Shown: one piece after another, positions 1 through 64,000 of the stretch | How positions within the stretch are numbered: the first letter of the stretch is position 1 | How the letters are laid out: each line of letters opens with the position of its first letter | Assembly: GCF_019431355.1 (NCBI RefSeq) | Contig: NZ_CP080269.1 | Coordinates: 3,319,001-3,383,000 of the forward strand | Origin: Paenibacillus sp. R14(2021) | GTDB lineage: Bacteria > Bacillota > Bacilli > Paenibacillales > Paenibacillaceae | Direction: 5' to 3' | Length of the DNA: 64,000 nt | Position numbers and translations under genes: made by a program | The notes under the pieces: generated by a model | The model's database searches: none | What the model saw: the letters and a program-made list of their open reading frames with translations, nothing else | What the model was told of the DNA's origin: nothing

Positions 1-247
1 TGACTTTATCCAGGCGGATCGTACGATTCGATATGCGCGCCAGTTGCGCCGATTCCGCCCCTTCGATGGAGAATAGAATCGCGGTAGGCGTCACATAGCT
101 GTTCGCGCCGCTGTATCCATAGGCTTGCGAGATGCGCATCATCGTATCCTCTACCCTGTAGGTTTCGGCGCCGTTACTCAGCATCAGCTTGCCGGCTAAC
201 AAACAAATTTCCGCGATTTCCTTCGTGTCGTTCACGTTAACGTCCAT
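1..247 (-). CDS. Threonine/serine exporter family protein (ThrE/YjjP type), N-terminal part only
   Basis: The first 82 codons of a gene that runs off the left edge. The protein starts MDVNVNDTKEIAEICLLAG and continues through GAETYRVEDTM and SYVTPTAILFSIEG. This pattern is typical of the cytoplasmic N-terminal domain of the ThrE/YjjP (DUF1212) exporters, which export threonine and serine across the cytoplasmic membrane. A GAGGAGAT Shine-Dalgarno sequence lies just before the ATG at 247. The membrane-spanning half lies outside the window, so I cannot tell whether the gene is a fused or split (YjjP/YjjB) form. Confidence 0.8.
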   Translation of the reverse strand, partial: MDVNVNDTKEIAEICLLAGKLMLSNGAETYRVEDTMMRISQAYGYSGANSYVTPTAILFSIEGAESAQLARISNRTIRLDKV

Positions 248-440
248 CTATCTCCTCTGTCCTCCTCCGGGCGCAATCGAAGTCCGCAGTCTTATTAGTT
301 TGCCCAATGATCACTAGAGAGTTTCCTTTCAAGCTCCTGTTTCGAATGGAAGCTTCTAATTAAACCATAATAACCAGCCCGCGTGCAAAAAGAATCTGTC
401 CCTCCTCCGCGCAAGCCTCTTACAGCAGAAGTACTCATGC

Positions 441-472
441 AAAAGAACCGTCCGGGCAGCCCGCCAGACGGT
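441..472 (-). terminator. Rho-independent terminator of the tagged-protein gene
   Basis: Read on the minus strand, ACCGTC and GACGGT pair around an inner GGGC/GCCC stem, followed by TTCTTTT. It lies 26 bases past the stop codon at 499. Confidence 0.7.
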
Positions 473-498
473 CTTCCTGGCGGGCCTTGCACCCGCTG

Positions 499-2328
499 CT
501 AGTCGTATGTCAATTGCTGCCCCCGGTCGTTGGTGCCGACGCGTCCATGCAGCTCAATCGCTTCCTCCACCTTCTTCATCATATGGCGGCGCATGATGCC
601 ATAGCGCGCATTCAGCTCGCCGTAGGCGGTGGGATTCGTATTCGCAAGGTCGTCATTCGTAACATTGGCCGAATAGATCGGATCCGCTTGGCCGCTTGTC
701 TGCCAATAACGGTGGTATCGCTCCGCGCCCACGACGCGTGTTGAATGCAGGCGGAGCATCTCGTTGCCGACGCCGAACAGCTCGTCGCATAGATCTGCGG
801 CCGTTTGGTTATACACCGTAAACGAGGCCCTCATCGGGACGGAATCGTTAAAGGTCGTAAAGTGATTGCTATCGCTGCCGACGATGATATTCCCGGCTAT
901 GCCGAGGAAGGTCAGCCAATTATATCGGCTTACGGCACACTGCTGCTCATAGATGTCCTGCATATACTCGAGCGCCTCTTCGTTCGTGTACGAGGGCCGC
1001 TCGTTCAATTTGATGAATATTTCCCGAATTGAACCGGCCAGCAGCTTGTCTTTAACGCCGCCGGTACGGGAATAATTACGGAAGCGGTCGGCCAGGCCGT
1101 CCAGCTTGCGGGCCAGCCGCATCGCTTTAAGCGCCTTATCCTTCGCGCCTGCCCAATTCTGGTTCCGGGCATCCTCCATCGCGTCTTTCCTGGCATCGAG
1201 CATGTCCGTCAGCTCGCCGCCGTCTTTGATTTTGAGCCGCTCGAGCTCCCCTTTCACTTGCAGGCAGAACGGAAGCTCCTTCAGCTGCTCCTCGTATTTG
1301 CGTTTATTCGCAGCGGCCGAATCAACCATGTTCCGCAGCTTCTCCAGCTGCGCCGAGCCCTTCGAAGCGCTCTCGCCTGCCTCGATCCACTGCTTGTCGC
1401 CTGCTTTCGCGGACGAATCCAGCTGCAGCTCATGGATCGACTCCGGCACTTCAATGCGGAGCTCCTTCGCCATTTCGAACAAACCGCCCTGCTCCGATGC
1501 GGTGCCGTGCGCGCTTTGGAGCTTCTCGAAGCTCGATTTCCCTTTCTTCTTGTCGCTTGCTTCCTGCTGCAGCCTGGTCACGAACGTATCCATCTCGCCA
1601 TGCTTTACCTGAATACTGGTATAACCCTCCTGCACAAGATCCGCGCTGCCTTGGATGGCCCGTTTAACGGTATTATCCGCATTAGCCCTTAACTCGGCTA
1701 TCACCCGCAGGCGATCCCTGGCCGACCCAGACCCGCCCTTCCTGATGACAGGCGGCTTCGCATGCGTCTGATATGCTTGGATCAGCTTCGTCATTTCGCT
1801 TACTGCCGTCGCCTTCGCCGTGCTGATCTCGCCGAGCTTGACCGTCATCGCTTCGAGTCCGGCTTCCGCCTTATCCTTGACCATCTCGTTGCTCCGCAGG
1901 CTCTTGATCCTCCCAAGCAGCAGCTTGGCCGCCTGCTCCCAGGCAATCAGACTGTCCTCCTGCTCGGCCGCCAGAAACAGGAGCTTGGTCGACTCCTTCG
2001 CCTTGTTCTCGTCGTACTCGCTGTATATATCGTGGTCGATCACTCTAAGCTGCATCGGCGGGCTCGCCTTGCCGCCCGTGCCCGTCCTCGCTGCGCCGCG
2101 ATTCTCTCCGTGCGGCGGCTGCGTGCGGTTCTGCATCAGCTGCGCGACGGCTCTGTTGCCGATCAGCTTCTGCAGGCCGATCGCCTGCGCAGCCGACATG
2201 CCGTTCGAGCCGGCCGCAGACCCAAGCCGGCTCGCCGCTCCCTGCGCCTTCTCCTGACGGTCCTGCTCAGGCGGTGCTGTCTTGCCGGAACGAGGCGCAT
2301 GCGCCTTCTTATCCATATGCGCTTCCAT
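499..2328 (-). CDS. Large helical protein with an eCIS-cargo-like N-terminal tag
   Basis: A protein of 609 residues. The start at 2328 is chosen because AAGGGGG lies eight bases upstream; the open frame extends further but has no comparable site. Residues 1-45 are polar and probably disordered. Residues 46-66 contain LQKLIGNRAVAQLMQ, closely resembling the (L/I)Q-x-x-IGNRAV-x-x-(L/M)L segment that precedes or accompanies DUF4157-type cargo of extracellular contractile injection systems (eCIS). Residues about 95-450 are charged and predicted mostly helical (repeated AKAEAG, KLGE, LERLK stretches). The C-terminal 150 residues are richer in aromatic residues and I do not recognise them. There is no signal peptide or membrane segment. 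No sheath, tube or baseplate gene is present in the window, so the gene stands alone. The cargo role is inferred only from the tag; the function of the body is unknown. Confidence 0.55.
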   Translation of the reverse strand: MEAHMDKKAHAPRSGKTAPPEQDRQEKAQGAASRLGSAAGSNGMSAAQAIGLQKLIGNRAVAQLMQNRTQPPHGENRGAARTGTGGKASPPMQLRVIDHDIYSEYDENKAKESTKLLFLAAEQEDSLIAWEQAAKLLLGRIKSLRSNEMVKDKAEAGLEAMTVKLGEISTAKATAVSEMTKLIQAYQTHAKPPVIRKGGSGSARDRLRVIAELRANADNTVKRAIQGSADLVQEGYTSIQVKHGEMDTFVTRLQQEASDKKKGKSSFEKLQSAHGTASEQGGLFEMAKELRIEVPESIHELQLDSSAKAGDKQWIEAGESASKGSAQLEKLRNMVDSAAANKRKYEEQLKELPFCLQVKGELERLKIKDGGELTDMLDARKDAMEDARNQNWAGAKDKALKAMRLARKLDGLADRFRNYSRTGGVKDKLLAGSIREIFIKLNERPSYTNEEALEYMQDIYEQQCAVSRYNWLTFLGIAGNIIVGSDSNHFTTFNDSVPMRASFTVYNQTAADLCDELFGVGNEMLRLHSTRVVGAERYHRYWQTSGQADPIYSANVTNDDLANTNPTAYGELNARYGIMRRHMMKKVEEAIELHGRVGTNDRGQQLTYD

Positions 2329-2436
2329 GCTCCGCGCCCCCTTCGTTACCGTGTGCGTATTCCAGTAATTAACATCCTTAATTGTTATGCTAACACACCG
2401 CGGAACGCATTCGAATAGGACCATGGAATCAGAACA

Positions 2437-2487
2437 AAGAAAAGGCAAACCATCCTCCCACAAAGACGGGACAACGATGGTTTGCCT
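2437..2487 (-). terminator. Rho-independent terminator behind the PhyH remnant
   Basis: A perfect 12-bp stem (AGGCAAACCATC with GATGGTTTGCCT) with TTTTCTTTG following on the minus strand. It probably ended the now broken dioxygenase gene. Confidence 0.75.
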
Positions 2488-2973
2488 GTCGTTTGTCCAG
2501 TGGTTTGCCCTAGCGCGAATACCCGAATTCGCGCCGGATCTTCGGATTGGGTACCAGCCAAACTGCCGATCTCACCCGAAAGCCAGTTCCACACTTCTAC
2601 TCCGATCACACCGGATTCCACGGCATCGGCATCCAATTGCACCGCCGACCACGAATGTTCTTGGTTATCCCATGACGGCGAAGCCGGGGCCGTTGTACGC
2701 ATGAACTCGAATTTTAACTTAAAGCGGCGTACCGAGCACATTCATGATCATCGCCCACCATGGATGATGATTGCGCATTTTGGCGTAGCCCCAATAGCTG
2801 TCTTTATGCCAGTCGCCCGGCTTAGGAATCGAGTTGTAATGCCTATGGCGATGGGTGCGAAGCAAATAATCGGGGCCGAGAACGCTTGTTAATGACCCGT
2901 GATAACTGGATGCTCGAATACGCGCTGCGTGTCCCGGATTCGCGGCAAAATGTTATTACCCGGATTGCCGGTT
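2488..2973 (-). pseudogene. Phytanoyl-CoA dioxygenase (PhyH) family remnant
   Basis: No single frame is open, but successive minus-strand frames give a recognisable PhyH-like protein. From about 2970 to 2890 one frame reads NILPRIRDTQRVFEHPVITG. After a frameshift near 2890 another reads LTSVLGPDYLLRTHRHYN and then DWHKDSYWGYAKMRNHHPWW, ending in a stop at 2724. A third frame downstream (about 2700-2520) contains VEVWNWLSG and EDPARIRVFALG, which fit the C-terminal end of this family. HKD matches the H-x-D iron-binding motif of Fe(II)/2-oxoglutarate dioxygenases. The N-terminal part is absent, and a segment carrying the distal histidine seems deleted. A terminator still follows. Family assignment is from motif memory. 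Confidence 0.6.
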
Positions 2974-3043
2974 ATGCCCAATCACCCAAATAATACCTAT
3001 AAATTATGTCCGTTTGTGTTCATACTGACGGTAAATATCACAT

Positions 3044-4168
3044 TTACTTATTTGTTGTAGGGGTGAGGGCATCATTCCATTTTCTCTTGATCCTATAAAT
3101 CAGCCATAAGAAGAGCGGAAGCACCAACCCATTGGTCAAATCCCAATACATCCATGGCGTAACAATCGTTTTTAGGTAATAGGTTACATCCGGAGCGATG
3201 ATCATCGCCAAGCCAAAAACGAGGAAGCCCCCCGGAAGGTAAAGCGGACGTATTTGCCTGAGTCGAAAGAGCTGCGCCGTGCCTGCCGTAAAGGCGTAAA
3301 AAAAGAGGACCGCTTTAAAAAACGTCGAGATTAAATAAGCGATTGCCATAAGCGCTTCAATTCTTTGAAAAAAATTGCCGATATTTATTTTTTGAGCCAG
3401 TACGTACATCGAATAGGTACTGTAGCCCGTCAAGTTGGGACCCAAGACGGCGAGCGATACGGTTGTGGTCACCGAAAAGACCAGCCCGGCTGCAATGGAT
3501 CCGAAGAGAACTTCCCTCGCCAAATGAGGCTGTCTTTTAACGTAAGGAAGGATCATAAGAACCGCGGACAGTTCGCCGAACGGAAACGAGGTTCCTGTCA
3601 CCATCCCGCGCGCGATGGGCGCAAGTCCGTGTTCCCCAACCGGCTTCAAATAATGGAATTGCATTTGCGGAAGCAGGCATACGACGAGGATGGCAGCTGC
3701 CAGGAGGAATACCGGTAGAATAATTTCGCCGCTTCTTCCGATCGCCTCAAGGCCCGCTTTCATGCCCCACAAGATCAGCATAATTAGCAATAAATGGACA
3801 ATTTGGATAGGAGTGGACATGAAAATTTCCGTTGTCATAAACCCTCCCATCTCCCTCACCAGATAGGAACAAACCATAACAAAGTAAAAGAGATACCAGA
3901 TGGAAAGGACGAACCCCGGCACAGCGCCAAGAACGTGGATGCAGGTTTCGATCAGCGATAAGTCCGAAGCGATCCGATCTGCAAGCAGCAGGACAGCGGT
4001 CACGATTACACCCCCGATAATACCTAGCAAAGCCGATATCCAAGCATCCTGATGCGCCAAGGAGGCTACGACGGAGGGATAGAGCTGGAACATGTCTCCG
4101 ACCGCACACAAAAATACGAGCACAACGAGCTGCCTGACCCCGATCCTTCCTTTTTCCAGTCTCATCAT
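3044..4168 (-). CDS. gerAB: Spore germinant receptor subunit B, GerAB family permease
   Basis: A protein of 374 residues, the usual length for GerAB. It opens with RIGVRQLVVLVFLCAVGDMF and has about ten hydrophobic segments, as expected for this member of the amino acid/polyamine/cation transporter superfamily. It would sit in the inner spore membrane and form the germinant-binding part of the receptor with the A and C subunits. GGAGG lies just upstream of the ATG at 4168; a second ATG follows directly. It is the last gene of the operon gerAA-gerAC-small ORF-gerAB, ten bases behind the small ORF. I see no clear terminator after it. Confidence 0.92.
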   Translation of the reverse strand: MMRLEKGRIGVRQLVVLVFLCAVGDMFQLYPSVVASLAHQDAWISALLGIIGGVIVTAVLLLADRIASDLSLIETCIHVLGAVPGFVLSIWYLFYFVMVCSYLVREMGGFMTTEIFMSTPIQIVHLLLIMLILWGMKAGLEAIGRSGEIILPVFLLAAAILVVCLLPQMQFHYLKPVGEHGLAPIARGMVTGTSFPFGELSAVLMILPYVKRQPHLAREVLFGSIAAGLVFSVTTTVSLAVLGPNLTGYSTYSMYVLAQKINIGNFFQRIEALMAIAYLISTFFKAVLFFYAFTAGTAQLFRLRQIRPLYLPGGFLVFGLAMIIAPDVTYYLKTIVTPWMYWDLTNGLVLPLFLWLIYRIKRKWNDALTPTTNK

Positions 4169-4178
4169 GATTCCTCCA

Positions 4179-4412
4179 TCATTCCAACAAACGATTTAAC
4201 AGCTGATTCAAAGGTCCGTAAATGATCTCGATTAGCTTTAAAGGGCTGGGTGTCCTCTGTCCAGTCACAGCCACCTCGCTGAAGAGAGCGCCAGCGAGCA
4301 GCATCATTAGAAATACGGCAGCTTCCTTCCGCTGGTGCTGCCGGAGCAGCCGCGGCAGCTCTCTATAAGCCACGGCTGCGGCAACGCACAGGACAAAGAC
4401 GGTGCCCAGCAT
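4179..4412 (-). CDS. Small membrane protein encoded inside the ger operon
   Basis: A protein of 77 residues with two hydrophobic stretches (LGTVFVLCVAAAVAY and AAVFLMMLLAGALF) separated by a basic loop rich in arginine and glutamine. The tail is amphipathic. It lies between gerAC (4 bases) and gerAB (10 bases) in the same direction, so it is surely cotranscribed. Small membrane proteins (GerD-independent D or E subunits) accompany some germinant receptors. Whether this one is such a regulatory subunit is inference from position and topology; I do not recognise a named family. Confidence 0.7.
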   Translation of the reverse strand: MLGTVFVLCVAAAVAYRELPRLLRQHQRKEAAVFLMMLLAGALFSEVAVTGQRTPSPLKLIEIIYGPLNQLLNRLLE

Positions 4413-4416
4413 TCCC

Positions 4417-5625
4417 TCACCCCTTCATTTCTTTCTGGAACGTATCGAGCAACGTGCCTAGTTTGGTGATTCTCGTATGCACCGAATAATCAATTTTCAT
4501 TTTCATGAAGATTTGATCCCAATTTTTTTCCATGCGCTTCCACGCTTTGGGATCCGTTTCATGAATAAGCTGCCCGAAGCCAAAAATATCGAACTTATAT
4601 TTGCGGCGGGCCGAATCAACCGTTAGCTTCATCAGATCGGTTACCCGTTTATCGCCTTCTTGCTCGAGCAATCGAATATTCTGCTGACTGCCGATCTCTA
4701 TTTCGGTGCCTTGAACTTCCGTCAATGTGGCTACGCTGTTCAGCTTGACCCGAATGACGGGGTTGCCATTGACGACCGATGCTTTGACTTCCGTCTTGCT
4801 TCGGAGCACATGAACGCCGACTCGGCCTCCGGGAACATCAGAATGCCCTACCGTTTGCTTGGTCTGGTTTTTGATGAAGTTATAGCCTTTGCTCTCATCC
4901 TCGTTCAGCCATCCGATCAACCGATCCTTCTTGAAAACCCCCAGCCCGGTAAATTGAAGCTGGGCAGCGGGCTTCGTTGTTTCATTATTGTGTACGGAAT
5001 TGACTTTACCTTCCCGAAAATCGCCAACCAGTTGGATTCCCGTCAAGACCGGACTGCCGGAAGTCAGCAAATTGTTCATCAATTCATCCACGGTCACCTT
5101 GGCGGTTGGCGCCCAAGTTTCGGACGATGCATCCAATGACGCAAACATCTTGTTGGCCGGGATCGATTCGAGAGGCGTCGTGATTTGCAAAATGTCCGAG
5201 GCCGTTCTCCCTTCGGCCACCGCGACATAATAGTCCGATCGGGTAGAGGGTTCGCGAACCATCGCTTCCACGACTTCGGCGATCCCTTTGCGGGCAAGCG
5301 ATTCGCCGAAGATGAACATTTTGATATGACCCAAATACACCCTGCGCGGGCTGATTTCCGTCATTTTCTGAATGGCCTCCATAAAGGTCGGGGCAACAGA
5401 CTCGTACAACGTAACGCTGGGTCCGCCTTTCTTGGAGGACTGGCTGCTTGCGACCTCCGAAGGAATAACGACCTGGGCCGTTACCTTGAGTTGGTTTTTC
5501 GGAGCGCGGTCTACGCCGATCGCGACAGCGATGCCCAGCTCGTTCAATTCCTTACGGTCCCAGCACCCTGCCAACATGAAAGCCATCATAACGGGGAGCA
5601 TGACCATCATTAATTTGGGGATCAT
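4417..5625 (-). CDS. gerAC: Spore germination lipoprotein, Ger(x)C family
   Basis: A protein of 402 residues. A signal peptide ends in the lipobox LAGC with the lipidated cysteine at residue 21, followed by the family hallmark WDRKELNELGIAVAIGVDR. The body carries the expected PRRVYLGHIKMFIFGE and the C-terminal VTDLMKLTVDSARRKYKFDIFGFG segments. It anchors to the outer face of the inner spore membrane and completes the receptor with GerAA and GerAB. Its ATG overlaps the stop of gerAA by four bases (ATGA), pointing to translational coupling. Confidence 0.93.
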   Translation of the reverse strand: MIPKLMMVMLPVMMAFMLAGCWDRKELNELGIAVAIGVDRAPKNQLKVTAQVVIPSEVASSQSSKKGGPSVTLYESVAPTFMEAIQKMTEISPRRVYLGHIKMFIFGESLARKGIAEVVEAMVREPSTRSDYYVAVAEGRTASDILQITTPLESIPANKMFASLDASSETWAPTAKVTVDELMNNLLTSGSPVLTGIQLVGDFREGKVNSVHNNETTKPAAQLQFTGLGVFKKDRLIGWLNEDESKGYNFIKNQTKQTVGHSDVPGGRVGVHVLRSKTEVKASVVNGNPVIRVKLNSVATLTEVQGTEIEIGSQQNIRLLEQEGDKRVTDLMKLTVDSARRKYKFDIFGFGQLIHETDPKAWKRMEKNWDQIFMKMKIDYSVHTRITKLGTLLDTFQKEMKG

Positions 5626-7169
5626 GATTTTCTCCTTCTCGAGACGCTCACCTTCTGCCGCGTGCCGTTCCGGTTATTCAACCTGTCCGTCGTGGAATTA
5701 TAAACGGGCCGCGTCTTCATCCGATTCCAAGGCAAACGAAATATGCTGTCTTTCACATCAGCTGCAACGAAAGGCCCGAAAGGGCTCATATACGGCACGC
5801 CAAACGACCTCAGCGTCGTCAAATGGAGAAGAACAGCCATTAATCCAAGCCAAATACCGAGCAGTCCGAACGAGGCAGCAAGAAACATGATGCAGAACCG
5901 CAGCATTCGCACTGCTCTGGACAGACCGTTTTCGGGTATGACATAGCTTGAAATCGCCGTAATCGATACCACGATGACCATTGCCGCGGATACGACGCCC
6001 GCTGCGACGGCAGCCTGCCCGATGACAAGCGTACCGACGATCGAAACCGCCTGTCCGATCGTTCTGGGAATGCGAACGCCGGCTTCACGCAAGATCTCAT
6101 AGGTCAATTCCATGAGCAGCGCCTCGATGAATGCCGGGAACGGAACCCCTTCCCGCTGCGCTGCAATGCTGATAATCAAGTTTGTCGGCAGCATTTCAAG
6201 GTGAAAAGTCGAGATGGCGATATACATCGCCGGAGCGAGCAGGGCGATAAAGAAGGCCAAATAGCGTAGAAGGCGAATCAACGTGCTGATGTCTGCACGC
6301 TGGTAATAATCATCCGGCGATTGGAAGAATTGCACGAACAAAGCCGGGATTAAAAGGACAAACGGAGTCCCGTCCACCACGATGGCTATTCTTCCTTCCA
6401 GCAGTCCCGCCGCGATCGTATCCGGACGTTCCGAATTGTAAATGGTAGGAAAAGGCGTTCTTACCTTGTCCTGAATTTCCTCCTCGATATAGCCGCTTTC
6501 AAGAATGCCATCAATATCGATGCGATCGAGTCTCGACCTCAGCTCTTCGAGTACCCCTTCGTCAGCAATTCCTTTGATATACATTACAGCTACGCTTGTA
6601 TGGGTGACTTTGCCGATTTGTTTGGATTCAATCCATAGACTCGGGTCGCGAATGCGTCTGCGGATGAGCGCCGTATTGGTCCGGATGTTCTCGGCAAACC
6701 CTTCCATCGGTCCGCGCACGACCGCATGGGATTGCGGCTCGCCCACGCTTCGCTCCTTTAATCCGGCAACGTCAATCCATAGACCCTCCCCCTCATCTTC
6801 CAGAATCAGAACAGCGTGACCGGTGAGCAGCCGGTCGTATAATTCCTTATATGTGCAAAACGTGCCGCTATGGGCCGCAATTAAAATATACTGCTGCAAA
6901 TATTCCAGTCGGTCATCGTCAGTTAGCGGATCCAATTCCCCGAACTCCTGTTTGAGCAGAAGCGACTTAAGGATCGAGTTATGAAGCAGTTGAGTGTCCA
7001 CCAGTCCATCAATATAAATCGCAACGGCATGCCAGGCCTGCAAGCAGCGGAACTTTTTTACAATTAAATCATCGCTGTCGCCAAGCTCCCTCTGGATTTT
7101 GGCAAGTTTGTCGGCAATGGATCGATCCAGACAGTTGACCGTTTGTTCCCGTTCGTCCTTACCAGGCAT
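5622..7169 (-). CDS. gerAA: Spore germinant receptor subunit A
   Basis: A protein of 515 residues. A soluble N-terminal half (residues 1 to about 290) includes AVVRGPMEGFAENIRTNTAL and GRIAVVVDGTPFVLLIPALF. The second half has about five membrane segments with the conserved FHLEMLPTNLIISIAAQREG and VPFPAFIEALLMELTYEILR motifs. These are GerA-family A-subunit hallmarks. It is the first gene of the operon. GGAGG stands seven bases ahead of the ATG at 7169. A forespore-type promoter lies at 7201-7230. The last residues are basic (RQKVSVSRRRKS), as in many A subunits. Confidence 0.94.
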   Translation of the reverse strand: MPGKDEREQTVNCLDRSIADKLAKIQRELGDSDDLIVKKFRCLQAWHAVAIYIDGLVDTQLLHNSILKSLLLKQEFGELDPLTDDDRLEYLQQYILIAAHSGTFCTYKELYDRLLTGHAVLILEDEGEGLWIDVAGLKERSVGEPQSHAVVRGPMEGFAENIRTNTALIRRRIRDPSLWIESKQIGKVTHTSVAVMYIKGIADEGVLEELRSRLDRIDIDGILESGYIEEEIQDKVRTPFPTIYNSERPDTIAAGLLEGRIAIVVDGTPFVLLIPALFVQFFQSPDDYYQRADISTLIRLLRYLAFFIALLAPAMYIAISTFHLEMLPTNLIISIAAQREGVPFPAFIEALLMELTYEILREAGVRIPRTIGQAVSIVGTLVIGQAAVAAGVVSAAMVIVVSITAISSYVIPENGLSRAVRMLRFCIMFLAASFGLLGIWLGLMAVLLHLTTLRSFGVPYMSPFGPFVAADVKDSIFRLPWNRMKTRPVYNSTTDRLNNRNGTRQKVSVSRRRKS

Positions 7170-7200
7170 GGCATGTCCTCCTTACTGACTTATGTTGGTA

Positions 7201-7230
7201 TAGTATGAATCACCGAATAGGAATATATAC
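7201..7230 (-). promoter_or_regulatory. Probable SigG/SigF (forespore) promoter of the first ger operon
   Basis: On the minus strand GTATA is followed after 18 bases by CATACTA. Forespore promoters are described as about gHATR, 17-18 bases, CATnnTA, so both elements match. Transcription would start about 25 bases upstream of the gerAA ATG. Confidence 0.6.
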
Positions 7231-7323
7231 CAGTTACGCGGCAAACTCATGTTCGATCCGTCCGTTAATGTGCTGCATACGCAAATGTAAACAATATAAT
7301 ATTAGGCACATCGGGTTAGGCAC

Positions 7324-7353
7324 GACAAAAAACCTCGAACCATGTCGAGGTTT
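7324..7353 (-). terminator. Rho-independent terminator behind the TetR remnant
   Basis: A 9-bp stem (AAACCTCGA with TCGAGGTTT) with TTTTTTGTCG following on the minus strand. No intact gene lies directly upstream, only the TetR remnant. Confidence 0.75.
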
Positions 7354-7383
7354 GGAGAGGCAGGAGCCACCCTGGAACAATTA

Positions 7384-7595
7384 GGTTGATTTATATTTTT
7401 GACTAGAAAGTCCGCTAGTTCCCGACTTTCGAAGCGCGTTGTAATCTCTCCCGCTTCTTGTCCCTACCGAATCACTTTTTCCAGAATAAGCTCAACATCG
7501 TTAAACATATGTTCAACCTCATCCGCTACTTTGCTGTCGGTTAAGCCAAACTCCATTGACGAGTTCACCATCAGACAGCCTTTGTGGCCTTCATT
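7384..7595 (-). pseudogene. C-terminal remnant of a TetR/AcrR-family regulator
   Basis: The minus-strand frame reads NEGHKGCLMVNSSMEFGL, then DEVEHMFNDVELILEKVIR, an amber stop (TAG at 7466-7464), and in the same frame GQEAGEITTRFESRELADFL. G-C-L-(M/L)-V-N and GQ-x-x-GEI are typical of the C-terminal ligand domain of YxaF/LmrA-like TetR regulators. The N-terminal DNA-binding half is missing. The rest of the 530-base gap between gerAA and the phosphoesterase holds only the ger promoter and the terminator. Confidence 0.65.
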
Positions 7596-7704
7596 GCGGC
7601 AGAGGCAACGAGGCCCGAGCCGAACATGCCGTTGATTCAAGCCTCGCTTTTCTATTTAGAACGGGAAAATGAACTGAAAAGCCTTGTCGTCCAGGAGAGG
7701 AATG

Positions 7705-8598
7705 TCATTTTTCCTTTTCCAGCTGCACCCATGTCTCGAATGTTCGTTCACCTTCGTTCAGAACGATCACCCTCGCTCCGCGTTCCAGCTTGCCGTACGT
7801 GTTATGCCCTGTCACGCGGCCGTAGCACAGCTGGATGCCGTAGAGCTCGCCGACGTAATCATTATCGTGGTCATGACCGGCGAAGGTTCCCATGACATCC
7901 CCCATTTCCAGCATCGCCGTGAACAGTCCGCTGTTGAGCTTAGGGCAGCACACTTCCTCGCCTTTGTGGCCTGTTATCGTCCCATGCTTGGAAACTTGCT
8001 CGTATTCCGGAATGGGAATATGGAAAAAGGCGAGCGCTGGCAGCGGTCCGCCGTTCTTCCTGCTGGATTTGCTGGATTCCGCCATGTACCACTGGATCTG
8101 ATCCGGATGAATCCAGCCGTAGCCTTCAACCGGATCCGGTCCGTAGTCGCCCGAATCGAAGAAATACAGCACGGCTGCGTCCGCATCGCCCGTCGAGCTT
8201 GCGATGGCCAACCGATAATTGCCTACGCCGTGTATGTCCTCTGGGCCGTCCTCCGCCAGGCTCGATTCAAATTCGGCTAAAATGCCGTTCAATTCCCGGC
8301 GCGTGATGCCTTTCTCCGAATCATGGTTCCCGTAAATAACGGCGAACGGAATCCCGGATCGCACGACGCCGGCAATGGCGCGGCGAAAGGTTCCTTCTTG
8401 ATCCTCCACGTCATAGCTGGAGATCACATCGCCTGTAAGGACAATGAGGTCCGGCTTCCGCTCCGCGATGATTTGCTCTATGAGCGCCAGCGTTCGAGCA
8501 TCCTTTTCGATTTCAAACCCGTCTTTAACATGCATATCCGTGAATTGCAGGATATGGAACGTGCCGTCTGGCCGATATTTCAATTCAGGACGCGCCAT
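7705..8598 (-). CDS. Calcineurin-like metallophosphoesterase
   Basis: A protein of 297 residues; the start at 8598 follows AGGAGGG with good spacing. It has the full two-metal phosphoesterase set: FTDMH (D-x-H, residues 21-23), LTGDVIS, YGNHDSE and AGHDHDND near the C-terminus. No signal peptide, so cytoplasmic. It is the last gene of the fucosidase operon, 42 bases behind it. Substrate is not predictable from the family. In this setting it could remove phosphate from a phosphorylated sugar or inositol fragment; that is inference. Confidence 0.85.
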   Translation of the reverse strand: MARPELKYRPDGTFHILQFTDMHVKDGFEIEKDARTLALIEQIIAERKPDLIVLTGDVISSYDVEDQEGTFRRAIAGVVRSGIPFAVIYGNHDSEKGITRRELNGILAEFESSLAEDGPEDIHGVGNYRLAIASSTGDADAAVLYFFDSGDYGPDPVEGYGWIHPDQIQWYMAESSKSSRKNGGPLPALAFFHIPIPEYEQVSKHGTITGHKGEEVCCPKLNSGLFTAMLEMGDVMGTFAGHDHDNDYVGELYGIQLCYGRVTGHNTYGKLERGARVIVLNEGERTFETWVQLEKEK

Positions 8599-8640
8599 GT
8601 GAACCCTCCTTGTCTTGTCTTGTCTCGCTCTCAAGACCAT

Positions 8641-10065
8641 TTAATGACTTAAGTACGCTTGGAAGCTTCTCAACGTCGGAAACCATCTGGATGCCGTGAT
8701 GGTCAGCTTGATGTAACGGGCGCTCACCTTGCCAAACCGGCAAATGCGCTTATAGCCAACCACCGTTCCTTGATCCAGCGCCTTCCATTCTTCGCCGTCT
8801 TTCCATGTCAGAACGAAGCTCTCAATGCGCTGACCGAGTCGGATCTGCTCCATGAGGATGATGGCATCGAAGGATTGCTTCTCCTGCAGGTCGATAATGA
8901 GTTCAGCTTGTTCCATGCCTTCCAGCGGTCGCCAGAAGGTATCCGAATTGCCGTCAAACAGCTTGTCTGCCCCATGACGGTCGTCCAATTCCGACGAAGC
9001 AGCAGCGGTCGCTTTCGCACACAAATCGACCGGGAACATGTTCCGAATTGCCTGCCCGAGTTCCCCCATCCGCTTCGCATCGTTCTCATGGATCAAGCCG
9101 CGCCTGTCGGGCGGCAGGTTCAGCAGGAAGGCAGCATTGCCCCCGACCGACCGAACATACACGTTCAGCAGTTCGTCGAGCGTCTTGACGCGATCATCCT
9201 CTTCGGCATGATAGAACCAACCTGGGCGGATCGAGGTATTCACTTCCGCAGGGTACCAGACAAGTTCTCCCGCATCCCGTATGACGTCGCGGCTCCCAAG
9301 ATCGTCGTCCTGCGAATGGATACGCTTGGCAAATTCGCCGTCGTCCGCTTGTTGCGAATTTTCCTGAATCTTCTCGTTGTCCCGCATCGACGCCGGTACG
9401 ACGCTCCATTCCGCCGTGCGCGTATGGCCGGCTTCATTGCCGCACCAGCGCACATCCGGCCCGCATACCGAGATAACGGCATTCGGCTGCAGCTCGCGGA
9501 TCAAGCGATAATAACGATCCCAGTCGTATACCTGCCTTTTGCCGTTCGGCCCTTCCCCGCATGCGCCGTCGAACCATACACAAAAAATATCGCCGTATTC
9601 CGTCAGAAGCTCCCGGAGCTGGTTCAAGAAATAAGCATTGTAAGCCTCCGAATCGCCATAGGTCGGTTCATGCAGATCCCATGGCGAGAGATAGATGCCG
9701 AAGCGTATGCCGCCAGCGCGGCAAGCGTCGGCAACCTCGCGCACCAAATCGCCTTTGCCGGCTTTCCACGGACTGCTTTTGACCGAATGATCGGTATACC
9801 GGCTCGGCCATAAGCAGAATCCGTCATGATGCTTGCAGGTTAAGATCAATCCCTTCATCCCCGCCGATTTGCATACTTCTACCCACTGGGAGGCGTCGAG
9901 CTCCGCCGGATTGAAGACAGCCGGGTCCTCGCTGCCGTGACCCCATTCCAAATTCGTAAAGGTATTGACCGTATAGTGAATGAAGCCGTAGAACTCCATC
10001 TCCTGCCAAACGAGCTGGCGTTCGGACGGCGTTACCAACGCGGCAGCCTGTATGGTTTGATCCAT
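8641..10065 (-). CDS. Alpha-L-fucosidase, GH29, with a discoidin-like C-terminal domain
   Basis: A protein of 474 residues. Catalytic GH29 domain in residues 1-330: MEFYGFIHYTVNTFTN, LTCKHHDGFCLWPS, and VWFDGACGEG, whose aspartate (about residue 165) is the expected nucleophile. Residues about 345-474 look like an F5/8 type C (discoidin) carbohydrate-binding domain. No signal peptide, so it acts on imported oligosaccharide. An in-frame ATG lies nine bases earlier (10074), but the AAAAGGA motif suits the start at 10065. It lies between pepA and the phosphoesterase in the first carbohydrate operon. Exact linkage specificity cannot be read from the sequence. Confidence 0.88.
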   Translation of the reverse strand: MDQTIQAAALVTPSERQLVWQEMEFYGFIHYTVNTFTNLEWGHGSEDPAVFNPAELDASQWVEVCKSAGMKGLILTCKHHDGFCLWPSRYTDHSVKSSPWKAGKGDLVREVADACRAGGIRFGIYLSPWDLHEPTYGDSEAYNAYFLNQLRELLTEYGDIFCVWFDGACGEGPNGKRQVYDWDRYYRLIRELQPNAVISVCGPDVRWCGNEAGHTRTAEWSVVPASMRDNEKIQENSQQADDGEFAKRIHSQDDDLGSRDVIRDAGELVWYPAEVNTSIRPGWFYHAEEDDRVKTLDELLNVYVRSVGGNAAFLLNLPPDRRGLIHENDAKRMGELGQAIRNMFPVDLCAKATAAASSELDDRHGADKLFDGNSDTFWRPLEGMEQAELIIDLQEKQSFDAIILMEQIRLGQRIESFVLTWKDGEEWKALDQGTVVGYKRICRFGKVSARYIKLTITASRWFPTLRSFQAYLSH

Positions 10066-10104
10066 TGTATTCATCCTTTTCGCAATCGATTTGGACGGAC
10101 CCTG

Positions 10105-11559
10105 TTACGACTTGTCCTGCTTCATCAGATAGGCGGCCAGCATGCGTGCGCCGAAGCCCGTCGCTCCAACGGCGAACTCGCCTTTGGCGGAGGAGGCGTC
10201 TTTCGGACCGTTCATATCGATATGCGCCCAAGCAAGGTCAGGATGAACGAATTTACGCAGGAATAAAGAAGCCGTAATCGCTCCCGCTTCGCCTACCCGG
10301 CTGATGTTGCAGGCGTCGGCATAATCGCTGTCCATATACGATTCGTATTCATCCACCAAAGGGAGCTGCCAAACGTGCTCGCCAAACGGTTTGCCTGCGG
10401 TTTTCAGGGCGTCCGCCAAACGGTCATCGCCCAAGATGCCGGCAACCTTGGAGCCGAGCGCGCCGACGACGGAATACGTCAGCGTGGCCAAATCGATCGC
10501 CTCCGCCGCGCCGAGGCGATGGGCGTAAATCAACGCATCGGCCAGGATAAGCCGCCCTTCCGAGTCGGTATTCCCGACTTGAACGGTCAGCCCGTTCGCG
10601 TAGCGGATTAATTCGCCCGGCAGCATCGAGCGATCCGACGGCGTATTCTCCGCAGCGGGGACAAGCACGGTCACATTCGCTGCCGCGCCGCTTTGAACCA
10701 GAATATCAAGGGCTCCAAGCACCGCTGCCGCTCCGGCCATATCCATGCGCATGTCGCTGATGTCATTGTCGCGCTTGAGGCTGATGCCGCCCGTATCGAA
10801 GGTGATCCCTTTGCCGATCAGAGCGGTATACGGTTTCGCGGCATCAGAACAGTAACGGATCTCCAAAAATACGGGAGGATGCGCGCTTCCTCGGCCTACC
10901 GCAGCCAGTCCGGCGAATCCGAGGCGTTCCAGCGCTTCGCCCTCATGCACGGTGACTTGCGCCTGCGTACCCGCGAAGCGCGCCACTGCCCGCTCCGCCA
11001 AATTGCGGGGCCGCAGCCGGTTCGGCGGCTCATTGGTCAGATCGCGTGCCCACATCGTGCTGCGCGCGCGCACTTCGCCGAGGCGAACAGCCCCAGTCCA
11101 TGCCGGACTCTTCTGCCCAATGAAACGCATGACGGCAGGGTCAGCATCCGCCCGGCCCTTATACGTATCGAACACATACGTACCGAGCAGTGCTCCCTCG
11201 ACCCATGCGGCAATCTCGTCCGCAGCCTCGCTGCCGAAGAGCCCATGAGGCTGCAGCAGCTCGAACGATACGTCAGCCGCCTGCCGCTTCTCCTTCAGCA
11301 GCGCCCGTCCCGCATTGCCCGCCGCCTCGCGGATCCCGGCAGGTTGAAACTTCGTTCGCTCTCCCAACCCGACAAGCATGAGGTCGGGCTCGCCGCTGTG
11401 GCCGTAAAACCAAGTGACGGCGTGTCTCGCACCCATATAAGGCTGGATTTTATCGGCGGCCGGCGTCTTCCGCAGCTTCGGCAGCTGAGGCAAGTCCTCG
11501 ATATATATGGGCATGATCAGCGTATCCGTCGAACGATCTCCTTCGATTTCGAATTTCAT
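10105..11559 (-). CDS. pepA: Leucyl aminopeptidase, peptidase family M17
   Basis: A protein of 484 residues. The start at 11559 follows AAGGGGGA. The C-terminal catalytic domain has IGKGITFDTGGISLK, MRMDMAGAA and NTDSEGRLILADAL, which supply the lysine, aspartates and glutamate that bind the two metal ions and the P-loop-like signature (usually NTDAEGRL). It is a cytosolic, probably hexameric, enzyme that removes N-terminal residues from peptides. Its presence in a sugar operon, 19 bases after the kinase gene, is unusual. It would fit if the imported compound carries a peptide, as in glycopeptides; that is inference. Confidence 0.93.
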   Translation of the reverse strand: MKFEIEGDRSTDTLIMPIYIEDLPQLPKLRKTPAADKIQPYMGARHAVTWFYGHSGEPDLMLVGLGERTKFQPAGIREAAGNAGRALLKEKRQAADVSFELLQPHGLFGSEAADEIAAWVEGALLGTYVFDTYKGRADADPAVMRFIGQKSPAWTGAVRLGEVRARSTMWARDLTNEPPNRLRPRNLAERAVARFAGTQAQVTVHEGEALERLGFAGLAAVGRGSAHPPVFLEIRYCSDAAKPYTALIGKGITFDTGGISLKRDNDISDMRMDMAGAAAVLGALDILVQSGAAANVTVLVPAAENTPSDRSMLPGELIRYANGLTVQVGNTDSEGRLILADALIYAHRLGAAEAIDLATLTYSVVGALGSKVAGILGDDRLADALKTAGKPFGEHVWQLPLVDEYESYMDSDYADACNISRVGEAGAITASLFLRKFVHPDLAWAHIDMNGPKDASSAKGEFAVGATGFGARMLAAYLMKQDKS

Positions 11560-11578
11560 GTAAGCGCTCCCCCTTTTC

Positions 11579-12538
11579 TCATTGCGCAATCTGCCAATGA
11601 TCCGTTGTTCGTCCAGCCTTCTCCGCAATGAACTGTTCCATGGCCGCATGGTTCAGCGCTTCAGGGCTGCCGCCGAATTGGCTGACGGACATAGCGCCGC
11701 ACGCATTGGCGTACAGCAGGCATTGCTCGGGCGGCTGACCCGTCAAGAAGCCGTACATATAGCCAGCGTTGAACGCGTCCCCCGCGCCGGTCGTATCCAC
11801 CACCGGCACCTCGAAGCCCGACCTGTACAGCATGCGTCCGTCAACCGCCGCCGCGGCGCCCATGGCTCCGAGCTTTAGCACGGTATGCCGGCTGTGCGCC
11901 GACAAGGTCTTCAAGCAGGCCTCCGCCGATGAGCAGCCCGTATAATGCTGCGCTTCGACTTCGTTCATAAAGAAGACATTCACTTCCTCCATCAGCTCGA
12001 ACACGCCCTTATACCACTCGCCGGTATCATCCCAGCCCACATCGATGGAAACGGTCAAGCCAAGCGCTTTGATCCGCCGGGTCATGTCCATGTACTCCGC
12101 ATGATTCCGGCTCCCGCGATAGCCTGTCAAATGCACATGCCTGCCCAGAACGACGCTTCGCATGTCGAGCTGCTGCAGGTCGAGCTCCGCATTGGAGCCC
12201 ATATACGAGATGAAGGAGCGGTCCTTCTCGGGATTTATCGCAATCGATATCCCGGTGTTGTTGCGATTGCTCGTACGTATGAACCTGGTATCGATTCCAG
12301 ATTGATTGAACCGTTCTTTGACGAATTGGCCGAAGCCGTCGTCTCCCAGAACGCCGTTGAAGGCGGTTCTTAAGCCGAGCCTGGCGAGCGACAGGCTGAA
12401 CAAAGCCGCGCCGCCGCCAACATGCAGCGTTATATTGCGAACAAACACCTCTTGCCCCGGCCCGGGCATGTCGCTGCACCCCGCTACGACCAAATCGACA
12501 TTGGCGTCTCCGATTACGATGACATCATATTGTTTCAC
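11579..12538 (-). CDS. PfkB-family carbohydrate kinase, first paralogue
   Basis: A protein of 319 residues with a GTG start at 12538 and GGAGG upstream. It opens with the ribokinase-like DVIVIGDANVDLVV and has VGGGAALFSLSLARLG and the catalytic anion-hole motif DTTGAGDAFNAGYMYGF near residue 250. It phosphorylates a sugar or polyol with ATP; the substrate is unknown. It closely resembles the kinase at 46497-47456 along its whole length. In both places the kinase follows a closely related LacI gene, so a LacI-kinase cassette was duplicated. Confidence 0.88.
   Translation of the reverse strand: MKQYDVIVIGDANVDLVVAGCSDMPGPGQEVFVRNITLHVGGGAALFSLSLARLGLRTAFNGVLGDDGFGQFVKERFNQSGIDTRFIRTSNRNNTGISIAINPEKDRSFISYMGSNAELDLQQLDMRSVVLGRHVHLTGYRGSRNHAEYMDMTRRIKALGLTVSIDVGWDDTGEWYKGVFELMEEVNVFFMNEVEAQHYTGCSSAEACLKTLSAHSRHTVLKLGAMGAAAAVDGRMLYRSGFEVPVVDTTGAGDAFNAGYMYGFLTGQPPEQCLLYANACGAMSVSQFGGSPEALNHAAMEQFIAEKAGRTTDHWQIAQ
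12286..12299. promoter_or_regulatory. Operator-like 14-mer inside the first PfkB gene
   Basis: TGGTATCGATTCCA differs by one base from the perfect palindrome TGGTATCGATACCA found upstream of the second ABC operon. It encodes the G-I-D-T segment of the kinase, so codon coincidence is a real alternative. Confidence 0.3.
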
Positions 12539-12580
12539 TACGAATCACATCCTCCGGCAGTGATGATCTCGATGGGTCCC

Positions 12581-13597
12581 TTATGTCGCTTTCATCCTGT
12601 TCATGCAGCTTTCGCGCGCCGCCACGCGGTGCTCGAGAATGATATCCTCGCTTGGAATCGTTTCGCCCGTAATTTGCTTCAGCAGTACGTCCATCGTCAC
12701 TTTCCCCATCTCATGGATCGGCTGCTCCATGGAAGTCAGCGTCGGGCGAGCCAGCTCCGTCAATTGGCTGCCGTCAAACCCCATGATGGAGATATCCTCG
12801 GGCACGCGCAAATGATGATCGCGGATGCAGTTCATCGCGCCGACCGCCATATCGTCGCTCACGGCGAACACCGCCGTAGGCGGATTGTTCGAGCCGAGCA
12901 TGAGCTTCATTTGCTCGTAGCCGCTCTTCACCTTGTAATCGCCAAACCGAATATGCGCCTCCACCAGCTTCTTGCCGCTCGCGGACATTGCGTTTCGGTA
13001 GCCGATGTAACGGTTCTGACCCGAGGTAATGTCGCGCATGTCGCCGCCGATGAAGCCGATGGCGTCATGACCCAGCTCGATCAAGTAATTCGTTGCGTCG
13101 TAGGCCGCCTTGTAATCGTCCACGATGACCGATATGAACTTCTGATCCATCGGCTTCACGCTGGAGAAAATAACGGGAATTGGCATTCTATGAATAAGGG
13201 CCCGAATCGGCTCGTTGATCTTCTCGTGCATGATGATAATGCCTTCCACGCGCATCTCCTGGAACACATTCAGATACTTCAGCTCTTTGTCGATATTCTC
13301 GCTGATGTTGCACACGAGTAGATTGTAGTCGTTGGCGCTCGCCACTTCCTCGATGCTGCTAAGAATCGTCGCGTAGAAGCTTGACGTTAAATCCGGCACG
13401 ATGACCCCGATCAGGTTCGTTTTATTGCGCACCAAGCTGCGCGCGATATGGCTTGGCGCATAGCCGAGCTCATCGATCGCCCTGTTCACCTTGGCCTTCA
13501 GATCGTCCTTGACATATTTCTCCCCGTTCAAAACCCTTGAGACCGTGGTCACAGATACGCCGGCCAGCTTCGCCACGTCTTTGATTTTGAATTGCAT
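12581..13597 (-). CDS. LacI/GalR-family repressor, first paralogue
   Basis: A protein of 338 residues. The N-terminal helix-turn-helix reads KIKDVAKLAGVSVTTVSRVL followed by the hinge helix (SHIARSLVR) and a periplasmic-binding-like sensor domain from about residue 60 (NLIGVIVPDLTSSFYATILS). It controls its own operon, most likely through the 14-bp sites at 18467 and 17454. The recognition segment VSVTTVSRVLNGEKYVKDDL is identical to that of the second LacI (47486-48505), so both should read the same operator. It lies between the PHP gene and the kinase gene. Confidence 0.93.
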   Translation of the reverse strand: MQFKIKDVAKLAGVSVTTVSRVLNGEKYVKDDLKAKVNRAIDELGYAPSHIARSLVRNKTNLIGVIVPDLTSSFYATILSSIEEVASANDYNLLVCNISENIDKELKYLNVFQEMRVEGIIIMHEKINEPIRALIHRMPIPVIFSSVKPMDQKFISVIVDDYKAAYDATNYLIELGHDAIGFIGGDMRDITSGQNRYIGYRNAMSASGKKLVEAHIRFGDYKVKSGYEQMKLMLGSNNPPTAVFAVSDDMAVGAMNCIRDHHLRVPEDISIMGFDGSQLTELARPTLTSMEQPIHEMGKVTMDVLLKQITGETIPSEDIILEHRVAARESCMNRMKAT

Positions 13598-13669
13598 CGT
13601 ACTTCACCTCATCCGTCACGTTAAACATCCGAAGCTAGAATTTCGACAGAGGTACTGAAATTCCTGTTT

Positions 13670-14560
13670 CTACGCCTGCGTAACGAATAACGGCTGGGAG
13701 AACGCGGCATAACCGCCTTCCAGATAAACGGCGATCCGAACATAGCCTTCGTCGCCTCTGCAGGCATACCTCGCCTGCTTGATCCGGCCTGTCGATTCTT
13801 GGAGCACCCGGCCGTCACTGCCGAAGAACGTTACGTATTTATACATCTTATCCAGCAGCTCGTTCGAACGGAGGTCGGCAATGACCGTATCGCCCTCGAC
13901 CCTGATCGCGTCGAAGCCGTAGCCAGTCGACACGTAGAAGCTGCCCCGCTTGATCGCTTCCATGATGGACGCCTTGTCGTTATCGATTGCCTGAACGACA
14001 TTCCAGGCCCGCTTCTCTTGACCGTAGACATGGGAATCGTCGTTCCCGAAGCCCCAGATTCTGCGTCCCGCCGAGAGAAGCGCATCCCATTTGTCGAATG
14101 CAATGTCGTACTCCGGATTGCCGTCGCCGTTATAGACTTCGATGCCGAGGCAGCCTTCCAAGCGCAGCATATCCTCGAGCAGCCAGTAATTCGAGAAGAA
14201 GCGGTTCGGGTGCACGAATACGGCGAATCCGCCGTTCGCCGACGCCGCATCCGCCAAGCGCTGGTAGTTCTCGATTGTGAATGCATTGCTGTAGCCCTCC
14301 ATGATGCTGTGAGGCGGTTCGACGAGCAGCATATGCGTTTGCCGGCTGCTCACTTCAATCGCTTCGAAAACGACGGGAATCTCCCGCTCGCCCTCGTGCT
14401 TCGTAATTTTGTCGTGATCGGAAATGCCTAGGAAATCGTAGCCGCCGTACATTTTATATACCGTTTCGAGCGGAAACCATCCGTCGCTGTTCGTGGTATG
14501 GTTATGAAAGCTTCCTTTCAGCCAAACGCCTGCTTGTTCGTAAGGATTATTGATTATCAT
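13670..14560 (-). CDS. PHP-domain phosphoesterase
   Basis: A protein of 296 residues. The N-terminal GSFHNHTTNSDGWFPLE, GISDHDKITKH, and later FVHPNRFF and GFGNDDSHVYG supply the histidine/aspartate metal ligands of the polymerase and histidinol phosphatase (PHP) family. No signal peptide. It is cotranscribed with the ABC permease (28 bases) and the LacI gene. PHP proteins of this length often hydrolyse small phosphate esters or act as nucleases. A sugar- or inositol-phosphatase role would fit the operon but is not shown by the sequence. Confidence 0.82.
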   Translation of the reverse strand: MIINNPYEQAGVWLKGSFHNHTTNSDGWFPLETVYKMYGGYDFLGISDHDKITKHEGEREIPVVFEAIEVSSRQTHMLLVEPPHSIMEGYSNAFTIENYQRLADAASANGGFAVFVHPNRFFSNYWLLEDMLRLEGCLGIEVYNGDGNPEYDIAFDKWDALLSAGRRIWGFGNDDSHVYGQEKRAWNVVQAIDNDKASIMEAIKRGSFYVSTGYGFDAIRVEGDTVIADLRSNELLDKMYKYVTFFGSDGRVLQESTGRIKQARYACRGDEGYVRIAVYLEGGYAAFSQPLFVTQA

Positions 14561-14588
14561 GGCTGCCGCCTCCCTTTCCGAAGCTGCT

Positions 14589-15497
14589 TTATTCTTTCAT
14601 GGAGCCGATCATTACTCCTTTAGCAAAATACTTCTGGACGAACGGATAGATGAGAATAATCGGCGTGACGACGATGACGATCGTGGCCATCTTGAGGGAA
14701 TTGCTCGTGATCTGAATCTTCTCAAGCATTTCGTATTTGACCCCTGCCGACTGATTCAGCGTATCCCTCATCGCCTCCGCGCTCATCAGCATTTCTTGCA
14801 GCAGCGTGGACAACGGCCGCAGGCTCTCCTTGCGGATGAAGAACGCGCCAGTGAACCAGTCATTCCAATGCCCCACAGCCGAAAATAACGAAATGACCGC
14901 AATGACCGGCCTGCTGAGCGGCATGATAATACGCAGGAAAATCGTAAAATCGTTATAACCGTCAATGCGCGCCGATTCTTCGAGGCTCGGATGAAGCTGT
15001 TGGAAGAAGGTTCGGAATATGATCAGATTCCAGGCGCTGTACAGGCTTGGAATGACGTACACCCAAATGTTGTTCGTCAGATGAAGCGATTTAAGCAGCA
15101 TGTAATACGGAATGATGCCCCCGCCGAACAGCATTGTGAAGAAGATCAGCATCATGAAGAATTTCCCGCCGGGGAGCGTCTTGCTCTTCAGTGCGTATGC
15201 CGCCATTGCCGTTAGAAATACGCTTGCAGCCGTGCCGACGACCGTGCGGAACAGAGATACCGAGAACGCCGTGCCAATGCTTGCCGTCTGAAACGCATGA
15301 TTGAAGTTATCCAGCGACCACATTCTCGGCCAGAAGAAGATCCCGCCCTTCTCCGCGTCTTTGCCAGGGTTGAAGGCTAAGGCCACAATGTTCAGGAACG
15401 GAAGAATAATCGATAAGCACAGCACGATAATGACCACATAATTGATGACCTTAAACAGCTTCTCTCCACTGCTGAGCTTATAAAATTCACTGCCCAT
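14589..15497 (-). CDS. ABC sugar importer permease, LplC/YtcP type (CUT1)
   Basis: A protein of 302 residues with six predicted membrane segments and the inner-membrane-permease loop EESARIDGYNDFTIFLRIIM (EAA motif), which docks the ATPase. The N-terminal SGEKLFKVINYVVIIVLCLS and FNPGKDAEKGGIFFWPRMWS are typical of Paenibacillus LplC-like permeases. It pairs with the permease at 17462. No ATPase gene is nearby; such systems use a shared MsmX-type ATPase. GGAGGG precedes the ATG. Confidence 0.92.
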   Translation of the reverse strand: MGSEFYKLSSGEKLFKVINYVVIIVLCLSIILPFLNIVALAFNPGKDAEKGGIFFWPRMWSLDNFNHAFQTASIGTAFSVSLFRTVVGTAASVFLTAMAAYALKSKTLPGGKFFMMLIFFTMLFGGGIIPYYMLLKSLHLTNNIWVYVIPSLYSAWNLIIFRTFFQQLHPSLEESARIDGYNDFTIFLRIIMPLSRPVIAVISLFSAVGHWNDWFTGAFFIRKESLRPLSTLLQEMLMSAEAMRDTLNQSAGVKYEMLEKIQITSNSLKMATIVIVVTPIILIYPFVQKYFAKGVMIGSMKE

Positions 15498-15558
15498 GCT
15501 TTCCCTCCTGCATTAGCGCCTTACGCTGCGAAGCGCGCCCGGCACCTGGAAGTATGAA

Positions 15559-15596
15559 GGAAAGGCGGCTGACCTACGCAGGCAGACCGCCTTTCC
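15559..15596 (-). other. Intercistronic hairpin after the first binding-protein gene
   Basis: A perfect 10-bp stem (GGAAAGGCGG with CCGCCTTTCC) lies in the 127-base gap between the binding-protein gene and the downstream permease gene. No long U tract follows. It could protect the 3' end of a processed transcript or thin out transcription, giving more binding protein than permease. Confidence 0.6.
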
Positions 15597-15624
15597 GATT
15601 GCTGTGATACGATGAGGGTAATCT

Positions 15625-17373
15625 TTAGAACTTCACTTTTGTTTTGGGATCGGCATTCTTCTGTCCGACCAGCTTCAGGTAGTCATCCAGTCCGGCAGCT
15701 CTCAGCTGCTTCAAGGCGTTATCCAAAATCTTCTTCGCATCGTCCTCAGACTTGCTGTAATACGCCTGAACCAGGCTGTCGTTGTAGTTATCGAACGCCG
15801 CCTTCAGCTCCGTGCCGTTCGCGAACTCGCCCAGGAACGAGGTCGGCGTATACGCATCGATGACTTCTGCGTTCTTCCGTTTGTCGGCCCAGTTCCAATA
15901 ATCCGCGATCACCTTCGCGCCTTTGCTCTTGCCTTGATTCAGCTTATCGCCCCATTGGTCTTCACCGAAATCGGCCGTGTTGTCGTTATCCGTGCTGCCG
16001 AGAATGTTGCCCCAGCTGTTGCCCACGCCGTCAAAGCCGAGCTTCTTCGCTTCGTTCGGGTCCTTCGCTTTCAAATCGATTACTTCTTGCTTCACAAGCG
16101 GATTGCCGTCTGCATCCAGCGTGTAATCGCGGCCTTCCAAGCCGTATTTCCAGAGTAGCTTGCCTGTGCGGCTGGCCAAGAAGTCAGCGAACTTCATAAT
16201 ATCCTCCGGATTCTCCGTCGTGGTTGGAATCGCCCAAGCGGAATAACCGGATTTGAAATCAACCTTCATCTGATAAGGGCTGTCGACGTTATTAAGCGGA
16301 CCAAGCGGCAGATAGTGGCCGTCCTGCTCGAAGTCCTGCATGCTGTGCATGTCGGCGATGATTGCCCACGAGCCGTTCAATGCGCCTTCTGTCGCGCGGC
16401 TCTCGTCCATCGTGAAGAATTCCGGCTGCAGCAGCTTCTCGCTCAGCAGCTTCTTAACGAAATCAACCCGCTTCAGCGCATAAGGCGTCTCGGCCTCGTG
16501 CAGAATCTGTCCGTCCTTGGACTGCATGATGCGCTGATCGTCGGCGCCCCACTCCAAGTCCTGGAACAGTCTGCCGATTTCGTGGCCGCCCCAATAGCCG
16601 GGGCCGATCGGCGTAACGTCTTTGCCGTTCTTGTCTTTGAAGTTGCCTGCTTTGATCTTCTTCGCGAGGTCGTACAGCTGATCCGTCGTCGTAATCGTAC
16701 GCGGATCGACGTTCAGCGCTTCCGCGATATCCTTGCGGATGAAAGGACCGCCGATGAGCGGCACGCCGCCCGTATAACCGCCTTCGCGATTGATGTTCAT
16801 ATGGGCGAAGTAGGCCGAGCCGTTAAACTCCGGACGGAACATGACGCCGAACTGCGTGTCGAGCGGCAGGAAGCCGTCCTGCAAATATTTGCTGTATACC
16901 TTGGTGTCCTTCATAAGCGGCGCCAAGTCTGTAAACATGCCTTCGCGTGCTGCTTTCAGCACGACCGGCATCTCGGGACGGCCGCTATTGTTCAAGTAGA
17001 AGGCGATGAAGTCGGGCAGGTCGCCCGATGCCAGACCAGCGACCAAGCCGTCGATGGAATGGTCGGCTTTCATGATTTGAATCTCGAAGTCTACGCCCGT
17101 TAATTCCTTGATCTTCGCTTTAACCTCCGGGTTCATATCCTCGGTGTAATCGTCAGTTCCCATGAACACAAGCCCTTTAATCTTGCGGTCGGCGATCCAT
17201 GTCGCGGGTTTAGTCGTATCTGTATCTGACGCGGCTGTGTTCTTTTGTCCGTCCGCTTCCTTCCCTGCATTCGCATTGCCCTTATCGTTGCCCGTATTAT
17301 TGCTGGTACAGCCGGAAATCAGTACAACCACGAGAAGTGAAATTGCGAACAATTTGACCCAAAGCTTGTTCAT
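15625..17373 (-). CDS. Extracellular solute-binding lipoprotein of family 1 (LplA/YtcQ type)
   Basis: A protein of 582 residues. The signal peptide ends in LISGC, giving a lipidated cysteine near residue 22, followed by an Asn/Gly/Lys-rich linker. The long form (over 500 residues) with NVDPRTITTTDQLYDLAKKI and FNGSAYFAHMNINREGGYTG is typical of the LplA-like oligosaccharide-binding proteins of Paenibacillaceae. It captures the sugar at the outer membrane face for the two permeases that flank it. AAAAGGGG precedes the ATG. The actual ligand is unknown; the operon suggests a fucosylated oligosaccharide. Confidence 0.92.
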   Translation of the reverse strand: MNKLWVKLFAISLLVVVLISGCTSNNTGNDKGNANAGKEADGQKNTAASDTDTTKPATWIADRKIKGLVFMGTDDYTEDMNPEVKAKIKELTGVDFEIQIMKADHSIDGLVAGLASGDLPDFIAFYLNNSGRPEMPVVLKAAREGMFTDLAPLMKDTKVYSKYLQDGFLPLDTQFGVMFRPEFNGSAYFAHMNINREGGYTGGVPLIGGPFIRKDIAEALNVDPRTITTTDQLYDLAKKIKAGNFKDKNGKDVTPIGPGYWGGHEIGRLFQDLEWGADDQRIMQSKDGQILHEAETPYALKRVDFVKKLLSEKLLQPEFFTMDESRATEGALNGSWAIIADMHSMQDFEQDGHYLPLGPLNNVDSPYQMKVDFKSGYSAWAIPTTTENPEDIMKFADFLASRTGKLLWKYGLEGRDYTLDADGNPLVKQEVIDLKAKDPNEAKKLGFDGVGNSWGNILGSTDNDNTADFGEDQWGDKLNQGKSKGAKVIADYWNWADKRKNAEVIDAYTPTSFLGEFANGTELKAAFDNYNDSLVQAYYSKSEDDAKKILDNALKQLRAAGLDDYLKLVGQKNADPKTKVKF

Positions 17374-17408
17374 GCGCTATCCCCTTTTCAACGATTTTTT
17401 TATGAAAA

Positions 17409-17421
17409 ACGCCTAAGGCGT
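17409..17421 (-). terminator. Weak attenuator-like hairpin between permease and binding-protein genes
   Basis: ACGCC-TTA-GGCGT followed on the minus strand by TTTTC. The stem is only five base pairs, so this may be weak or chance. Confidence 0.3.
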
Positions 17422-17453
17422 CTCCCAACGACAAGGAAGAATCCGCTTCGCCA

Positions 17454-17467
17454 TGGAAACGTTACCA
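17454..17467. promoter_or_regulatory. LacI-type (or cre-like) operator at the end of the permease gene
   Basis: TGGAAACGTTACCA fits the TGGNATCG-like 14-mers found at the promoters and also the CcpA cre consensus (W)TGNAANCGNWNNCW. It overlaps the permease stop codon, 80 bases ahead of the binding-protein start. Confidence 0.45.
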
Positions 17468-18412
17468 CAACGAGGTTTCTGACACGCGGCGCGAGATGCG
17501 GTTCGCGATGACGACAAGCACCAGACCGATCAAGCCCTGCATCATGCCAACGGCCGTGGCGTATCCATATTGACCGCTCTGCAAGCCCATCCGGATGATG
17601 TATGTATCCAAAATATCAGACAGCTGCATATTGCCGGGTGTTCGCAGCAGGTAAATCTGATCGAAGCCGGCAGACAATATGTTGCCGAGCGACAGAATGA
17701 AGAGAATGACGATCGTTGGCATGATGGAAGGAATCGTAATGCTCCAAATTTCTCGCAGCTTGCCTGCGCCGTCGATCTTGGCCGCCTCGTACATATCGGG
17801 GTTGATCCCTGATATCGCTGCCATATAAATGATGGAGTCCCACCCGATCGATTTCCACAGATGGCTGCCAAACATGATTTGATAGAAGTATTTGGGCTCC
17901 ATCATGAAGAACGTACTGCCGTCTCCGCCCATGTCCGCGACGACTTGATTGAAAAGACCGGTATCCGGCGCCAATATGCGCTGAATCAAACCGACGACGA
18001 CGACCCAGGATAGGAAATGAGGCAGGTACAGGATGCTTTGCGAGACGTTCTTGAACCATCTGGAGCGGATCTCATTGAACATCAGCGCCAAAATGATGGG
18101 AAACGGCAGGTAAATAAACAATTTCATGCCGCTGATAATTAAGGTGTTCTTGATCAGTTCGGTGCTTTGGTAGGAGTTGAAGAACGTCTTAAAGTACTGG
18201 AGGCCGACCCAAGGACTGCCAAGAATCCCTTTGTTGAACTTGTATTCCTTGAAGGCAAGCAGCAGGCCGCCCATCGGAATGTAGGCGAAGATGATAAAGA
18301 AGGCGATGCAGGGGAGAAGCATGAGGTACAAATAGCGATGAAGTAATATTCGTTTCCATAACGTGCTTGCGTGATGTTTCAGCTTCGGCATAGGCAGGGT
18401 GCTTGGTTCCAT
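17462..18412 (-). CDS. ABC sugar importer permease, LplB type (CUT1)
   Basis: A protein of 316 residues with six predicted membrane segments. The coupling loop reads YEAAKIDGAGKLREIWSITI, and the N-terminal YIPMGGLLLAFKEYKFNKGI is a hallmark of LplB/YteP permeases. First gene of the carbohydrate operon; AAGGTGA precedes the ATG. It forms the membrane channel with the permease at 14589-15497. Confidence 0.93.
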   Translation of the reverse strand: MEPSTLPMPKLKHHASTLWKRILLHRYLYLMLLPCIAFFIIFAYIPMGGLLLAFKEYKFNKGILGSPWVGLQYFKTFFNSYQSTELIKNTLIISGMKLFIYLPFPIILALMFNEIRSRWFKNVSQSILYLPHFLSWVVVVGLIQRILAPDTGLFNQVVADMGGDGSTFFMMEPKYFYQIMFGSHLWKSIGWDSIIYMAAISGINPDMYEAAKIDGAGKLREIWSITIPSIMPTIVILFILSLGNILSAGFDQIYLLRTPGNMQLSDILDTYIIRMGLQSGQYGYATAVGMMQGLIGLVLVVIANRISRRVSETSLW

Positions 18413-18466
18413 AAGTGCGAATCACCTTCATTCTGTAAGATGAATGCCATTTGAAAAAATGTTCTC

Positions 18467-18519
18467 TGGAATCGTTACCATATTAAGCTAAAAAATAAAG
18501 CCAATTCTCGTGCTGTCAA
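18467..18519 (-). promoter_or_regulatory. Promoter and LacI-type operator of the first carbohydrate operon
   Basis: On the minus strand TTGACA (18519-18514) is followed after 16 bases by TATTTT (18497-18492). Directly after this, where transcription would begin, lies TGGTAACGATTCCA (18480-18467), an imperfect version of the palindrome TGGTATCGATACCA. An operator at this place would block initiation or promoter escape, as LacI-family repressors do. CcpA binding is an alternative because the site also fits a cre. Confidence 0.55.
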
Positions 18520-18950
18520 AGAAACCGCTTTCCACGCCAAGATTATAACAACTATTTTTTCTGTTTGCTATGGTTTTTTTCCTTCCAAACAAATATTTAA
18601 CATTTACAGCGGCTGCAGCCGTCTGCAGCAGACTGCATGATCAAGAAAGCCGTCTGCTTCCCGCTGATGCCCTACTTCGAAGACTGGCAGGCTATGGACA
18701 TACACTTTCCGCGTATCCGGGTCGATGCGTAGGCCGTCCATAATCAGGCGGATGCTCTCCTTGTATGACTATTGGCAGGCCATGAACCGTTTGTCCCGGC
18801 CGCCTGTTTCACAATAGCGCGGATTGCGGAAAAAACGGTAGGAATGCCGGAAAACGCGCTCCTACCAAGAGGCTTTCGTCATCGATTCACAGCCCTATGT
18901 TCTCGTAAAAAATATTCCCGAAAAGGACTTCATTCCTACTTTCTCTTGAC
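18520..18950. other. Gene-poor stretch with an unidentified decayed minus-strand reading frame
   Basis: Between the operon promoter and the small membrane protein gene I see no intact gene. The minus-strand frame from about 18770 to 18610 reads without interruption (LIMDGLRIDPDTRKVYVHSL, then FEVGHQREADGFLDHAV) and ends in a stop, but has no start of its own. Its protein-like character suggests the tail of a lost gene. I cannot name the family. Confidence 0.3.
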
Positions 18951-18974
18951 CGATATAATGCTTAACGACTGATC

Positions 18975-18994
18975 TGCATGACGATGGTCATGCA
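18975..18994. promoter_or_regulatory. Palindrome TGCATGAC-N4-GTCATGCA upstream of the small membrane protein gene
   Basis: A perfect inverted repeat with 8-bp arms around GATG, placed 16 bases after a TATAAT (-10) at 18954-18959 and 25 bases ahead of the start codon. No good -35 hexamer is visible. A near-identical palindrome with a 5-base centre occurs at 24062-24082. Confidence 0.5.
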
Positions 18995-19019
18995 TTTTAT
19001 AAGGAAAGAAGGGTTATTG

Positions 19020-19220
19020 ATGAAAATCGCACACCGTAAACTAAACAGCGGAACTTGGCTGCCTGTAGGAACAAGGATGCATGACTCGCTGCCCGCCCCA
19101 GCGGCTGTCGGCACGGATAGCGAGACGACGGACCGCAGAAACTTTAAATTCGCCCTGTTCAACGGAGCGCTTCTGGTGATGCCGTTCTGGATCTTGGTCA
19201 TCTGGCTGCTTATTCGATAA
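19020..19220 (+). CDS. Small single-span membrane protein
   Basis: A protein of 66 residues; AAAGAAGGG lies seven bases ahead of the ATG at 19020. The first 40 residues are polar (KIAHRKLNSGTWLPVGTRMH) and the last 25 form one membrane helix (LLVMPFWILVIWLLIR). It stands alone, opposite in direction to its neighbours, with a -10 element and a palindromic operator candidate just upstream. I do not recognise the family. The Shine-Dalgarno sequence and the controlled-looking upstream region argue that it is a real gene. Confidence 0.5.
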   Translation: MKIAHRKLNSGTWLPVGTRMHDSLPAPAAVGTDSETTDRRNFKFALFNGALLVMPFWILVIWLLIR

Positions 19221-19384
19221 TCGTCCTAAATGCTCGTGACGCTTCCGAAATTCGGTCCTTGATCACGCCTGTCTCGTTGCGGGCATGATGATGCCGGACG
19301 CCGAAGTCCGCAATCCGATTTTTTATCCGCCGCCGCTCCCCGAGCCCTAAATCCCAATGCTACCACAGTTGCCCGCGATATACC

Positions 19385-19640
19385 GGTTCAACGTCAGCAG
19401 CGCTCTCTTCGAGCAGGCTTAGGCCGCAAGGTCATTCGAGCCCTTGTACCCGTTCGTGGAACCGATCTGGACGATGGATCCGCCGCCGGTCTCCAGCATC
19501 GCCAGCATGGCATATTTGGAGCAGAAGAACGCGCCTTTGATATTGAGCAGAAGCTGCCGTTCCCGGATCGTTCGTAAGCTCGGATTCGTTGCAGCCGAAG
19601 CGACTGCATGTCCTATATGCGGCGCAGGTTTGCCCTTAGG
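19385..19640 (-). pseudogene. Short-chain dehydrogenase/reductase remnant
   Basis: The minus-strand frame reads LLLNIKGAFFCSKYAMLAML, then GGGSIVQIGSTNGYKGSNDL, a stop (TAA at 19421-19419), then CSKRALLTLNRYIAGN. N-(I/L)-KG-x-FF, GGGSIV-x-I-S and the S-K of the YxxxK region are SDR motifs. The catalytic tyrosine position falls at or next to the stop, and both ends of the gene are missing. The remainder of the 19.2-19.9 kb gap holds no other gene I can support. Confidence 0.6.
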
Positions 19641-19897
19641 ACGTCATCCCCGTCGCTTCGGCATGTCCGGCGCGAACATCCGGACGATTCAGGTAGCCCC
19701 TCATCGATGTCTATGCCTGGTCCGGGTCGGTCATTCGCATAAGGGAGGCGGTCCGCGCACTTCCATCGGAGGCACGGAACCGCATCCCCTCGGAAAAAAT
19801 CCGGCTTCGGCGAAATGATCGTGAGTGCCGGGCATCGGCCGATCCATGAAGGGCCGCTGTTTCGCTGAAAGGCTGCTTCTCGTTGTCTCCAATGGCG

Positions 19898-21616
19898 TCA
19901 CGATAGAATTGCCAAGCCGTTGCGGATAAGATTCGTCAAAGAAGCCGTCTGCGCAAGCGCATTCAATTCGTCTTGCAGCGGCACTGCCATCATCTTCAAT
20001 TCGGGGGCGGACACGGCTAGTTCAAGCAGCTCCAGACGCAGCAGCCAATCATGGGGATAAGAATGGCGAAGCGTCTGATGTATGCGGCCGATCTCTTGCA
20101 CGCAGTCCTCCGTGAAGGCGTTTGCCTCGCGAATTCGCGCAACATCCCGATAGAGCTCTTCCAATTCGGTCAATGGCGAAGCGGGCAATGCCATAGACGC
20201 GGTCTGCCGAGGGGGCGCGCCGAAGTAGGCGGCGGGGTCGGCCGCGCCGGGATAAGCAGAAACGATGCGCGAGCCCACAGCCATATCGTAGGCCCCCCAC
20301 TCCTTCTTGAACAGCTCCTTGCCGTCGTACGCCACCGTACACTCCGCGAATGAAATCAAGTGGACGTGCCGATCGTCTCCGAGGATGCCGGTAATACGTC
20401 CGGAAACGCTTACGCCACTTGCGAAAGCAAGATTGGCGAAGCTCCCTTGGACGATGCCCAGCTGTTCTAGCGCTTCCCCGCCGCACGCTTCCAATGCAAT
20501 ATCGCCGCTCAGCAAGCCGATCGGCGTGCCGAAGCCTTTGGCATGCGCCTCCCTTCCATGTCCTTGCAATTGGCGGCGATGAACCGAAAGCGCGCTCTCG
20601 CCCGTCGTGCTCACATAGACCGCTTCGCCGTTCCGATCCTTCAAGATGGCTTGAACGATGCCCGTGATGCCGATGCCGGAATTGAATTCGAAGGTGGCCG
20701 TGGTTCCCGAGCGCAGCGCCGTCTCCAAGCTTGCTGTTCCGCCGACCCGGTATGCCATCGTATTCGCCAAAGATCTTGCGCCTTCATTCAATTCCTCGAA
20801 GCTTTTGCAGACAAATAATCGCGATTGCATCTCGGTCACGATTTTCGGGCTCGCCACGCACGCCTCGACGGAGTACGGCAATTTCGTTACCGCATCCGTG
20901 AAGCAGTGCTTGCTTTCGCCCACGGACGACAACAATCCGGCGCCGTAAATTTTCGGCTGGCCCATCTCCCCGATCAGCCCGTATTCGACCGTGGCCCAGA
21001 ACAATCGGGACACCTTCTCCGCTTCCGTCATGCCGATGTTCGCCCGCTGCTTCTCCTCCACCGCTTGCTTTGCCGCCGCTCTTTGCTCGGGCGTCGATTG
21101 CGGATCCTCCATGACGATCGTCAGCCGGCGAAGCGCTTCGAACGCTTCCTTTTTTTCCTTCACGGAAAAGGCTTTTGCGCCAATCGCCCCGATTTCCTGC
21201 ACGTACGCCCTGTATTCCGGATCGAACAGGATCGGAGCATGCCCTGCCGCTTCGTGAAGGATGTCCGGCGCAGGCGTGTATTCGATGTTCGCTAATTTTC
21301 GGATTTCCGCCGCGATCGGCAGAATCCCGCCCGCCAGCAGCTCGTAAAAGACGGAGCCCGGGATCAGTCCGTTCACGATGACCGCGCCCCATCCGATCCG
21401 CGAGAGGCATTCGTTCATCTCGGACACGCGCGGGATTTTCTCCGTTTCGATGCCGGACTGCGCCAGCCCGTTCACGAACGCAGCGTTGGCTTTATCCTGC
21501 AGGGCATGATGATTCTGGCGCATGACGTAACGCCATACGGCATGATCGACGGGCGTATACCGGTCGTAATGCTGCTCGGCGACGTAGGGCTCTAAATGTG
21601 GCGGTATGATTTTCAT
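19898..21616 (-). CDS. phhA: Phenylalanine 4-hydroxylase, long Bacillus-type form
   Basis: A protein of 572 residues. The start at 21616 follows GGAGGGAG at a slightly long spacing. The catalytic aromatic amino acid hydroxylase domain lies in the first 300 residues: DILHEAAGHAPILFDPEY carries the two iron-binding histidines, and FWATVEYGLIGE the glutamate ligand. The C-terminal 250 residues are the extension seen in the roughly 580-residue Bacillus enzymes; its role is unclear. It converts phenylalanine to tyrosine with a pterin cofactor. It is the last gene of the tyrosine-degradation cluster, 35 bases after fahA. I see no pterin recycling gene nearby. Confidence 0.9.
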   Translation of the reverse strand: MKIIPPHLEPYVAEQHYDRYTPVDHAVWRYVMRQNHHALQDKANAAFVNGLAQSGIETEKIPRVSEMNECLSRIGWGAVIVNGLIPGSVFYELLAGGILPIAAEIRKLANIEYTPAPDILHEAAGHAPILFDPEYRAYVQEIGAIGAKAFSVKEKKEAFEALRRLTIVMEDPQSTPEQRAAAKQAVEEKQRANIGMTEAEKVSRLFWATVEYGLIGEMGQPKIYGAGLLSSVGESKHCFTDAVTKLPYSVEACVASPKIVTEMQSRLFVCKSFEELNEGARSLANTMAYRVGGTASLETALRSGTTATFEFNSGIGITGIVQAILKDRNGEAVYVSTTGESALSVHRRQLQGHGREAHAKGFGTPIGLLSGDIALEACGGEALEQLGIVQGSFANLAFASGVSVSGRITGILGDDRHVHLISFAECTVAYDGKELFKKEWGAYDMAVGSRIVSAYPGAADPAAYFGAPPRQTASMALPASPLTELEELYRDVARIREANAFTEDCVQEIGRIHQTLRHSYPHDWLLRLELLELAVSAPELKMMAVPLQDELNALAQTASLTNLIRNGLAILS

Positions 21617-21651
21617 AGCTGTCAACAACTCCCTCCGCTTATTGCTGGCGA

Positions 21652-22920
21652 TCAAGGCAATCGATGGGCCGGCAAGATGCGGCCGGCGACTTCTCCGAAT
21701 CCGACTTTGAAGCCGTTGCCCCGGCACCAGCCGGTCATGCTTAAACGGTCGCCGTCCGCAAGCCACACCCGCTCTTCGCCGCAGCTCAATCGCAAGGGCT
21801 CGGTACCGCGCCACGTCAGCTCCAGCATGCAGCCGCGCGATTCCTTGACCGGACCGCTGATCGTCCCGGAAGCGAGCAAATCCCCGGTCCGCAAATTGCA
21901 ACCGCCTGAAGCATGATGCGCGATTTGCTGCGCGATCGTCCAATACAAATTGCGGTAATTGCTCGTCGCAATCCGTTCCGGTCGCTCCATGGCATCGGTT
22001 TGCAAGCTAACCTCCAATTGGATATCGAACGTGTCCGGGTTCCGCCGGCGCAAATAAGGCAGCGGCTCCGGCTCCTGCTCCGGAGCCGGAATGCGGAACG
22101 GCGCAAGCGCTTCAAGCGGCACGACCCACGGCGAGACGGAGGTGGCGAAGCTTTTCCCGAGGAAGGGGCCGAGCGGCTGGTATTCCCAGGCTTGAATATC
22201 CCGCGCGCTCCAGTCGTTGACCAGCACGAGCCCGAAAATATGGTCCTCGGCTTCTTCAATCGGGATCGGACGGCCTTGTTCGTTCCCGGTTCCGATCAGC
22301 CAGCCCATCTCCAATTCGAAATCCAATTGACGCGTTGGTCCGAAGAAGGGTACGGCGGAATCGGGCGGCTTCAGCTGTCCAAGCGGACGCCGGACATCGG
22401 TGCCGCTAACGACGACGGAGCTCGCTCTACCGTGATAGCCGACGGGCAGATGCAGCCAATTCGGCATAAGCGCATGGTCTTTGCCGCGAAACAGCGTGCC
22501 TACGTTCGCGGCGTGCGCCTTGGAGGCGTAGAAATCCGTATAATCGCCGATCTCCGCGGGCAGCAGCAGCTCGACGTCGGATTGAAGATGCAAGGCAGCC
22601 TTGCGCAGCTCCTCCTCATCCCGCAATGCCGGTTCGTCCGCATCCAGCAGACGCCCGATGATGGCGCGAATCTCGCGCCAAGCCTGGCGGCCAAGCGCCA
22701 TGAAGGCATTGAGCGATTGCTGCGCGAAGACGGCCCTGCCGGACGCGGCCGTCCGGTCGAAGTAGCCCGCCAGATCCAGCGCAGCCAGATCCAACACGTA
22801 CGCGCCGATCGCGACGCCGATCCGCGGCGGACCGCCGCTGCGTGGACGGAAGACGCCGTAAGGCAGGTTTTGGATCGGAAAATGCGAATCCGGATCGACG
22901 TGAATAAACGAACGCGCCAT
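21652..22920 (-). CDS. fahA: Fumarylacetoacetase
   Basis: A protein of 422 residues, the normal length. The N-terminal domain contains PYGVFRPRSGGPPRIGVAIG, and the catalytic part has DFYASKAHAANVGTLFRG, DFELEMGWLIG, LVLVNDWSARDIQAWEYQPL and GPFLGKSFATSVSPWVVP, which give the metal ligands (Asp, Glu, Glu, Asp). It splits fumarylacetoacetate to fumarate and acetoacetate, the last step of tyrosine breakdown. Its Shine-Dalgarno GAGGAG overlaps the end of the upstream gene (gap of four bases). Confidence 0.95.
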   Translation of the reverse strand: MARSFIHVDPDSHFPIQNLPYGVFRPRSGGPPRIGVAIGAYVLDLAALDLAGYFDRTAASGRAVFAQQSLNAFMALGRQAWREIRAIIGRLLDADEPALRDEEELRKAALHLQSDVELLLPAEIGDYTDFYASKAHAANVGTLFRGKDHALMPNWLHLPVGYHGRASSVVVSGTDVRRPLGQLKPPDSAVPFFGPTRQLDFELEMGWLIGTGNEQGRPIPIEEAEDHIFGLVLVNDWSARDIQAWEYQPLGPFLGKSFATSVSPWVVPLEALAPFRIPAPEQEPEPLPYLRRRNPDTFDIQLEVSLQTDAMERPERIATSNYRNLYWTIAQQIAHHASGGCNLRTGDLLASGTISGPVKESRGCMLELTWRGTEPLRLSCGEERVWLADGDRLSMTGWCRGNGFKVGFGEVAGRILPAHRLP

Positions 22921-22924
22921 ACGA

Positions 22925-23878
22925 TCAACTCCTCGGTTCCAGTAGTCGAAGCACCCGTAGCTCTTCGCGCGGTTCGTCGAAGCTGCAGCACCCGAAGGCC
23001 AGGAATGCCGTCTTGCGATAGGACTGGATATCGGCGGCTGTCATGGTGAGGTTCCGCCAGCGCAGGCCTTCGTCCGTAAAGACGAAATGGTCCGGGTTCT
23101 CGTCGCCGACAATGTCCGCAATCCCGCCGGCGTCAAGCCCATGCGCGTGAGCCAGCATGCCCGCGAAAAACACATTGAGAAATCCGTGCATCTTCACGCT
23201 TGCCTCATGCCGGTACATGCGGATGGGATGATGCAACCCCGCCGTGAATTTAAGCGGAAGCTTCCGGTCTCTGCACGCTTGCAGAACGAAAGCGACCTGA
23301 TGCGGCGCGGGAAAGGCCTCCGCCGTTACGCCGCCGGTCCTGATCTTCACGCCGACCGCCGTCCCGCTGCCGGAGTTGACGGACGCGATCGCATCCATCG
23401 CCTCGAGCGTGCCGGATTCCCAGCGCGAATCGCGCGTGTGCGTCGTTTCGCAGCAGAGCCGCAGTCCGGCGCGGGAGCTCTCCGCACCGATCGCCTCCAG
23501 CAGAACCGGCGGGATCGGAATCGGCGGCAGCGGTAGTTCGAGCGCATCGATCACGGCGGCTTGCCGGAATTGCTTCCTGAACGTGCGTATCCGTTCCATA
23601 TCTTTGGCGAGCCGTTCCAGGCATTCTTCGCTGCTCCGGCTTCGGTTCCCGACGACCGACAGCTTCAATGGACGAGCCTCCGAAAACAACGCCATATAGG
23701 GAACGAGCTCGGGGAGCCGAGAGGCGGAAACGACGAAATGGCCTAACATCCAGCTGTCTTGATCCTCTCCATAGCGCTTGTAATGGCGGATCGCCGCATC
23801 AACAGTCAATTGGGCCGGAGGGAACAGCCCCGCGTAGTCGATGAGCCGTTCCATGAAATGCCGAACACTGGGATGCAT
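22925..23878 (-). CDS. Uncharacterised protein of the homogentisate operon
   Basis: A protein of 317 residues. The start at 23878 follows GAGGCGG; a longer open frame lacks a ribosome binding site. Visible conserved-looking segments are HFMERLIDYAGLFPPAQLTV at the start, VGVKIRTGGVTAEAFPAPHQ, LKFTAGLHHPIRMY and GFLNVFFAGMLAHAHGLD. These alternate strands and helices as a TIM barrel would, but I do not recognise a family. It is translationally close to fahA. No glutathione-dependent maleylacetoacetate isomerase gene is present in the cluster. This protein is the obvious candidate for the missing step or an accessory role; that is inference from position. Confidence 0.75.
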   Translation of the reverse strand: MHPSVRHFMERLIDYAGLFPPAQLTVDAAIRHYKRYGEDQDSWMLGHFVVSASRLPELVPYMALFSEARPLKLSVVGNRSRSSEECLERLAKDMERIRTFRKQFRQAAVIDALELPLPPIPIPPVLLEAIGAESSRAGLRLCCETTHTRDSRWESGTLEAMDAIASVNSGSGTAVGVKIRTGGVTAEAFPAPHQVAFVLQACRDRKLPLKFTAGLHHPIRMYRHEASVKMHGFLNVFFAGMLAHAHGLDAGGIADIVGDENPDHFVFTDEGLRWRNLTMTAADIQSYRKTAFLAFGCCSFDEPREELRVLRLLEPRS

Positions 23879-24011
23879 TTTACCGCCTCCTCGAAATCGG
23901 ATATGCTGTTCTATTCTATTCCGAACATTCGCCAAAAGCGTACGCCTTCTTCGCAGATTGCCCATCGACATGCTCGGCTCGAATCCCGTGAGACGGGCAG
24001 GCATCCGGGAA

Positions 24012-24040
24012 CAGCAAAACCCGCTGCGGGGGCGGGTTTC
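24012..24040 (-). terminator. Terminator-like hairpin after the acyl-CoA synthetase gene
   Basis: AAACCCGC and GCGGGTTT pair around a 7-base loop, followed on the minus strand by TTGCTGTTCC. It divides the pathway into hppD-hmgA-synthetase and a second unit (uncharacterised protein-fahA-phhA), which would need its own promoter in 23879-24010. A weak TTGGCG-16-TAGAAC is present there. Confidence 0.55.
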
Positions 24041-24061
24041 TTCAACGTATGATGATTGGTT

Positions 24062-24082
24062 TGCATGACCATTGGTCATGCA
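24062..24082. promoter_or_regulatory. Palindrome TGCATGAC-N5-GTCATGCA in the tyrosine-degradation cluster
   Basis: A perfect inverted repeat with 8-bp arms (extendable to 9) in the 229-base gap between the acyl-CoA synthetase and the next gene. The same arms occur at 18975-18994. As a transcript it could also fold as a hairpin. Confidence 0.45.
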
Positions 24083-24107
24083 GCATTCATCCACTGCGGC
24101 AGGCGGC

Positions 24108-26090
24108 TTAGCCGCTGCTGGGCGGATCGCGTCGCTTGCCGCTCAACCGCCGGATCGCCTCGACCGTTTCGGGATTTTCCAGCGCCGACAGATCCCCCGG
24201 ATCGATCGCCAAATAGGCGGCGCGAACGACCCTGCGCATGACCTTGGCGTTTCTTGTTCGGGGCAGCCCATCCACGAGATGAACCGTCTTCGGCTTGAAC
24301 GCTTTCCCGAGCCGGTCCGCGACGCAGGCAACCAATTCGTCCGTTAGAACTTTAGCCGCGTCCTGATCCGGGAGCGCGCGGTTCGTCACGACGAAACAAA
24401 CGGCTGCCTCCCCCTTCGTCTCGTCGGGTACGCCGATGACCGCCGCTTCCACCACGAGCGGATGCTCGACGAGCAGCGATTCGATTTCCGCCGGGCCGAG
24501 CCGCTTGCCGGCTACGTTGAGCGTATCGTCGGAGCGGCCCGTGATGGTCCAGAACCCGTCGTCATCCAGCTGCGCCCAATCGCCGTGCACCCAAATATCG
24601 GGCCAACGCGACCAATACGTCTTCTCGTATCGCCCGGGCTCCCGCCAAAAACCCGCGGCCATGCCTACCCACGGGCTCTTCAGTACCAGTTCTCCAACCT
24701 CCCCCCTCACCGGCTCTCCCGCGCGCGAAAACACGTCCGCGTTCATGCCCGGAATCGGGGAATTGAATCCAGCAGGCGCGATCGGCTTCAGCAGCACGTT
24801 GCCAAGAATTCCGCCCGAAACTTCCGTGCCCCCCGAATAATTGACGATCGGCACCCGGCTTTTGCCAACCTCGCGGAAGAGCCAGAGCCAGGGCTCCGGA
24901 TTCCAGGGCTCACCCGTAGAACCGATCACTCGCAGGGAAGATAAGTCGCAGTCCCGGAAGCAGGCGTCACCGTGCTTCATGACGCTGCGGACCAAGGTCG
25001 GAGACAGGCCGAGATGCGTCGCGCCATGCCTGCTTGCGAGGCCGAAGACCCGGTCCGGGCCGGGATAATCCGGCGCCCCTTCGTACAGCACCATTGTGCC
25101 GGCGTTCAGCAGCGCGGCGTATACGAGGAAGGGTCCCATCATCCAGCCCATGTCGGTGATCCACAGCATGACGTCGCCGGGCCGGAAATCCATGGCGTAC
25201 CCGGCGTCGAACGCCGCTTTGATCGGGAATCCGCTGTGGGTATGGACGATGCCCTTCGGCGCGCCAGTCGTCCCAGAGGTATAGAGCAGCATGAGCGGTT
25301 CGGCGCTGTTCATCGGCACCGCCCGCATCGGCATAGAGAATCCGGCGCTGGTCAGATCCGTCCATTCCACGTCCCGCTCCGGGCGCCATGGAATCGATGC
25401 GCCCAGTCGGCGGACAACCGCCACGCGAACGACGGAGACGGCGGCATCCGCCGCTTGGTCAGCCTCTTCCTTCATGCCGATCCGTTTCCCGTGCCGGTAG
25501 TAGCCGTCCGCGGTCACGAGAAGCTTGCAGCCCGCCCCTTCCATGCGTTTAGCCGCCGCGTCGGCGCGATAGCCGGAATAGACGGGGATGGCGATAGCCC
25601 CTAATTTGGCAAGGGCCAGCATGGCGACGACGGTTTCCGGAATCATCGGCATATAAATCGCCGCGCGGTCGCCTTTGCCGATCCCGAGCGAGCGGAATCC
25701 GTTCGCGGCGCGATTCGCCTGTTCGGCGAGCTCGCCGTAGGTGATACTTCGGGTCGAGCCGTCCTCGCCCTCCCAGAGGATCGCGTTCCTGACGGACACG
25801 GCCGGATCGTTCAACCATTTGTCGACCGCGTTGTAGGCGGCATTGAGACGCCCGCCGGCAAACCACGAAGGCTTGCCGACCCCCAAGGCCAAATCGACAA
25901 CCCGATCGTATCCGCGTTCCCAAACGATCCCCAAGTCCCGTATGACCGCATCCCAGAACCAGGCGATGTCGTCGATCGACTTTCGGTAGAACGCGTCATA
26001 GTCGGCGAACCCGTGCTTCTGCATCAAACGGAACAGGCGCGTTTTCTCCATCTCCGCTGGATCGGGGTACCAGACCGGCTTCTGCCGCAT
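24108..26090 (-). CDS. AMP-forming acyl-CoA synthetase, probably acetoacetyl-CoA synthetase
   Basis: A protein of 660 residues. An ACAS_N-like start (ADYDAFYRKSIDDIAWFWDA) precedes the AMP-binding domain with LLYTSGTTGAPKGIVHTHSG (P-loop), the GSTGEPWNPEPWLW and YSGGTEVSGG motifs, and the C-terminal DDTLNVAGKRLGPAEIES and RTRNAKVMRR; the last lysine is the adenylation/acetylation lysine. The length and N-terminal domain match acetyl- and acetoacetyl-CoA synthetases. Because the pathway here releases acetoacetate, activation of acetoacetate is the likely job. Acetate or another short acid cannot be excluded. Confidence 0.85.
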   Translation of the reverse strand: MRQKPVWYPDPAEMEKTRLFRLMQKHGFADYDAFYRKSIDDIAWFWDAVIRDLGIVWERGYDRVVDLALGVGKPSWFAGGRLNAAYNAVDKWLNDPAVSVRNAILWEGEDGSTRSITYGELAEQANRAANGFRSLGIGKGDRAAIYMPMIPETVVAMLALAKLGAIAIPVYSGYRADAAAKRMEGAGCKLLVTADGYYRHGKRIGMKEEADQAADAAVSVVRVAVVRRLGASIPWRPERDVEWTDLTSAGFSMPMRAVPMNSAEPLMLLYTSGTTGAPKGIVHTHSGFPIKAAFDAGYAMDFRPGDVMLWITDMGWMMGPFLVYAALLNAGTMVLYEGAPDYPGPDRVFGLASRHGATHLGLSPTLVRSVMKHGDACFRDCDLSSLRVIGSTGEPWNPEPWLWLFREVGKSRVPIVNYSGGTEVSGGILGNVLLKPIAPAGFNSPIPGMNADVFSRAGEPVRGEVGELVLKSPWVGMAAGFWREPGRYEKTYWSRWPDIWVHGDWAQLDDDGFWTITGRSDDTLNVAGKRLGPAEIESLLVEHPLVVEAAVIGVPDETKGEAAVCFVVTNRALPDQDAAKVLTDELVACVADRLGKAFKPKTVHLVDGLPRTRNAKVMRRVVRAAYLAIDPGDLSALENPETVEAIRRLSGKRRDPPSSG

Positions 26091-26121
26091 GTTCAGCGCC
26101 TCCTTCAGTCCTCCGCGCGGA

Positions 26122-27288
26122 TCAGGGTTCCGCCCGCGGTGCCCAGCTGTATGCGTACCGTTCGTCCTCGATATGCTGCGCTAGCCGGGCGACCCGCAGG
26201 GGGCGGAACGTATCGATCATCACGGCCAGCTCGGTCGTTTCTTTCTTGCCGATGCTCGCTTCGGCCTTGCCGGGATGCGGCCCGTGCGGGATGCCCGACG
26301 GATGCAGCGTCACGGATCCTTCTTCGATTCCATTGCGGCTGCCGAAATGGCCTTTCACGTAATAGAGCACCTCGTCGCTGTCGACATTGCTGTGAAAATA
26401 CGGCGCGGGAATCGCCTGCGGATGATAGTCGTACATCCGCGGGCAGAACGAGCATACGACGAACCCGTTTCCTTCGAAGGTCTGATGGATCGGCGGCGGC
26501 ATATGGATGCGCCCCGTGATCGGTTCGAAATCGTGAATGCTGAGGATCCACGGATACAGACAGCCGTCCCAGCCGACCACGTCCAGCGGATGGTGGGAAG
26601 CGACGTGGGCGTGAAGATAGCCTCCTTTTCGGAGCCGAATCTCGAATTCGCCTTTCTCCGTAAACATTTCCAATCGCTCAGGGACGCGGATATCCCGTTC
26701 GCAATACGGACTGTGCTCCAGCAGCTGTCCCTGCTCGTTGCGGTAACGCTTCGGCGGCGCGATCCAACTGTTCGTTTCAACGACGAGAAACTTCGACGGC
26801 CCGGCATCCGGCACCACCCGATAAATCGTGCCGATCGGCAGCACGATATAGTCGCCGGGCCGGTAGCGCAGCGTGCCGAACATCGTTTCCACCTTGCCCG
26901 ATCCTTCATGGACGAACAACAATTCGTCGCCGTCCCCGTTCCGGTAATAGTACGCCATCGCTTCCGAGGGGCGGACGACGCCGATCCGCACATCGTCGTT
27001 GCCGAGCAGATACTGCCTGCCGGAGACGGCGTCTCCCTGGAAGGGCAGCCCGTTCGTACGGAAATGGCGGTGCCTCAGCGCGCCCTGCGTTTCGTACTCG
27101 GGATCGCATGGGGATAACAGCCGCGCATTCGTGATTTCCGCCGGCGCCTCGTGATGATAGAGAATCGACTGTATTCCCGAGAACCCTTTCGTCCCCATGA
27201 CTTGCTCGCGGTACAACGCGCCGTCCGGCCGGCGGAATTGCGTATGCCGCTTCGGCGGAACCGTCCCCATCCGATGATAGAACGGCAT
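26122..27288 (-). CDS. hmgA: Homogentisate 1,2-dioxygenase
   Basis: A protein of 388 residues, the short bacterial form. It is a double cupin: the second half carries the iron site with HPSGIPHGPHPG and the upstream FHSNVDSDEVLYYVKGHFGS, where His, Glu and His bind Fe(II). The N-terminal MGTVPPKRHTQFRRPDG is characteristic. It opens the ring of homogentisate to maleylacetoacetate. It lies between hppD (76 bases) and the acyl-CoA synthetase (31 bases). GGGGGAGGGAG precedes the ATG. Confidence 0.94.
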   Translation of the reverse strand: MPFYHRMGTVPPKRHTQFRRPDGALYREQVMGTKGFSGIQSILYHHEAPAEITNARLLSPCDPEYETQGALRHRHFRTNGLPFQGDAVSGRQYLLGNDDVRIGVVRPSEAMAYYYRNGDGDELLFVHEGSGKVETMFGTLRYRPGDYIVLPIGTIYRVVPDAGPSKFLVVETNSWIAPPKRYRNEQGQLLEHSPYCERDIRVPERLEMFTEKGEFEIRLRKGGYLHAHVASHHPLDVVGWDGCLYPWILSIHDFEPITGRIHMPPPIHQTFEGNGFVVCSFCPRMYDYHPQAIPAPYFHSNVDSDEVLYYVKGHFGSRNGIEEGSVTLHPSGIPHGPHPGKAEASIGKKETTELAVMIDTFRPLRVARLAQHIEDERYAYSWAPRAEP

Positions 27289-27364
27289 CTTCGTTCTCCC
27301 TCCCCCGCGTTGGCTTCCGATCCAACCCTCTCCCCCCGGAAGCCATTGTCTTTGCCTACACCTC

Positions 27365-28477
27365 TTACAAATTACCTCTGCGCGCCTGCTCCCGCTCGAT
27401 CGATTCGAACAGCGCTTTGAAATTGCCTTCGCCGAACCCGACGGCGCCCTTGCGCTGAATGATCTCGATGAACAAGGTGGGACGGTCCACGATTGGTTTC
27501 GTGAAAATTTGCAGCAGGTACCCTTCGTCGTCCCGGTCGACCAAAATGTTCAGTTCCCGCAGCTTGGCGATCTCTTCGTCGATCGCGCCTACCCGGTCGT
27601 GCAGCATGTCGTAGTAGCTGTCCGGCGTGCTCAAGAACTCGATGCCGCTGCGCTGCAGGGCGGATACCGTCGCGATGATGTCGTTCGTTAAGACGGCGAT
27701 ATGCTGCACGCCGGCGCCGCGGTAATAATCCAGGTATTCCTGGATCTGCGATTTGCGCTTCCCGCTCGCCGGCTCGTTGATCGGAAATTTGATGCGCCCG
27801 CCGCCGAACATGACCTTCGACATCAGCGCGGAATATTCCGTCGAGATGTCTTTGTCGTCGAAATGAATCATTTGCTTGAAGCCCATGACCTGCTCGTAAT
27901 ATCGCACCCATTCCTCCATGCGCTCCACGTTGCCGACGACATGGTCGAACCCGATCAATCCCGCCGGTTGATGGGGAATGCTTAGCTCGCAAGGCGAGTA
28001 ACGGGGCAGAAACAATCCCTTATACCGGCTGCGGTCGATCAGCGTATGGACGGTATCCCCGTACGTTCCGATGACGGCCATCGTTACCGTTCCGTCCGTA
28101 TCGGCAAATTCCCGCGGTTCCATGACCGGGATGCCCCCGCGCGATATCGCCTCCCGGTACGCCTTCTCGACGTCGTCGATCCGCATCGCGATGTCCTTCA
28201 CGCCGTCGCCATGCCGCTTGACGAATTCCGCGACCGGATGATCGGGAGCGAGCGAGCCGCTGACGACGAAGCGCGCTCGATTTTGCTCCAGCACGTACGA
28301 CGCCTTCTGCGTTTCGCCGGTTTCGAGGCCCGCGTACGCCGTCGGCCGAAAGCCGAATCCCTTGCTCAGATAGTGCGCGGCCTGCTTCGCGTTGCCGACG
28401 TACAGCTCGATATGGTCAATTCCCCGCACCGGAAAAAAATCGGAAACATGATGGTCGACGCGCCGTTGTTTCTTCAT
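27365..28477 (-). CDS. hppD: 4-hydroxyphenylpyruvate dioxygenase
   Basis: A protein of 370 residues; the start at 28477 follows AAAAGGGTGAG, while an earlier in-frame ATG has no such site. It has two vicinal-oxygen-chelate halves. Iron ligands are seen in GFDHVVGNV, GVQHIAVLTNDI and TLFIEIIQRKG (His, His, Glu). It converts 4-hydroxyphenylpyruvate to homogentisate and is the first gene of the cluster. No regulator gene adjoins it. Confidence 0.95.
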   Translation of the reverse strand: MKKQRRVDHHVSDFFPVRGIDHIELYVGNAKQAAHYLSKGFGFRPTAYAGLETGETQKASYVLEQNRARFVVSGSLAPDHPVAEFVKRHGDGVKDIAMRIDDVEKAYREAISRGGIPVMEPREFADTDGTVTMAVIGTYGDTVHTLIDRSRYKGLFLPRYSPCELSIPHQPAGLIGFDHVVGNVERMEEWVRYYEQVMGFKQMIHFDDKDISTEYSALMSKVMFGGGRIKFPINEPASGKRKSQIQEYLDYYRGAGVQHIAVLTNDIIATVSALQRSGIEFLSTPDSYYDMLHDRVGAIDEEIAKLRELNILVDRDDEGYLLQIFTKPIVDRPTLFIEIIQRKGAVGFGEGNFKALFESIEREQARRGNL

Positions 28478-28603
28478 GATTGTCTCACCCTTTTCCGCGT
28501 TTGCCTTTATCTTATTCAGCACGTGCGGACGTTGTCGTAGCCGCTTACGCTAATATTTATTCCGCTCGCGGGCGAACTATCCTATCTTTGGCGCCGGACA
28601 TGA

Positions 28604-28640
28604 GAAAAGAGCTGGCTCATGGGATGAGCGCAGCTCTTTC
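28604..28640 (-). terminator. Rho-independent terminator of the SLH hydrolase gene
   Basis: AAAGAGCTG...CAGCTCTTT stem with an inner ATGAG/CTCAT pairing, followed on the minus strand by TTCTC. It lies 18 bases past the stop codon. Confidence 0.75.
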
Positions 28641-28657
28641 TATACGCGTGCCGGACA

Positions 28658-31465
28658 TTACGGCTTGTTGAAATCGTAATAAAACTTCGGCCGCTCGCCG
28701 AGCAGCACCTTATAGATCTCGTAGTTCGTCTGCATGGCGCCTGACAGGAACGACTTGTACGGCCGGTCGGCGACGTTCAGAAGGCCGGTATTGTAATGCT
28801 CCGCCCAATCGCCGACGCCCTGCCAATACCTGCCGGATCCTGCCTGGTCCACGTAATTGAACCAATGGGCGCCCACCACGTACCCCAAGCCGGCTGCGCC
28901 TTCCACGTAATTCCGGTAGCGCATCCCCCGCTGGAACTGGTTCACGGCCGCATTCGGAAGAAGCGGCGCCAGGCCCTGCTCCGCGGTGCCGTAGCCGAAT
29001 TCGCTGAACAGAATCGGCTTGCCGCCCGACCTCGCGTATACGTCGGCAAGCATGTCGGCTTCGATTTTATACGAGTAATAATTGATGCTGATGACGTCCG
29101 TGTACTTCCCTTCCACCTCCGCCATCACGTCCCGAAACTTCGGGTTGTGGAACGAAGACGTGATCCAGCGGTCTCCGAGCAGAAGATGATTGGGGTCGTA
29201 TTTGCGGTAAATCCGCGACACCGTCCCGTAGAACGTATCGAGGTAATACCGGAAGAACATGTCCATATCCTTCCAGGACGGCGAGGTTTTGACGGGCAGC
29301 TCGGCTTCCTGCAGATCGTTGAAGGACGCGAAGCTCGTCCCCCAGGCGCTGTTGAACGCGTCGATCCGCTGGTATTTATCCTTGAGCATTTTGACAAAGC
29401 GCCCTTTGATCGCTGCCGAGCTGGCCTTCAGCTTCGGCACGACGTCGTAGAATTTGTGGAAATCGTATTCGTTGCCCATGAAGTACCCGATCAGCATCCG
29501 GTCGTTATTGTTCGCCGGCAGCGCCTTCGCGAACGCCTGATCGATCTTGGTTTCGGCGCCGGGCGCAAAGATGTCGAAGATCGAAATGCCGTTCAGCTTC
29601 GCCCAGTCGATGTCGAGCGGAAGCATCCTCACGTACGGAAAGTTGTTCGCCTTCCCGTACTGCTCCGGCGAATAGCCGCCCGCGCTGTTGAAGCCCCATT
29701 TCTTAAGCCGTCCGACCGCTTCCGCATAGAAGGCGGCGTCCGCCTTGAACTTCCCCGTCTTTCTGTATTTGTTCGCCATGTAGAACGAAAAGCTGCCGGG
29801 ATCGGACGGCACGAACGCCGGCTGGTAGGTGCCCTCGTACAAGGGGATGGATTCGAACTGCTGCTCCCGGCCTTCCACCTTCGTGTACGTCTCGTCGGCA
29901 TGGATCCCGTTCATCCCGAGACTGAAGAAGATGTCGCCGTCCGGCGTCTTCAGCACCTTGCGGCTGCCGAGCGTCTGGACCGCGAAATACCCGGTGCCCC
30001 GGATGCCGTACTTGGCCGAGCTGCCGGCAAGCCCGCCGTAGCGGTCCAGATTCGCCGGCGGATGCAGGCTTTCGTAATAGGACGCGTCCGCGGCGGCGTC
30101 CGCTTGAAGCTGCTCCGCGCTCGTCACCTTTTCGGGAAAATTCGCGGCAACCATTTGGCCGAACGCGTCGACCGCGAAATCGGCGCTTCCGTTAAGCTTG
30201 TACTTCCGCACGGGGCTTGGCTCCCTGCCGTCCTTGACGGCATAGGCTTCCAGCATCGTATACCCGGTCAGCTTAAGCGGCTCGGAGTAAGGCAAGAACG
30301 CGGCGGCGCCGTCCTTGCGGTAATAGATTCGGGCCCCTTGCGATAGCGAGGACAGCTCGACCTGAAGCGTGCCCGCAGACCGGGCGGACTTGATATCGAC
30401 GGACGCGGTGCCCCGATTGATCAGCACCTTCGATAGCTGAGGCGACCAGGGCTTGGCCGCGCCGCGCAGCTCGATTTTCAAGTATCTCGTGCGCGGCGGC
30501 AGCGAATACGACTCGTCGGCGTATTGCTGCCAATTGCCTGCCGGGACGCCGACCGGATAGGAGCTGACGGAAACGCTCGTATAGGTTTTTCCGTCCGCTG
30601 AAGCGTAATAGCGGCTCTTCTCCATGGCAATCCCGGCGAAATAGTAGCTGGCGGCATGAAAGGAGGTCATGACGTACCCGGTATGGTACACGGCGCTTCC
30701 CGGCGAAGCCGTCGATCGCGTGACCCGTTTCGCATCCCCGCCGAAGTATGCGGGATGGTTCGTGGCGATGTAAATATTCGAGCGGCCGTAGAGCCGTTTC
30801 AAATCATCGAGCGGGTCGATCAGCCCCGCGTCGGACAAACTTCCGGGGACCGCCTTCATCGCCAAATCGATCAAGGCGGCCGCCTCTTGGCGGGTCATGG
30901 CAGCGCGAGGCCTATATACCCAGCTTCCGGCGCTTTGTTTGGCGTCTACCCCATGCCACCCATGGGCAATCACGCTGCCGACTCCCTCCGCCGCCCAGAC
31001 GTCCGGCTTCTCGCTCAACTTCGGCAGGGCCCCCGCGGACAGTCCGCGCTGCTTGGCATACCGCCACACCATGACTGCGGCTTCTTCGCGCTTCACCGGC
31101 ATATTCGGCGAAAACGCCGTGGCGGAGGTGCCGTTGACGACGCCCGCCTTGAAGGCGGCGCGCACGTAAGGCGCGGCCCAGTGGTCCTTCAGGTCCGTGA
31201 ACGGCATCTTGCCGCCCGGATCCTTCAACTGGAACGCAAGCGCGACGAATTTGGCGAACTGGCCGCGTGTCAAGGTCTGTTCCGGGCCGAATAAGCCTTT
31301 GGCGACACCTTCCACGACGCCAAGCTCGCTCAAATCATGAATGTAGGCCAGGTATGGACTTGAATCGGAAACATCTTTATATTCCGATGCGGCGGCACGC
31401 GCCTCCGCCCCTGACAAGGCGGCAAGTGCGATCATCGCCGTTAATGCGATTGCTGATTTTTTCAT
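28658..31465 (-). CDS. SLH-anchored glycoside hydrolase, clan GH-A (agarase-like)
   Basis: A protein of 935 residues; AAAGGAG six bases ahead fixes the start at 31465. A signal peptide (KKSAIALTAMIALAALSGAE) is followed by three SLH repeats (about residues 33-215; GPEQTLTRGQFAKFVALAF, FSPNMPVKREEAAVMVWRY), which tether it to cell-wall polymer. A middle part resembles beta-sandwich or CHB_HEX_C-like modules (RIYYRKDGAAAFLPYSEPLK). The last 430 residues are a TIM-barrel hydrolase: FFSLGMNGIHADET, MGNEYDFHKFY (likely acid/base Glu) and ILFSEFGYGTAEQ (likely nucleophile Glu). The IFFS-(I/L)-G start recalls GH50 and other agarases. The substrate is uncertain. It is expressed alone. Confidence 0.8.
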   Translation of the reverse strand: MKKSAIALTAMIALAALSGAEARAAASEYKDVSDSSPYLAYIHDLSELGVVEGVAKGLFGPEQTLTRGQFAKFVALAFQLKDPGGKMPFTDLKDHWAAPYVRAAFKAGVVNGTSATAFSPNMPVKREEAAVMVWRYAKQRGLSAGALPKLSEKPDVWAAEGVGSVIAHGWHGVDAKQSAGSWVYRPRAAMTRQEAAALIDLAMKAVPGSLSDAGLIDPLDDLKRLYGRSNIYIATNHPAYFGGDAKRVTRSTASPGSAVYHTGYVMTSFHAASYYFAGIAMEKSRYYASADGKTYTSVSVSSYPVGVPAGNWQQYADESYSLPPRTRYLKIELRGAAKPWSPQLSKVLINRGTASVDIKSARSAGTLQVELSSLSQGARIYYRKDGAAAFLPYSEPLKLTGYTMLEAYAVKDGREPSPVRKYKLNGSADFAVDAFGQMVAANFPEKVTSAEQLQADAAADASYYESLHPPANLDRYGGLAGSSAKYGIRGTGYFAVQTLGSRKVLKTPDGDIFFSLGMNGIHADETYTKVEGREQQFESIPLYEGTYQPAFVPSDPGSFSFYMANKYRKTGKFKADAAFYAEAVGRLKKWGFNSAGGYSPEQYGKANNFPYVRMLPLDIDWAKLNGISIFDIFAPGAETKIDQAFAKALPANNNDRMLIGYFMGNEYDFHKFYDVVPKLKASSAAIKGRFVKMLKDKYQRIDAFNSAWGTSFASFNDLQEAELPVKTSPSWKDMDMFFRYYLDTFYGTVSRIYRKYDPNHLLLGDRWITSSFHNPKFRDVMAEVEGKYTDVISINYYSYKIEADMLADVYARSGGKPILFSEFGYGTAEQGLAPLLPNAAVNQFQRGMRYRNYVEGAAGLGYVVGAHWFNYVDQAGSGRYWQGVGDWAEHYNTGLLNVADRPYKSFLSGAMQTNYEIYKVLLGERPKFYYDFNKP

Positions 31466-31566
31466 TTCGGCTCCTTTCACGCTGGATCAATTATCCAATT
31501 ACAGCATTCGCGGCGCCGTCCGGAATTGGGACGTTGGCAGAAATGAAAAATCGCTCATCTTTGCTG

Positions 31567-31617
31567 CCGGCCCAAAAGAAAGAAGCCGGTTGCTCCTCTG
31601 CAGGAATAATCGGCTTC
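31567..31617 (-). terminator. Rho-independent terminator at the end of the 20-kb operon
   Basis: GAAGCCG...CGGCTTC with an inner CCT/AGG pairing, followed on the minus strand by TTTCTTTT. It lies about 190 bases past the iolJ stop codon; the stretch between holds no gene I can support. Confidence 0.7.
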
Positions 31618-31805
31618 GTATTTCGGCTTCGCCGCAGGCGGATCAGCATTCCGCCGACGTGAGCTCGTTCGTGAACATCCGTTTGTAATCGCCGGGCGAC
31701 ATCTTGCCAGATCCCGCGGGCGCGTAATGGAACTGCAGCGCGCGGCGCCGCTTGGACGTCGCCGGTCTCGACGGGATCGGTCAGGCACCTTTCCAGGGAA
31801 TCGGC

Positions 31806-32687
31806 TTAGAGCGTTTGCGGCATCCGCCATGCGCCGGAAGAGCCGAACTCGCGAATCTTGCTCCGAACGCTGCGCTTCACCGCATCCCGTCCCGCGCCTA
31901 AATACTTGCGCGGATCATATTCGTCGCCATGCTCCGCCAGATAAGCGCGAACGGCAGCGGTATTCGCCATTTGGTTCTCAGTGTTGACGTTGATTTTGGC
32001 GGTGCCGAGCGATATCGCCCGGCGGATTTGCTCGGTCGGCAGGCCGCTGCCGCCGTGCAGCACGAGAGGCAGCCCGGTCAAGCGGCCGATCTGCTCCATC
32101 CGCTCGAACCCGAGCCGCGGCTCGCCCCGGTAAGGTCCATGCACGGAGCCGAGCGCAGGCGCCAGGCAGTCGATGCCCGTCTCCTTCGCAAGCCGCACGC
32201 ATTCCTCCGGCACCGCATACATCGCTTCCGCCTCGTCGACGACGAGATCGTCTTCCCGTCCGCCGATGCGTCCGAGCTCGGCCTCGACGGTGACGTCGAA
32301 CCGATGCGCTTCCCGAACGACCTTCTGGGTGATGCGGATATTCTCCTCCAGCCCATGATGGGAAGCATCGATCATGACGGACGTGAAGCCCGCGTGAATC
32401 GCTTCGGCGCATACCTCGTAAGATGTGCCGTGATCCAAATGCAGCGCGACCGGAACCGATATGCGGTAATAATCCACGAGCGAACGCACGATGCCCGCAA
32501 TGCAGGATAGACCGCCCATGTAAGCGATATAGCCCTCGCTGAGGCCAAGAATGACCGGTGCCCGTTCCTCTTCCGCCGCCTGCAGAATCGCTTGCGTAAA
32601 CTCTAGATTATTCAGGTTGAACTGACCCACGGCGTAGCGGCCGGCAACGGCTTGATTCAACATGTCCTTCATGGAAACCATGGCCAT
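31806..32687 (-). CDS. iolJ: Class II aldolase, probably 6-phospho-5-dehydro-2-deoxy-D-gluconate aldolase
   Basis: A protein of 293 residues; AAAGGAG nine bases upstream favours the ATG at 32687 over one nine bases earlier. Zinc and catalytic motifs are [42 protein letters not shown] and [10 protein letters not shown], all typical of class II fructose-bisphosphate-type aldolases. Because it follows iolD, iolC and iolA, it most likely cleaves the inositol-derived phosphodeoxygluconate to dihydroxyacetone phosphate and malonate semialdehyde. Fructose- or tagatose-bisphosphate cleavage is the alternative. Confidence 0.88.
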
Positions 32688-32754
32688 TTTGTTCATCTCC
32701 TTTCATTGGATCGGACGCGCCGAAGCGCAGCCCGATCCTGCTTAGCAATCACGC

Positions 32755-34215
32755 TTACCAGCGGGAGGTCATCATTTTCTTCCGGGTGTAGAATTCCACG
32801 CCGTCCGTACCGTTCGCATGCAAATCGCCGTAGAACGATTTCTTCCAGCCCGAGAACGGGAAGAACGCCATCGGCGCAGGTACACCGAGATTCACGCCCA
32901 GCATACCGGCTTCGATCGTCTCTCGGAATTGGCGAACATGGCTGCCGTTCTGGGTGAAGAGGCAGGCGCCGTTCGCGAATTCCGAGCGGTTCGCAAGCTC
33001 GACCGCTTCCTCGAGGCTGTCCACCCGCACGATGGAGAGCACCGGCGCGAAGATTTCGTCCTTCCAGATCTTCATCTCGCTCGTGACGTGATCGAAGATC
33101 GTCGGACCGACGAAATAGCCGTCGCCGCTTGCGGCCGCGTCCTTACGGCCATCTCGGATCAGCACCGCTCCCTCTTGCTCGCCGGAGGCGATATAACCGA
33201 GCGTGCGTTCCTTGTGCTGACTCCGGATGACTGGGCCGAGGAACACGCCTTTCTCCGCACCGTTGCCGATTGTAATGTTGTCCGCAGCGGCTGTCAGTTT
33301 GGCGATCAGCGTATCCGCTGCTTCTCCGACGGCGACGACGACGGCACAGGCCATGCACCGTTCGCCCGCCGAGCCGAAAGCTGCGTTGACGATTTGCGTG
33401 ACGGTGTTGTCCATGTCCGCATCCGGCATGACGATGGTGTGATTCTTCGCGCCGGCCAGCGCCTGCACCCTTTTACCGTGCGACGTGCCGGTTTTGTACA
33501 CATACTCGGCAACCGGCTGGGACCCGACGAACGAGATCGCCGTCACGTCCGGATGCTCGAGCAGGCCGTTCACGACCTCATGGGCGCCGTGCACGAGATT
33601 CAATACGCCGTCAGGCAGGCCTGCTTCCTTGAACAGCTCGGCCAGACGGTTCGCCAGCAGCGGCGTACGCTCGGACGGCTTGAGCACGAACGTATTTCCG
33701 CAGGCAATCGCGAGCGGGAACATCCAGCAGGGGACCATCATCGGGAAATTGAACGGCGTAATGCCGCCGACAACGCCGATCGGATAGCGGTACATCGCTG
33801 ACTCCACATTCGTTGCAATATCAGGCAGATGACTGCCCATCATCAGAGAAGGAGCACCGGCCGCGAATTCCACGCATTCGATGCCGCGCAGCACCTCGCC
33901 GTGCGCTTCGTGGTAGCTCTTGCCGTTCTCCAGCGTGACGATCCTGGCGAGCTCGTCCCAGTGTTTAATGAGCAGCTGCTGGTAGTTGAATAGGATCCGG
34001 GCCCGGCGCGGAACCGGCGTCTTGCTCCATGCTTTGAAACTGTTCTTAGCTTGCTGAACCGCTTGATCAAGATCCTCCCTCGAGGACAACGGTACATGCG
34101 CGATGATTTCTTCCGTTGCCGGATTATAGACGGGCTCTGTCTTCTCCGACGAGGAAGCGACCCACTCGCCGCCGATGAAGTTTCTGATGCGTTCAGGTGT
34201 GCTGGTATGTGACAT
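32755..34215 (-). CDS. iolA: (Methyl)malonate-semialdehyde dehydrogenase, CoA-acylating
   Basis: A protein of 486 residues of the aldehyde dehydrogenase superfamily. [20 protein letters not shown] opens it; [20 protein letters not shown] and [17 protein letters not shown] (catalytic cysteine) are diagnostic for the CoA-dependent MmsA/IolA branch. It turns malonate semialdehyde into acetyl-CoA and CO2 with NAD. It lies 21 bases behind iolC in the inositol part of the operon. Confidence 0.94.
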
Positions 34216-34236
34216 TTCGGTTAATCCCCTTTCGCA

Positions 34237-35232
34237 TTACGCTTGTTTGGCAGCCAGCATGTAGTCTTCGACCTGCTGGACGGTCGGCATGGCATCGGAG
34301 CAGCTATGGCTGGAAATGACGATGGAAGCGGCAGCGCTGCCGAATGCCATGCTTCGGCTCGGGCTCCATCCCTGCATCAGGCCGTAAATAAAGCCGGCTG
34401 CATAGGAATCGCCGGCGCCGAACGTCTTGATTACCTTCGCCGGGAAAATCGATCCGCGATGGGCGCTGCCGTCCTTGCCGTATGCAATCGAGCCGTCCTT
34501 GCCATGCTTGATGACGACGATTTCGGCATGGCAGCCGAACCACTGCGCGGCCGTAAACGCATCGCTGCGTTCCGTGTTGCCGTCGAAGCGCTCCAGCATG
34601 TCGAATTCCTCGCGCGTGCCGATGATGATATCGCTTTTCTCGGCGGCCAGGTGATAATAGATCGCCGTTTCCTCAGGCGTTACCCAGGTATACGGGCGGT
34701 AGTCGATGTCAAAGACGACTTTGGTGCCGTGCTTTCTGGCATAGCCGAGCGCTAGCAGCACGGCTTCGCGGGACGGGCTCTTCGCAAGCGCCGTGCCGGA
34801 TACGAGCAGCGCTTTGCTGCGTGCAATAAGCGATTCGTCCACTTCCTCCGGCGCGAGCAGCAGGTCGGCGGCGTTGTCGCGGTACATGAGGATGCTGCAG
34901 TCTTCGGGACTCTTGATTTCGGTAAACGCAAGCCCCGTTACGGCGCCTGTTCGATCCGTCGTAATGCCGGACGTCTCGATTCCGTTGTTCTGCAGATAGC
35001 CTAGAATAAACCGACCCATCTGGTCATCGGCCACCTTGCCGATAAACGCCGATTTCATCCCCAGGCGGGACATCCCGATACAAATGTTCGCCGGCGAGCC
35101 GCCGACGTATTTGGTGAAGGTCATCGTCTCTTCCATCGGACGATTGATTTCATTGGCGTTGAGATCGATGCATAACCGGCCTATTGCCGTAAAATCTAAA
35201 GCTTTATTCGCTGAAAATAAAAATTGCTCCAT
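34237..35232 (-). CDS. iolC: 5-dehydro-2-deoxygluconokinase
   Basis: A protein of 331 residues of the PfkB family. LDFTAIGRLCIDLNANEINR and YVGGSPANICIGMSRLGMKS are typical of IolC, and KTFGAGDSYAAGFIYGLMQG is the ATP/anion-hole motif. It phosphorylates 2-deoxy-5-keto-gluconate in inositol catabolism. It lies 108 bases after iolD, across an intercistronic hairpin. Confidence 0.93.
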   Translation of the reverse strand: MEQFLFSANKALDFTAIGRLCIDLNANEINRPMEETMTFTKYVGGSPANICIGMSRLGMKSAFIGKVADDQMGRFILGYLQNNGIETSGITTDRTGAVTGLAFTEIKSPEDCSILMYRDNAADLLLAPEEVDESLIARSKALLVSGTALAKSPSREAVLLALGYARKHGTKVVFDIDYRPYTWVTPEETAIYYHLAAEKSDIIIGTREEFDMLERFDGNTERSDAFTAAQWFGCHAEIVVIKHGKDGSIAYGKDGSAHRGSIFPAKVIKTFGAGDSYAAGFIYGLMQGWSPSRSMAFGSAAASIVISSHSCSDAMPTVQQVEDYMLAAKQA

Positions 35233-35268
35233 CCAAAAGCCCTTCTTTCTATAACGGATTTCGCGATA

Positions 35269-35308
35269 ATGGGCCGGCCCGCCCCGCTAGGGAGCAGCAC
35301 CGGCCCAT
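35269..35308 (-). other. Intercistronic hairpin between iolD and iolC
   Basis: A 9-bp perfect stem (ATGGGCCGG with CCGGCCCAT) with no U tract, so more likely an mRNA processing or stability element than a terminator. Confidence 0.5.
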
Positions 35309-35340
35309 CGTTCAGGCCGTTAATCACGTATGGCGTTAAA

Positions 35341-37206
35341 TCAATAAGGCCGCGCGGTCTTCACCTGCTTGCGCATCTGTTCGTGCGCCTCAACCACCTT
35401 GCTGCCCGTCGACACTTCGGGCACGCCGACATGCCACCACGACTCGTAGCCGTCCGTGTTCGTTCCGGGCAATACTTTGATCTCGACGAGCACCGGCCCA
35501 GGCTCCGCTTTCGCTTGAGACAGCGCATGCTCCAGTTCCTCCGCCGTGCGGGCCGTATACGAAGCCGCTCCCAAGCTGCGGGCATTGGCGGCAAAATCGA
35601 ACGGAATATACGGGCCGCTCAGACGGCCGGTCGCTTTGGAACGGTAACGGAACTCGTTGCCGAAGCCGTCGCTTCCGTGTCCGCGCTGCAGATTATGAAT
35701 GCACTGGAAGCCGTGGTTGTCGAACAGCAGCACGGTCATCTTGATGCCTTCTTGCACGGCCGTTATGAATTCCGAGTGCAGCATAAGATAGCTGCCGTCG
35801 CCGACGAATGCATAGACGCTTCGATCCGGCTCCGCGAGCGCGGCCCCGAATGCGCCGCTGACCTCGTAGCCCATGCAGGAGAAGCCGTATTCCATATGGT
35901 AGGTCTTGGGCTCCGCGGAGCGCCATACCCGGTGTAAGTCGCCGGGCAGACTGCCGGCAGCGCAGACGATAACGTCTGACGGACCCACGAAGTCGTTGAT
36001 GATGCCGACCGCGCGCGTCTGCGTTAAGCCTTCGTCGCTCTCAAGCGTGTACAGGCGGTCCACTTCGCGGTCCCATGCCGATTTCAGGCTGTCGATTTCC
36101 TCTTCCGAATAGCCGGAGCGGTAGCCGCATTCGTCCAGCGCCTCCTGCAGCGCGGCAATGGCCGTCTTCGCATCTGCCGTTACGGATACGGCATCCATCT
36201 TGAACGCATCGAACGCGCTGACGTTCACGTTCAAGAAGGCGGCTTCGTGATGCTTGAAGGCGGACTTGGAAGCCGTCGTAAAGTCCGAGAACCGCGTGCC
36301 GACGCCGATGATCAGGTCTGCTTCCGCGGCGATTCTGTTGGCCGCAAGCGTGCCGGTCGTGCCGACGCCGCCTAGGCTGAGCGGATGATGCCACGGCATC
36401 GCGCTCTTCCCAGCCTGTGTCTCGGCGACGGGAATACCGAAGCGTTCCGCGAAGGCGAGCAGCTCCTTCGCCGCGTCCGCATAATGCACGCCGCCGCCCG
36501 CAATAATGAGCGGCTTCTTCTTGTTCCTCATCAGCTGCACGGCGCGTTCGATCGCTTCCGGCGCGGCAGGACGGCGCACCAGATAATGAACCCGCTTCTC
36601 GAAGAAGGCAGCCGGATAATCGTACGCCTCCGCCTGCACATCCTGCGGCAGCGCAATCGTGACGGCGCCCGTCTCGACGGGATCGGTCAGCACCCTCATT
36701 GCCTGCAGCAGCGAAGTCATCAGCTGTTCCGGACGGACGATGCGGTCCCAATACTTGCTGACCGGCTTGAACGCATCCGTCGCGGAAATCGAATAATCGC
36801 TTGGCACCTCCAGCTGCTGCAAGACTGGGTCCGGCTGGCGGGAAGCGAAATTGTCGCCCGGCAGAAGCAGCACCGGAATCCGGTTCACCGTTGCCGTTGC
36901 GGCGCCGGTCACCATATTGAGCGCACCCGGGCCGATCGAGGTCGTTACCGCGTAGATCTGGCGGCGGTTCTTCTGCTTCGCGAACGCCGCAGCCGCATGA
37001 ACCATGCCCTGCTCGTTCTTACCTTGCAGGAACGTCAACTCGCCAGCGCCGCGCTCCAGCGCTTCGCCAAGTCCGGTGACGTTGCCATGCCCGAATATAC
37101 CCATCACGCCCTGGACGAACTTCACCTCTTCGCCGTCCACGGACAATACCTGTTGATCCAGAAATTTCAGCAAAGCCTGTGCCATGGTCAATCGAATCGT
37201 CTTCAT
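35341..37206 (-). CDS. iolD: 3D-(3,5/4)-trihydroxycyclohexane-1,2-dione acylhydrolase
   Basis: A protein of 621 residues, thiamine-diphosphate dependent. The N-terminal domain has [20 protein letters not shown], specific to IolD; the C-terminal one has [20 protein letters not shown] and the following [15 protein letters not shown] (GDG...N motif that binds ThDP and Mg). It hydrolyses the ring of the inositol-derived diketone. It follows the GH38 mannosidase gene by 39 bases. No iolB, iolE, iolG or iolR gene is found beside it. Confidence 0.95.
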
Positions 37207-37245
37207 CGGCAGACAACCTCGCTTTATCGTAGATTAGTTCGCCCG

Positions 37246-40200
37246 TTAGGCTTCAAGACGGACGAGGAAGGTCTTGATCTCATACGGCTTCAGCTCGAAT
37301 GCGGCGCCTTGCACGGCCTCTTCGACCAAGCTGCGTTCCATCAGATCGCATTCTTCGATCGAACGGATACGAAGATCACTGCCGATGTTCACCTGCGTGC
37401 GGAGTCCGGCGAACTCGTGAACGCGGAGCACAAGCTGCTCCCCGTCCTCGGATTTCTTAACGGCATCCACCATCACGTTAGGCGCGGACAAGCTGAACAT
37501 GGAGAACACGCTCAGATCGGCGCTGCCCTTGAAGCTGGTCAATGGATTGTTCAGCGACCACGCCTCTTGAACCGTGCCTCCCGCATACCAATCGCCTTCA
37601 TGCGGCAGCAGCGAATAAACAAAGTCATGCTCGCCGATATCGGCGTCTGGATCCGGGCTCACCGCCGATTTCAGCAGCGACAGGCGGATGACATTGTCTT
37701 TGATGTCGTAGCCGTATTTGCAGTCGTTCAGCAAGCTTACGCCGTAGCCGCGCTCGGACAGATCCGCCCATTGATGCCCGACGGACTCGAATCTTGCCCA
37801 ATCCCAGCTCGTATTCCAATGCGTCGGACGCTTGACGTTCCCGAATTGAATATCGTAGGTCGCCTCGGTCGAACGAACATCAACGGGGAACGCTGCCTTG
37901 AGCAGCTGCTGATGCTCCTGCCAGTCGATGTGCGTCTGGAAATCGATTCGCCGGCTTCCCGCGAAGACGGTCATCCGCTGCGAGATCGAAGAGTCCGCAT
38001 ACCGCCACTTGAATGCCACGACAGCCGCCAGCGGCCCCGCTTCCACGAGTTCGACCGAAAGCAGCTCGGAGACGACCCGCTTCTTCTCTTGGTAATAGAT
38101 ATCGATATCCCATGCATCGAAATGCATCGGTTTGTCCTCGAACACTTGCAGTTCATTACCGACCGCGCCAGGGGCCAATACGTCGCGGCGATGGTCCAGA
38201 TCGTAGATGCGGACCAATTGGCCGCATGCGTTCCACTCGATCTCGTAATGCGGAGTCTTCAGCGTGCGCCCTTCCAGGCTGAACGCCGACGCGACGGACA
38301 GCTGCGAAGCACCTGCGCCTGCCGCATAATGAACCGCCTTCATGCCAAGCGAAGGCAGCTGCGAAGTCTCGACCAGCCAGCGGCCGTTCGCGTACTGGGC
38401 TTGCAGGCCGCGTCCGTCTTGATCCGTCCATACGGCGCCCTGCGGAATGCGCTCTCCCGGAATTTCCAGCAGATCGCTGCGCTCCCAGGATGCGCTGTTG
38501 AACACCGTCAGCGTGCCTTCTTCCTGATGGCTGCTGATCAGCGCAGCTGCTCCATTCCATGCTTCCGCTGCGATGTCAGCTGCTTGCGCGTACTCCTCGC
38601 GGCTGTCTTCGTAGACTTCCTTGATCGAAGAGCCCGGAATGATATCGTGGAACTGGTTGCGCAGAATGATCGTCCAGCCCTTGTTCAGCTCCGCCTGCGG
38701 GTATTTACTCCAATCCGCGCGCAGCAGCACGGCCAGCATGCTGAGCCATTCCGTCTCGCGATAGCGCAGCTCCAGCTTGCGGTTCATCCGTTTGTTATAG
38801 GCTTGGCTCGTATACGTGCCTCGGTGGTATTCGAGATACAGCTCGCCGTCCCATACATGCACGTAGCTGTCGGTCGCATCGACCGTCTCGTGCAGGCGGT
38901 CGAAGTAATCGTCCGCGCGTCCTGGCTTGACGTTCGGCAGGCCGGGCATCGTCTCGAGCCGCCGGCGCATTTCGAGCATCTCCCGGTTTACGCCGCCGCC
39001 GCCGTCGCCGTAGCCGTACGACAGCAGGAGCTCCTGGTTGATATCTTTGTTCTGATAGCCGTCCCATGCCCCTTTGACGGTTTCCGGCGAAATCAAGCCG
39101 TTATACGTGTAGAAGAAGTTGTTTGCTTCTTCCCAGTCATCCGGCGTCGTGATGAAATGCGTGAGCACTTCCGAGCCGTCGATGCCGCGCCATTTGAACG
39201 TATCATGCGGCATGCGGTTGAACTGGTTCCAGCTGATTTTGGTCGTCATGAACGTCTTGAACCCGGATTTGCGCAGAATTTGCGGCAGCGCCCAGCTGTA
39301 GCCGAATACGTCGGGCAGCCACAAGTAGGTGCTCTCCACGCCAAACTCCCCGCGCATGAACCGGGTGCCGAACAAGAACTGCCTGACGAGCGACTCGCCC
39401 GAGGTCAGGTTGCAATCGGCTTCGAGCCACATGCCGCCGCCGATTTCCCAGCGGCCTTCGCGAATTCGCTCGAGGATTTGCGCATAGATGTCCGGGTAAT
39501 CTTCCTTGATATAGGCATAGAGCTGCGGCTGTGTTTGCAGGAATATATAGTCCGGGAATCGCTCCATGAGCCGCAGGACGGTCGAGAAGGAACGGGCCGA
39601 TTTCTCGCGCGTATGTTTTAGGCGCCACAGCCATGCCACGTCGATATGCGTATGTCCGACGCAGGTCACCGTAACGGGATGCTGCTTCTCGAACCGGTCC
39701 AGCTCGGCCTGCAGCAGCTCTCTTGCTTCGTACACGGATTCGAAATACGCCGCCGATCCCGGCTTGGACCAGTCCACCTTCAGGAAAGCGCGGTCAAGCG
39801 CTTTGACGAGACTTACGCGGACCGGGTCACCCGCCTCCAGCACCTGAATGGTCTCGAGAACGGCACGTCCCGTATAGTAGAAATCGTCAACCCGTTCGTC
39901 CAGCCAGCACAGCTCGGCCCGGTTGATCGTATGCTTCATTTCGCGGGGCTTGCCGCCCCCGTCCAGCCCGGACCACAGGCGGACATCCAGTCTGCCGGTC
40001 GTCCCGGCCGCGTCCTCCGGCAGGAAAACCTCCTGATGATAGGAATCGACGCCTTGGTAAGGCGCGCCGTTCCAATAGAGCAGCGATTCGAAGCCCTCGT
40101 TGCCGCCGCCGCCCGTTTCGCCGAAATCGAAGCGTCCAAGCACGGTTTTACCGGCCCATGCCTGCGGAACCTCGACGGTGCAGGTCAGCCAAATATAACG

Positions 40201-40386
40201 GTCGCGGCCCTGCCACGACTCGCCGGTTTTCAATTCGAACGCTTCTATGACTTCCGGCGGCCTTGTGCCGGGCGCTCCGGGCTCATCCTCGGCCGCGGAG
40301 AAGCTCGTCAACGGCAGCGGTTCACGGTAGCGGGTTTCGTCGATCTCGCGAAGCCTCGCTCTCAGCTTCTTTTCTGTAAATAACAC
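37246..40386 (-). CDS. Alpha-mannosidase, GH38
   Basis: A protein of 1046 residues with a GTG start at 40386 behind AAAGGTGAGG. An N-terminal beta domain precedes the catalytic region: VGHTHIDVAWLWRLKHTREK (zinc ligands His and Asp), WLEADCNLTSGESLVRQFLF, and WLPDVFGYSWALPQIL, whose aspartate is the expected nucleophile. The C-terminal half is the large beta domain of GH38. No signal peptide, so it trims imported mannosides in the cytoplasm. Together with the GH125 enzyme it gives the operon two different alpha-mannosidase activities. Confidence 0.94.
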   Translation of the reverse strand: MLFTEKKLRARLREIDETRYREPLPLTSFSAAEDEPGAPGTRPPEVIEAFELKTGESWQGRDRYIWLTCTVEVPQAWAGKTVLGRFDFGETGGGGNEGFESLLYWNGAPYQGVDSYHQEVFLPEDAAGTTGRLDVRLWSGLDGGGKPREMKHTINRAELCWLDERVDDFYYTGRAVLETIQVLEAGDPVRVSLVKALDRAFLKVDWSKPGSAAYFESVYEARELLQAELDRFEKQHPVTVTCVGHTHIDVAWLWRLKHTREKSARSFSTVLRLMERFPDYIFLQTQPQLYAYIKEDYPDIYAQILERIREGRWEIGGGMWLEADCNLTSGESLVRQFLFGTRFMRGEFGVESTYLWLPDVFGYSWALPQILRKSGFKTFMTTKISWNQFNRMPHDTFKWRGIDGSEVLTHFITTPDDWEEANNFFYTYNGLISPETVKGAWDGYQNKDINQELLLSYGYGDGGGGVNREMLEMRRRLETMPGLPNVKPGRADDYFDRLHETVDATDSYVHVWDGELYLEYHRGTYTSQAYNKRMNRKLELRYRETEWLSMLAVLLRADWSKYPQAELNKGWTIILRNQFHDIIPGSSIKEVYEDSREEYAQAADIAAEAWNGAAALISSHQEEGTLTVFNSASWERSDLLEIPGERIPQGAVWTDQDGRGLQAQYANGRWLVETSQLPSLGMKAVHYAAGAGASQLSVASAFSLEGRTLKTPHYEIEWNACGQLVRIYDLDHRRDVLAPGAVGNELQVFEDKPMHFDAWDIDIYYQEKKRVVSELLSVELVEAGPLAAVVAFKWRYADSSISQRMTVFAGSRRIDFQTHIDWQEHQQLLKAAFPVDVRSTEATYDIQFGNVKRPTHWNTSWDWARFESVGHQWADLSERGYGVSLLNDCKYGYDIKDNVIRLSLLKSAVSPDPDADIGEHDFVYSLLPHEGDWYAGGTVQEAWSLNNPLTSFKGSADLSVFSMFSLSAPNVMVDAVKKSEDGEQLVLRVHEFAGLRTQVNIGSDLRIRSIEECDLMERSLVEEAVQGAAFELKPYEIKTFLVRLEA

Positions 40387-40416
40387 GTTATCCTCACCTT
40401 TCCAGGGAAATCAACC

Positions 40417-41169
40417 TTAGAGCGTCTTCTCCAGCTTCAACAAGTTCTCCAGGCTGAGCGCCAGACTGTCGAGCGGGCTGCCCGGGCAGTAATCCTGCTC
40501 GACCGCAAACCATTCGACGCCGCTCTTCAAGCCCCATCGAAGAATCGGAGCAAAGTCGATCACGCCGGTTCCGATTTCGGCGAAGGTTTGCCGTTCGTCT
40601 GCCGTCATGTCCTTCAGATGAAGGATCGGCATGCGATGCGCATAATTGCGGATGAACGACAGCGGATCTTGACCCGCTTTCTTCACCCAATACGTATCGA
40701 TTTCCGCATAGACTGCCGGATTCTCCAGCAAGTACTCCAGGGCGAATTTCCCGTCGATAGACGTGTGGAATTCGAAATCATGGTTATGGTAGCCAACCCG
40801 GTAGCCGGTTCCGTCCACTTTGGCGGCAACCTCGAGCAGATCCTTCTTCACGCTGGCGTAGCCTTCGGGATTCTGCAGGCCATCCGGAAGCGAATGGCAG
40901 ATGAAGTCTTTGGTTCCGAACAGGTCGGCTTCTTCCAATACCGCCTTCAGGTCATTCTTCATCCGCTCCAGGCCCACGTGCATGCCTGCGGTTTTAAGTC
41001 CAAGCTCCTTCATGAGCGCTGACAGGTCGCGGGCGGAATTGCCATGCAGCCCGTCGATTTGCACGGCTGCCCATCCCATGGCGCTCAGCTCCCGCAGCAG
41101 GCCTTCGAAATCCTTCTTCGCTTCGTTTCTTACGGTATACAGCTGTGCTGCCAATTGTTGTTTAATCAT
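40417..41169 (-). CDS. Xylose-isomerase-like sugar isomerase/epimerase
   Basis: A protein of 250 residues; GGGAGGAG ahead of the ATG at 41169 sets the start. TIM-barrel features: AQLYTVRNEAKKDFEGLLRE, YHNHDFEF, EIDTYWVKKAG and the ending LHLKDM...VEQDY provide the metal-binding Glu/Asp/His/Glu pattern of the AP-endonuclease-2-like isomerases. The family includes IolE (inosose dehydratase) and sugar epimerases. Given iolD downstream and no classical iolE here, an IolE-like step is plausible but unproven. Confidence 0.83.
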   Translation of the reverse strand: MIKQQLAAQLYTVRNEAKKDFEGLLRELSAMGWAAVQIDGLHGNSARDLSALMKELGLKTAGMHVGLERMKNDLKAVLEEADLFGTKDFICHSLPDGLQNPEGYASVKKDLLEVAAKVDGTGYRVGYHNHDFEFHTSIDGKFALEYLLENPAVYAEIDTYWVKKAGQDPLSFIRNYAHRMPILHLKDMTADERQTFAEIGTGVIDFAPILRWGLKSGVEWFAVEQDYCPGSPLDSLALSLENLLKLEKTL

Positions 41170-41171
41170 AT

Positions 41172-42107
41172 TCAAATCTCCTCCCGCTTCAGATCCAGCC
41201 ATTCGACTTCCTGTGCGGTCAATGACAGATTCATCGATTTGATCGAAGAAGCAAGCTCCTCCGGATTGCGCGGTCCAATGATGGCGCTGGTCGGGAACGG
41301 CTGGCAAAGCACATACGACAGGGCGAGCTGAATAGGCGTGACCCCCTTGACGGCCGCCAGCTCGGCGGTACGTCTGAACCGTTCCCAGTTGCTGCTGCTA
41401 TAGTAGACGCGGACCATTTCCGGGTCCGAAGGATTGTCCGGCGTAAAGTTCCCCGAGAAGAATCCGCCTGCTTGTGCGGACCAAGACAACAGCGGAAGCT
41501 GGTTAGCCTCGTGCCAGGCGCAGGTGTCTTCATCGGCGGATACGCAGCCCGCCCATCTCGGTTCGTTCGGCTTTGCCAAGCTCAGGTTAGGGCTGCTGAA
41601 CGCAAATCCGCTCAGGCTATGCGCCGAAGCGTATTGGTTCGCTTCCTGGATGCGCTGGTGCGACCAGTTGGAAGCGCCGATCGCCCGGATCCGTTTCGCT
41701 TGCAGATGCTCATTCAGCTCCTCCATGATTGGGCCGACTTCTACAGTCGGATCATCGCGGTGCAGCGCGTACAGATCGACGTAGTCCGTACCGAGCCTCT
41801 CCAGGCTTTCCGTCAGATCCTTGCGGATCGCCTGCGAATTGACCCGTGGGCCCGGGCTGCCGTCATCATGATGCGCACCCTTCGTCATAATGACGACCTT
41901 ATCCCGAAGCTTCTTCTCTTCCAGCCATTGTCCGAGCAGCTGCTCCCTGCCCCTGTATTGATGCGCGGTATCGAACGCATTGCCTCCGGCCTGAACGAAA
42001 GCATCCAGCATGCTGCGCTCGGACTCGCCCAAATTTCTCAAATCCCCCGTGCCCATGAACAATCGGGATATCGGTTTGTTTACGCCTTCTATCTGCATAT
42101 ATTGCAT
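41172..42107 (-). CDS. Aldo/keto reductase
   Basis: A protein of 311 residues. AAAGGAGG is nine bases ahead of the ATG at 42107; another in-frame ATG at 42113 is nearer. The catalytic tetrad is visible: NAFDTAHQYRGRE (Asp, Tyr), IMTKGAHHDD (Lys) and LYALHRDDP (His). IGASNWSHQRIQEANQYA and the C-terminal TSAIIGPRNPEELASS are NADP-binding parts. It may oxidise or reduce the released sugar or polyol; it could stand in for an inositol dehydrogenase, which is a guess. Confidence 0.88.
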   Translation of the reverse strand: MQYMQIEGVNKPISRLFMGTGDLRNLGESERSMLDAFVQAGGNAFDTAHQYRGREQLLGQWLEEKKLRDKVVIMTKGAHHDDGSPGPRVNSQAIRKDLTESLERLGTDYVDLYALHRDDPTVEVGPIMEELNEHLQAKRIRAIGASNWSHQRIQEANQYASAHSLSGFAFSSPNLSLAKPNEPRWAGCVSADEDTCAWHEANQLPLLSWSAQAGGFFSGNFTPDNPSDPEMVRVYYSSSNWERFRRTAELAAVKGVTPIQLALSYVLCQPFPTSAIIGPRNPEELASSIKSMNLSLTAQEVEWLDLKREEI

Positions 42108-42144
42108 AGCCATACTCCTCCTTTGGACTAACTGAGATAGAGCC

Positions 42145-46475
<4,331 letters not shown>

Positions 46476-46496
46476 CGTTCTCCACCCTCTCTTCGC

Positions 46497-47456
46497 TTAC
46501 ATCGCCGCATCGGATACGGCCGCTTCTGCTTCATGCCGAAGGATAAAAGCTTTCAAACCATCCAGATTCGGTGTGCCTGTGCTTCCGCCGTATGCACCGA
46601 CGGAAAGCGCGCCGCAGACGTTTCCATATTGAAGGCTCGTTACGACGTCCATCCCCGACAGATAACCATAGAGATAACCGGCATTGAAGGAATCTCCGGC
46701 ACCGGTCGTATCGACCGCCTTCACCCGATAAGCCGATTGACGCGTCACCACACCGTTTTTCATGGCAATGGCGCCATCCGCTCCCAGCTTGATAACGACA
46801 TGGCTGCAATACGTGGACATGTACCGAAGACTCTCTTCGACGTCATCCGATCCTGTATAATGAAGCGCCTCGGTCTCGTTCATTAAGAACACGTCGAAAT
46901 GGCGCATATAGTCGAAGATGCAGCTGTCCCATTCGCCCGAATCATCCCAGCCTACGTCGCAGGACAAGGTGACCCCCTTTTCCTTCAAGGATTGCACGAA
47001 TGCCATATATGTCTCATGATTACGTCTTCCTCTATAACCTGTTACGTGGACATGCCGGCCCCGCGTGATCGGCTCCAGATCGAGCTCGTCTACCTGCAGC
47101 TCCAGATTGGATCCTGCATAGGTAATGAAGGATCGGTCTTTATCGGGGTTAAACGCGATCGAAACGCCGGTATTATGAACCGTACTCGTCTTAATCATTG
47201 TGGTATCGATACCATATTTGGCGAAGCGTTCGCGAATAAAACGGCCATTGCCGTCGTCTCCCAAAACGCCGTTAAACGCCACTTGCAGGCCGAGCTTCGC
47301 GAGAGAGACCGCGAATAAAGCAGCCCCCCCGCCAACGTGCATCATCATGTTATCGACAAAAACTTCCTGGCCCGGCTGGGGAACCTCATCGCACCCAACC
47401 ACCACAAGATCAATATTAGCGTCACCAATGACAACTGCGTCGAATGTTGTTTCCAA
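46497..47456 (-). CDS. PfkB-family carbohydrate kinase, second paralogue
   Basis: A protein of 319 residues with a TTG start at 47456 and GAGGGAGAG upstream. FDAVVIGDANIDLVVVG opens it and KAVDTTGAGDSFNAGYLYGY is the ATP/anion-hole motif. It matches the first kinase (11579-12538) in length and most motifs, and likewise follows a LacI gene. Substrate unknown; a released monosaccharide such as mannose or fucose-derived sugar is possible. Confidence 0.88.
   Translation of the reverse strand: METTFDAVVIGDANIDLVVVGCDEVPQPGQEVFVDNMMMHVGGGAALFAVSLAKLGLQVAFNGVLGDDGNGRFIRERFAKYGIDTTMIKTSTVHNTGVSIAFNPDKDRSFITYAGSNLELQVDELDLEPITRGRHVHVTGYRGRRNHETYMAFVQSLKEKGVTLSCDVGWDDSGEWDSCIFDYMRHFDVFLMNETEALHYTGSDDVEESLRYMSTYCSHVVIKLGADGAIAMKNGVVTRQSAYRVKAVDTTGAGDSFNAGYLYGYLSGMDVVTSLQYGNVCGALSVGAYGGSTGTPNLDGLKAFILRHEAEAAVSDAAM
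47201..47214. promoter_or_regulatory. Perfect operator 14-mer inside the second PfkB gene
   Basis: TGGTATCGATACCA here is identical to the core of the palindrome upstream of the same operon (51791-51804). It encodes the kinase G-I-D-T segment at the place equivalent to the site at 12286, so conservation of the protein may explain part of it. Confidence 0.35.
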
Positions 47457-47485
47457 GCTGCTCTCCCTCTTCCAATCCCAGTATG

Positions 47486-48505
47486 TTAGGGTTGCCCGTT
47501 ATAAGCCTTGCAGCTGTCCCGGTCAACAAGATTATGCTGTAGGATCACGTCGGTAAACGTCCTGTTTGGATCGCCCTTGATCATCGCCAGCAGCGTTTCG
47601 ACCGTGACCTCTCCCATTTCTAATATGGGCTGCTCCATGGAGGACAAGCGCGGACGGACCTGCTCCGTCAGCTGGCTTCCGTCAAATCCAATAATGGATA
47701 CATCATCCGGCACCTTCAGCCCATGGTCATGAATGCAGTTCATTGCCCCGACCGCCATATCGTCGCTCACCGCGAAGACGGCCGTTGGCGGCGTCTCATT
47801 CGCCAAGATTTCCTTCATGAGGGCATGTCCGCTTTGCGTCTTGTAATCACCGAACCGGATATAATCGCTGACGATCGCAAGCCCGCAATCGGTCAGCGCA
47901 TCGCGATAGCCGAGATAGCGGTTCTGCCCGGACGTTACGTCTCTCATATCCCCGCCGATAAATCCGATTCGCGTATGACCAAGGCTGATCAAGTGACGGG
48001 TAACGTCATAAGATGCAGCATAATCATCGATAATGACGGAGACAAACTCCTGATCCGCCGGTTTCACGCTGGAGAACAGGAACGGAATATCCAAGCTCTG
48101 AATCAGTTCGCGGATTTCCTCGTTTAGCTTCTCATGCATAATAATGATGCCGTCCACGCGCATCTGCTTAAACACCTGCAAATATTTAAGCTCTTTATCG
48201 GTCTCCTCCAGAATGTTGCAGACCATGAGGTTATAGTCGTTGCGGCTGGCCGTCCGCTCGATCGTGCTCAAGATCGTGGAATAGAAGCTCGACGTAATAT
48301 CGGGCACAATGACGCCGATCAGATTCGTTTTCTTCAGCACTAGGCTTCTTGCGATATGGCTCGGTGAATAGCCCAGCTCATCGATCGCGCGTTTCACTCG
48401 TTCCTTGAGATCGTCTTTGACGTACTTCTCGCCGTTCAATACGCGCGACACCGTCGTTACGGACACGCCGGCGTGCTTTGCGACATCCTTGATTTTGGGC
48501 GCCAT
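47486..48505 (-). CDS. LacI/GalR-family repressor, second paralogue
   Basis: A protein of 339 residues counted from the ATG at 48505; an ATG nine bases earlier (48514) is an alternative, and neither has an ideal ribosome binding site. The DNA-binding part KIKDVAKHAGVSVTTVSRVL and the following residues to KDDL are identical to the first LacI over the recognition helix. The sensor domain differs more, for example NPPTAVFAVSDDMAVGAMN versus ETPPTAVFAVSDDMAVG. It is encoded behind two permease genes and likely represses the operon through the operators at 51786 and 51858. Confidence 0.92.
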   Translation of the reverse strand: MAPKIKDVAKHAGVSVTTVSRVLNGEKYVKDDLKERVKRAIDELGYSPSHIARSLVLKKTNLIGVIVPDITSSFYSTILSTIERTASRNDYNLMVCNILEETDKELKYLQVFKQMRVDGIIIMHEKLNEEIRELIQSLDIPFLFSSVKPADQEFVSVIIDDYAASYDVTRHLISLGHTRIGFIGGDMRDVTSGQNRYLGYRDALTDCGLAIVSDYIRFGDYKTQSGHALMKEILANETPPTAVFAVSDDMAVGAMNCIHDHGLKVPDDVSIIGFDGSQLTEQVRPRLSSMEQPILEMGEVTVETLLAMIKGDPNRTFTDVILQHNLVDRDSCKAYNGQP

Positions 48506-48554
48506 GATTATCATCCTGCCTTTGTTTTCTAAGGATCGATTGCTGCGTCTAGCA

Positions 48555-49370
48555 CTAGCTCTTAACTGCACCTTCCATGATGCCTGCAATAAACTGCCGG
48601 CTCACCAATAAGAAGAAGATAATGAGCGGAACAGTCGCAAGCAGGGTGCCAGTCATAACCATGGAATAGTCGGCCGTATGCGCGGACTTGAGCTGCTGCA
48701 GCGCCAGCGTAAGTGTGAATTTGGACGTGTCCGTCAGAATAATTAACGGCCATAAGTAATCTTCCCATACCCCCATGAAGATCGTAATCGCCAGAAACGC
48801 CAGCGCGGGTCTAAGAATTGGCAGCGCGATTCGCCAATACAAGCCGAATTTGTTGCAGCCGTCGATCGTGGCCGCCTCGAGCATGTCGTCGTGGATTGCA
48901 AGCGCGTACTGCCTCATCCAGAAGATCCCGAATGCGCTGGCCATGCCCGGTACGATCAGCGCCTTATAGCTGCCGAGCCATCCCATCTCTTTAATGATGA
49001 TAAACTGCGGCACGAGCAGCATCTGCGCTGGAATCATCATCGTAGCGATCATTAAGTAGAAGAGCACCTTGGAGCCTGGGAATTTAAACTTCGCAAACGT
49101 AAACCCCGTTAATGAATTGAAAAACAACTGAAGCACGCTGCTCGTCACCGCGATAAACAGGGTATTGAAGAAGGAGCGCGTAAAGTTGATATTCTCCATG
49201 ACATGCTGATAGTTCGTAATAAAATACGTACCGAAGGTCAGCTTGGGCGGAAACGCAAAGATGGCGCTCGTCTCATTCGTCGACATGACAACGAGCCAGT
49301 AAAACGGGAATATGGACAATAGAACACCCGCCAGCAAAAACGCATGCACGACTATTTTTTTTGAAGTCAT
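48555..49370 (-). CDS. ABC sugar importer permease, MalG/AraQ type (CUT1)
   Basis: A protein of 271 residues; AAGGAG ahead of the ATG at 49370 defines the start. Six membrane segments and the coupling loop LEAATIDGCNKFGLYWRIAL. It starts IVVHAFLLAGVLLSIFPFYW. Partner of the permease at 49385, from which it is 14 bases away. No ATPase gene in the operon. Confidence 0.93.
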   Translation of the reverse strand: MTSKKIVVHAFLLAGVLLSIFPFYWLVVMSTNETSAIFAFPPKLTFGTYFITNYQHVMENINFTRSFFNTLFIAVTSSVLQLFFNSLTGFTFAKFKFPGSKVLFYLMIATMMIPAQMLLVPQFIIIKEMGWLGSYKALIVPGMASAFGIFWMRQYALAIHDDMLEAATIDGCNKFGLYWRIALPILRPALAFLAITIFMGVWEDYLWPLIILTDTSKFTLTLALQQLKSAHTADYSMVMTGTLLATVPLIIFFLLVSRQFIAGIMEGAVKS

Positions 49371-49384
49371 CTTATCTATGCTCC

Positions 49385-50269
49385 TTAATCGTCCGATCTG
49401 TTGAAGAGCTTCCAGTTTAATACGGATATGATGCCAATAATGATAAACAGTACCCACGATACAGCCGCTGCATAGCCGTAGTTCTGATAGTTAAAGCCTT
49501 CCCGGAACATATAGAGGACAATGGTATCCGAGCCCGGATAGGGCGATTGATTGCCTGCCAATACTTGCGGCTCCGTGAAAATTTGAAATCCGCCGATGGT
49601 AGACATCATCACGGAGAATAAGATAATCGGTCTCAGCATCGGAATCGTTATTTTCGTAAACGTTTGGAGCGTCGTTGCGCCGTCCAGATGGGCAGCTTCA
49701 TATAAGTCTTTGGGAATGCGCTGCAAGCCGGACAAATAAATAATGGCGTTATAGCCCATATATCTCCAACTGATCATGGCCGCGATCACCACCCGAACCC
49801 CTGCGCTGGAGTTGAACCATGCGATTTTGCTCAGGCCAAGATTCTCGAGCACGTAATTGATCAGTCCGTATTCATTGCCAAACATCGATTGGAAAATAAT
49901 AACAACGGCGACCATCGCCGTAATATTCGGAAGAAAGTACGCGATTCTAAAAAAACCTTTGAATTTCACGATCGACAGATTGATAACGAAAGCGACAATG
50001 AGCGAGCAGACGAGCATCGGGCCGTTAGACAACAGCCACAGGGCAATATTGTTGATTAAGGCCTGCCAGAACGTTGGATCGTTGAACATGTACACAAAGT
50101 TGCTGAACCCTACCGACTGCATCTCCCCGATTCCGTCCCACTTATGAACGGATAGATAGATCGAGAAGAAGATTGGAAATACAGAGAAGATCAGGAACAA
50201 GATATAGAAAGGAGAAATAAACAGATATAGCGTTCTGCTCTTGTAAATGTCTTTTAATAAGCCTCCCAT
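49385..50269 (-). CDS. ABC sugar importer permease, MalF/UgpA type (CUT1)
   Basis: A protein of 294 residues with six membrane segments. TLYLFISPFYILFLIFSVFP begins the first helix and YEAAHLDGATTLQTFTKITI is the ATPase-docking loop. GGAGGAG precedes the ATG. It lies across a hairpin from the binding-protein gene. Confidence 0.93.
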   Translation of the reverse strand: MGGLLKDIYKSRTLYLFISPFYILFLIFSVFPIFFSIYLSVHKWDGIGEMQSVGFSNFVYMFNDPTFWQALINNIALWLLSNGPMLVCSLIVAFVINLSIVKFKGFFRIAYFLPNITAMVAVVIIFQSMFGNEYGLINYVLENLGLSKIAWFNSSAGVRVVIAAMISWRYMGYNAIIYLSGLQRIPKDLYEAAHLDGATTLQTFTKITIPMLRPIILFSVMMSTIGGFQIFTEPQVLAGNQSPYPGSDTIVLYMFREGFNYQNYGYAAAVSWVLFIIIGIISVLNWKLFNRSDD

Positions 50270-50290
50270 GCTGCTCCTCCACGAATTCGA

Positions 50291-50323
50291 TGAGGCAGGC
50301 TTCCATTATCCTTGCCTGCCTCA
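50291..50323 (-). other. Intercistronic hairpin after the second binding-protein gene
   Basis: TGAGGCAGGC pairs with GCCTGCCTCA over ten bases, in the 87-base gap between the binding-protein and permease genes. The same position is occupied by a hairpin in the first operon. Confidence 0.6.
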
Positions 50324-50356
50324 TCTTTGATTTGTTTCCCGGCTTCCGGCCTGCGC

Positions 50357-51634
50357 TTAGTGCGAAAGCTGACGCTTGATTTTCTCCTGCGCGTCCGTCC
50401 AGGCTTTCTCCGGATCTGCTTTCTTCGTATCGACGAAGCCAAGCGACTCGACGAGTACGTTCAGCACCATGTCATCTCTTGCATCCGTATGAGCGACTTT
50501 GACGTCTTTGGCCGCATCGGCGAATACAGGGCTCAGATCTTGGCCGCCGAAGAATTCATTCTTGTTCACCATATCAGGCTTCGTGTAGATCTCAGGCGTG
50601 GACGGATAGTTGCCGAATTCCTTGTAGCCGACCATCAAATTCTCTGGGCTTACGAGGAACTTGATCACTTCATAGGCTTCCTTCTGATGCTCCGAGGATT
50701 TCAGCACGCCCATGAAGGAGCCGCCTTGGTTGCCTACGCCGCCCGGCGGATAAGCAATGTTCCATTTGCCTTTCGTATCCGGAGCGGCGCCGATCAAGTC
50801 GCCGACAGCCCAGGATGCGCCGGTAAACGAAGAAACCTTATTGTTGTTCATCGCCGCGTTCTTCTCGGAATCATTGGAGAACGGGAATGTCAGGCCTGCT
50901 TGGTACGCCTTCACCGAAGCATCCCAAGCGGATTTAATTGGGGCTTGGTCGCCAATGAACTTACCGTCTTGATCAAATAACCCGGTGCTGTTCTGGCCGA
51001 TCAAGCTTCTGAAAATATCCACGATCGTTCCCGACTGCGTTCCTGTCGCATCTTTGACTTTCTTCAGCAGGTTGAAATAATCATCCCATGTCTTCACCTG
51101 TGCTTTGATCGCATCGGGTGTGCTCGGCACGCCGGCTTTTGCGAACAAGTCGCTGCGGTAGTAGAGCACGACCGGAGCAACGTCGATCGGCAGCCCGATC
51201 ACGTATTTATCGTCGCTAGTCGCTGCCATCTTCCATTTCCAGTCCAGGTACTTGGGCTGAACATCGCGAGCGCCTTGATCGTAAAGGTTTGCGAATTTGT
51301 CTTTATAAGCAAGCATGGACGAGATCCAGCTGTCCATGGCTACAATATCGGGGCCGTCTCCGCCCCCGGTAATCGTCGTTTTCAGCTTGGTCAAGTAGTC
51401 GCCTCCGGAAGGAAGCTTCTCTGCCTTCAGATCGATGTTCGGAAACTGCTTCTTGGCAGCTTCAATCGTCGAATCCGATATTGCACCGTTCCAATACCAC
51501 ATTTTCAACGTCACCTTTTGTCCTGCAGCGCTTTCATTTCCACCGGAATTGTTTGTTTTGCTTTGACCGCAAGCAGTCACGACAAGCATAAAGGATAGGG
51601 CTAGCAGCGTTCCGGATAAGGCTTTGAGTTTCAT
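50357..51634 (-). CDS. Extracellular sugar-binding lipoprotein of family 1
   Basis: A protein of 425 residues; GGGGGAA precedes the ATG at 51634. The signal peptide ends in VVTACG, giving the lipidated cysteine near residue 22, followed by a Ser/Asn/Gly linker. KVTLKMWYWNGAISDSTIEA and GGDGPDIVAMDSWISSMLAY are typical of the CUT1 binding proteins. First gene of the 20-kb operon; it captures the oligosaccharide that the mannosidases and galactosidase then trim. The ligand is not known from sequence. Confidence 0.93.
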   Translation of the reverse strand: MKLKALSGTLLALSFMLVVTACGQSKTNNSGGNESAAGQKVTLKMWYWNGAISDSTIEAAKKQFPNIDLKAEKLPSGGDYLTKLKTTITGGGDGPDIVAMDSWISSMLAYKDKFANLYDQGARDVQPKYLDWKWKMAATSDDKYVIGLPIDVAPVVLYYRSDLFAKAGVPSTPDAIKAQVKTWDDYFNLLKKVKDATGTQSGTIVDIFRSLIGQNSTGLFDQDGKFIGDQAPIKSAWDASVKAYQAGLTFPFSNDSEKNAAMNNNKVSSFTGASWAVGDLIGAAPDTKGKWNIAYPPGGVGNQGGSFMGVLKSSEHQKEAYEVIKFLVSPENLMVGYKEFGNYPSTPEIYTKPDMVNKNEFFGGQDLSPVFADAAKDVKVAHTDARDDMVLNVLVESLGFVDTKKADPEKAWTDAQEKIKRQLSH

Positions 51635-51785
51635 GCAGTGTTCCCCCAATACTGGATTCGAATTAAGTTGAATAAAGCATTCCGTTCTTCACATTCGTTG
51701 CCGTCTTTACCTGAGTATTCCCTGAACAAACCCGATTAATAGAATCCGGCCGAAAACTCTGCACCTCCTGATGACGTTCAATCAA

Positions 51786-51809
51786 AAATCTGGTATCGAT
51801 ACCAGATTT
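51786..51809. promoter_or_regulatory. Distal LacI operator (perfect 24-bp palindrome)
   Basis: The 14-bp core TGGTATCGATACCA (51791-51804) is extended to both sides by AAATC and GATTT, giving a perfect 24-bp palindrome. It lies about 70-95 bases downstream of the promoter in the untranslated leader; its centre is 67 bp from that of the proximal site, so one tetramer or two dimers could loop the DNA. Confidence 0.7.
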
Positions 51810-51857
51810 GGATGATGCACGTTTTCAAAATACGATTTGTTCGATGATATCGTTTTC

Positions 51858-51915
51858 TGAAATCGATACCATATGAACTTGTGTTCAGTATAAACCCTCG
51901 CATCCGGTTTGACAA
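51858..51915 (-). promoter_or_regulatory. Promoter and proximal LacI operator of the 20-kb operon
   Basis: On the minus strand TTGTCA (51915-51910) and TATACT (51892-51887) are 17 bases apart, a good housekeeping promoter. The proximal operator TGAAATCGATACCA (51858-51871, plus-strand reading) lies about 10-20 bases downstream of the start point and matches 12 of 14 bases of the distal core. Confidence 0.65.
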
Positions 51916-52042
51916 TAGCAAGCAACCAACTTCGAATAAAACGCTTACATGTAATTTCTTCTAGCTGGATTTAGCCTTGGCCCTTTCGTTCACGGCGTTA
52001 ACTATACGGTGCCAGGGGCTATCTCCCCCTAGCTTCCGCGGA

Positions 52043-52072
52043 GTATGAAGCCTCTGCAAGATGGGCATACAG
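52043..52072 (+). promoter_or_regulatory. Possible SigG-type promoter of the second ger operon
   Basis: GTATG and CATACAG are separated by 18 bases, the same spacing as at the first ger operon. The -10 element departs from CATnnTA at the last two positions, so this is weaker. Confidence 0.4.
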
Positions 52073-52137
52073 AATAAAAACCACGGCCCTCTCTGCGAAC
52101 AGAACGAACACCAAGGCGAATAAAGGATGAAGGCAAC

Positions 52138-53202
52138 ATGAAGCTCGGCATCATTATAGCGCTCCTCTTGCTGTGCACGGGATGTTGGGATATGAAGGAA
52201 ATCAATCAGCTGGCCATCGTCAACTTAGGCGCAACGGATAAGGATCCGAAGACCAAGATCATTACCGCCTATTATCAAGTGATTAACCCAAGCGCGTTGT
52301 CGAATAAACAAAGCGGCGCCAAGGCTGCCATATATACGTTTCGCTTCCAGAGCAATAACATCGGCAAGCTCTCGGACAACGCGCGTATGCTGATGCCTCG
52401 GCTCCTGTTCATGCCGCATATGCAGTCCTTAATCGTGTCCGAACGCTATGCGCGGCAGGGCATCATGGACCTGATTAATTTCTATGAATTCAGCCCGGAG
52501 CGAAGAACGAATGTCATCTTGTTGGTGTCCGATTCCCCGCTCTCCGTCGTGATGAACAGCTTCACTCCGCTTGAGCGGATGCCGGGCAGGTTCATTCGTT
52601 CCCTGACGGATCAGAGCGGCCGCGGATTCGTATCCGGATTTGAGCCCATTCGCATGAAAGACATGGCGAAACGAGTCGACCACGAGACCCCGATCGTCAT
52701 CCCCTTGATTCACTATACGTCCAGGACATCCGCGGACAACACCGATCGGCTCGAAGAAGCCAACGTTAATAAACAAGCCATTGCATTCATCGGGGGTGCC
52801 GTCTTTCTCCATGACGTGATGGTCGGCAAAATCGACATTGGGACCAAGGAGCTTTATTTTCTCTTGAATCAGCAGCTTGGAAACTACATCGAAACCTTGA
52901 CCGTGAACGGGCAAGACGTTGCCCTGGAGATCAGGCATGTGAAGGTAAAACGGACATTGAATCCTCGGACCGGACTTCACGTCAGTGTGTCGGTACAATT
53001 ACGAGTGACGAATAATCAGCAGGCGCAGCCGCTCTCATCCGTCACGCTGCATGAATTCGAAACCGCCTTTAATCGCGTGTTCGCCAAGCGCGCAGAGGCG
53101 CTCGTTCAATTAGCGAGAACGAAGAAATGGGATCTGCTCGGCATTCAGGATGAGGCCGGGAAGCCCGATCCGAACTGGACGCGTACAAAGGTGACCTTCT
53201 GA
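52138..53202 (+). CDS. gerAC: Spore germination lipoprotein, Ger(x)C family, second copy
   Basis: A protein of 354 residues, somewhat short for the family (usually near 370-400). The signal peptide ends in the lipobox LCTGC with the lipidated cysteine at residue 16, then WDMKEINQLAIVNLGATDKD. The C-terminal domain includes HEFETAFNRVFAKRAEALVQ. Here gerAC comes first in the operon, before gerAB and gerAA, unlike the first operon. It lies 68 bases ahead of the gerAB coding region. Confidence 0.9.
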   Translation: MKLGIIIALLLLCTGCWDMKEINQLAIVNLGATDKDPKTKIITAYYQVINPSALSNKQSGAKAAIYTFRFQSNNIGKLSDNARMLMPRLLFMPHMQSLIVSERYARQGIMDLINFYEFSPERRTNVILLVSDSPLSVVMNSFTPLERMPGRFIRSLTDQSGRGFVSGFEPIRMKDMAKRVDHETPIVIPLIHYTSRTSADNTDRLEEANVNKQAIAFIGGAVFLHDVMVGKIDIGTKELYFLLNQQLGNYIETLTVNGQDVALEIRHVKVKRTLNPRTGLHVSVSVQLRVTNNQQAQPLSSVTLHEFETAFNRVFAKRAEALVQLARTKKWDLLGIQDEAGKPDPNWTRTKVTF

Positions 53203-53270
53203 GTAGAATCTAAGATGATGATCATTGGCAACGCAAGCCATACCTATTCCACGGAGAGAAGGTAATCTGG

Positions 53271-54392
53271 TTGGAGACATCACGCCTGAGCGCGTGGTAA
53301 TTGTTCGTCATGACGTTCTATTTCACGGCAGGAACGACGTGGATTCTGCTGCCTGGACAATTAGTGAAGGACGCGAAGGAATATTCCTGGCTCGTCTTCA
53401 TATGGGCATTGGTTTACGGGCTCGCGCTGGCGCTGCTGTGGCTTTATTTATCCAGCCTCTACCCCGGGAAGAGCCTCGTCGAAATCGCGAAGCAGGTCCT
53501 TGGCAAATGGGCCGGAGGCGTCGTATCCCTCTGTTACATCGTGTTCTTCATCCAAATCGCTTCATGGGTCACGCGCAACCTAGCCGATTTCATGCAAATC
53601 AACATGATGCCGAAGACGCCTGTGGCGATCTTCAATCTCTTGCTGCTCACCTCCTGCTGTTATGCCGTCGTCAAAGGCATCTCCTCCATCGCCATGGTAA
53701 CGGAGCTGCTCATGCCCTATATCCAAATCGTGTATTGGATTCCCGTCGTCTCCGGCCTTGCAACGGGGTGGGACTGGCATAATTTCAGAAGTCCGGATGA
53801 GCTGCACATGTGGCGCACGCTCGTTGAAACCAGGTACGTACTAGGGTTTCCGTTCATGGAAACCGTGTCCTTCATGATGTTGTTCCCCTTCGTAAAAAGC
53901 CGGCTGAAGACGGCATATTTACTCGGCATTCTGGCGCCCGGACTCGTATTGATCGGAACCATGCTGATCATCATCGGCGTGCTCGGGGTGAACCGCAGCT
54001 CGCATCTCATTTACCCTGTTTTTATCATGTTCCGGGAGCTTCAATTCACAGGATTTCTGGAGCATCTGGAATCGATACTGGCCGTAAACATTCTCTTAAT
54101 CGTATGCCTCAAGCTAAGCATCGTCTTCTATTGCGCGGTGCTGGCGATCTGCCAGTTGTTTCAGATTAAGAAGCGAACGACCGTGGCGATTCCGCTTGTT
54201 TGGGTCATTGTCGCCTACTCGCTCTCCTTCCAGAACATCGTCCAGAACATTGAATGGGTGAAAAGCTACTTGTTGGCTTACTACTGTCTGTTCGGCATCG
54301 TCTTCCCCCTCCTGCTGATCGTCTGCGCCTGGATTCAGAAGAAGAACACCGTACAGCCGCATACGTCATTAAAAATAGGAGAAGGGCAGTGA
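53271..54392 (+). pseudogene. gerAB: Spore germinant receptor subunit B with an in-frame stop at codon 10
   Basis: Reading from TTG at 53271, placed after AGAAGG, gives LETSRLSAW, then TAA at 53298-53300, then LFVMTFYFTAGTTWILLPGQ. GerAB proteins normally have Gln at this place (SARQ/SAWQ), so one C-to-T change (CAA to TAA) explains the stop. The rest (363 codons from 53301) is intact with ten membrane segments (ILLPGQLVKDAKEYSW, KSYLLAYYCLFGIVFPLLLI). Translation could restart at TTG 53301 or ATG 53310, but neither has its own Shine-Dalgarno site and the first helix would lose its lead-in. It could also be a sequencing error. Confidence 0.75.
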
Positions 54393-54450
54393 AATCAGCC
54401 CTCCCTAAAGTAAACAAGCGCTTGCTGCTTGCAGAAAGGAGCGCCTAGGC

Positions 54451-55893
54451 GTGATGGACCCAGGTACGCAAATCGTCGCAGACATTGCCAAGCGCTTCGG
54501 ACATTCCTGCGATTTCATATGCCGTTCGCTTCCCCTGCATGCGGACAATACGATCTACTGCTTATTTATCAGCTCCATTACCACATCGACCACTATAGAC
54601 GAGATGATTTTGAAGCCGCTGATAGAGAGCAGCAGCAGGCAGCATACGGGCGAAATCAATGCCGACTGGCTGACCGGCATAATTCCGTTAGTAAACAGGA
54701 CGCTGGTATCCGATGCCGCGGAGGGCATCAAAGAGCTTCTCTCCGGAAATTGTCTGCTCATCACGCCAAAACAAGCCGCGTTCCTTAGCTTTGATGTCGC
54801 CAAGCAGGATTATCGCAGCATTACGGAGCCCAAGTCGGAATCCGCGATCCGCGGGCCGCGGGACGGCTTTGTCGAGAACGTTCAGCTGAATATGGCGCTC
54901 ATCCGCAAGCGCTTGAAAAGCCCCGACTTGATGTTCGAGACCTTTACCATCGGCTCGCAAACAAGCACGGTCGTGCAGCTGGCTTACCTCAGGAACATCG
55001 CGAACGACAGCATTGTGGCCGAGTTCCGAGAGCGGCTGACTGCCATTCAAACCGACAGCATTCTAGAGAGCTCTTACATCGAGGAATGGATTCAAGACCA
55101 GACCCGTTCCCCGTTCCCGCAGCTCATCAGCACGGAACGTCCCGATGTCATCGTTGCCAAGATGCTGGAGGGCAGCACAGCCGTACTCATTGACGGCACG
55201 CCTATGGCGCTTACCGGTCCCATCACTTTCTTTCAGTTGTTCTCGTCGCCCGAGGACTATTACCAGCGCGCGGACATCGCGACTCTGCTGAGATGGCTGC
55301 GCATGTTATCGTTTGTCTTGTCGATCTTCGTGCCGTCGCTTTATATTGCCGTTGTCAGCTACCATCAAGAGCTGCTTCCGACGCCTTTGCTGATCAGCTT
55401 GGCTGCCCAGCGGGAGGAAGTACCGTTCCCTGCCGTCATCGAAGCCATCATAATGACCGTCACCTTCGAAATACTGCGGGAGGCCGGACTGCGGATGCCC
55501 CGCATCGCAGGCCAGGCCATCTCCATAGTCGGTGCACTCGTCATCGGCCAAGCGTCGGTAGAAGCCGGGCTTGTTTCGGCCGCCATGGTCATCGTCGTCT
55601 CCTTAACCGCGATTTCCAACTATATCTCCCCATCGTACGGCTTCGGAATCGCGCAGCGGATCGTCCAATTCGTATTCATGCTGCTGGCCGGCGTGATGGG
55701 CTTATACGGCCTGATGTGCGGCGTATTCGTGCTGCTTGTCCACCTGGTATCGATTCGTTCATTCACCGTTCATTATATGTCCCCGCTCGCGCCTATCGTC
55801 TTGGCCGACTGGAAGGATACCATTGTGCGCGTGCCCCGCAAAATGATGACGCTCATGCCAAAGGAAATGCGAACGAAGAAGAATACCAAATAA
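54451..55893 (+). CDS. gerAA: Spore germinant receptor subunit A, second copy
   Basis: A protein of 480 residues starting at GTG 54451 (AAAGGAG nine bases upstream); ATG follows directly. Family motifs: AIRGPRDGFVENVQLNMALI, SSYIEEWIQDQTRSPFPQLI, STAVLIDGTPMALTGPITFF, and the membrane half with YHQELLPTPLLISLAAQREE and VPFPAVIEAIIMTVTFEILR. The N-terminus is shorter than that of the first copy. Third gene of the operon gerAC-gerAB-gerAA and followed by a terminator. Confidence 0.93.
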   Translation: MMDPGTQIVADIAKRFGHSCDFICRSLPLHADNTIYCLFISSITTSTTIDEMILKPLIESSSRQHTGEINADWLTGIIPLVNRTLVSDAAEGIKELLSGNCLLITPKQAAFLSFDVAKQDYRSITEPKSESAIRGPRDGFVENVQLNMALIRKRLKSPDLMFETFTIGSQTSTVVQLAYLRNIANDSIVAEFRERLTAIQTDSILESSYIEEWIQDQTRSPFPQLISTERPDVIVAKMLEGSTAVLIDGTPMALTGPITFFQLFSSPEDYYQRADIATLLRWLRMLSFVLSIFVPSLYIAVVSYHQELLPTPLLISLAAQREEVPFPAVIEAIIMTVTFEILREAGLRMPRIAGQAISIVGALVIGQASVEAGLVSAAMVIVVSLTAISNYISPSYGFGIAQRIVQFVFMLLAGVMGLYGLMCGVFVLLVHLVSIRSFTVHYMSPLAPIVLADWKDTIVRVPRKMMTLMPKEMRTKKNTK

Positions 55894-55907
55894 GGGCGGT
55901 ATGCTGA

Positions 55908-55937
55908 CGGAAGAACCCTGAACAGGGTTCTTCTTCA
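55908..55937 (+). terminator. Rho-independent terminator of the second ger operon
   Basis: AAGAACCCTG and CAGGGTTCTT pair with a two-base loop, followed by CTTCATATT. It lies about 18 bases after the gerAA stop. Confidence 0.7.
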
Positions 55938-55970
55938 TATTCGGGACATGAAAGCGCGGCAATCCTTCCT

Positions 55971-55999
55971 TGTCACACGTAGGACGCCGATCTCGTTTT
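55971..55999 (+). promoter_or_regulatory. ECF41-type promoter upstream of the truncated ECF41-like gene
   Basis: TGTCACA (55971-55977), 16 bases, CGTT (55994-55997), then TTA. The ECF41 consensus I recall is TGTCACA-N16-CGTC. The same arrangement, including the TT that follows, occurs upstream of the intact gene at 58628-59491. Confidence 0.65.
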
Positions 56000-56081
56000 A
56001 TGGATGTCAACCCAATATTGCTAACCGTTTACTCCCGAGAGGAGGACGATCTGGACAGCCCGAAGAAAGGGGGAAGCTTGA

Positions 56082-56696
56082 ATGTCTATGAACGTAAGCG
56101 ACCCGTCCGACAAATTCAATGCATTAACGCAAATCTACAAGCCGCATTTATTATCCATCGCCCACCGTATGCTCGGCTCTAGCGCAGATGCCGAGCTGAC
56201 GGTTCGACATGTGCTCCAAAGTCATCACGAGCTGCTTCATGCTCACATTCATGCCATGACTGCGGAGCTCACGAAGAAAACGATCAATCACTGTCTGAAC
56301 GAATTAAGATCGGTGCCGAAGAAGGGCTTCATCTTCGTGGAAGCGGTCAATCGACTCATTACAGCTCTGTCGAACGCAGACATGGGATCCATCGAGGAGC
56401 TTATGGCCGACGATGTCGTATTGATCGCGGACGGCGGCGGCAAAGTTTCCGTGGTCGCCCAGCCGATAACGGGCAAAACAAACGTAAGCTGTGTGCTGCA
56501 TGGCATAACGACGGCTCAATTCCCTGCATCCAGGGCTAAACAGGTTACGGTCAATGGACGCCAAGGCATATTGATTACACAGGAAGGCGCGCCGATGGGC
56601 GTCGTCTGCCTGGAATGGGACCCCCTCACCCTGCTCATACAGCAAATTTATATTGTCGCAAACCCAGACAAATTAAGGCACATTCGATTAACCTGA
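56082..56696 (+). CDS. ECF41-like protein lacking sigma region 4
   Basis: A protein of 204 residues; AAAGGGGG lies eight bases before the ATG. Residues 10-75 align with sigma region 2 of the neighbouring ECF41 genes (YKPHLLSIAHRMLGSSADAE versus YKPLLFKLAYQLTGSVTDAE), but the helix that follows is degraded (ELTVRHVLQSHHELLHAHIH). The linker WLPEP and the whole of region 4 are absent. From about residue 85 the SnoaL-like ECF41 extension is complete, with DGGGKVSVVAQPI and the NPDKL motif near the end. It cannot be a normal sigma factor. It may be a decaying gene or a protein that modulates the ECF41 factors. The ECF41-type promoter upstream argues for expression. Confidence 0.65.
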   Translation: MSMNVSDPSDKFNALTQIYKPHLLSIAHRMLGSSADAELTVRHVLQSHHELLHAHIHAMTAELTKKTINHCLNELRSVPKKGFIFVEAVNRLITALSNADMGSIEELMADDVVLIADGGGKVSVVAQPITGKTNVSCVLHGITTAQFPASRAKQVTVNGRQGILITQEGAPMGVVCLEWDPLTLLIQQIYIVANPDKLRHIRLT

Positions 56697-56710
56697 ACGC
56701 GCGCATAACA

Positions 56711-56739
56711 ACAAAAAGACGCACCGCTTGTCAGTGCGC
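56711..56739 (-). terminator. Rho-independent terminator of the ECF41 gene at 56772
   Basis: A GTGCG/CGCAC stem with a 9-base loop, followed on the minus strand by TCTTTTTGTTG. It lies between two convergent genes. Confidence 0.6.
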
Positions 56740-56771
56740 CCGCCCTGCCGCCGACCGTATTCAGCCGGCGG

Positions 56772-57635
56772 CTATCTGCCGCTGACATGCTGCAGCTTAT
56801 CTGGATTCCGAACCACATACAGATTTCGGATGACTTCGCCTTCGACATGGACCATCGCCACCGTGTTAATCCCTTCACGCGTGCGTATAACGATAGCCGG
56901 TTGTTCATTCATATGCACGACTTCAATCGATGCCCCTTCAAGCGAGGCAGCTGCGCGCAGCGGGCCAAGCAAAAACTGCGCAACAAGCTCGCGCGTCGCG
57001 ATCGGCTGGGCTGCCGCCGTTACCTTGCCGCCTCCGTCGGATACAAGGACCACATCCTGATCCAGCATCGTCAGAATCTGGTTCAGATTACCTTGCTTGA
57101 GCGCGTTCATGAATTCATGAATCCATGCCTCGCCGGCCGCTTCCGGGCGGATAAGCTCCTCCGCGTCGATGCCCATTTTCCCTCTTGCCCGGCTGAGCAG
57201 CTTGCGGCAGTTCACTTCGCTTTTCTCGATCTGCTCGGCGATTTCTTGAAACTCGAACCCAAGCGCTTCTCGAAGCACGAATACGGTCCGTTCCGCAGGA
57301 GACAGCCTCTCCAGCAGTACGAGCATTGCATACGACAGCAGATCGTCCTGCACGACCTCTTCCATCGCATCCTGCCCTGAACTCAGGAAGGGCTCCGGCA
57401 GCCATTCCCCGAAATATTGCTCCCGCTTCCTGCGGGCCGTCTTGTGCAGATCCCGGCAGCGGTTCGTGACCATCTTGCACAGGTAAGCCTTCGGCTGCGC
57501 GAGCTTCTCCGGCGGCACGTCGTATATTTTGATAAACACGTCCTGTACGGCATCCTCCGCATCGGTTACCGACCCGGTTAGCTGATACGCGAGATTAAAC
57601 AGCAATCCCTTATACTGCTCGTACAACTCCTGCAT
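56772..57635 (-). CDS. ECF41-family (SigJ-like) sigma factor, first copy
   Basis: A protein of 287 residues; AAAGGAGG seven bases upstream sets the start at 57635. Region 2 (YKGLLFNLAYQLTGSVTDAE, DAVQDVFIKIYDV), the linker GEWLPEPFLSSG, region 4 (LSPAERTVFVLREALGFEFQ, NCRKLLSRARGK) and the C-terminal SnoaL-like extension with DGGGKVTAAAQPI and NPDKL are all present. These are the defining ECF41 features; the extension takes the place of an anti-sigma factor. I find no TGTCACA-N16-CGTY promoter ahead of it. The 290-base stretch from 57636 to 57928 holds no gene I can support. Confidence 0.92.
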   Translation of the reverse strand: MQELYEQYKGLLFNLAYQLTGSVTDAEDAVQDVFIKIYDVPPEKLAQPKAYLCKMVTNRCRDLHKTARRKREQYFGEWLPEPFLSSGQDAMEEVVQDDLLSYAMLVLLERLSPAERTVFVLREALGFEFQEIAEQIEKSEVNCRKLLSRARGKMGIDAEELIRPEAAGEAWIHEFMNALKQGNLNQILTMLDQDVVLVSDGGGKVTAAAQPIATRELVAQFLLGPLRAAASLEGASIEVVHMNEQPAIVIRTREGINTVAMVHVEGEVIRNLYVVRNPDKLQHVSGR

Positions 57636-57928
57636 CGTCCCGCCTCCTTTCTCCATGCATTTGGCACAGGCCGCTTAGCATTAGGGGCATTAAGAATTGA
57701 AGCGCCTCCGGCGTCTGCTGATAGGCACGGCATCACATTGATAGGTATCATTTCCAGCTCCATACTTATTATGTACATGCTCCTGTCACGGAATGTGTCC
57801 TTGGAATTCTTCAAGAGATGATGGAGCTGAGCGGCGCCGAGAAGAACGCGCCATCGAAGAAAGCATTCAGCATCTGTTCATATCCGGACATCGAAACTGA
57901 ACGGCTGCGTCGCTTGTGCATCCTAAAC

Positions 57929-57971
57929 CACAGAACCCGATCAACTGCGAATGCAGCGATCGGGTTCTGTG
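57929..57971 (-). terminator. Hairpin terminator of the MarR gene
   Basis: A perfect 14-bp stem (CACAGAACCCGATC with GATCGGGTTCTGTG). The U tract after it on the minus strand is poor (GGTTTAGG). Confidence 0.55.
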
Positions 57972-57997
57972 CTCTGTTGTTTCATGCGATGCAGCTG

Positions 57998-58438
57998 CTA
58001 GAACAATTTGTTCAGCAGCAGCTTGAGCTGCTCCTGCTCCTCCGGCGTCAGCTTGTTCCCCAGGTTGTCGGCAACCGTCTGCTCGTAGACAGGCCATACC
58101 TGATGGATGAGCTCCTGACCCTCCGGCGTTAAACGGACCAGAATTCTTCGCCTGTTGGCAGGATCGAAATCTCTGCGGATGCGGCCCGCTTGCTCCAGGA
58201 CGTTCAATAAATTGCTGATGTTCGCCCTCGTCACCGCAAGATCGTCGCTCAGCTCGGAAGGAACCATTGCCCGTCCGCTTGCATGGAGCGCCACAAGCAC
58301 GCACCATCGCCCTAACGTCAGCCCGAACTTTCCAAGCTGCTCCTCCAGCTGCTGGACGAGATGATGGTTCGTTTTATAAAGGGTCAGAAATACATTGACC
58401 GGCAAAATCGATTGATCGATTAGATCCCATTTCTCCAA
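57998..58438 (-). CDS. MarR-family transcription regulator
   Basis: A protein of 146 residues starting at TTG 58438, with GGAGG nine bases upstream; no ATG fits. The winged helix contains LGRWCVLVALHASGRAMVPS, LAVTRANISNLLNVLEQAGR (recognition helix) and RRDFDPANRRRILVRLTPEG (wing), followed by a C-terminal dimer helix. A 10-bp-arm inverted repeat sits 18 bases upstream of the start codon and is the likely autoregulatory operator. The target genes and ligand are unknown; it lies between two ECF41 genes. Confidence 0.9.
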   Translation of the reverse strand: MEKWDLIDQSILPVNVFLTLYKTNHHLVQQLEEQLGKFGLTLGRWCVLVALHASGRAMVPSELSDDLAVTRANISNLLNVLEQAGRIRRDFDPANRRRILVRLTPEGQELIHQVWPVYEQTVADNLGNKLTPEEQEQLKLLLNKLF

Positions 58439-58455
58439 GCTTGATAACCTCCACC

Positions 58456-58479
58456 GAATAGTTAATCCTTTAACTATTC
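58456..58479. promoter_or_regulatory. Inverted repeat, probable MarR operator
   Basis: GAATAGTTAA-TCCT-TTAACTATTC, perfect 10-bp arms. AT-rich repeats with TAGTTAA/TTAACTA are typical of MarR-family sites, and it lies directly ahead of the marR gene. Confidence 0.7.
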
Positions 58480-58627
58480 ATGCTAGAAGTTTACGTTCAT
58501 CACGATCCGGCTGTCAAGCTGCGAATCCATCTGGGAATGTCTGCTCGGTGGCCGAGCCGCAGCGAGCGTAAACAGGACGTACCTCTACTTCCTTTAGTAG
58601 GCCCTGTTAAGCCCTGTTGATCGCAGC

Positions 58628-59491
58628 TTATGCTCCCACGTGCATCAGCTTGTCGGGGTTGCGGACGAAGTAGAGCCGCGTAGCGACATCCGCCTCGACA
58701 CGCAGCATCACCACCGTATGAATGCCTTCGGCCGAACGCAGGACGATCGCCCGCTGTCCGTTGATGTCAACGACGTCGATTCCCATGCTCCCGCCGTTTA
58801 TGCCAGCTTTACGGATCAGACCGGACAAGAAACGCATCACGCGTTCCCGGGTGTAGATCGGATTAACCGTCGCGGACACCTTGCCTCCCCCGTCGGAGAT
58901 CAGCACCACATTCTGATCCAGCAGCGCTAAGATGCGATTCATGTCGCCCTGTTTGAGCGCGGTCATGAAGCCATTCACCCACTCCTGATTACCCGCTTCC
59001 GGACGAATAGGTTCCTCGGGTTCGATCCCCATCTTGGCGCGCGCTCGGCTGAGCAGCTTACGGCAGTTCGCGTCGCTCTTCCCGCTCAGCTCGGCGATTT
59101 CTTGAAATTCGAAGCCCAGTGCCTCGCGGAGGACGAAGACAGTTCGCTCTGTCGGCGTCAGCCGTTCAAGCAGCACCAGCATCGCATACGACAACAGATC
59201 GTCGCGAACGACCTCTTCCATCTCGTCTCCTTCCTCGGTCAGGAAGGGCTCCGGCAGCCATTCACCGAAATAATGCTCCCGCTTCTTACGTGCCGCTTTG
59301 TGCAAATCGCGGCAGCGATTCGTGACCATTTTGCATAGATAAGCTTTTGGCTGCGTCAGCTTCTCCGGCGGGACGTCGAATACTTTGAGAAAAACATCCT
59401 GCACGGCATCCTCCGCATCGGTCACCGATCCGGTCAGCTGGTACGCGAGCTTAAACAGCAGCGGCTTATATTGCGTGTACAACTCCTGCAT
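58628..59491 (-). CDS. ECF41-family (SigJ-like) sigma factor, second copy
   Basis: A protein of 287 residues, same length as the copy at 56772 and very similar to it. Region 2 (YKPLLFKLAYQLTGSVTDAE), linker GEWLPEPFLTEE, region 4 (LTPTERTVFVLREALGFEFQ), and the extension with DGGGKVSATVNPI and NPDKLMHVG. An ECF41-type promoter lies 70-95 bases upstream, so this copy probably drives its own expression. No carboxymuconolactone decarboxylase or epimerase (the usual ECF41 partner) is adjacent. Confidence 0.92.
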   Translation of the reverse strand: MQELYTQYKPLLFKLAYQLTGSVTDAEDAVQDVFLKVFDVPPEKLTQPKAYLCKMVTNRCRDLHKAARKKREHYFGEWLPEPFLTEEGDEMEEVVRDDLLSYAMLVLLERLTPTERTVFVLREALGFEFQEIAELSGKSDANCRKLLSRARAKMGIEPEEPIRPEAGNQEWVNGFMTALKQGDMNRILALLDQNVVLISDGGGKVSATVNPIYTRERVMRFLSGLIRKAGINGGSMGIDVVDINGQRAIVLRSAEGIHTVVMLRVEADVATRLYFVRNPDKLMHVGA

Positions 59492-59558
59492 ACTTCCACT
59501 TCCATTCTCATCCTAATACGCTTTATGGACAGCTCTATAGCTATCGCTCTGTTTATGA

Positions 59559-59585
59559 AACGAGAATGGCCGCGATTTTGTGACA
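59559..59585 (-). promoter_or_regulatory. ECF41-type promoter of the second ECF41 gene
   Basis: On the minus strand TGTCACA (59585-59579), 16 bases, CGTT (59562-59559), then TCAT. It matches the site at 55971 in both boxes and spacing. Start of transcription would be about 60 bases ahead of the ATG at 59491. Confidence 0.65.
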
Positions 59586-59618
59586 TGCACCATAGGAATA
59601 AATTATTAACCTGTGATA

Positions 59619-59667
59619 AAAACAGAAAGCACGGTGCGCCGAATCGGTACGCCTTGCTTTCTGTTTT
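59619..59667 (-). terminator. Rho-independent terminator of the lipM operon
   Basis: A 13-bp stem (AAAACAGAAAGCA with TGCTTTCTGTTTT), followed on the minus strand by TTATC. It ends the operon that began at the glycine riboswitch. Confidence 0.8.
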
Positions 59668-59680
59668 GAAGCGATATTGC

Positions 59681-60529
59681 CTATCTGCGCAAATTCCAGC
59701 TGTCGGCGGCATATTTCTCCCTCGCGAGACGTTCTGCCAGCGCGAGCTCGTACGCGGTGAGCTCGCTTGCGGCAAGCTCGGCGCCGAGCCCTTCCTCGAA
59801 GCCCGCGCGGAACGCGTTCTCAAGCATCTCCATCGTTGCGGGCTGCCCGCCCTTCTGCCGGAGGCAGGCGTTGATCGCCGCCGCCTTGCGGCCGAAGACT
59901 CGCTGCATACGCGCCTTTGCCTCCGGATCGGCGAACCGAAGAACCGCGAACAGCTTATCCGTATCGAGCTCCAATAGAATAGAGCCATGCTGCAGAATCA
60001 CGCCTTTAGCGCGCATTTGCGCGCTTCCGGCGATTTTGCGGCCTTCGACGACAAGCTCGTATTTGGACGGCGCGTCAAAGCAGGCCGCGGACAGCGCCGC
60101 TCGCTGCAAAGAGCTCTCCGCTTGGGGTGGTGCTTCCTCATCCAAGCCCGTCATCTTCGCAGCGAGTCCCAGCTTGCGGAAGCCGAACAGCAGCCCCATG
60201 CTCAGTACGCGGTAGGCTTCCGCAACGCTTGCCGGGATGCCCGGGTAGTGCTCGGAGACGACGATGCTGTACGTCAACTCCTGATCGTGCAGGACGGCGC
60301 GTCCGCCGGTAGCCCGCCGCACGAAGCCAAGTCCGTATCCGCGCAAGGCTTCGAAATCGATTTCCTTGTCCGCCTGCTGGAAATACCCAATCGATAACGT
60401 CCCCGGGTTCCAGCCGTAGAATCGGACCGTCGGCGGAACAAGTCCCTCTTGATGGGCGGTAAGGATCGCTTCGTCGATAGCCATATTCTCTGCTGGAGAG
60501 CGGCTTCCCGTATGGATGAACCTCCACAT
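59681..60529 (-). CDS. lipM: Octanoyltransferase, LipM type
   Basis: A protein of 282 residues, counted from the ATG at 60529 (GGGGA upstream); a GTG at 60538 is an alternative. RFIHTGSRSPAENMAIDEAI, VRRATGGRAVLHDQELTYSI and ACFDAPSKYELVVEGRKIAG are typical of the lipoate-ligase-like LipM, where the cysteine of ACFDAP is the acyl carrier. It moves octanoate from acyl carrier protein to GcvH, the first step of lipoate formation. It is last in the gcvH operon, next to the lpd remnant, whose stop overlaps the alternative GTG. Confidence 0.9.
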   Translation of the reverse strand: MWRFIHTGSRSPAENMAIDEAILTAHQEGLVPPTVRFYGWNPGTLSIGYFQQADKEIDFEALRGYGLGFVRRATGGRAVLHDQELTYSIVVSEHYPGIPASVAEAYRVLSMGLLFGFRKLGLAAKMTGLDEEAPPQAESSLQRAALSAACFDAPSKYELVVEGRKIAGSAQMRAKGVILQHGSILLELDTDKLFAVLRFADPEAKARMQRVFGRKAAAINACLRQKGGQPATMEMLENAFRAGFEEGLGAELAASELTAYELALAERLAREKYAADSWNLRR

Positions 60530-60534
60530 GAGCG

Positions 60535-61643
<1,109 letters not shown>

Positions 61644-61656
61644 AGCAACAGCCCCT

Positions 61657-62322
61657 CTAGTTCAAATCGATTATGGACACCAAGCCGACATGAGGCAGGC
61701 CGGCAATCGCGGCGAGCAATTGCGGGTCCGGTTTCCGGTCGCATTCCAAGACAGATATCGCCGCCCCGCTTCTCGCTTTGCGGTCGACATGCATCGCGCT
61801 GATATTCATTCCGGCGCTGCTTACCGTTCCCGTTATGGATGCAAGCACGCCAATCTCATCGTCATGCGAAATGACAAGCGTCGGATAATAGCCCGTAAAG
61901 CCTGCATCAAAGCCGTTGATGGCATGGATCTCGATGTTGCCGCCGCCGATTGAAGCGCCGCCCACTTCGATGGCTGCTCCCCTGCCGCTTACCGCAATTT
62001 CGACATAGTTGGGATGCGGCTTTAAGCCCGAGCCTCGCCGAAGCTGAATCTGCAGCCCCGCTCGCTCCGCTTCCGCGAACGCTTCTGGAATCCGTTCGTC
62101 ATCTGTATCGAAATCAAGCAAGCCTGCGATAAGCGCCAGGTCCGTTCCATGGCCGGCATACGTCTCCGCGAAGGAACCGTAGAGTGTAATGACGGCCTGC
62201 TCCGGCGCTGTGCCAAGCAGCTGCCGGGCAGCACGGCCGATGCGCACCGCGCCGGCGGTATGCGAGCTGGAGGGACCGACCATAACAGGTCCAATGATGG
62301 AGAACACGTCTTTAAAGCGCAT
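61657..62322 (-). CDS. sdaAB: L-serine dehydratase, iron-sulfur, beta subunit
   Basis: A protein of 221 residues; AGGAGG before the ATG at 62322 sets the start, although the frame is open further. DVFSIIGPVMVGPSSSHTAG is the diagnostic N-terminal motif, and the C-terminal 75 residues form an ACT domain (LVISHDDEIGVLASITGTVS), likely a serine-sensing module. It pairs with SdaAA. Confidence 0.94.
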   Translation of the reverse strand: MRFKDVFSIIGPVMVGPSSSHTAGAVRIGRAARQLLGTAPEQAVITLYGSFAETYAGHGTDLALIAGLLDFDTDDERIPEAFAEAERAGLQIQLRRGSGLKPHPNYVEIAVSGRGAAIEVGGASIGGGNIEIHAINGFDAGFTGYYPTLVISHDDEIGVLASITGTVSSAGMNISAMHVDRKARSGAAISVLECDRKPDPQLLAAIAGLPHVGLVSIIDLN

Positions 62323-62332
62323 GATAAGCCTC

Positions 62333-62611
62333 CTATACGAGTCTTCCCGTTCCTGCCGCAGCCTTCGCATGCTCAGCCTGCTCATACGAGCTGCGTACAA
62401 GCGGTCCCGCTTCGACATGCGAGAAACGAAGCGCAAGTCCCGCTTCTTTCAGCCCAGCGAATTCAAAGCTCTCGTGCATATATTGCCCAGAATCATGAAG
62501 GTAGCCGTGCTGGCTCCTGCACTCGAAGATGTTTGGGCATTTCGCTTCCTCGCAAACGGTATTTAGCCTGCGGCCGCGCACATCATCGCCTTAATTTCTT
62601 GAAAGTTCTGC
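62333..62611 (-). pseudogene. lipA: Internally deleted lipoyl synthase remnant
   Basis: Directly after the gcvH stop one frame encodes NFQEIKAMM. After a frameshift the next reads RRLNTVCEEAKCPNIFEC, the N-terminal iron-sulfur segment of LipA, and then, after HGYLHDS, GQYM and LKEAGLALRFSHVEAGPLVR followed by SSYEQAEH, the LipA C-terminus. The whole middle of about 200 residues, including the radical-SAM CxxxCxxC, is gone. Both ends are in the right order, so this is an internal deletion and not a rearrangement. It cannot insert sulfur into octanoyl-GcvH. Confidence 0.85.
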
Positions 62612-62612
62612 C

Positions 62613-63008
62613 TTACTTCGCTGAAATGAAAGCCTCGTACTGCTCGGCGCTGAGCAGCTCCTTCACGGCTTCCGCGGCATCTCCGTCCACTTCGACTTCG
62701 ACAATCCAGCCTTCTCCGTACGGATCCGAGTTCACGAGCTCCGGCGCGTCCAGCAGCGCCTCGTTCACTTGGGTTACTTTGCCCGTAAGGGGACTGAACA
62801 GGTCGGATACCGTTTTGACCGATTCGATGGTGCCCATCGGCTGATTGGCTTCAAGCGCAGCGCCGGCTTCAGGAAACTCCACGAACACGATATCGCCAAG
62901 CAGGTTTTGCGCAAAATCGGTAATGCCGATTCTAACCAGGCTGCCGCCGCCAGCCGCCGCCCACTCATGCTCCTCCGAATAGCCTAATCCCGCTTTTACT
63001 TCGCTCAT
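62613..63008 (-). CDS. gcvH: Glycine cleavage system H protein
   Basis: A protein of 131 residues; GAGAGGA ahead of the ATG at 63008 marks the start. LGYSEEHEW opens the fold, and PMGTIESVKTVSDLFSPLTG carries the lysine that is lipoylated. It shuttles the aminomethyl group between the P, T and L proteins. It is the first gene behind the minus-strand glycine riboswitch, separate from gcvT, which lies on the other strand behind its own riboswitch. Confidence 0.95.
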   Translation of the reverse strand: MSEVKAGLGYSEEHEWAAAGGGSLVRIGITDFAQNLLGDIVFVEFPEAGAALEANQPMGTIESVKTVSDLFSPLTGKVTQVNEALLDAPELVNSDPYGEGWIVEVEVDGDAAEAVKELLSAEQYEAFISAK

Positions 63009-63146
63009 GTTCAGCATCCTCTCGTTTGGTTCGATTTTGGGTAATTGCTGCAAAGATAGCTCGGTTCGTCAGCCGTCCAATTGCTTATTTCGCCCGTGCG
63101 TTGGATGGCATATAGCGCTCGCCAACGACCTAGGCGGATAAATGGA

Positions 63147-63188
63147 CAAAAAAAGACAGAGAATCGGCGTACTGCCGAATTCCCTGTC
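63147..63188 (-). terminator. Expression-platform terminator of the minus-strand glycine riboswitch
   Basis: GACAGGGAATTCGGC and GCCGATTCTCTGTC form a long stem with one mismatch, followed by TTTTTTT. It begins in the last bases of the second aptamer, so glycine binding would disrupt it and let transcription proceed. Confidence 0.8.
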
Positions 63189-63376
63189 CTTGGTACCTGA
63201 GAGTTTAAGCGGTCAGAATGACCGCCATTACCCCTTTGGTGGCTGTTTGCTCTCTCCAGAGTCGCGTCAGATGGCGGTTCCTTATACCTGAGAGATTAAT
63301 CAGCCGGCTGGCTGGCCGCTGACTTGCTCCTTCGGCGCCCGGCAGGTGCTGCTTGCAGCGCCGAGTCTCTCCCTAC
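63186..63376 (-). ncRNA. Tandem glycine riboswitch ahead of gcvH
   Basis: On the minus strand GGAGAGACTCGG opens aptamer 1, which closes with AATCTCTCAGGTATAAGGA. CTCTGGAGAGAGC opens aptamer 2, containing CCACCAAAGGGGTAA and closing with AAACTCTCAGGTACCAAGGA. The paired GGAGAG...CTCTCAGG cores with a short linker are the tandem glycine riboswitch signature. It should turn on gcvH, sdaAB, sdaAA and lipM when glycine is high. Confidence 0.92.
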
Positions 63377-63409
63377 CATCATCATCCGCTTATTCCGTAT
63401 AACACGCTT

Positions 63410-63439
63410 AGCTTACCGGATATGAGAATATGGTGTCAA
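63410..63439 (-). promoter_or_regulatory. Promoter of the minus-strand glycine riboswitch operon
   Basis: TTGACA (63439-63434) followed after 18 bases by TAAGCT (63415-63410), a good -35 and a moderate -10. Confidence 0.45.
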
Positions 63440-63478
63440 TATACATAACATAAAATTTTGATTAAGACGTGGAATTTG

Positions 63479-63508
63479 TTGACATCATTAACTTATGTCA
63501 TGTATAAG
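63479..63508 (+). promoter_or_regulatory. Promoter of the plus-strand glycine riboswitch operon
   Basis: TTGACA (63479-63484) followed after 18 bases by TATAAG (63503-63508). It lies 40 bases upstream of the first aptamer. Confidence 0.6.
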
Positions 63509-63543
63509 TTATTTATGACAACCGAATATGCGGATGATGGTAA

Positions 63544-63750
63544 CGGGAGAGATCGCCATATGGAACAGCCGGCGGCGCCGAAGGAGTAAACCTGATCAAA
63601 GGTGAATCTCTCAGGCAAAAGGACCTTTATCGGACGCACCTCTGGAGAGAACGTAACGGGATGCTGATCGCCTCCGCGTCGTCACCCAAGGGGAAACCTG
63701 GACGCAGCATGACGTTCGGGGCAACTCTCAGGTACAAAGGACAGAGCAAA
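63544..63750 (+). ncRNA. Tandem glycine riboswitch ahead of gcvT
   Basis: GGGAGAGATCGCC opens aptamer 1, with GGCGCCGAAGGAGTAAACC in its core and closing GAATCTCTCAGGCAAAAGGA. CTCTGGAGAGAACG opens aptamer 2, with CACCCAAGGGGAAACC and closing AACTCTCAGGTACAAAGGA. It is the same class as the minus-strand element 170 bases away, in the opposite direction. Confidence 0.93.
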
Positions 63751-63813
63751 GAGAACACGCAAAGCAGCTGCCATGCTGCGAACGTTGGCCTTTTTGCTGC
63801 TGTCCTTTTTTGT
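63736..63813 (+). terminator. Expression-platform terminator of the plus-strand glycine riboswitch
   Basis: AAAGGACAGAGCAAA (63736-63750) can pair with TTTGCTGCTGTCCTTT (63793-63808), followed by TTTTGTG. The left arm overlaps the end of aptamer 2, so glycine binding should prevent it from forming. Confidence 0.75.
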
Positions 63814-63850
63814 GTTATCGATTATGACGAACTCAAGGGAGGTCCATCCA

Positions 63851-64000
63851 TTGACGAGCGAACTTAAGCGAACACCGCTCTACCCGCTTTATGCCAATTA
63901 CCCCGGCGCGCGATGCATCGACTTCGGCGGATGGGAGCTTCCCGTCCAATTCTCTGGTATTCAGAAGGAGCACGACGCCGTTCGCACGCAGGCCGGCCTG
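63851..64000 (+). CDS. gcvT: Glycine cleavage system T protein (aminomethyltransferase), N-terminal part
   Basis: The first 50 codons of a gene that runs off the right edge. It starts at TTG 63851 after [28 protein letters not shown] and [20 protein letters not shown] are the conserved N-terminus of GcvT. It transfers the methylene group to tetrahydrofolate. The gcvP genes probably follow outside the window. Confidence 0.95.

Follow-up and report, generated by a model that had tools for sequence, protein, structure and literature searches.

A predicted LacI regulon in Paenibacillus sp. R14(2021) that may feed glycosyl-inositol derivatives into inositol breakdown

Gene content and organization of the two operons

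The window, i.e., the whole stretch of 64,000 nucleotides analysed here (Paenibacillus sp. R14(2021), contig NZ_CP080269.1, positions 3,319,001 to 3,383,000), carries two gene clusters on the minus strand. Pfam and NCBIfam annotation recovered all of the genes listed in the original prediction, each on that strand, together with an M17 aminopeptidase that the list lacked. Operon 1 (minus strand, 18412 to 7705) is composed of the following genes:

17462..18412, minus: ABC permease of importer 1 (Pfam)
15625..17373, minus: lipoprotein-like solute-binding protein of importer 1 (from position and N-terminus; without a Pfam or NCBIfam match)
14589..15497, minus: ABC permease of importer 1 (Pfam)
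13670..14560, minus: PHP-type CehA/McbA metallohydrolase (NF038032, 77.9 bits, just below the cut-off of 80; without a Pfam match)
12581..13597, minus: LacI1 regulator (Pfam)
11579..12538, minus: PfkB1 sugar kinase (Pfam, NCBIfam)
10105..11649, minus: M17 leucyl aminopeptidase (Pfam)
8641..10074, minus: GH29 alpha-L-fucosidase with F5/8 domain (Pfam)
7705..8640, minus: calcineurin-like metallophosphoesterase (Pfam)

Operon 2 (minus strand, 51649 to 31806; Pfam and NCBIfam) combines a second importer with glycosidases and part of an iol set:

50357..51649, minus: ABC solute-binding protein of importer 2 (Pfam SBP_bac_8)
49385..50269, minus: ABC permease of importer 2 (Pfam)
48555..49457, minus: ABC permease of importer 2 (Pfam; ORF as listed, the real start possibly lying further in)
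47486..48589, minus: LacI2 regulator (Pfam; 70% identity to LacI1)
46497..47456, minus: PfkB2 sugar kinase (Pfam, NCBIfam; 56% identity to PfkB1)
45183..46475, minus: GH125 alpha-mannosidase (PF06824, 559 bits)
42145..45192, minus: GH2 LacZ-type beta-galactosidase (Pfam)
41172..42152, minus: aldo/keto reductase, AKR (PF00248); predicted to oxidise an inositol (or glycosyl) ring
40417..41172, minus: TIM-barrel metallo-lyase, AtOGE-like (TIM); predicted to catalyse beta-elimination or dehydration; the listed ORF spans 40417-41307, a start near 41172 being favoured by orthologs
37246..40386, minus: GH38 alpha-mannosidase (Pfam)
35341..37206, minus: IolD, THcHDO hydrolase (TIGR04377, 957.9 bits, cut-off 715)
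34237..35232, minus: IolC kinase (TIGR04382, 409 bits, cut-off 300)
32755..34215, minus: IolA/MMSDH (TIGR01722, 645 bits, cut-off 448.5)
31806..32696, minus: class II FBP aldolase, presumed IolJ role (TIGR01859, 399 bits, cut-off 343)

A single putative transcript per operon is consistent with intergenic gaps of at most 127 bp. The 13.4 kb between the operons hold genes for Phe/Tyr catabolism, organised as an operon (Phe hydroxylase, FAH, AMP-ligase, HgmA, HPPD), together with one for an SLH/GH42-like protein. The iol set is partial: iolD, iolC and iolA exceed curated cut-offs, while iolG, iolE and iolB are missing from the window, in which IolB and IolG of the same genome gave no tblastn match at E<=1e-3, both being found at another locus (L011). 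This genome has another, complete iol operon in a different place, and its sole above-cut-off IolE is at 3.80 Mb. The gene originally called iolJ does encode a class II FBP aldolase, and since it matched the general model, specificity for DKG-phosphate is presumed.

Promoters and a shared LacI operator

The following regulatory elements were predicted:

51910..51915, minus: -35 element TTGTCA of operon 2, with a 17-base spacer to TATACT (51887-51892); a consensus match only
51857..51872, no strand: LacI operator-like site 1 of operon 2, 3 mismatches to CTGGTATCGATACCAG
51790..51805, no strand: predicted LacI operator 2 of operon 2, perfect palindrome CTGGTATCGATACCAG
47200..47215, no strand: operator-like site within pfkB2
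18492..18519, minus: promoter-like TTGACA-16-TATTTT of operon 1; a consensus match only, such matches in the region not exceeding those in shuffles
18466..18481, no strand: predicted LacI operator of operon 1, about 54 bp ahead of the first gene
12285..12300, no strand: operator-like site within pfkB1

Six operator sites with at most 3 mismatches were found in the window against 0.13 expected; five fall within the two operons, and the sixth (54066) is inside a spore-germination gene. Among 43 stretches bearing AKR/TIM clusters, not all of them independent (seven pairs overlap or share a contig), 40 contained the operator NTGGWAWCGNTWCCAN, with 106 sites; at least one site lay outside pfkB in 28 stretches, and in 12 there were sites only inside it. 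The three stretches in which the operator was not found include both Neobacillus loci. The operator did not occur in any of 71 control GH38 loci without AKR/TIM, nor did the reversed pattern in the same 43 stretches. When the whole genome was scanned at up to 1 mismatch, operator-like rows equalled those of the reversed-pattern control (11 each), whereas the strict core gave 8 against 0; the argument therefore rests on the strict core and on conservation. Among 20 distal operator places, at least seven had no recognisable regulon gene (L138, L139, L141, L144, L151, L153, L155). Taken together, co-regulation of both operons by LacI, as originally proposed, is strongly supported at the sequence level by one predicted operator palindrome that is present at both promoters and conserved in relatives.

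The aldo/keto reductase and the TIM-barrel protein

Members of the aldo/keto reductase superfamily share an Asp-Tyr-Lys-His catalytic tetrad. In the AKR of operon 2, D61, Y66, K91 and H131, invariant across 12 sequences, were assigned to this tetrad by eye; the papers on its nearest structures gave no hint of a substrate.

The TIM protein had been described as an IolE-like isomerase; its 34.4 bits against the IolE model TIGR04379 (cut-off 290) led us to reject IolE itself, and it may nevertheless work in an IolE-like way. The IolE of the same genome matches it at 22% identity. Its best sequence match among solved structures was AtOGE, an O-glycoside beta-eliminase (8bvk; about 30% identity), whose metal/catalytic residues H132, H134, D163, H189 and E233 are kept in the alignment, so that the TIM barrel carries the HxH, D, H, E set of the OGE/keto-glycoside beta-eliminase family. 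This metal site is common to IolE and OGE and thus does not tell dehydration from deglycosylation; likewise, the fold of a predicted model was about equally close to both. TIM may share the Mn-dependent elimination of keto-glycosides with that family. In one ortholog (L030), the second His (H131) is replaced by Glu. Matches to TIM on plasmids comprised nine records with at most 39% identity.

Distribution and linkage among relatives

TIM orthologs (at least 63% identity) were present in 28 of 197 genomes of the family. All 28 carried iolD, compared to 109 of the 169 others (p=2.6e-5, kinship among genomes inflating such statistics), and in 18 of them TIM was at most 8 kb away from iolD, which it was not in the other 10; in G129, G168 and G196, the distance was 29-120 bp. 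Mannosidases, phosphoesterases and iol genes are linked in other genera too, in line with the original prediction. The glycosidase-iol linkage is found again, with the genes variously arranged, in Paenibacillaceae and in Neobacillus, and it spans several lineages of IolD. Relatives do not, in general, keep these genes apart, but ten stretches hold a glycosidase cluster without iol genes (L018, L021, L022, L114-L118, L120, L121). Another stretch (L112), in which no glycosidase could be recognised, carries a ROK kinase, AKR, an importer, a NagB-type protein, TIM and iolD-B-C-A. Two stretches (L119, L126) have TIM without AKR, the AKR of the same genomes being located in L142 and L147. A GDPD gene was noted in 13 of the 43 AKR/TIM stretches, two with Pfam support. 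A Blautia MAG locus showed the order importer-PfkB-GH4-X537-GH125-GH38 without AKR, TIM or iol genes; the single-sequence model of X537 had a mean pLDDT of 34.

Regarding the first inositol steps, nine genomes with iolD and AKR/TIM had neither iolG nor iolE above cut-off (G141, G008, G040, G050, G163, G197, G198, G201, G202). For instance, G141, a single contig, has one iolD, within GH125-GH2-AKR-TIM-GH38-iolD-C-A-J-B. IolG relatives below cut-off occur in G040 (210 bits) and G201 (294 bits), and such IolG-like dehydrogenases and IolE-like TIM barrels could substitute for IolG and IolE. iolE was missing from 6 of 137 iolD-bearing genomes, and TIM at 56% identity or more was found in five of these six versus 28 of the 131 having both genes (p=0.003); G077, with a TIM match in two pieces (75-79%), is counted among these matches of 56% or more and not among the 28 orthologs above. 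The sixth genome (G014) bears an IolE-like ORF (54% over 195 residues) in its own iol operon (L132), so its lack of iolE is probably an artefact. AKR/TIM as a plain IolG/IolE replacement everywhere was rejected, since several genomes, including that of the window, also keep canonical iolG and iolE.

Proposed pathway and alternative readings

With moderate confidence, we propose that the two operons form one LacI-controlled regulon for the use of an inositol derivative with attached sugars and phosphodiesters, which is most likely a glycosyl-inositol derived from lipid, and that AKR and TIM bypass IolG and IolE. The proposal draws on the gene identities, the conserved linkage, the shared operators and the nine genomes without above-cut-off iolG or iolE; from these sequence data we infer the AKR and TIM reactions, the role of the kinase and the substrate. 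The two importers would take up the derivative, which the phosphoesterases (PHP and metallophosphoesterase; GDPD in relatives) and the glycosidases GH125, GH38, GH2 and GH29 would trim. The aldo/keto reductase would oxidise the inositol ring, and the OGE-like lyase would eliminate a beta-substituent, either water or the one remaining sugar or phosphate. In this way, the pair would turn an inositol derivative, perhaps a glycosyl-inositol, into 3D-trihydroxycyclohexane-1,2-dione, the IolD substrate, so that IolG and IolE would be bypassed; AKR and TIM probably take the place of the two reactions with which inositol breakdown ordinarily begins. IolD, IolB (from the other iol operon), IolC, IolJ and IolA would carry out the remaining steps. 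We put forward tentatively that AKR oxidises a still glycosylated ring and that TIM expels the sugar by beta-elimination, cutting the sugar-inositol bond from the inositol side and giving a glycosidase-independent entry into the iol pathway; deglycosylation and the IolE dehydration would then be one reaction, yielding free sugar and the IolD substrate.

The phosphoesterases suggest lipid head groups as the substrate. Mushroom glycoinositol phosphoceramides, the substrate originally favoured, carry a Man-Ins core extended by beta-Gal and alpha-Fuc; these fungal lipids are possible substrates, and no evidence favours them over actinobacterial phosphatidylinositol mannosides, GPI glycans or glycerophosphoinositol derivatives. 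On their structures, the open-licence PMC literature yielded general papers only. The fucosidase in particular is seldom conserved, with a close GH29 in just one of the stretches searched (L137), and hydrolytic trimming to free inositol leaves the AKR/TIM pair and the iolG- and iolE-lacking genomes unexplained. Overall, the original interpretation is partly supported.

The resemblance of TIM to a 3-keto-glycoside eliminase would also fit oxidation by AKR at C3 of a terminal glycosyl residue, followed by elimination of the aglycone, as AtOGE does on 3-keto-glucosides, with the freed inositol passing to the distant IolG and IolE. GH4, an enzyme family working by C3 oxidation and elimination (excerpts of PMC10628242), adjoins PfkB in four stretches (L018, L022, L065, L152), in line with such chemistry; however, this route also requires a hydratase and a 3-keto-sugar reductase, and the nine AKR/TIM and iolD genomes without above-cut-off iolE or iolG speak against it, which makes it unlikely in our view. 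Less probable still is that AKR, TIM and PfkB handle released hexoses (e.g., mannose to fructose to fructose 6-phosphate), the iol genes serving only co-released inositol. A PfkB of at least 50% identity in 31 of the 43 stretches, an IolC-like protein, ribokinase, KDG kinase and fructokinase as the best solved relatives of PfkB2, and the epimerases among AP_endonuc_2 barrels would agree with this, but TIM is tied to iolD and is kept in genomes without iolE. Finally, ordinary breakdown of mannose-rich N-glycans or yeast mannan, with the iol genes as chance neighbours or a hitch-hiking segment, appears very improbable: GH38 and GH125 pairs without iol genes are indeed common (L052, L056, L059, L071, L072 and others), but the linkage reappears across IolD lineages and with changed gene order, and the operators shared in Paenibacillaceae likewise disfavour adjacency by chance.

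Glycosyl-inositol lipid head groups are plausible soil nutrients, and the open-licence PMC literature that we found describes no bacterial pathway linking their sugars to inositol catabolism. The regulon supplies a defined set of genes with a common operator, and its AKR and TIM are a pair of enzymes that can be assayed. If the proposal is true, oxidation-elimination chemistry would reach beyond glycosides to glycosyl-cyclitols, and surveys that take iolE as a core gene could undercount inositol users.

Comparison with known systems

N-glycan mannoside loci, e.g., in Streptococcus pneumoniae, hold GH29, GH38 and GH125 together; the present operons share these genes and additionally bear iolD-C-A, AKR/TIM, phosphoesterases and LacI control. 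In relation to the canonical iol pathway of the Bacillus subtilis type (IolG-E-D-B-C-J-A), the window has IolD, IolC, IolA and an IolJ-type aldolase in common, whereas it lacks iolG, iolE and iolB, and its operon adds AKR, the OGE-like TIM barrel and glycosidases. In the excerpts of one survey, iolB, C, D and E are the core inositol genes (PMC9430895). TIM resembles AtOGE (8bvk; excerpts of PMC10628242) and the 3-keto-beta-glucopyranoside-1,2-lyases (8tcd, 8tct) in fold, with the identity and five aligned residues to AtOGE given above; in contrast to the AtOGE pathway, which uses a C3-oxidising flavoenzyme, the likely partner of TIM is an aldo/keto reductase, and the genes lie beside iolD. Likewise, the levoglucosan pathway proceeds by oxidation, elimination, hydration and reduction (PMC7676230), thus sharing oxidation followed by elimination with the proposed route; it acts on another substrate, and no link to iol genes is apparent in the excerpts of that source.

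Gene content and organization of the two operons

The window lies at G000:C1:3319001-3383000 of a single-contig genome of 5.98 Mb, and Pfam and NCBIfam searches bore out the presence of the genes named in the original prediction. Intergenic gaps within each of the two operons are at most 127 bp. The two LacI regulators share 70% identity (LacI1 and LacI2) and the two kinases 56% (PfkB1 and PfkB2). The region is organized as follows:

51649-31806, minus strand: operon 2, encoding an SBP, two permeases, LacI2, PfkB2, GH125, GH2, an aldo/keto reductase (AKR), an AtOGE-like TIM-barrel protein (TIM), GH38, iolD, iolC, iolA and a class II aldolase
28658-31480: large SLH protein containing a GH42-like segment; its gene follows the iol genes, between the two operons
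19898-28522: Phe/Tyr catabolic operon (Phe hydroxylase, FAH, AMP-ligase, HgmA, HPPD), separating the operons
18412-7705, minus strand: operon 1, encoding a permease, an SBP, a permease, PHP, LacI1, PfkB1, M17, GH29 and a metallophosphoesterase

The SLH protein had no counterpart at E≤1e-20 in the related loci compared. GerA-type spore germination operons lie at both flanks of the region (3044-7169 and 52138-55893), and glycine riboswitch aptamers occur on the minus (63265-63385) and plus (63534-63746, a tandem pair) strands.

The iolD, iolC and iolA genes are genuine family members, and no iolG, iolE or iolB was found within the window. A second, complete iol operon (L011; ABC importer-iolG-iolD-iolE-iolB-iolC-iolA-lacI) is situated about 0.45 Mb from the window iolD, its products being 68% (IolD), 61% (IolC) and 75% (IolA) identical to those of the window. 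In a 28-row IolD tree, the window copy fell within a 12-row clade of AKR/TIM-linked genes (support 100/99), and the canonical IolD of the same genome fell outside it.

A putative shared LacI operator

Putative operators were located at both promoters and within both kinase genes:

51857-51872: weaker copy of the CTGGTATCGATACCAG palindrome, directly downstream of TTGTCA-17-TATACT, operon 2
51790-51805: palindrome CTGGTATCGATACCAG, operon 2 promoter region
18466-18481, minus strand's complement: CTGGAATCGTTACCAT, directly downstream of TTGACA-16-TATTTT, operon 1
47200-47215 and 12285-12300: operator-like sites within pfkB2 and pfkB1

At up to three mismatches, the window holds six such sites against 0.13 expected. 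Three of them sit at the two promoters, each pfkB holds one, and the last lies elsewhere. The symmetric motif was present in 40 of 43 AKR/TIM-cluster stretches and in none of 71 control GH38 loci, which span more varied taxa; it was not found in L030, L068 and L112. Of the 40, 28 have at least one copy outside pfkB and the other 12 have it inside pfkB alone. The 43 stretches include three TIM-less continuations (L130, L131 and L135) and seven pairs that overlap or lie on a common contig. The strict core occurred in one to ten copies in each of 31 TIM-bearing genomes (135 in total; reversed pattern, 4), and ten genomes without a close TIM held eight (reversed pattern, 7). Among 20 distal operator places, operon-1-type clusters with operators were found in G141 (L136) and G063 (L137, with a GH29 81% identical to that of the window), 3.7 Mb from the GH/iol operon or on a different contig. 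This separation argues that the pairing of operons 1 and 2 is regulatory and no accident of neighbourhood. An apparent sister regulon (L140:6133-11285 and L154:8456-15775) comprises PHP, GDPD, an ABC importer, a LacI 50-54% identical and a TTGGTATCGATACCAA operator.

The operator-consistent sequence within pfkB codes for the PfkB motif GIDT. It was kept in 24 of 26 GIDT-bearing PfkB rows (two genes counted twice, rows without the motif left out) versus 0 of 11 IolC rows, while codon use predicts the four codons jointly in about 3%; the site may serve as an auxiliary operator inside the gene.

A copy of the operator is likewise found upstream of X537, a protein of 537 residues encoded elsewhere in the same genome (L127:9663-11276, about 959,662-961,275; operator at ~959,640). 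X537 also occurs in L099, L123-L125, L149 and L150, each time with the operator upstream, and in L065. Pfam recognises only an X25-like domain at its C-terminus, scoring below the cut-off in the window's genome and above it in L125, and no sequence match was found in the PDB. X537 is a conserved member of the regulon and a candidate new glycosidase.

Conservation of the AKR/TIM clusters

TIM orthologs (at least 63% identity) occurred in 28 of 197 family genomes, all 28 carrying iolD, versus 109 of the remaining 169 (p=2.6e-5); TIM and iolD were at most 8 kb apart in 18 of these 28 genomes and not in the other ten. Among the best 80 GH38 loci from named genomes, L019 (P. glycinis) and L020 (P. 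artemisiicola) showed importer-LacI-PfkB-AKR-TIM-GH38-iolD-C-A-B, and L018, L021 and L022 the GH125/GH2 version in a stretch without iol genes. In L024 (Cohnella phaseoli) and L025 (P. dokdonensis), AKR-TIM-GH38-(GH125)-GDPD is joined to the operon-1 set minus GH29 and runs on into iolD-C-A-B (L131, L130). L030 (Neobacillus niacini) and L068 (N. kokaensis) combine importer-metallophos-GH38-EEP-AKR-TIM with iolC-A-D, iolB being a 68% match in L068 and just a 27% IolB-like match in L030.

Of 29 regions selected for the presence of TIM, five (L098, L101, L102, L103, L107) kept the window order GH125...GH38-iolD-C-A-J, followed by iolB, except that L107 had no GH2 match. Two (L099, L104) carried importer-LacI-PfkB-AKR-TIM-iolD-C-A-B with nothing matching the window GH38, GH125, GH2 or GH29; X537 adjoins the L099 cluster. 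In L108-L111 and L122-L124, a canonical-type iol operon was followed by AKR-TIM, then GDPD and/or GH38 (neither in L122), plus importer 1. No iolD was contained in stretches L114-L118, L120 and L121, nor in L119, L125 and L126, where the cluster is split.

The variant cluster L112 (1961-15196) encodes a ROK kinase, AKR, an importer, a ROK-type regulator, a glucosamine-6-phosphate isomerase family (NagB type) protein, TIM and iolD-B-C-A, with no recognisable glycosidase. This gene set suggests glucosaminyl-inositol catabolism, in which AKR/TIM would cleave the bond. It is mainly because of L112 that we consider, tentatively, that AKR/TIM may cut the sugar-inositol bond on the inositol side.

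Substrate

A search of the open-licence PMC literature on the system or its substrates found no description of the pathway, which is weak evidence of novelty. Inositol in the substrate is indicated by the iol genes, mannose and galactose by GH125, GH38 and GH2, and a phosphoester or phosphodiester by PHP and the metallophosphoesterase here, together with the GDPD that relatives carry in 13 of the 43 stretches. A close GH29 was present in one related stretch alone, L137, and in L152 a GH4 occupies its place. Three kinds of compound, namely GIPC of fungi, PIMs of actinobacteria and GPI glycans, would each fit in part; fungal GIPC, the substrate originally proposed, is a possible but rather doubtful identification.
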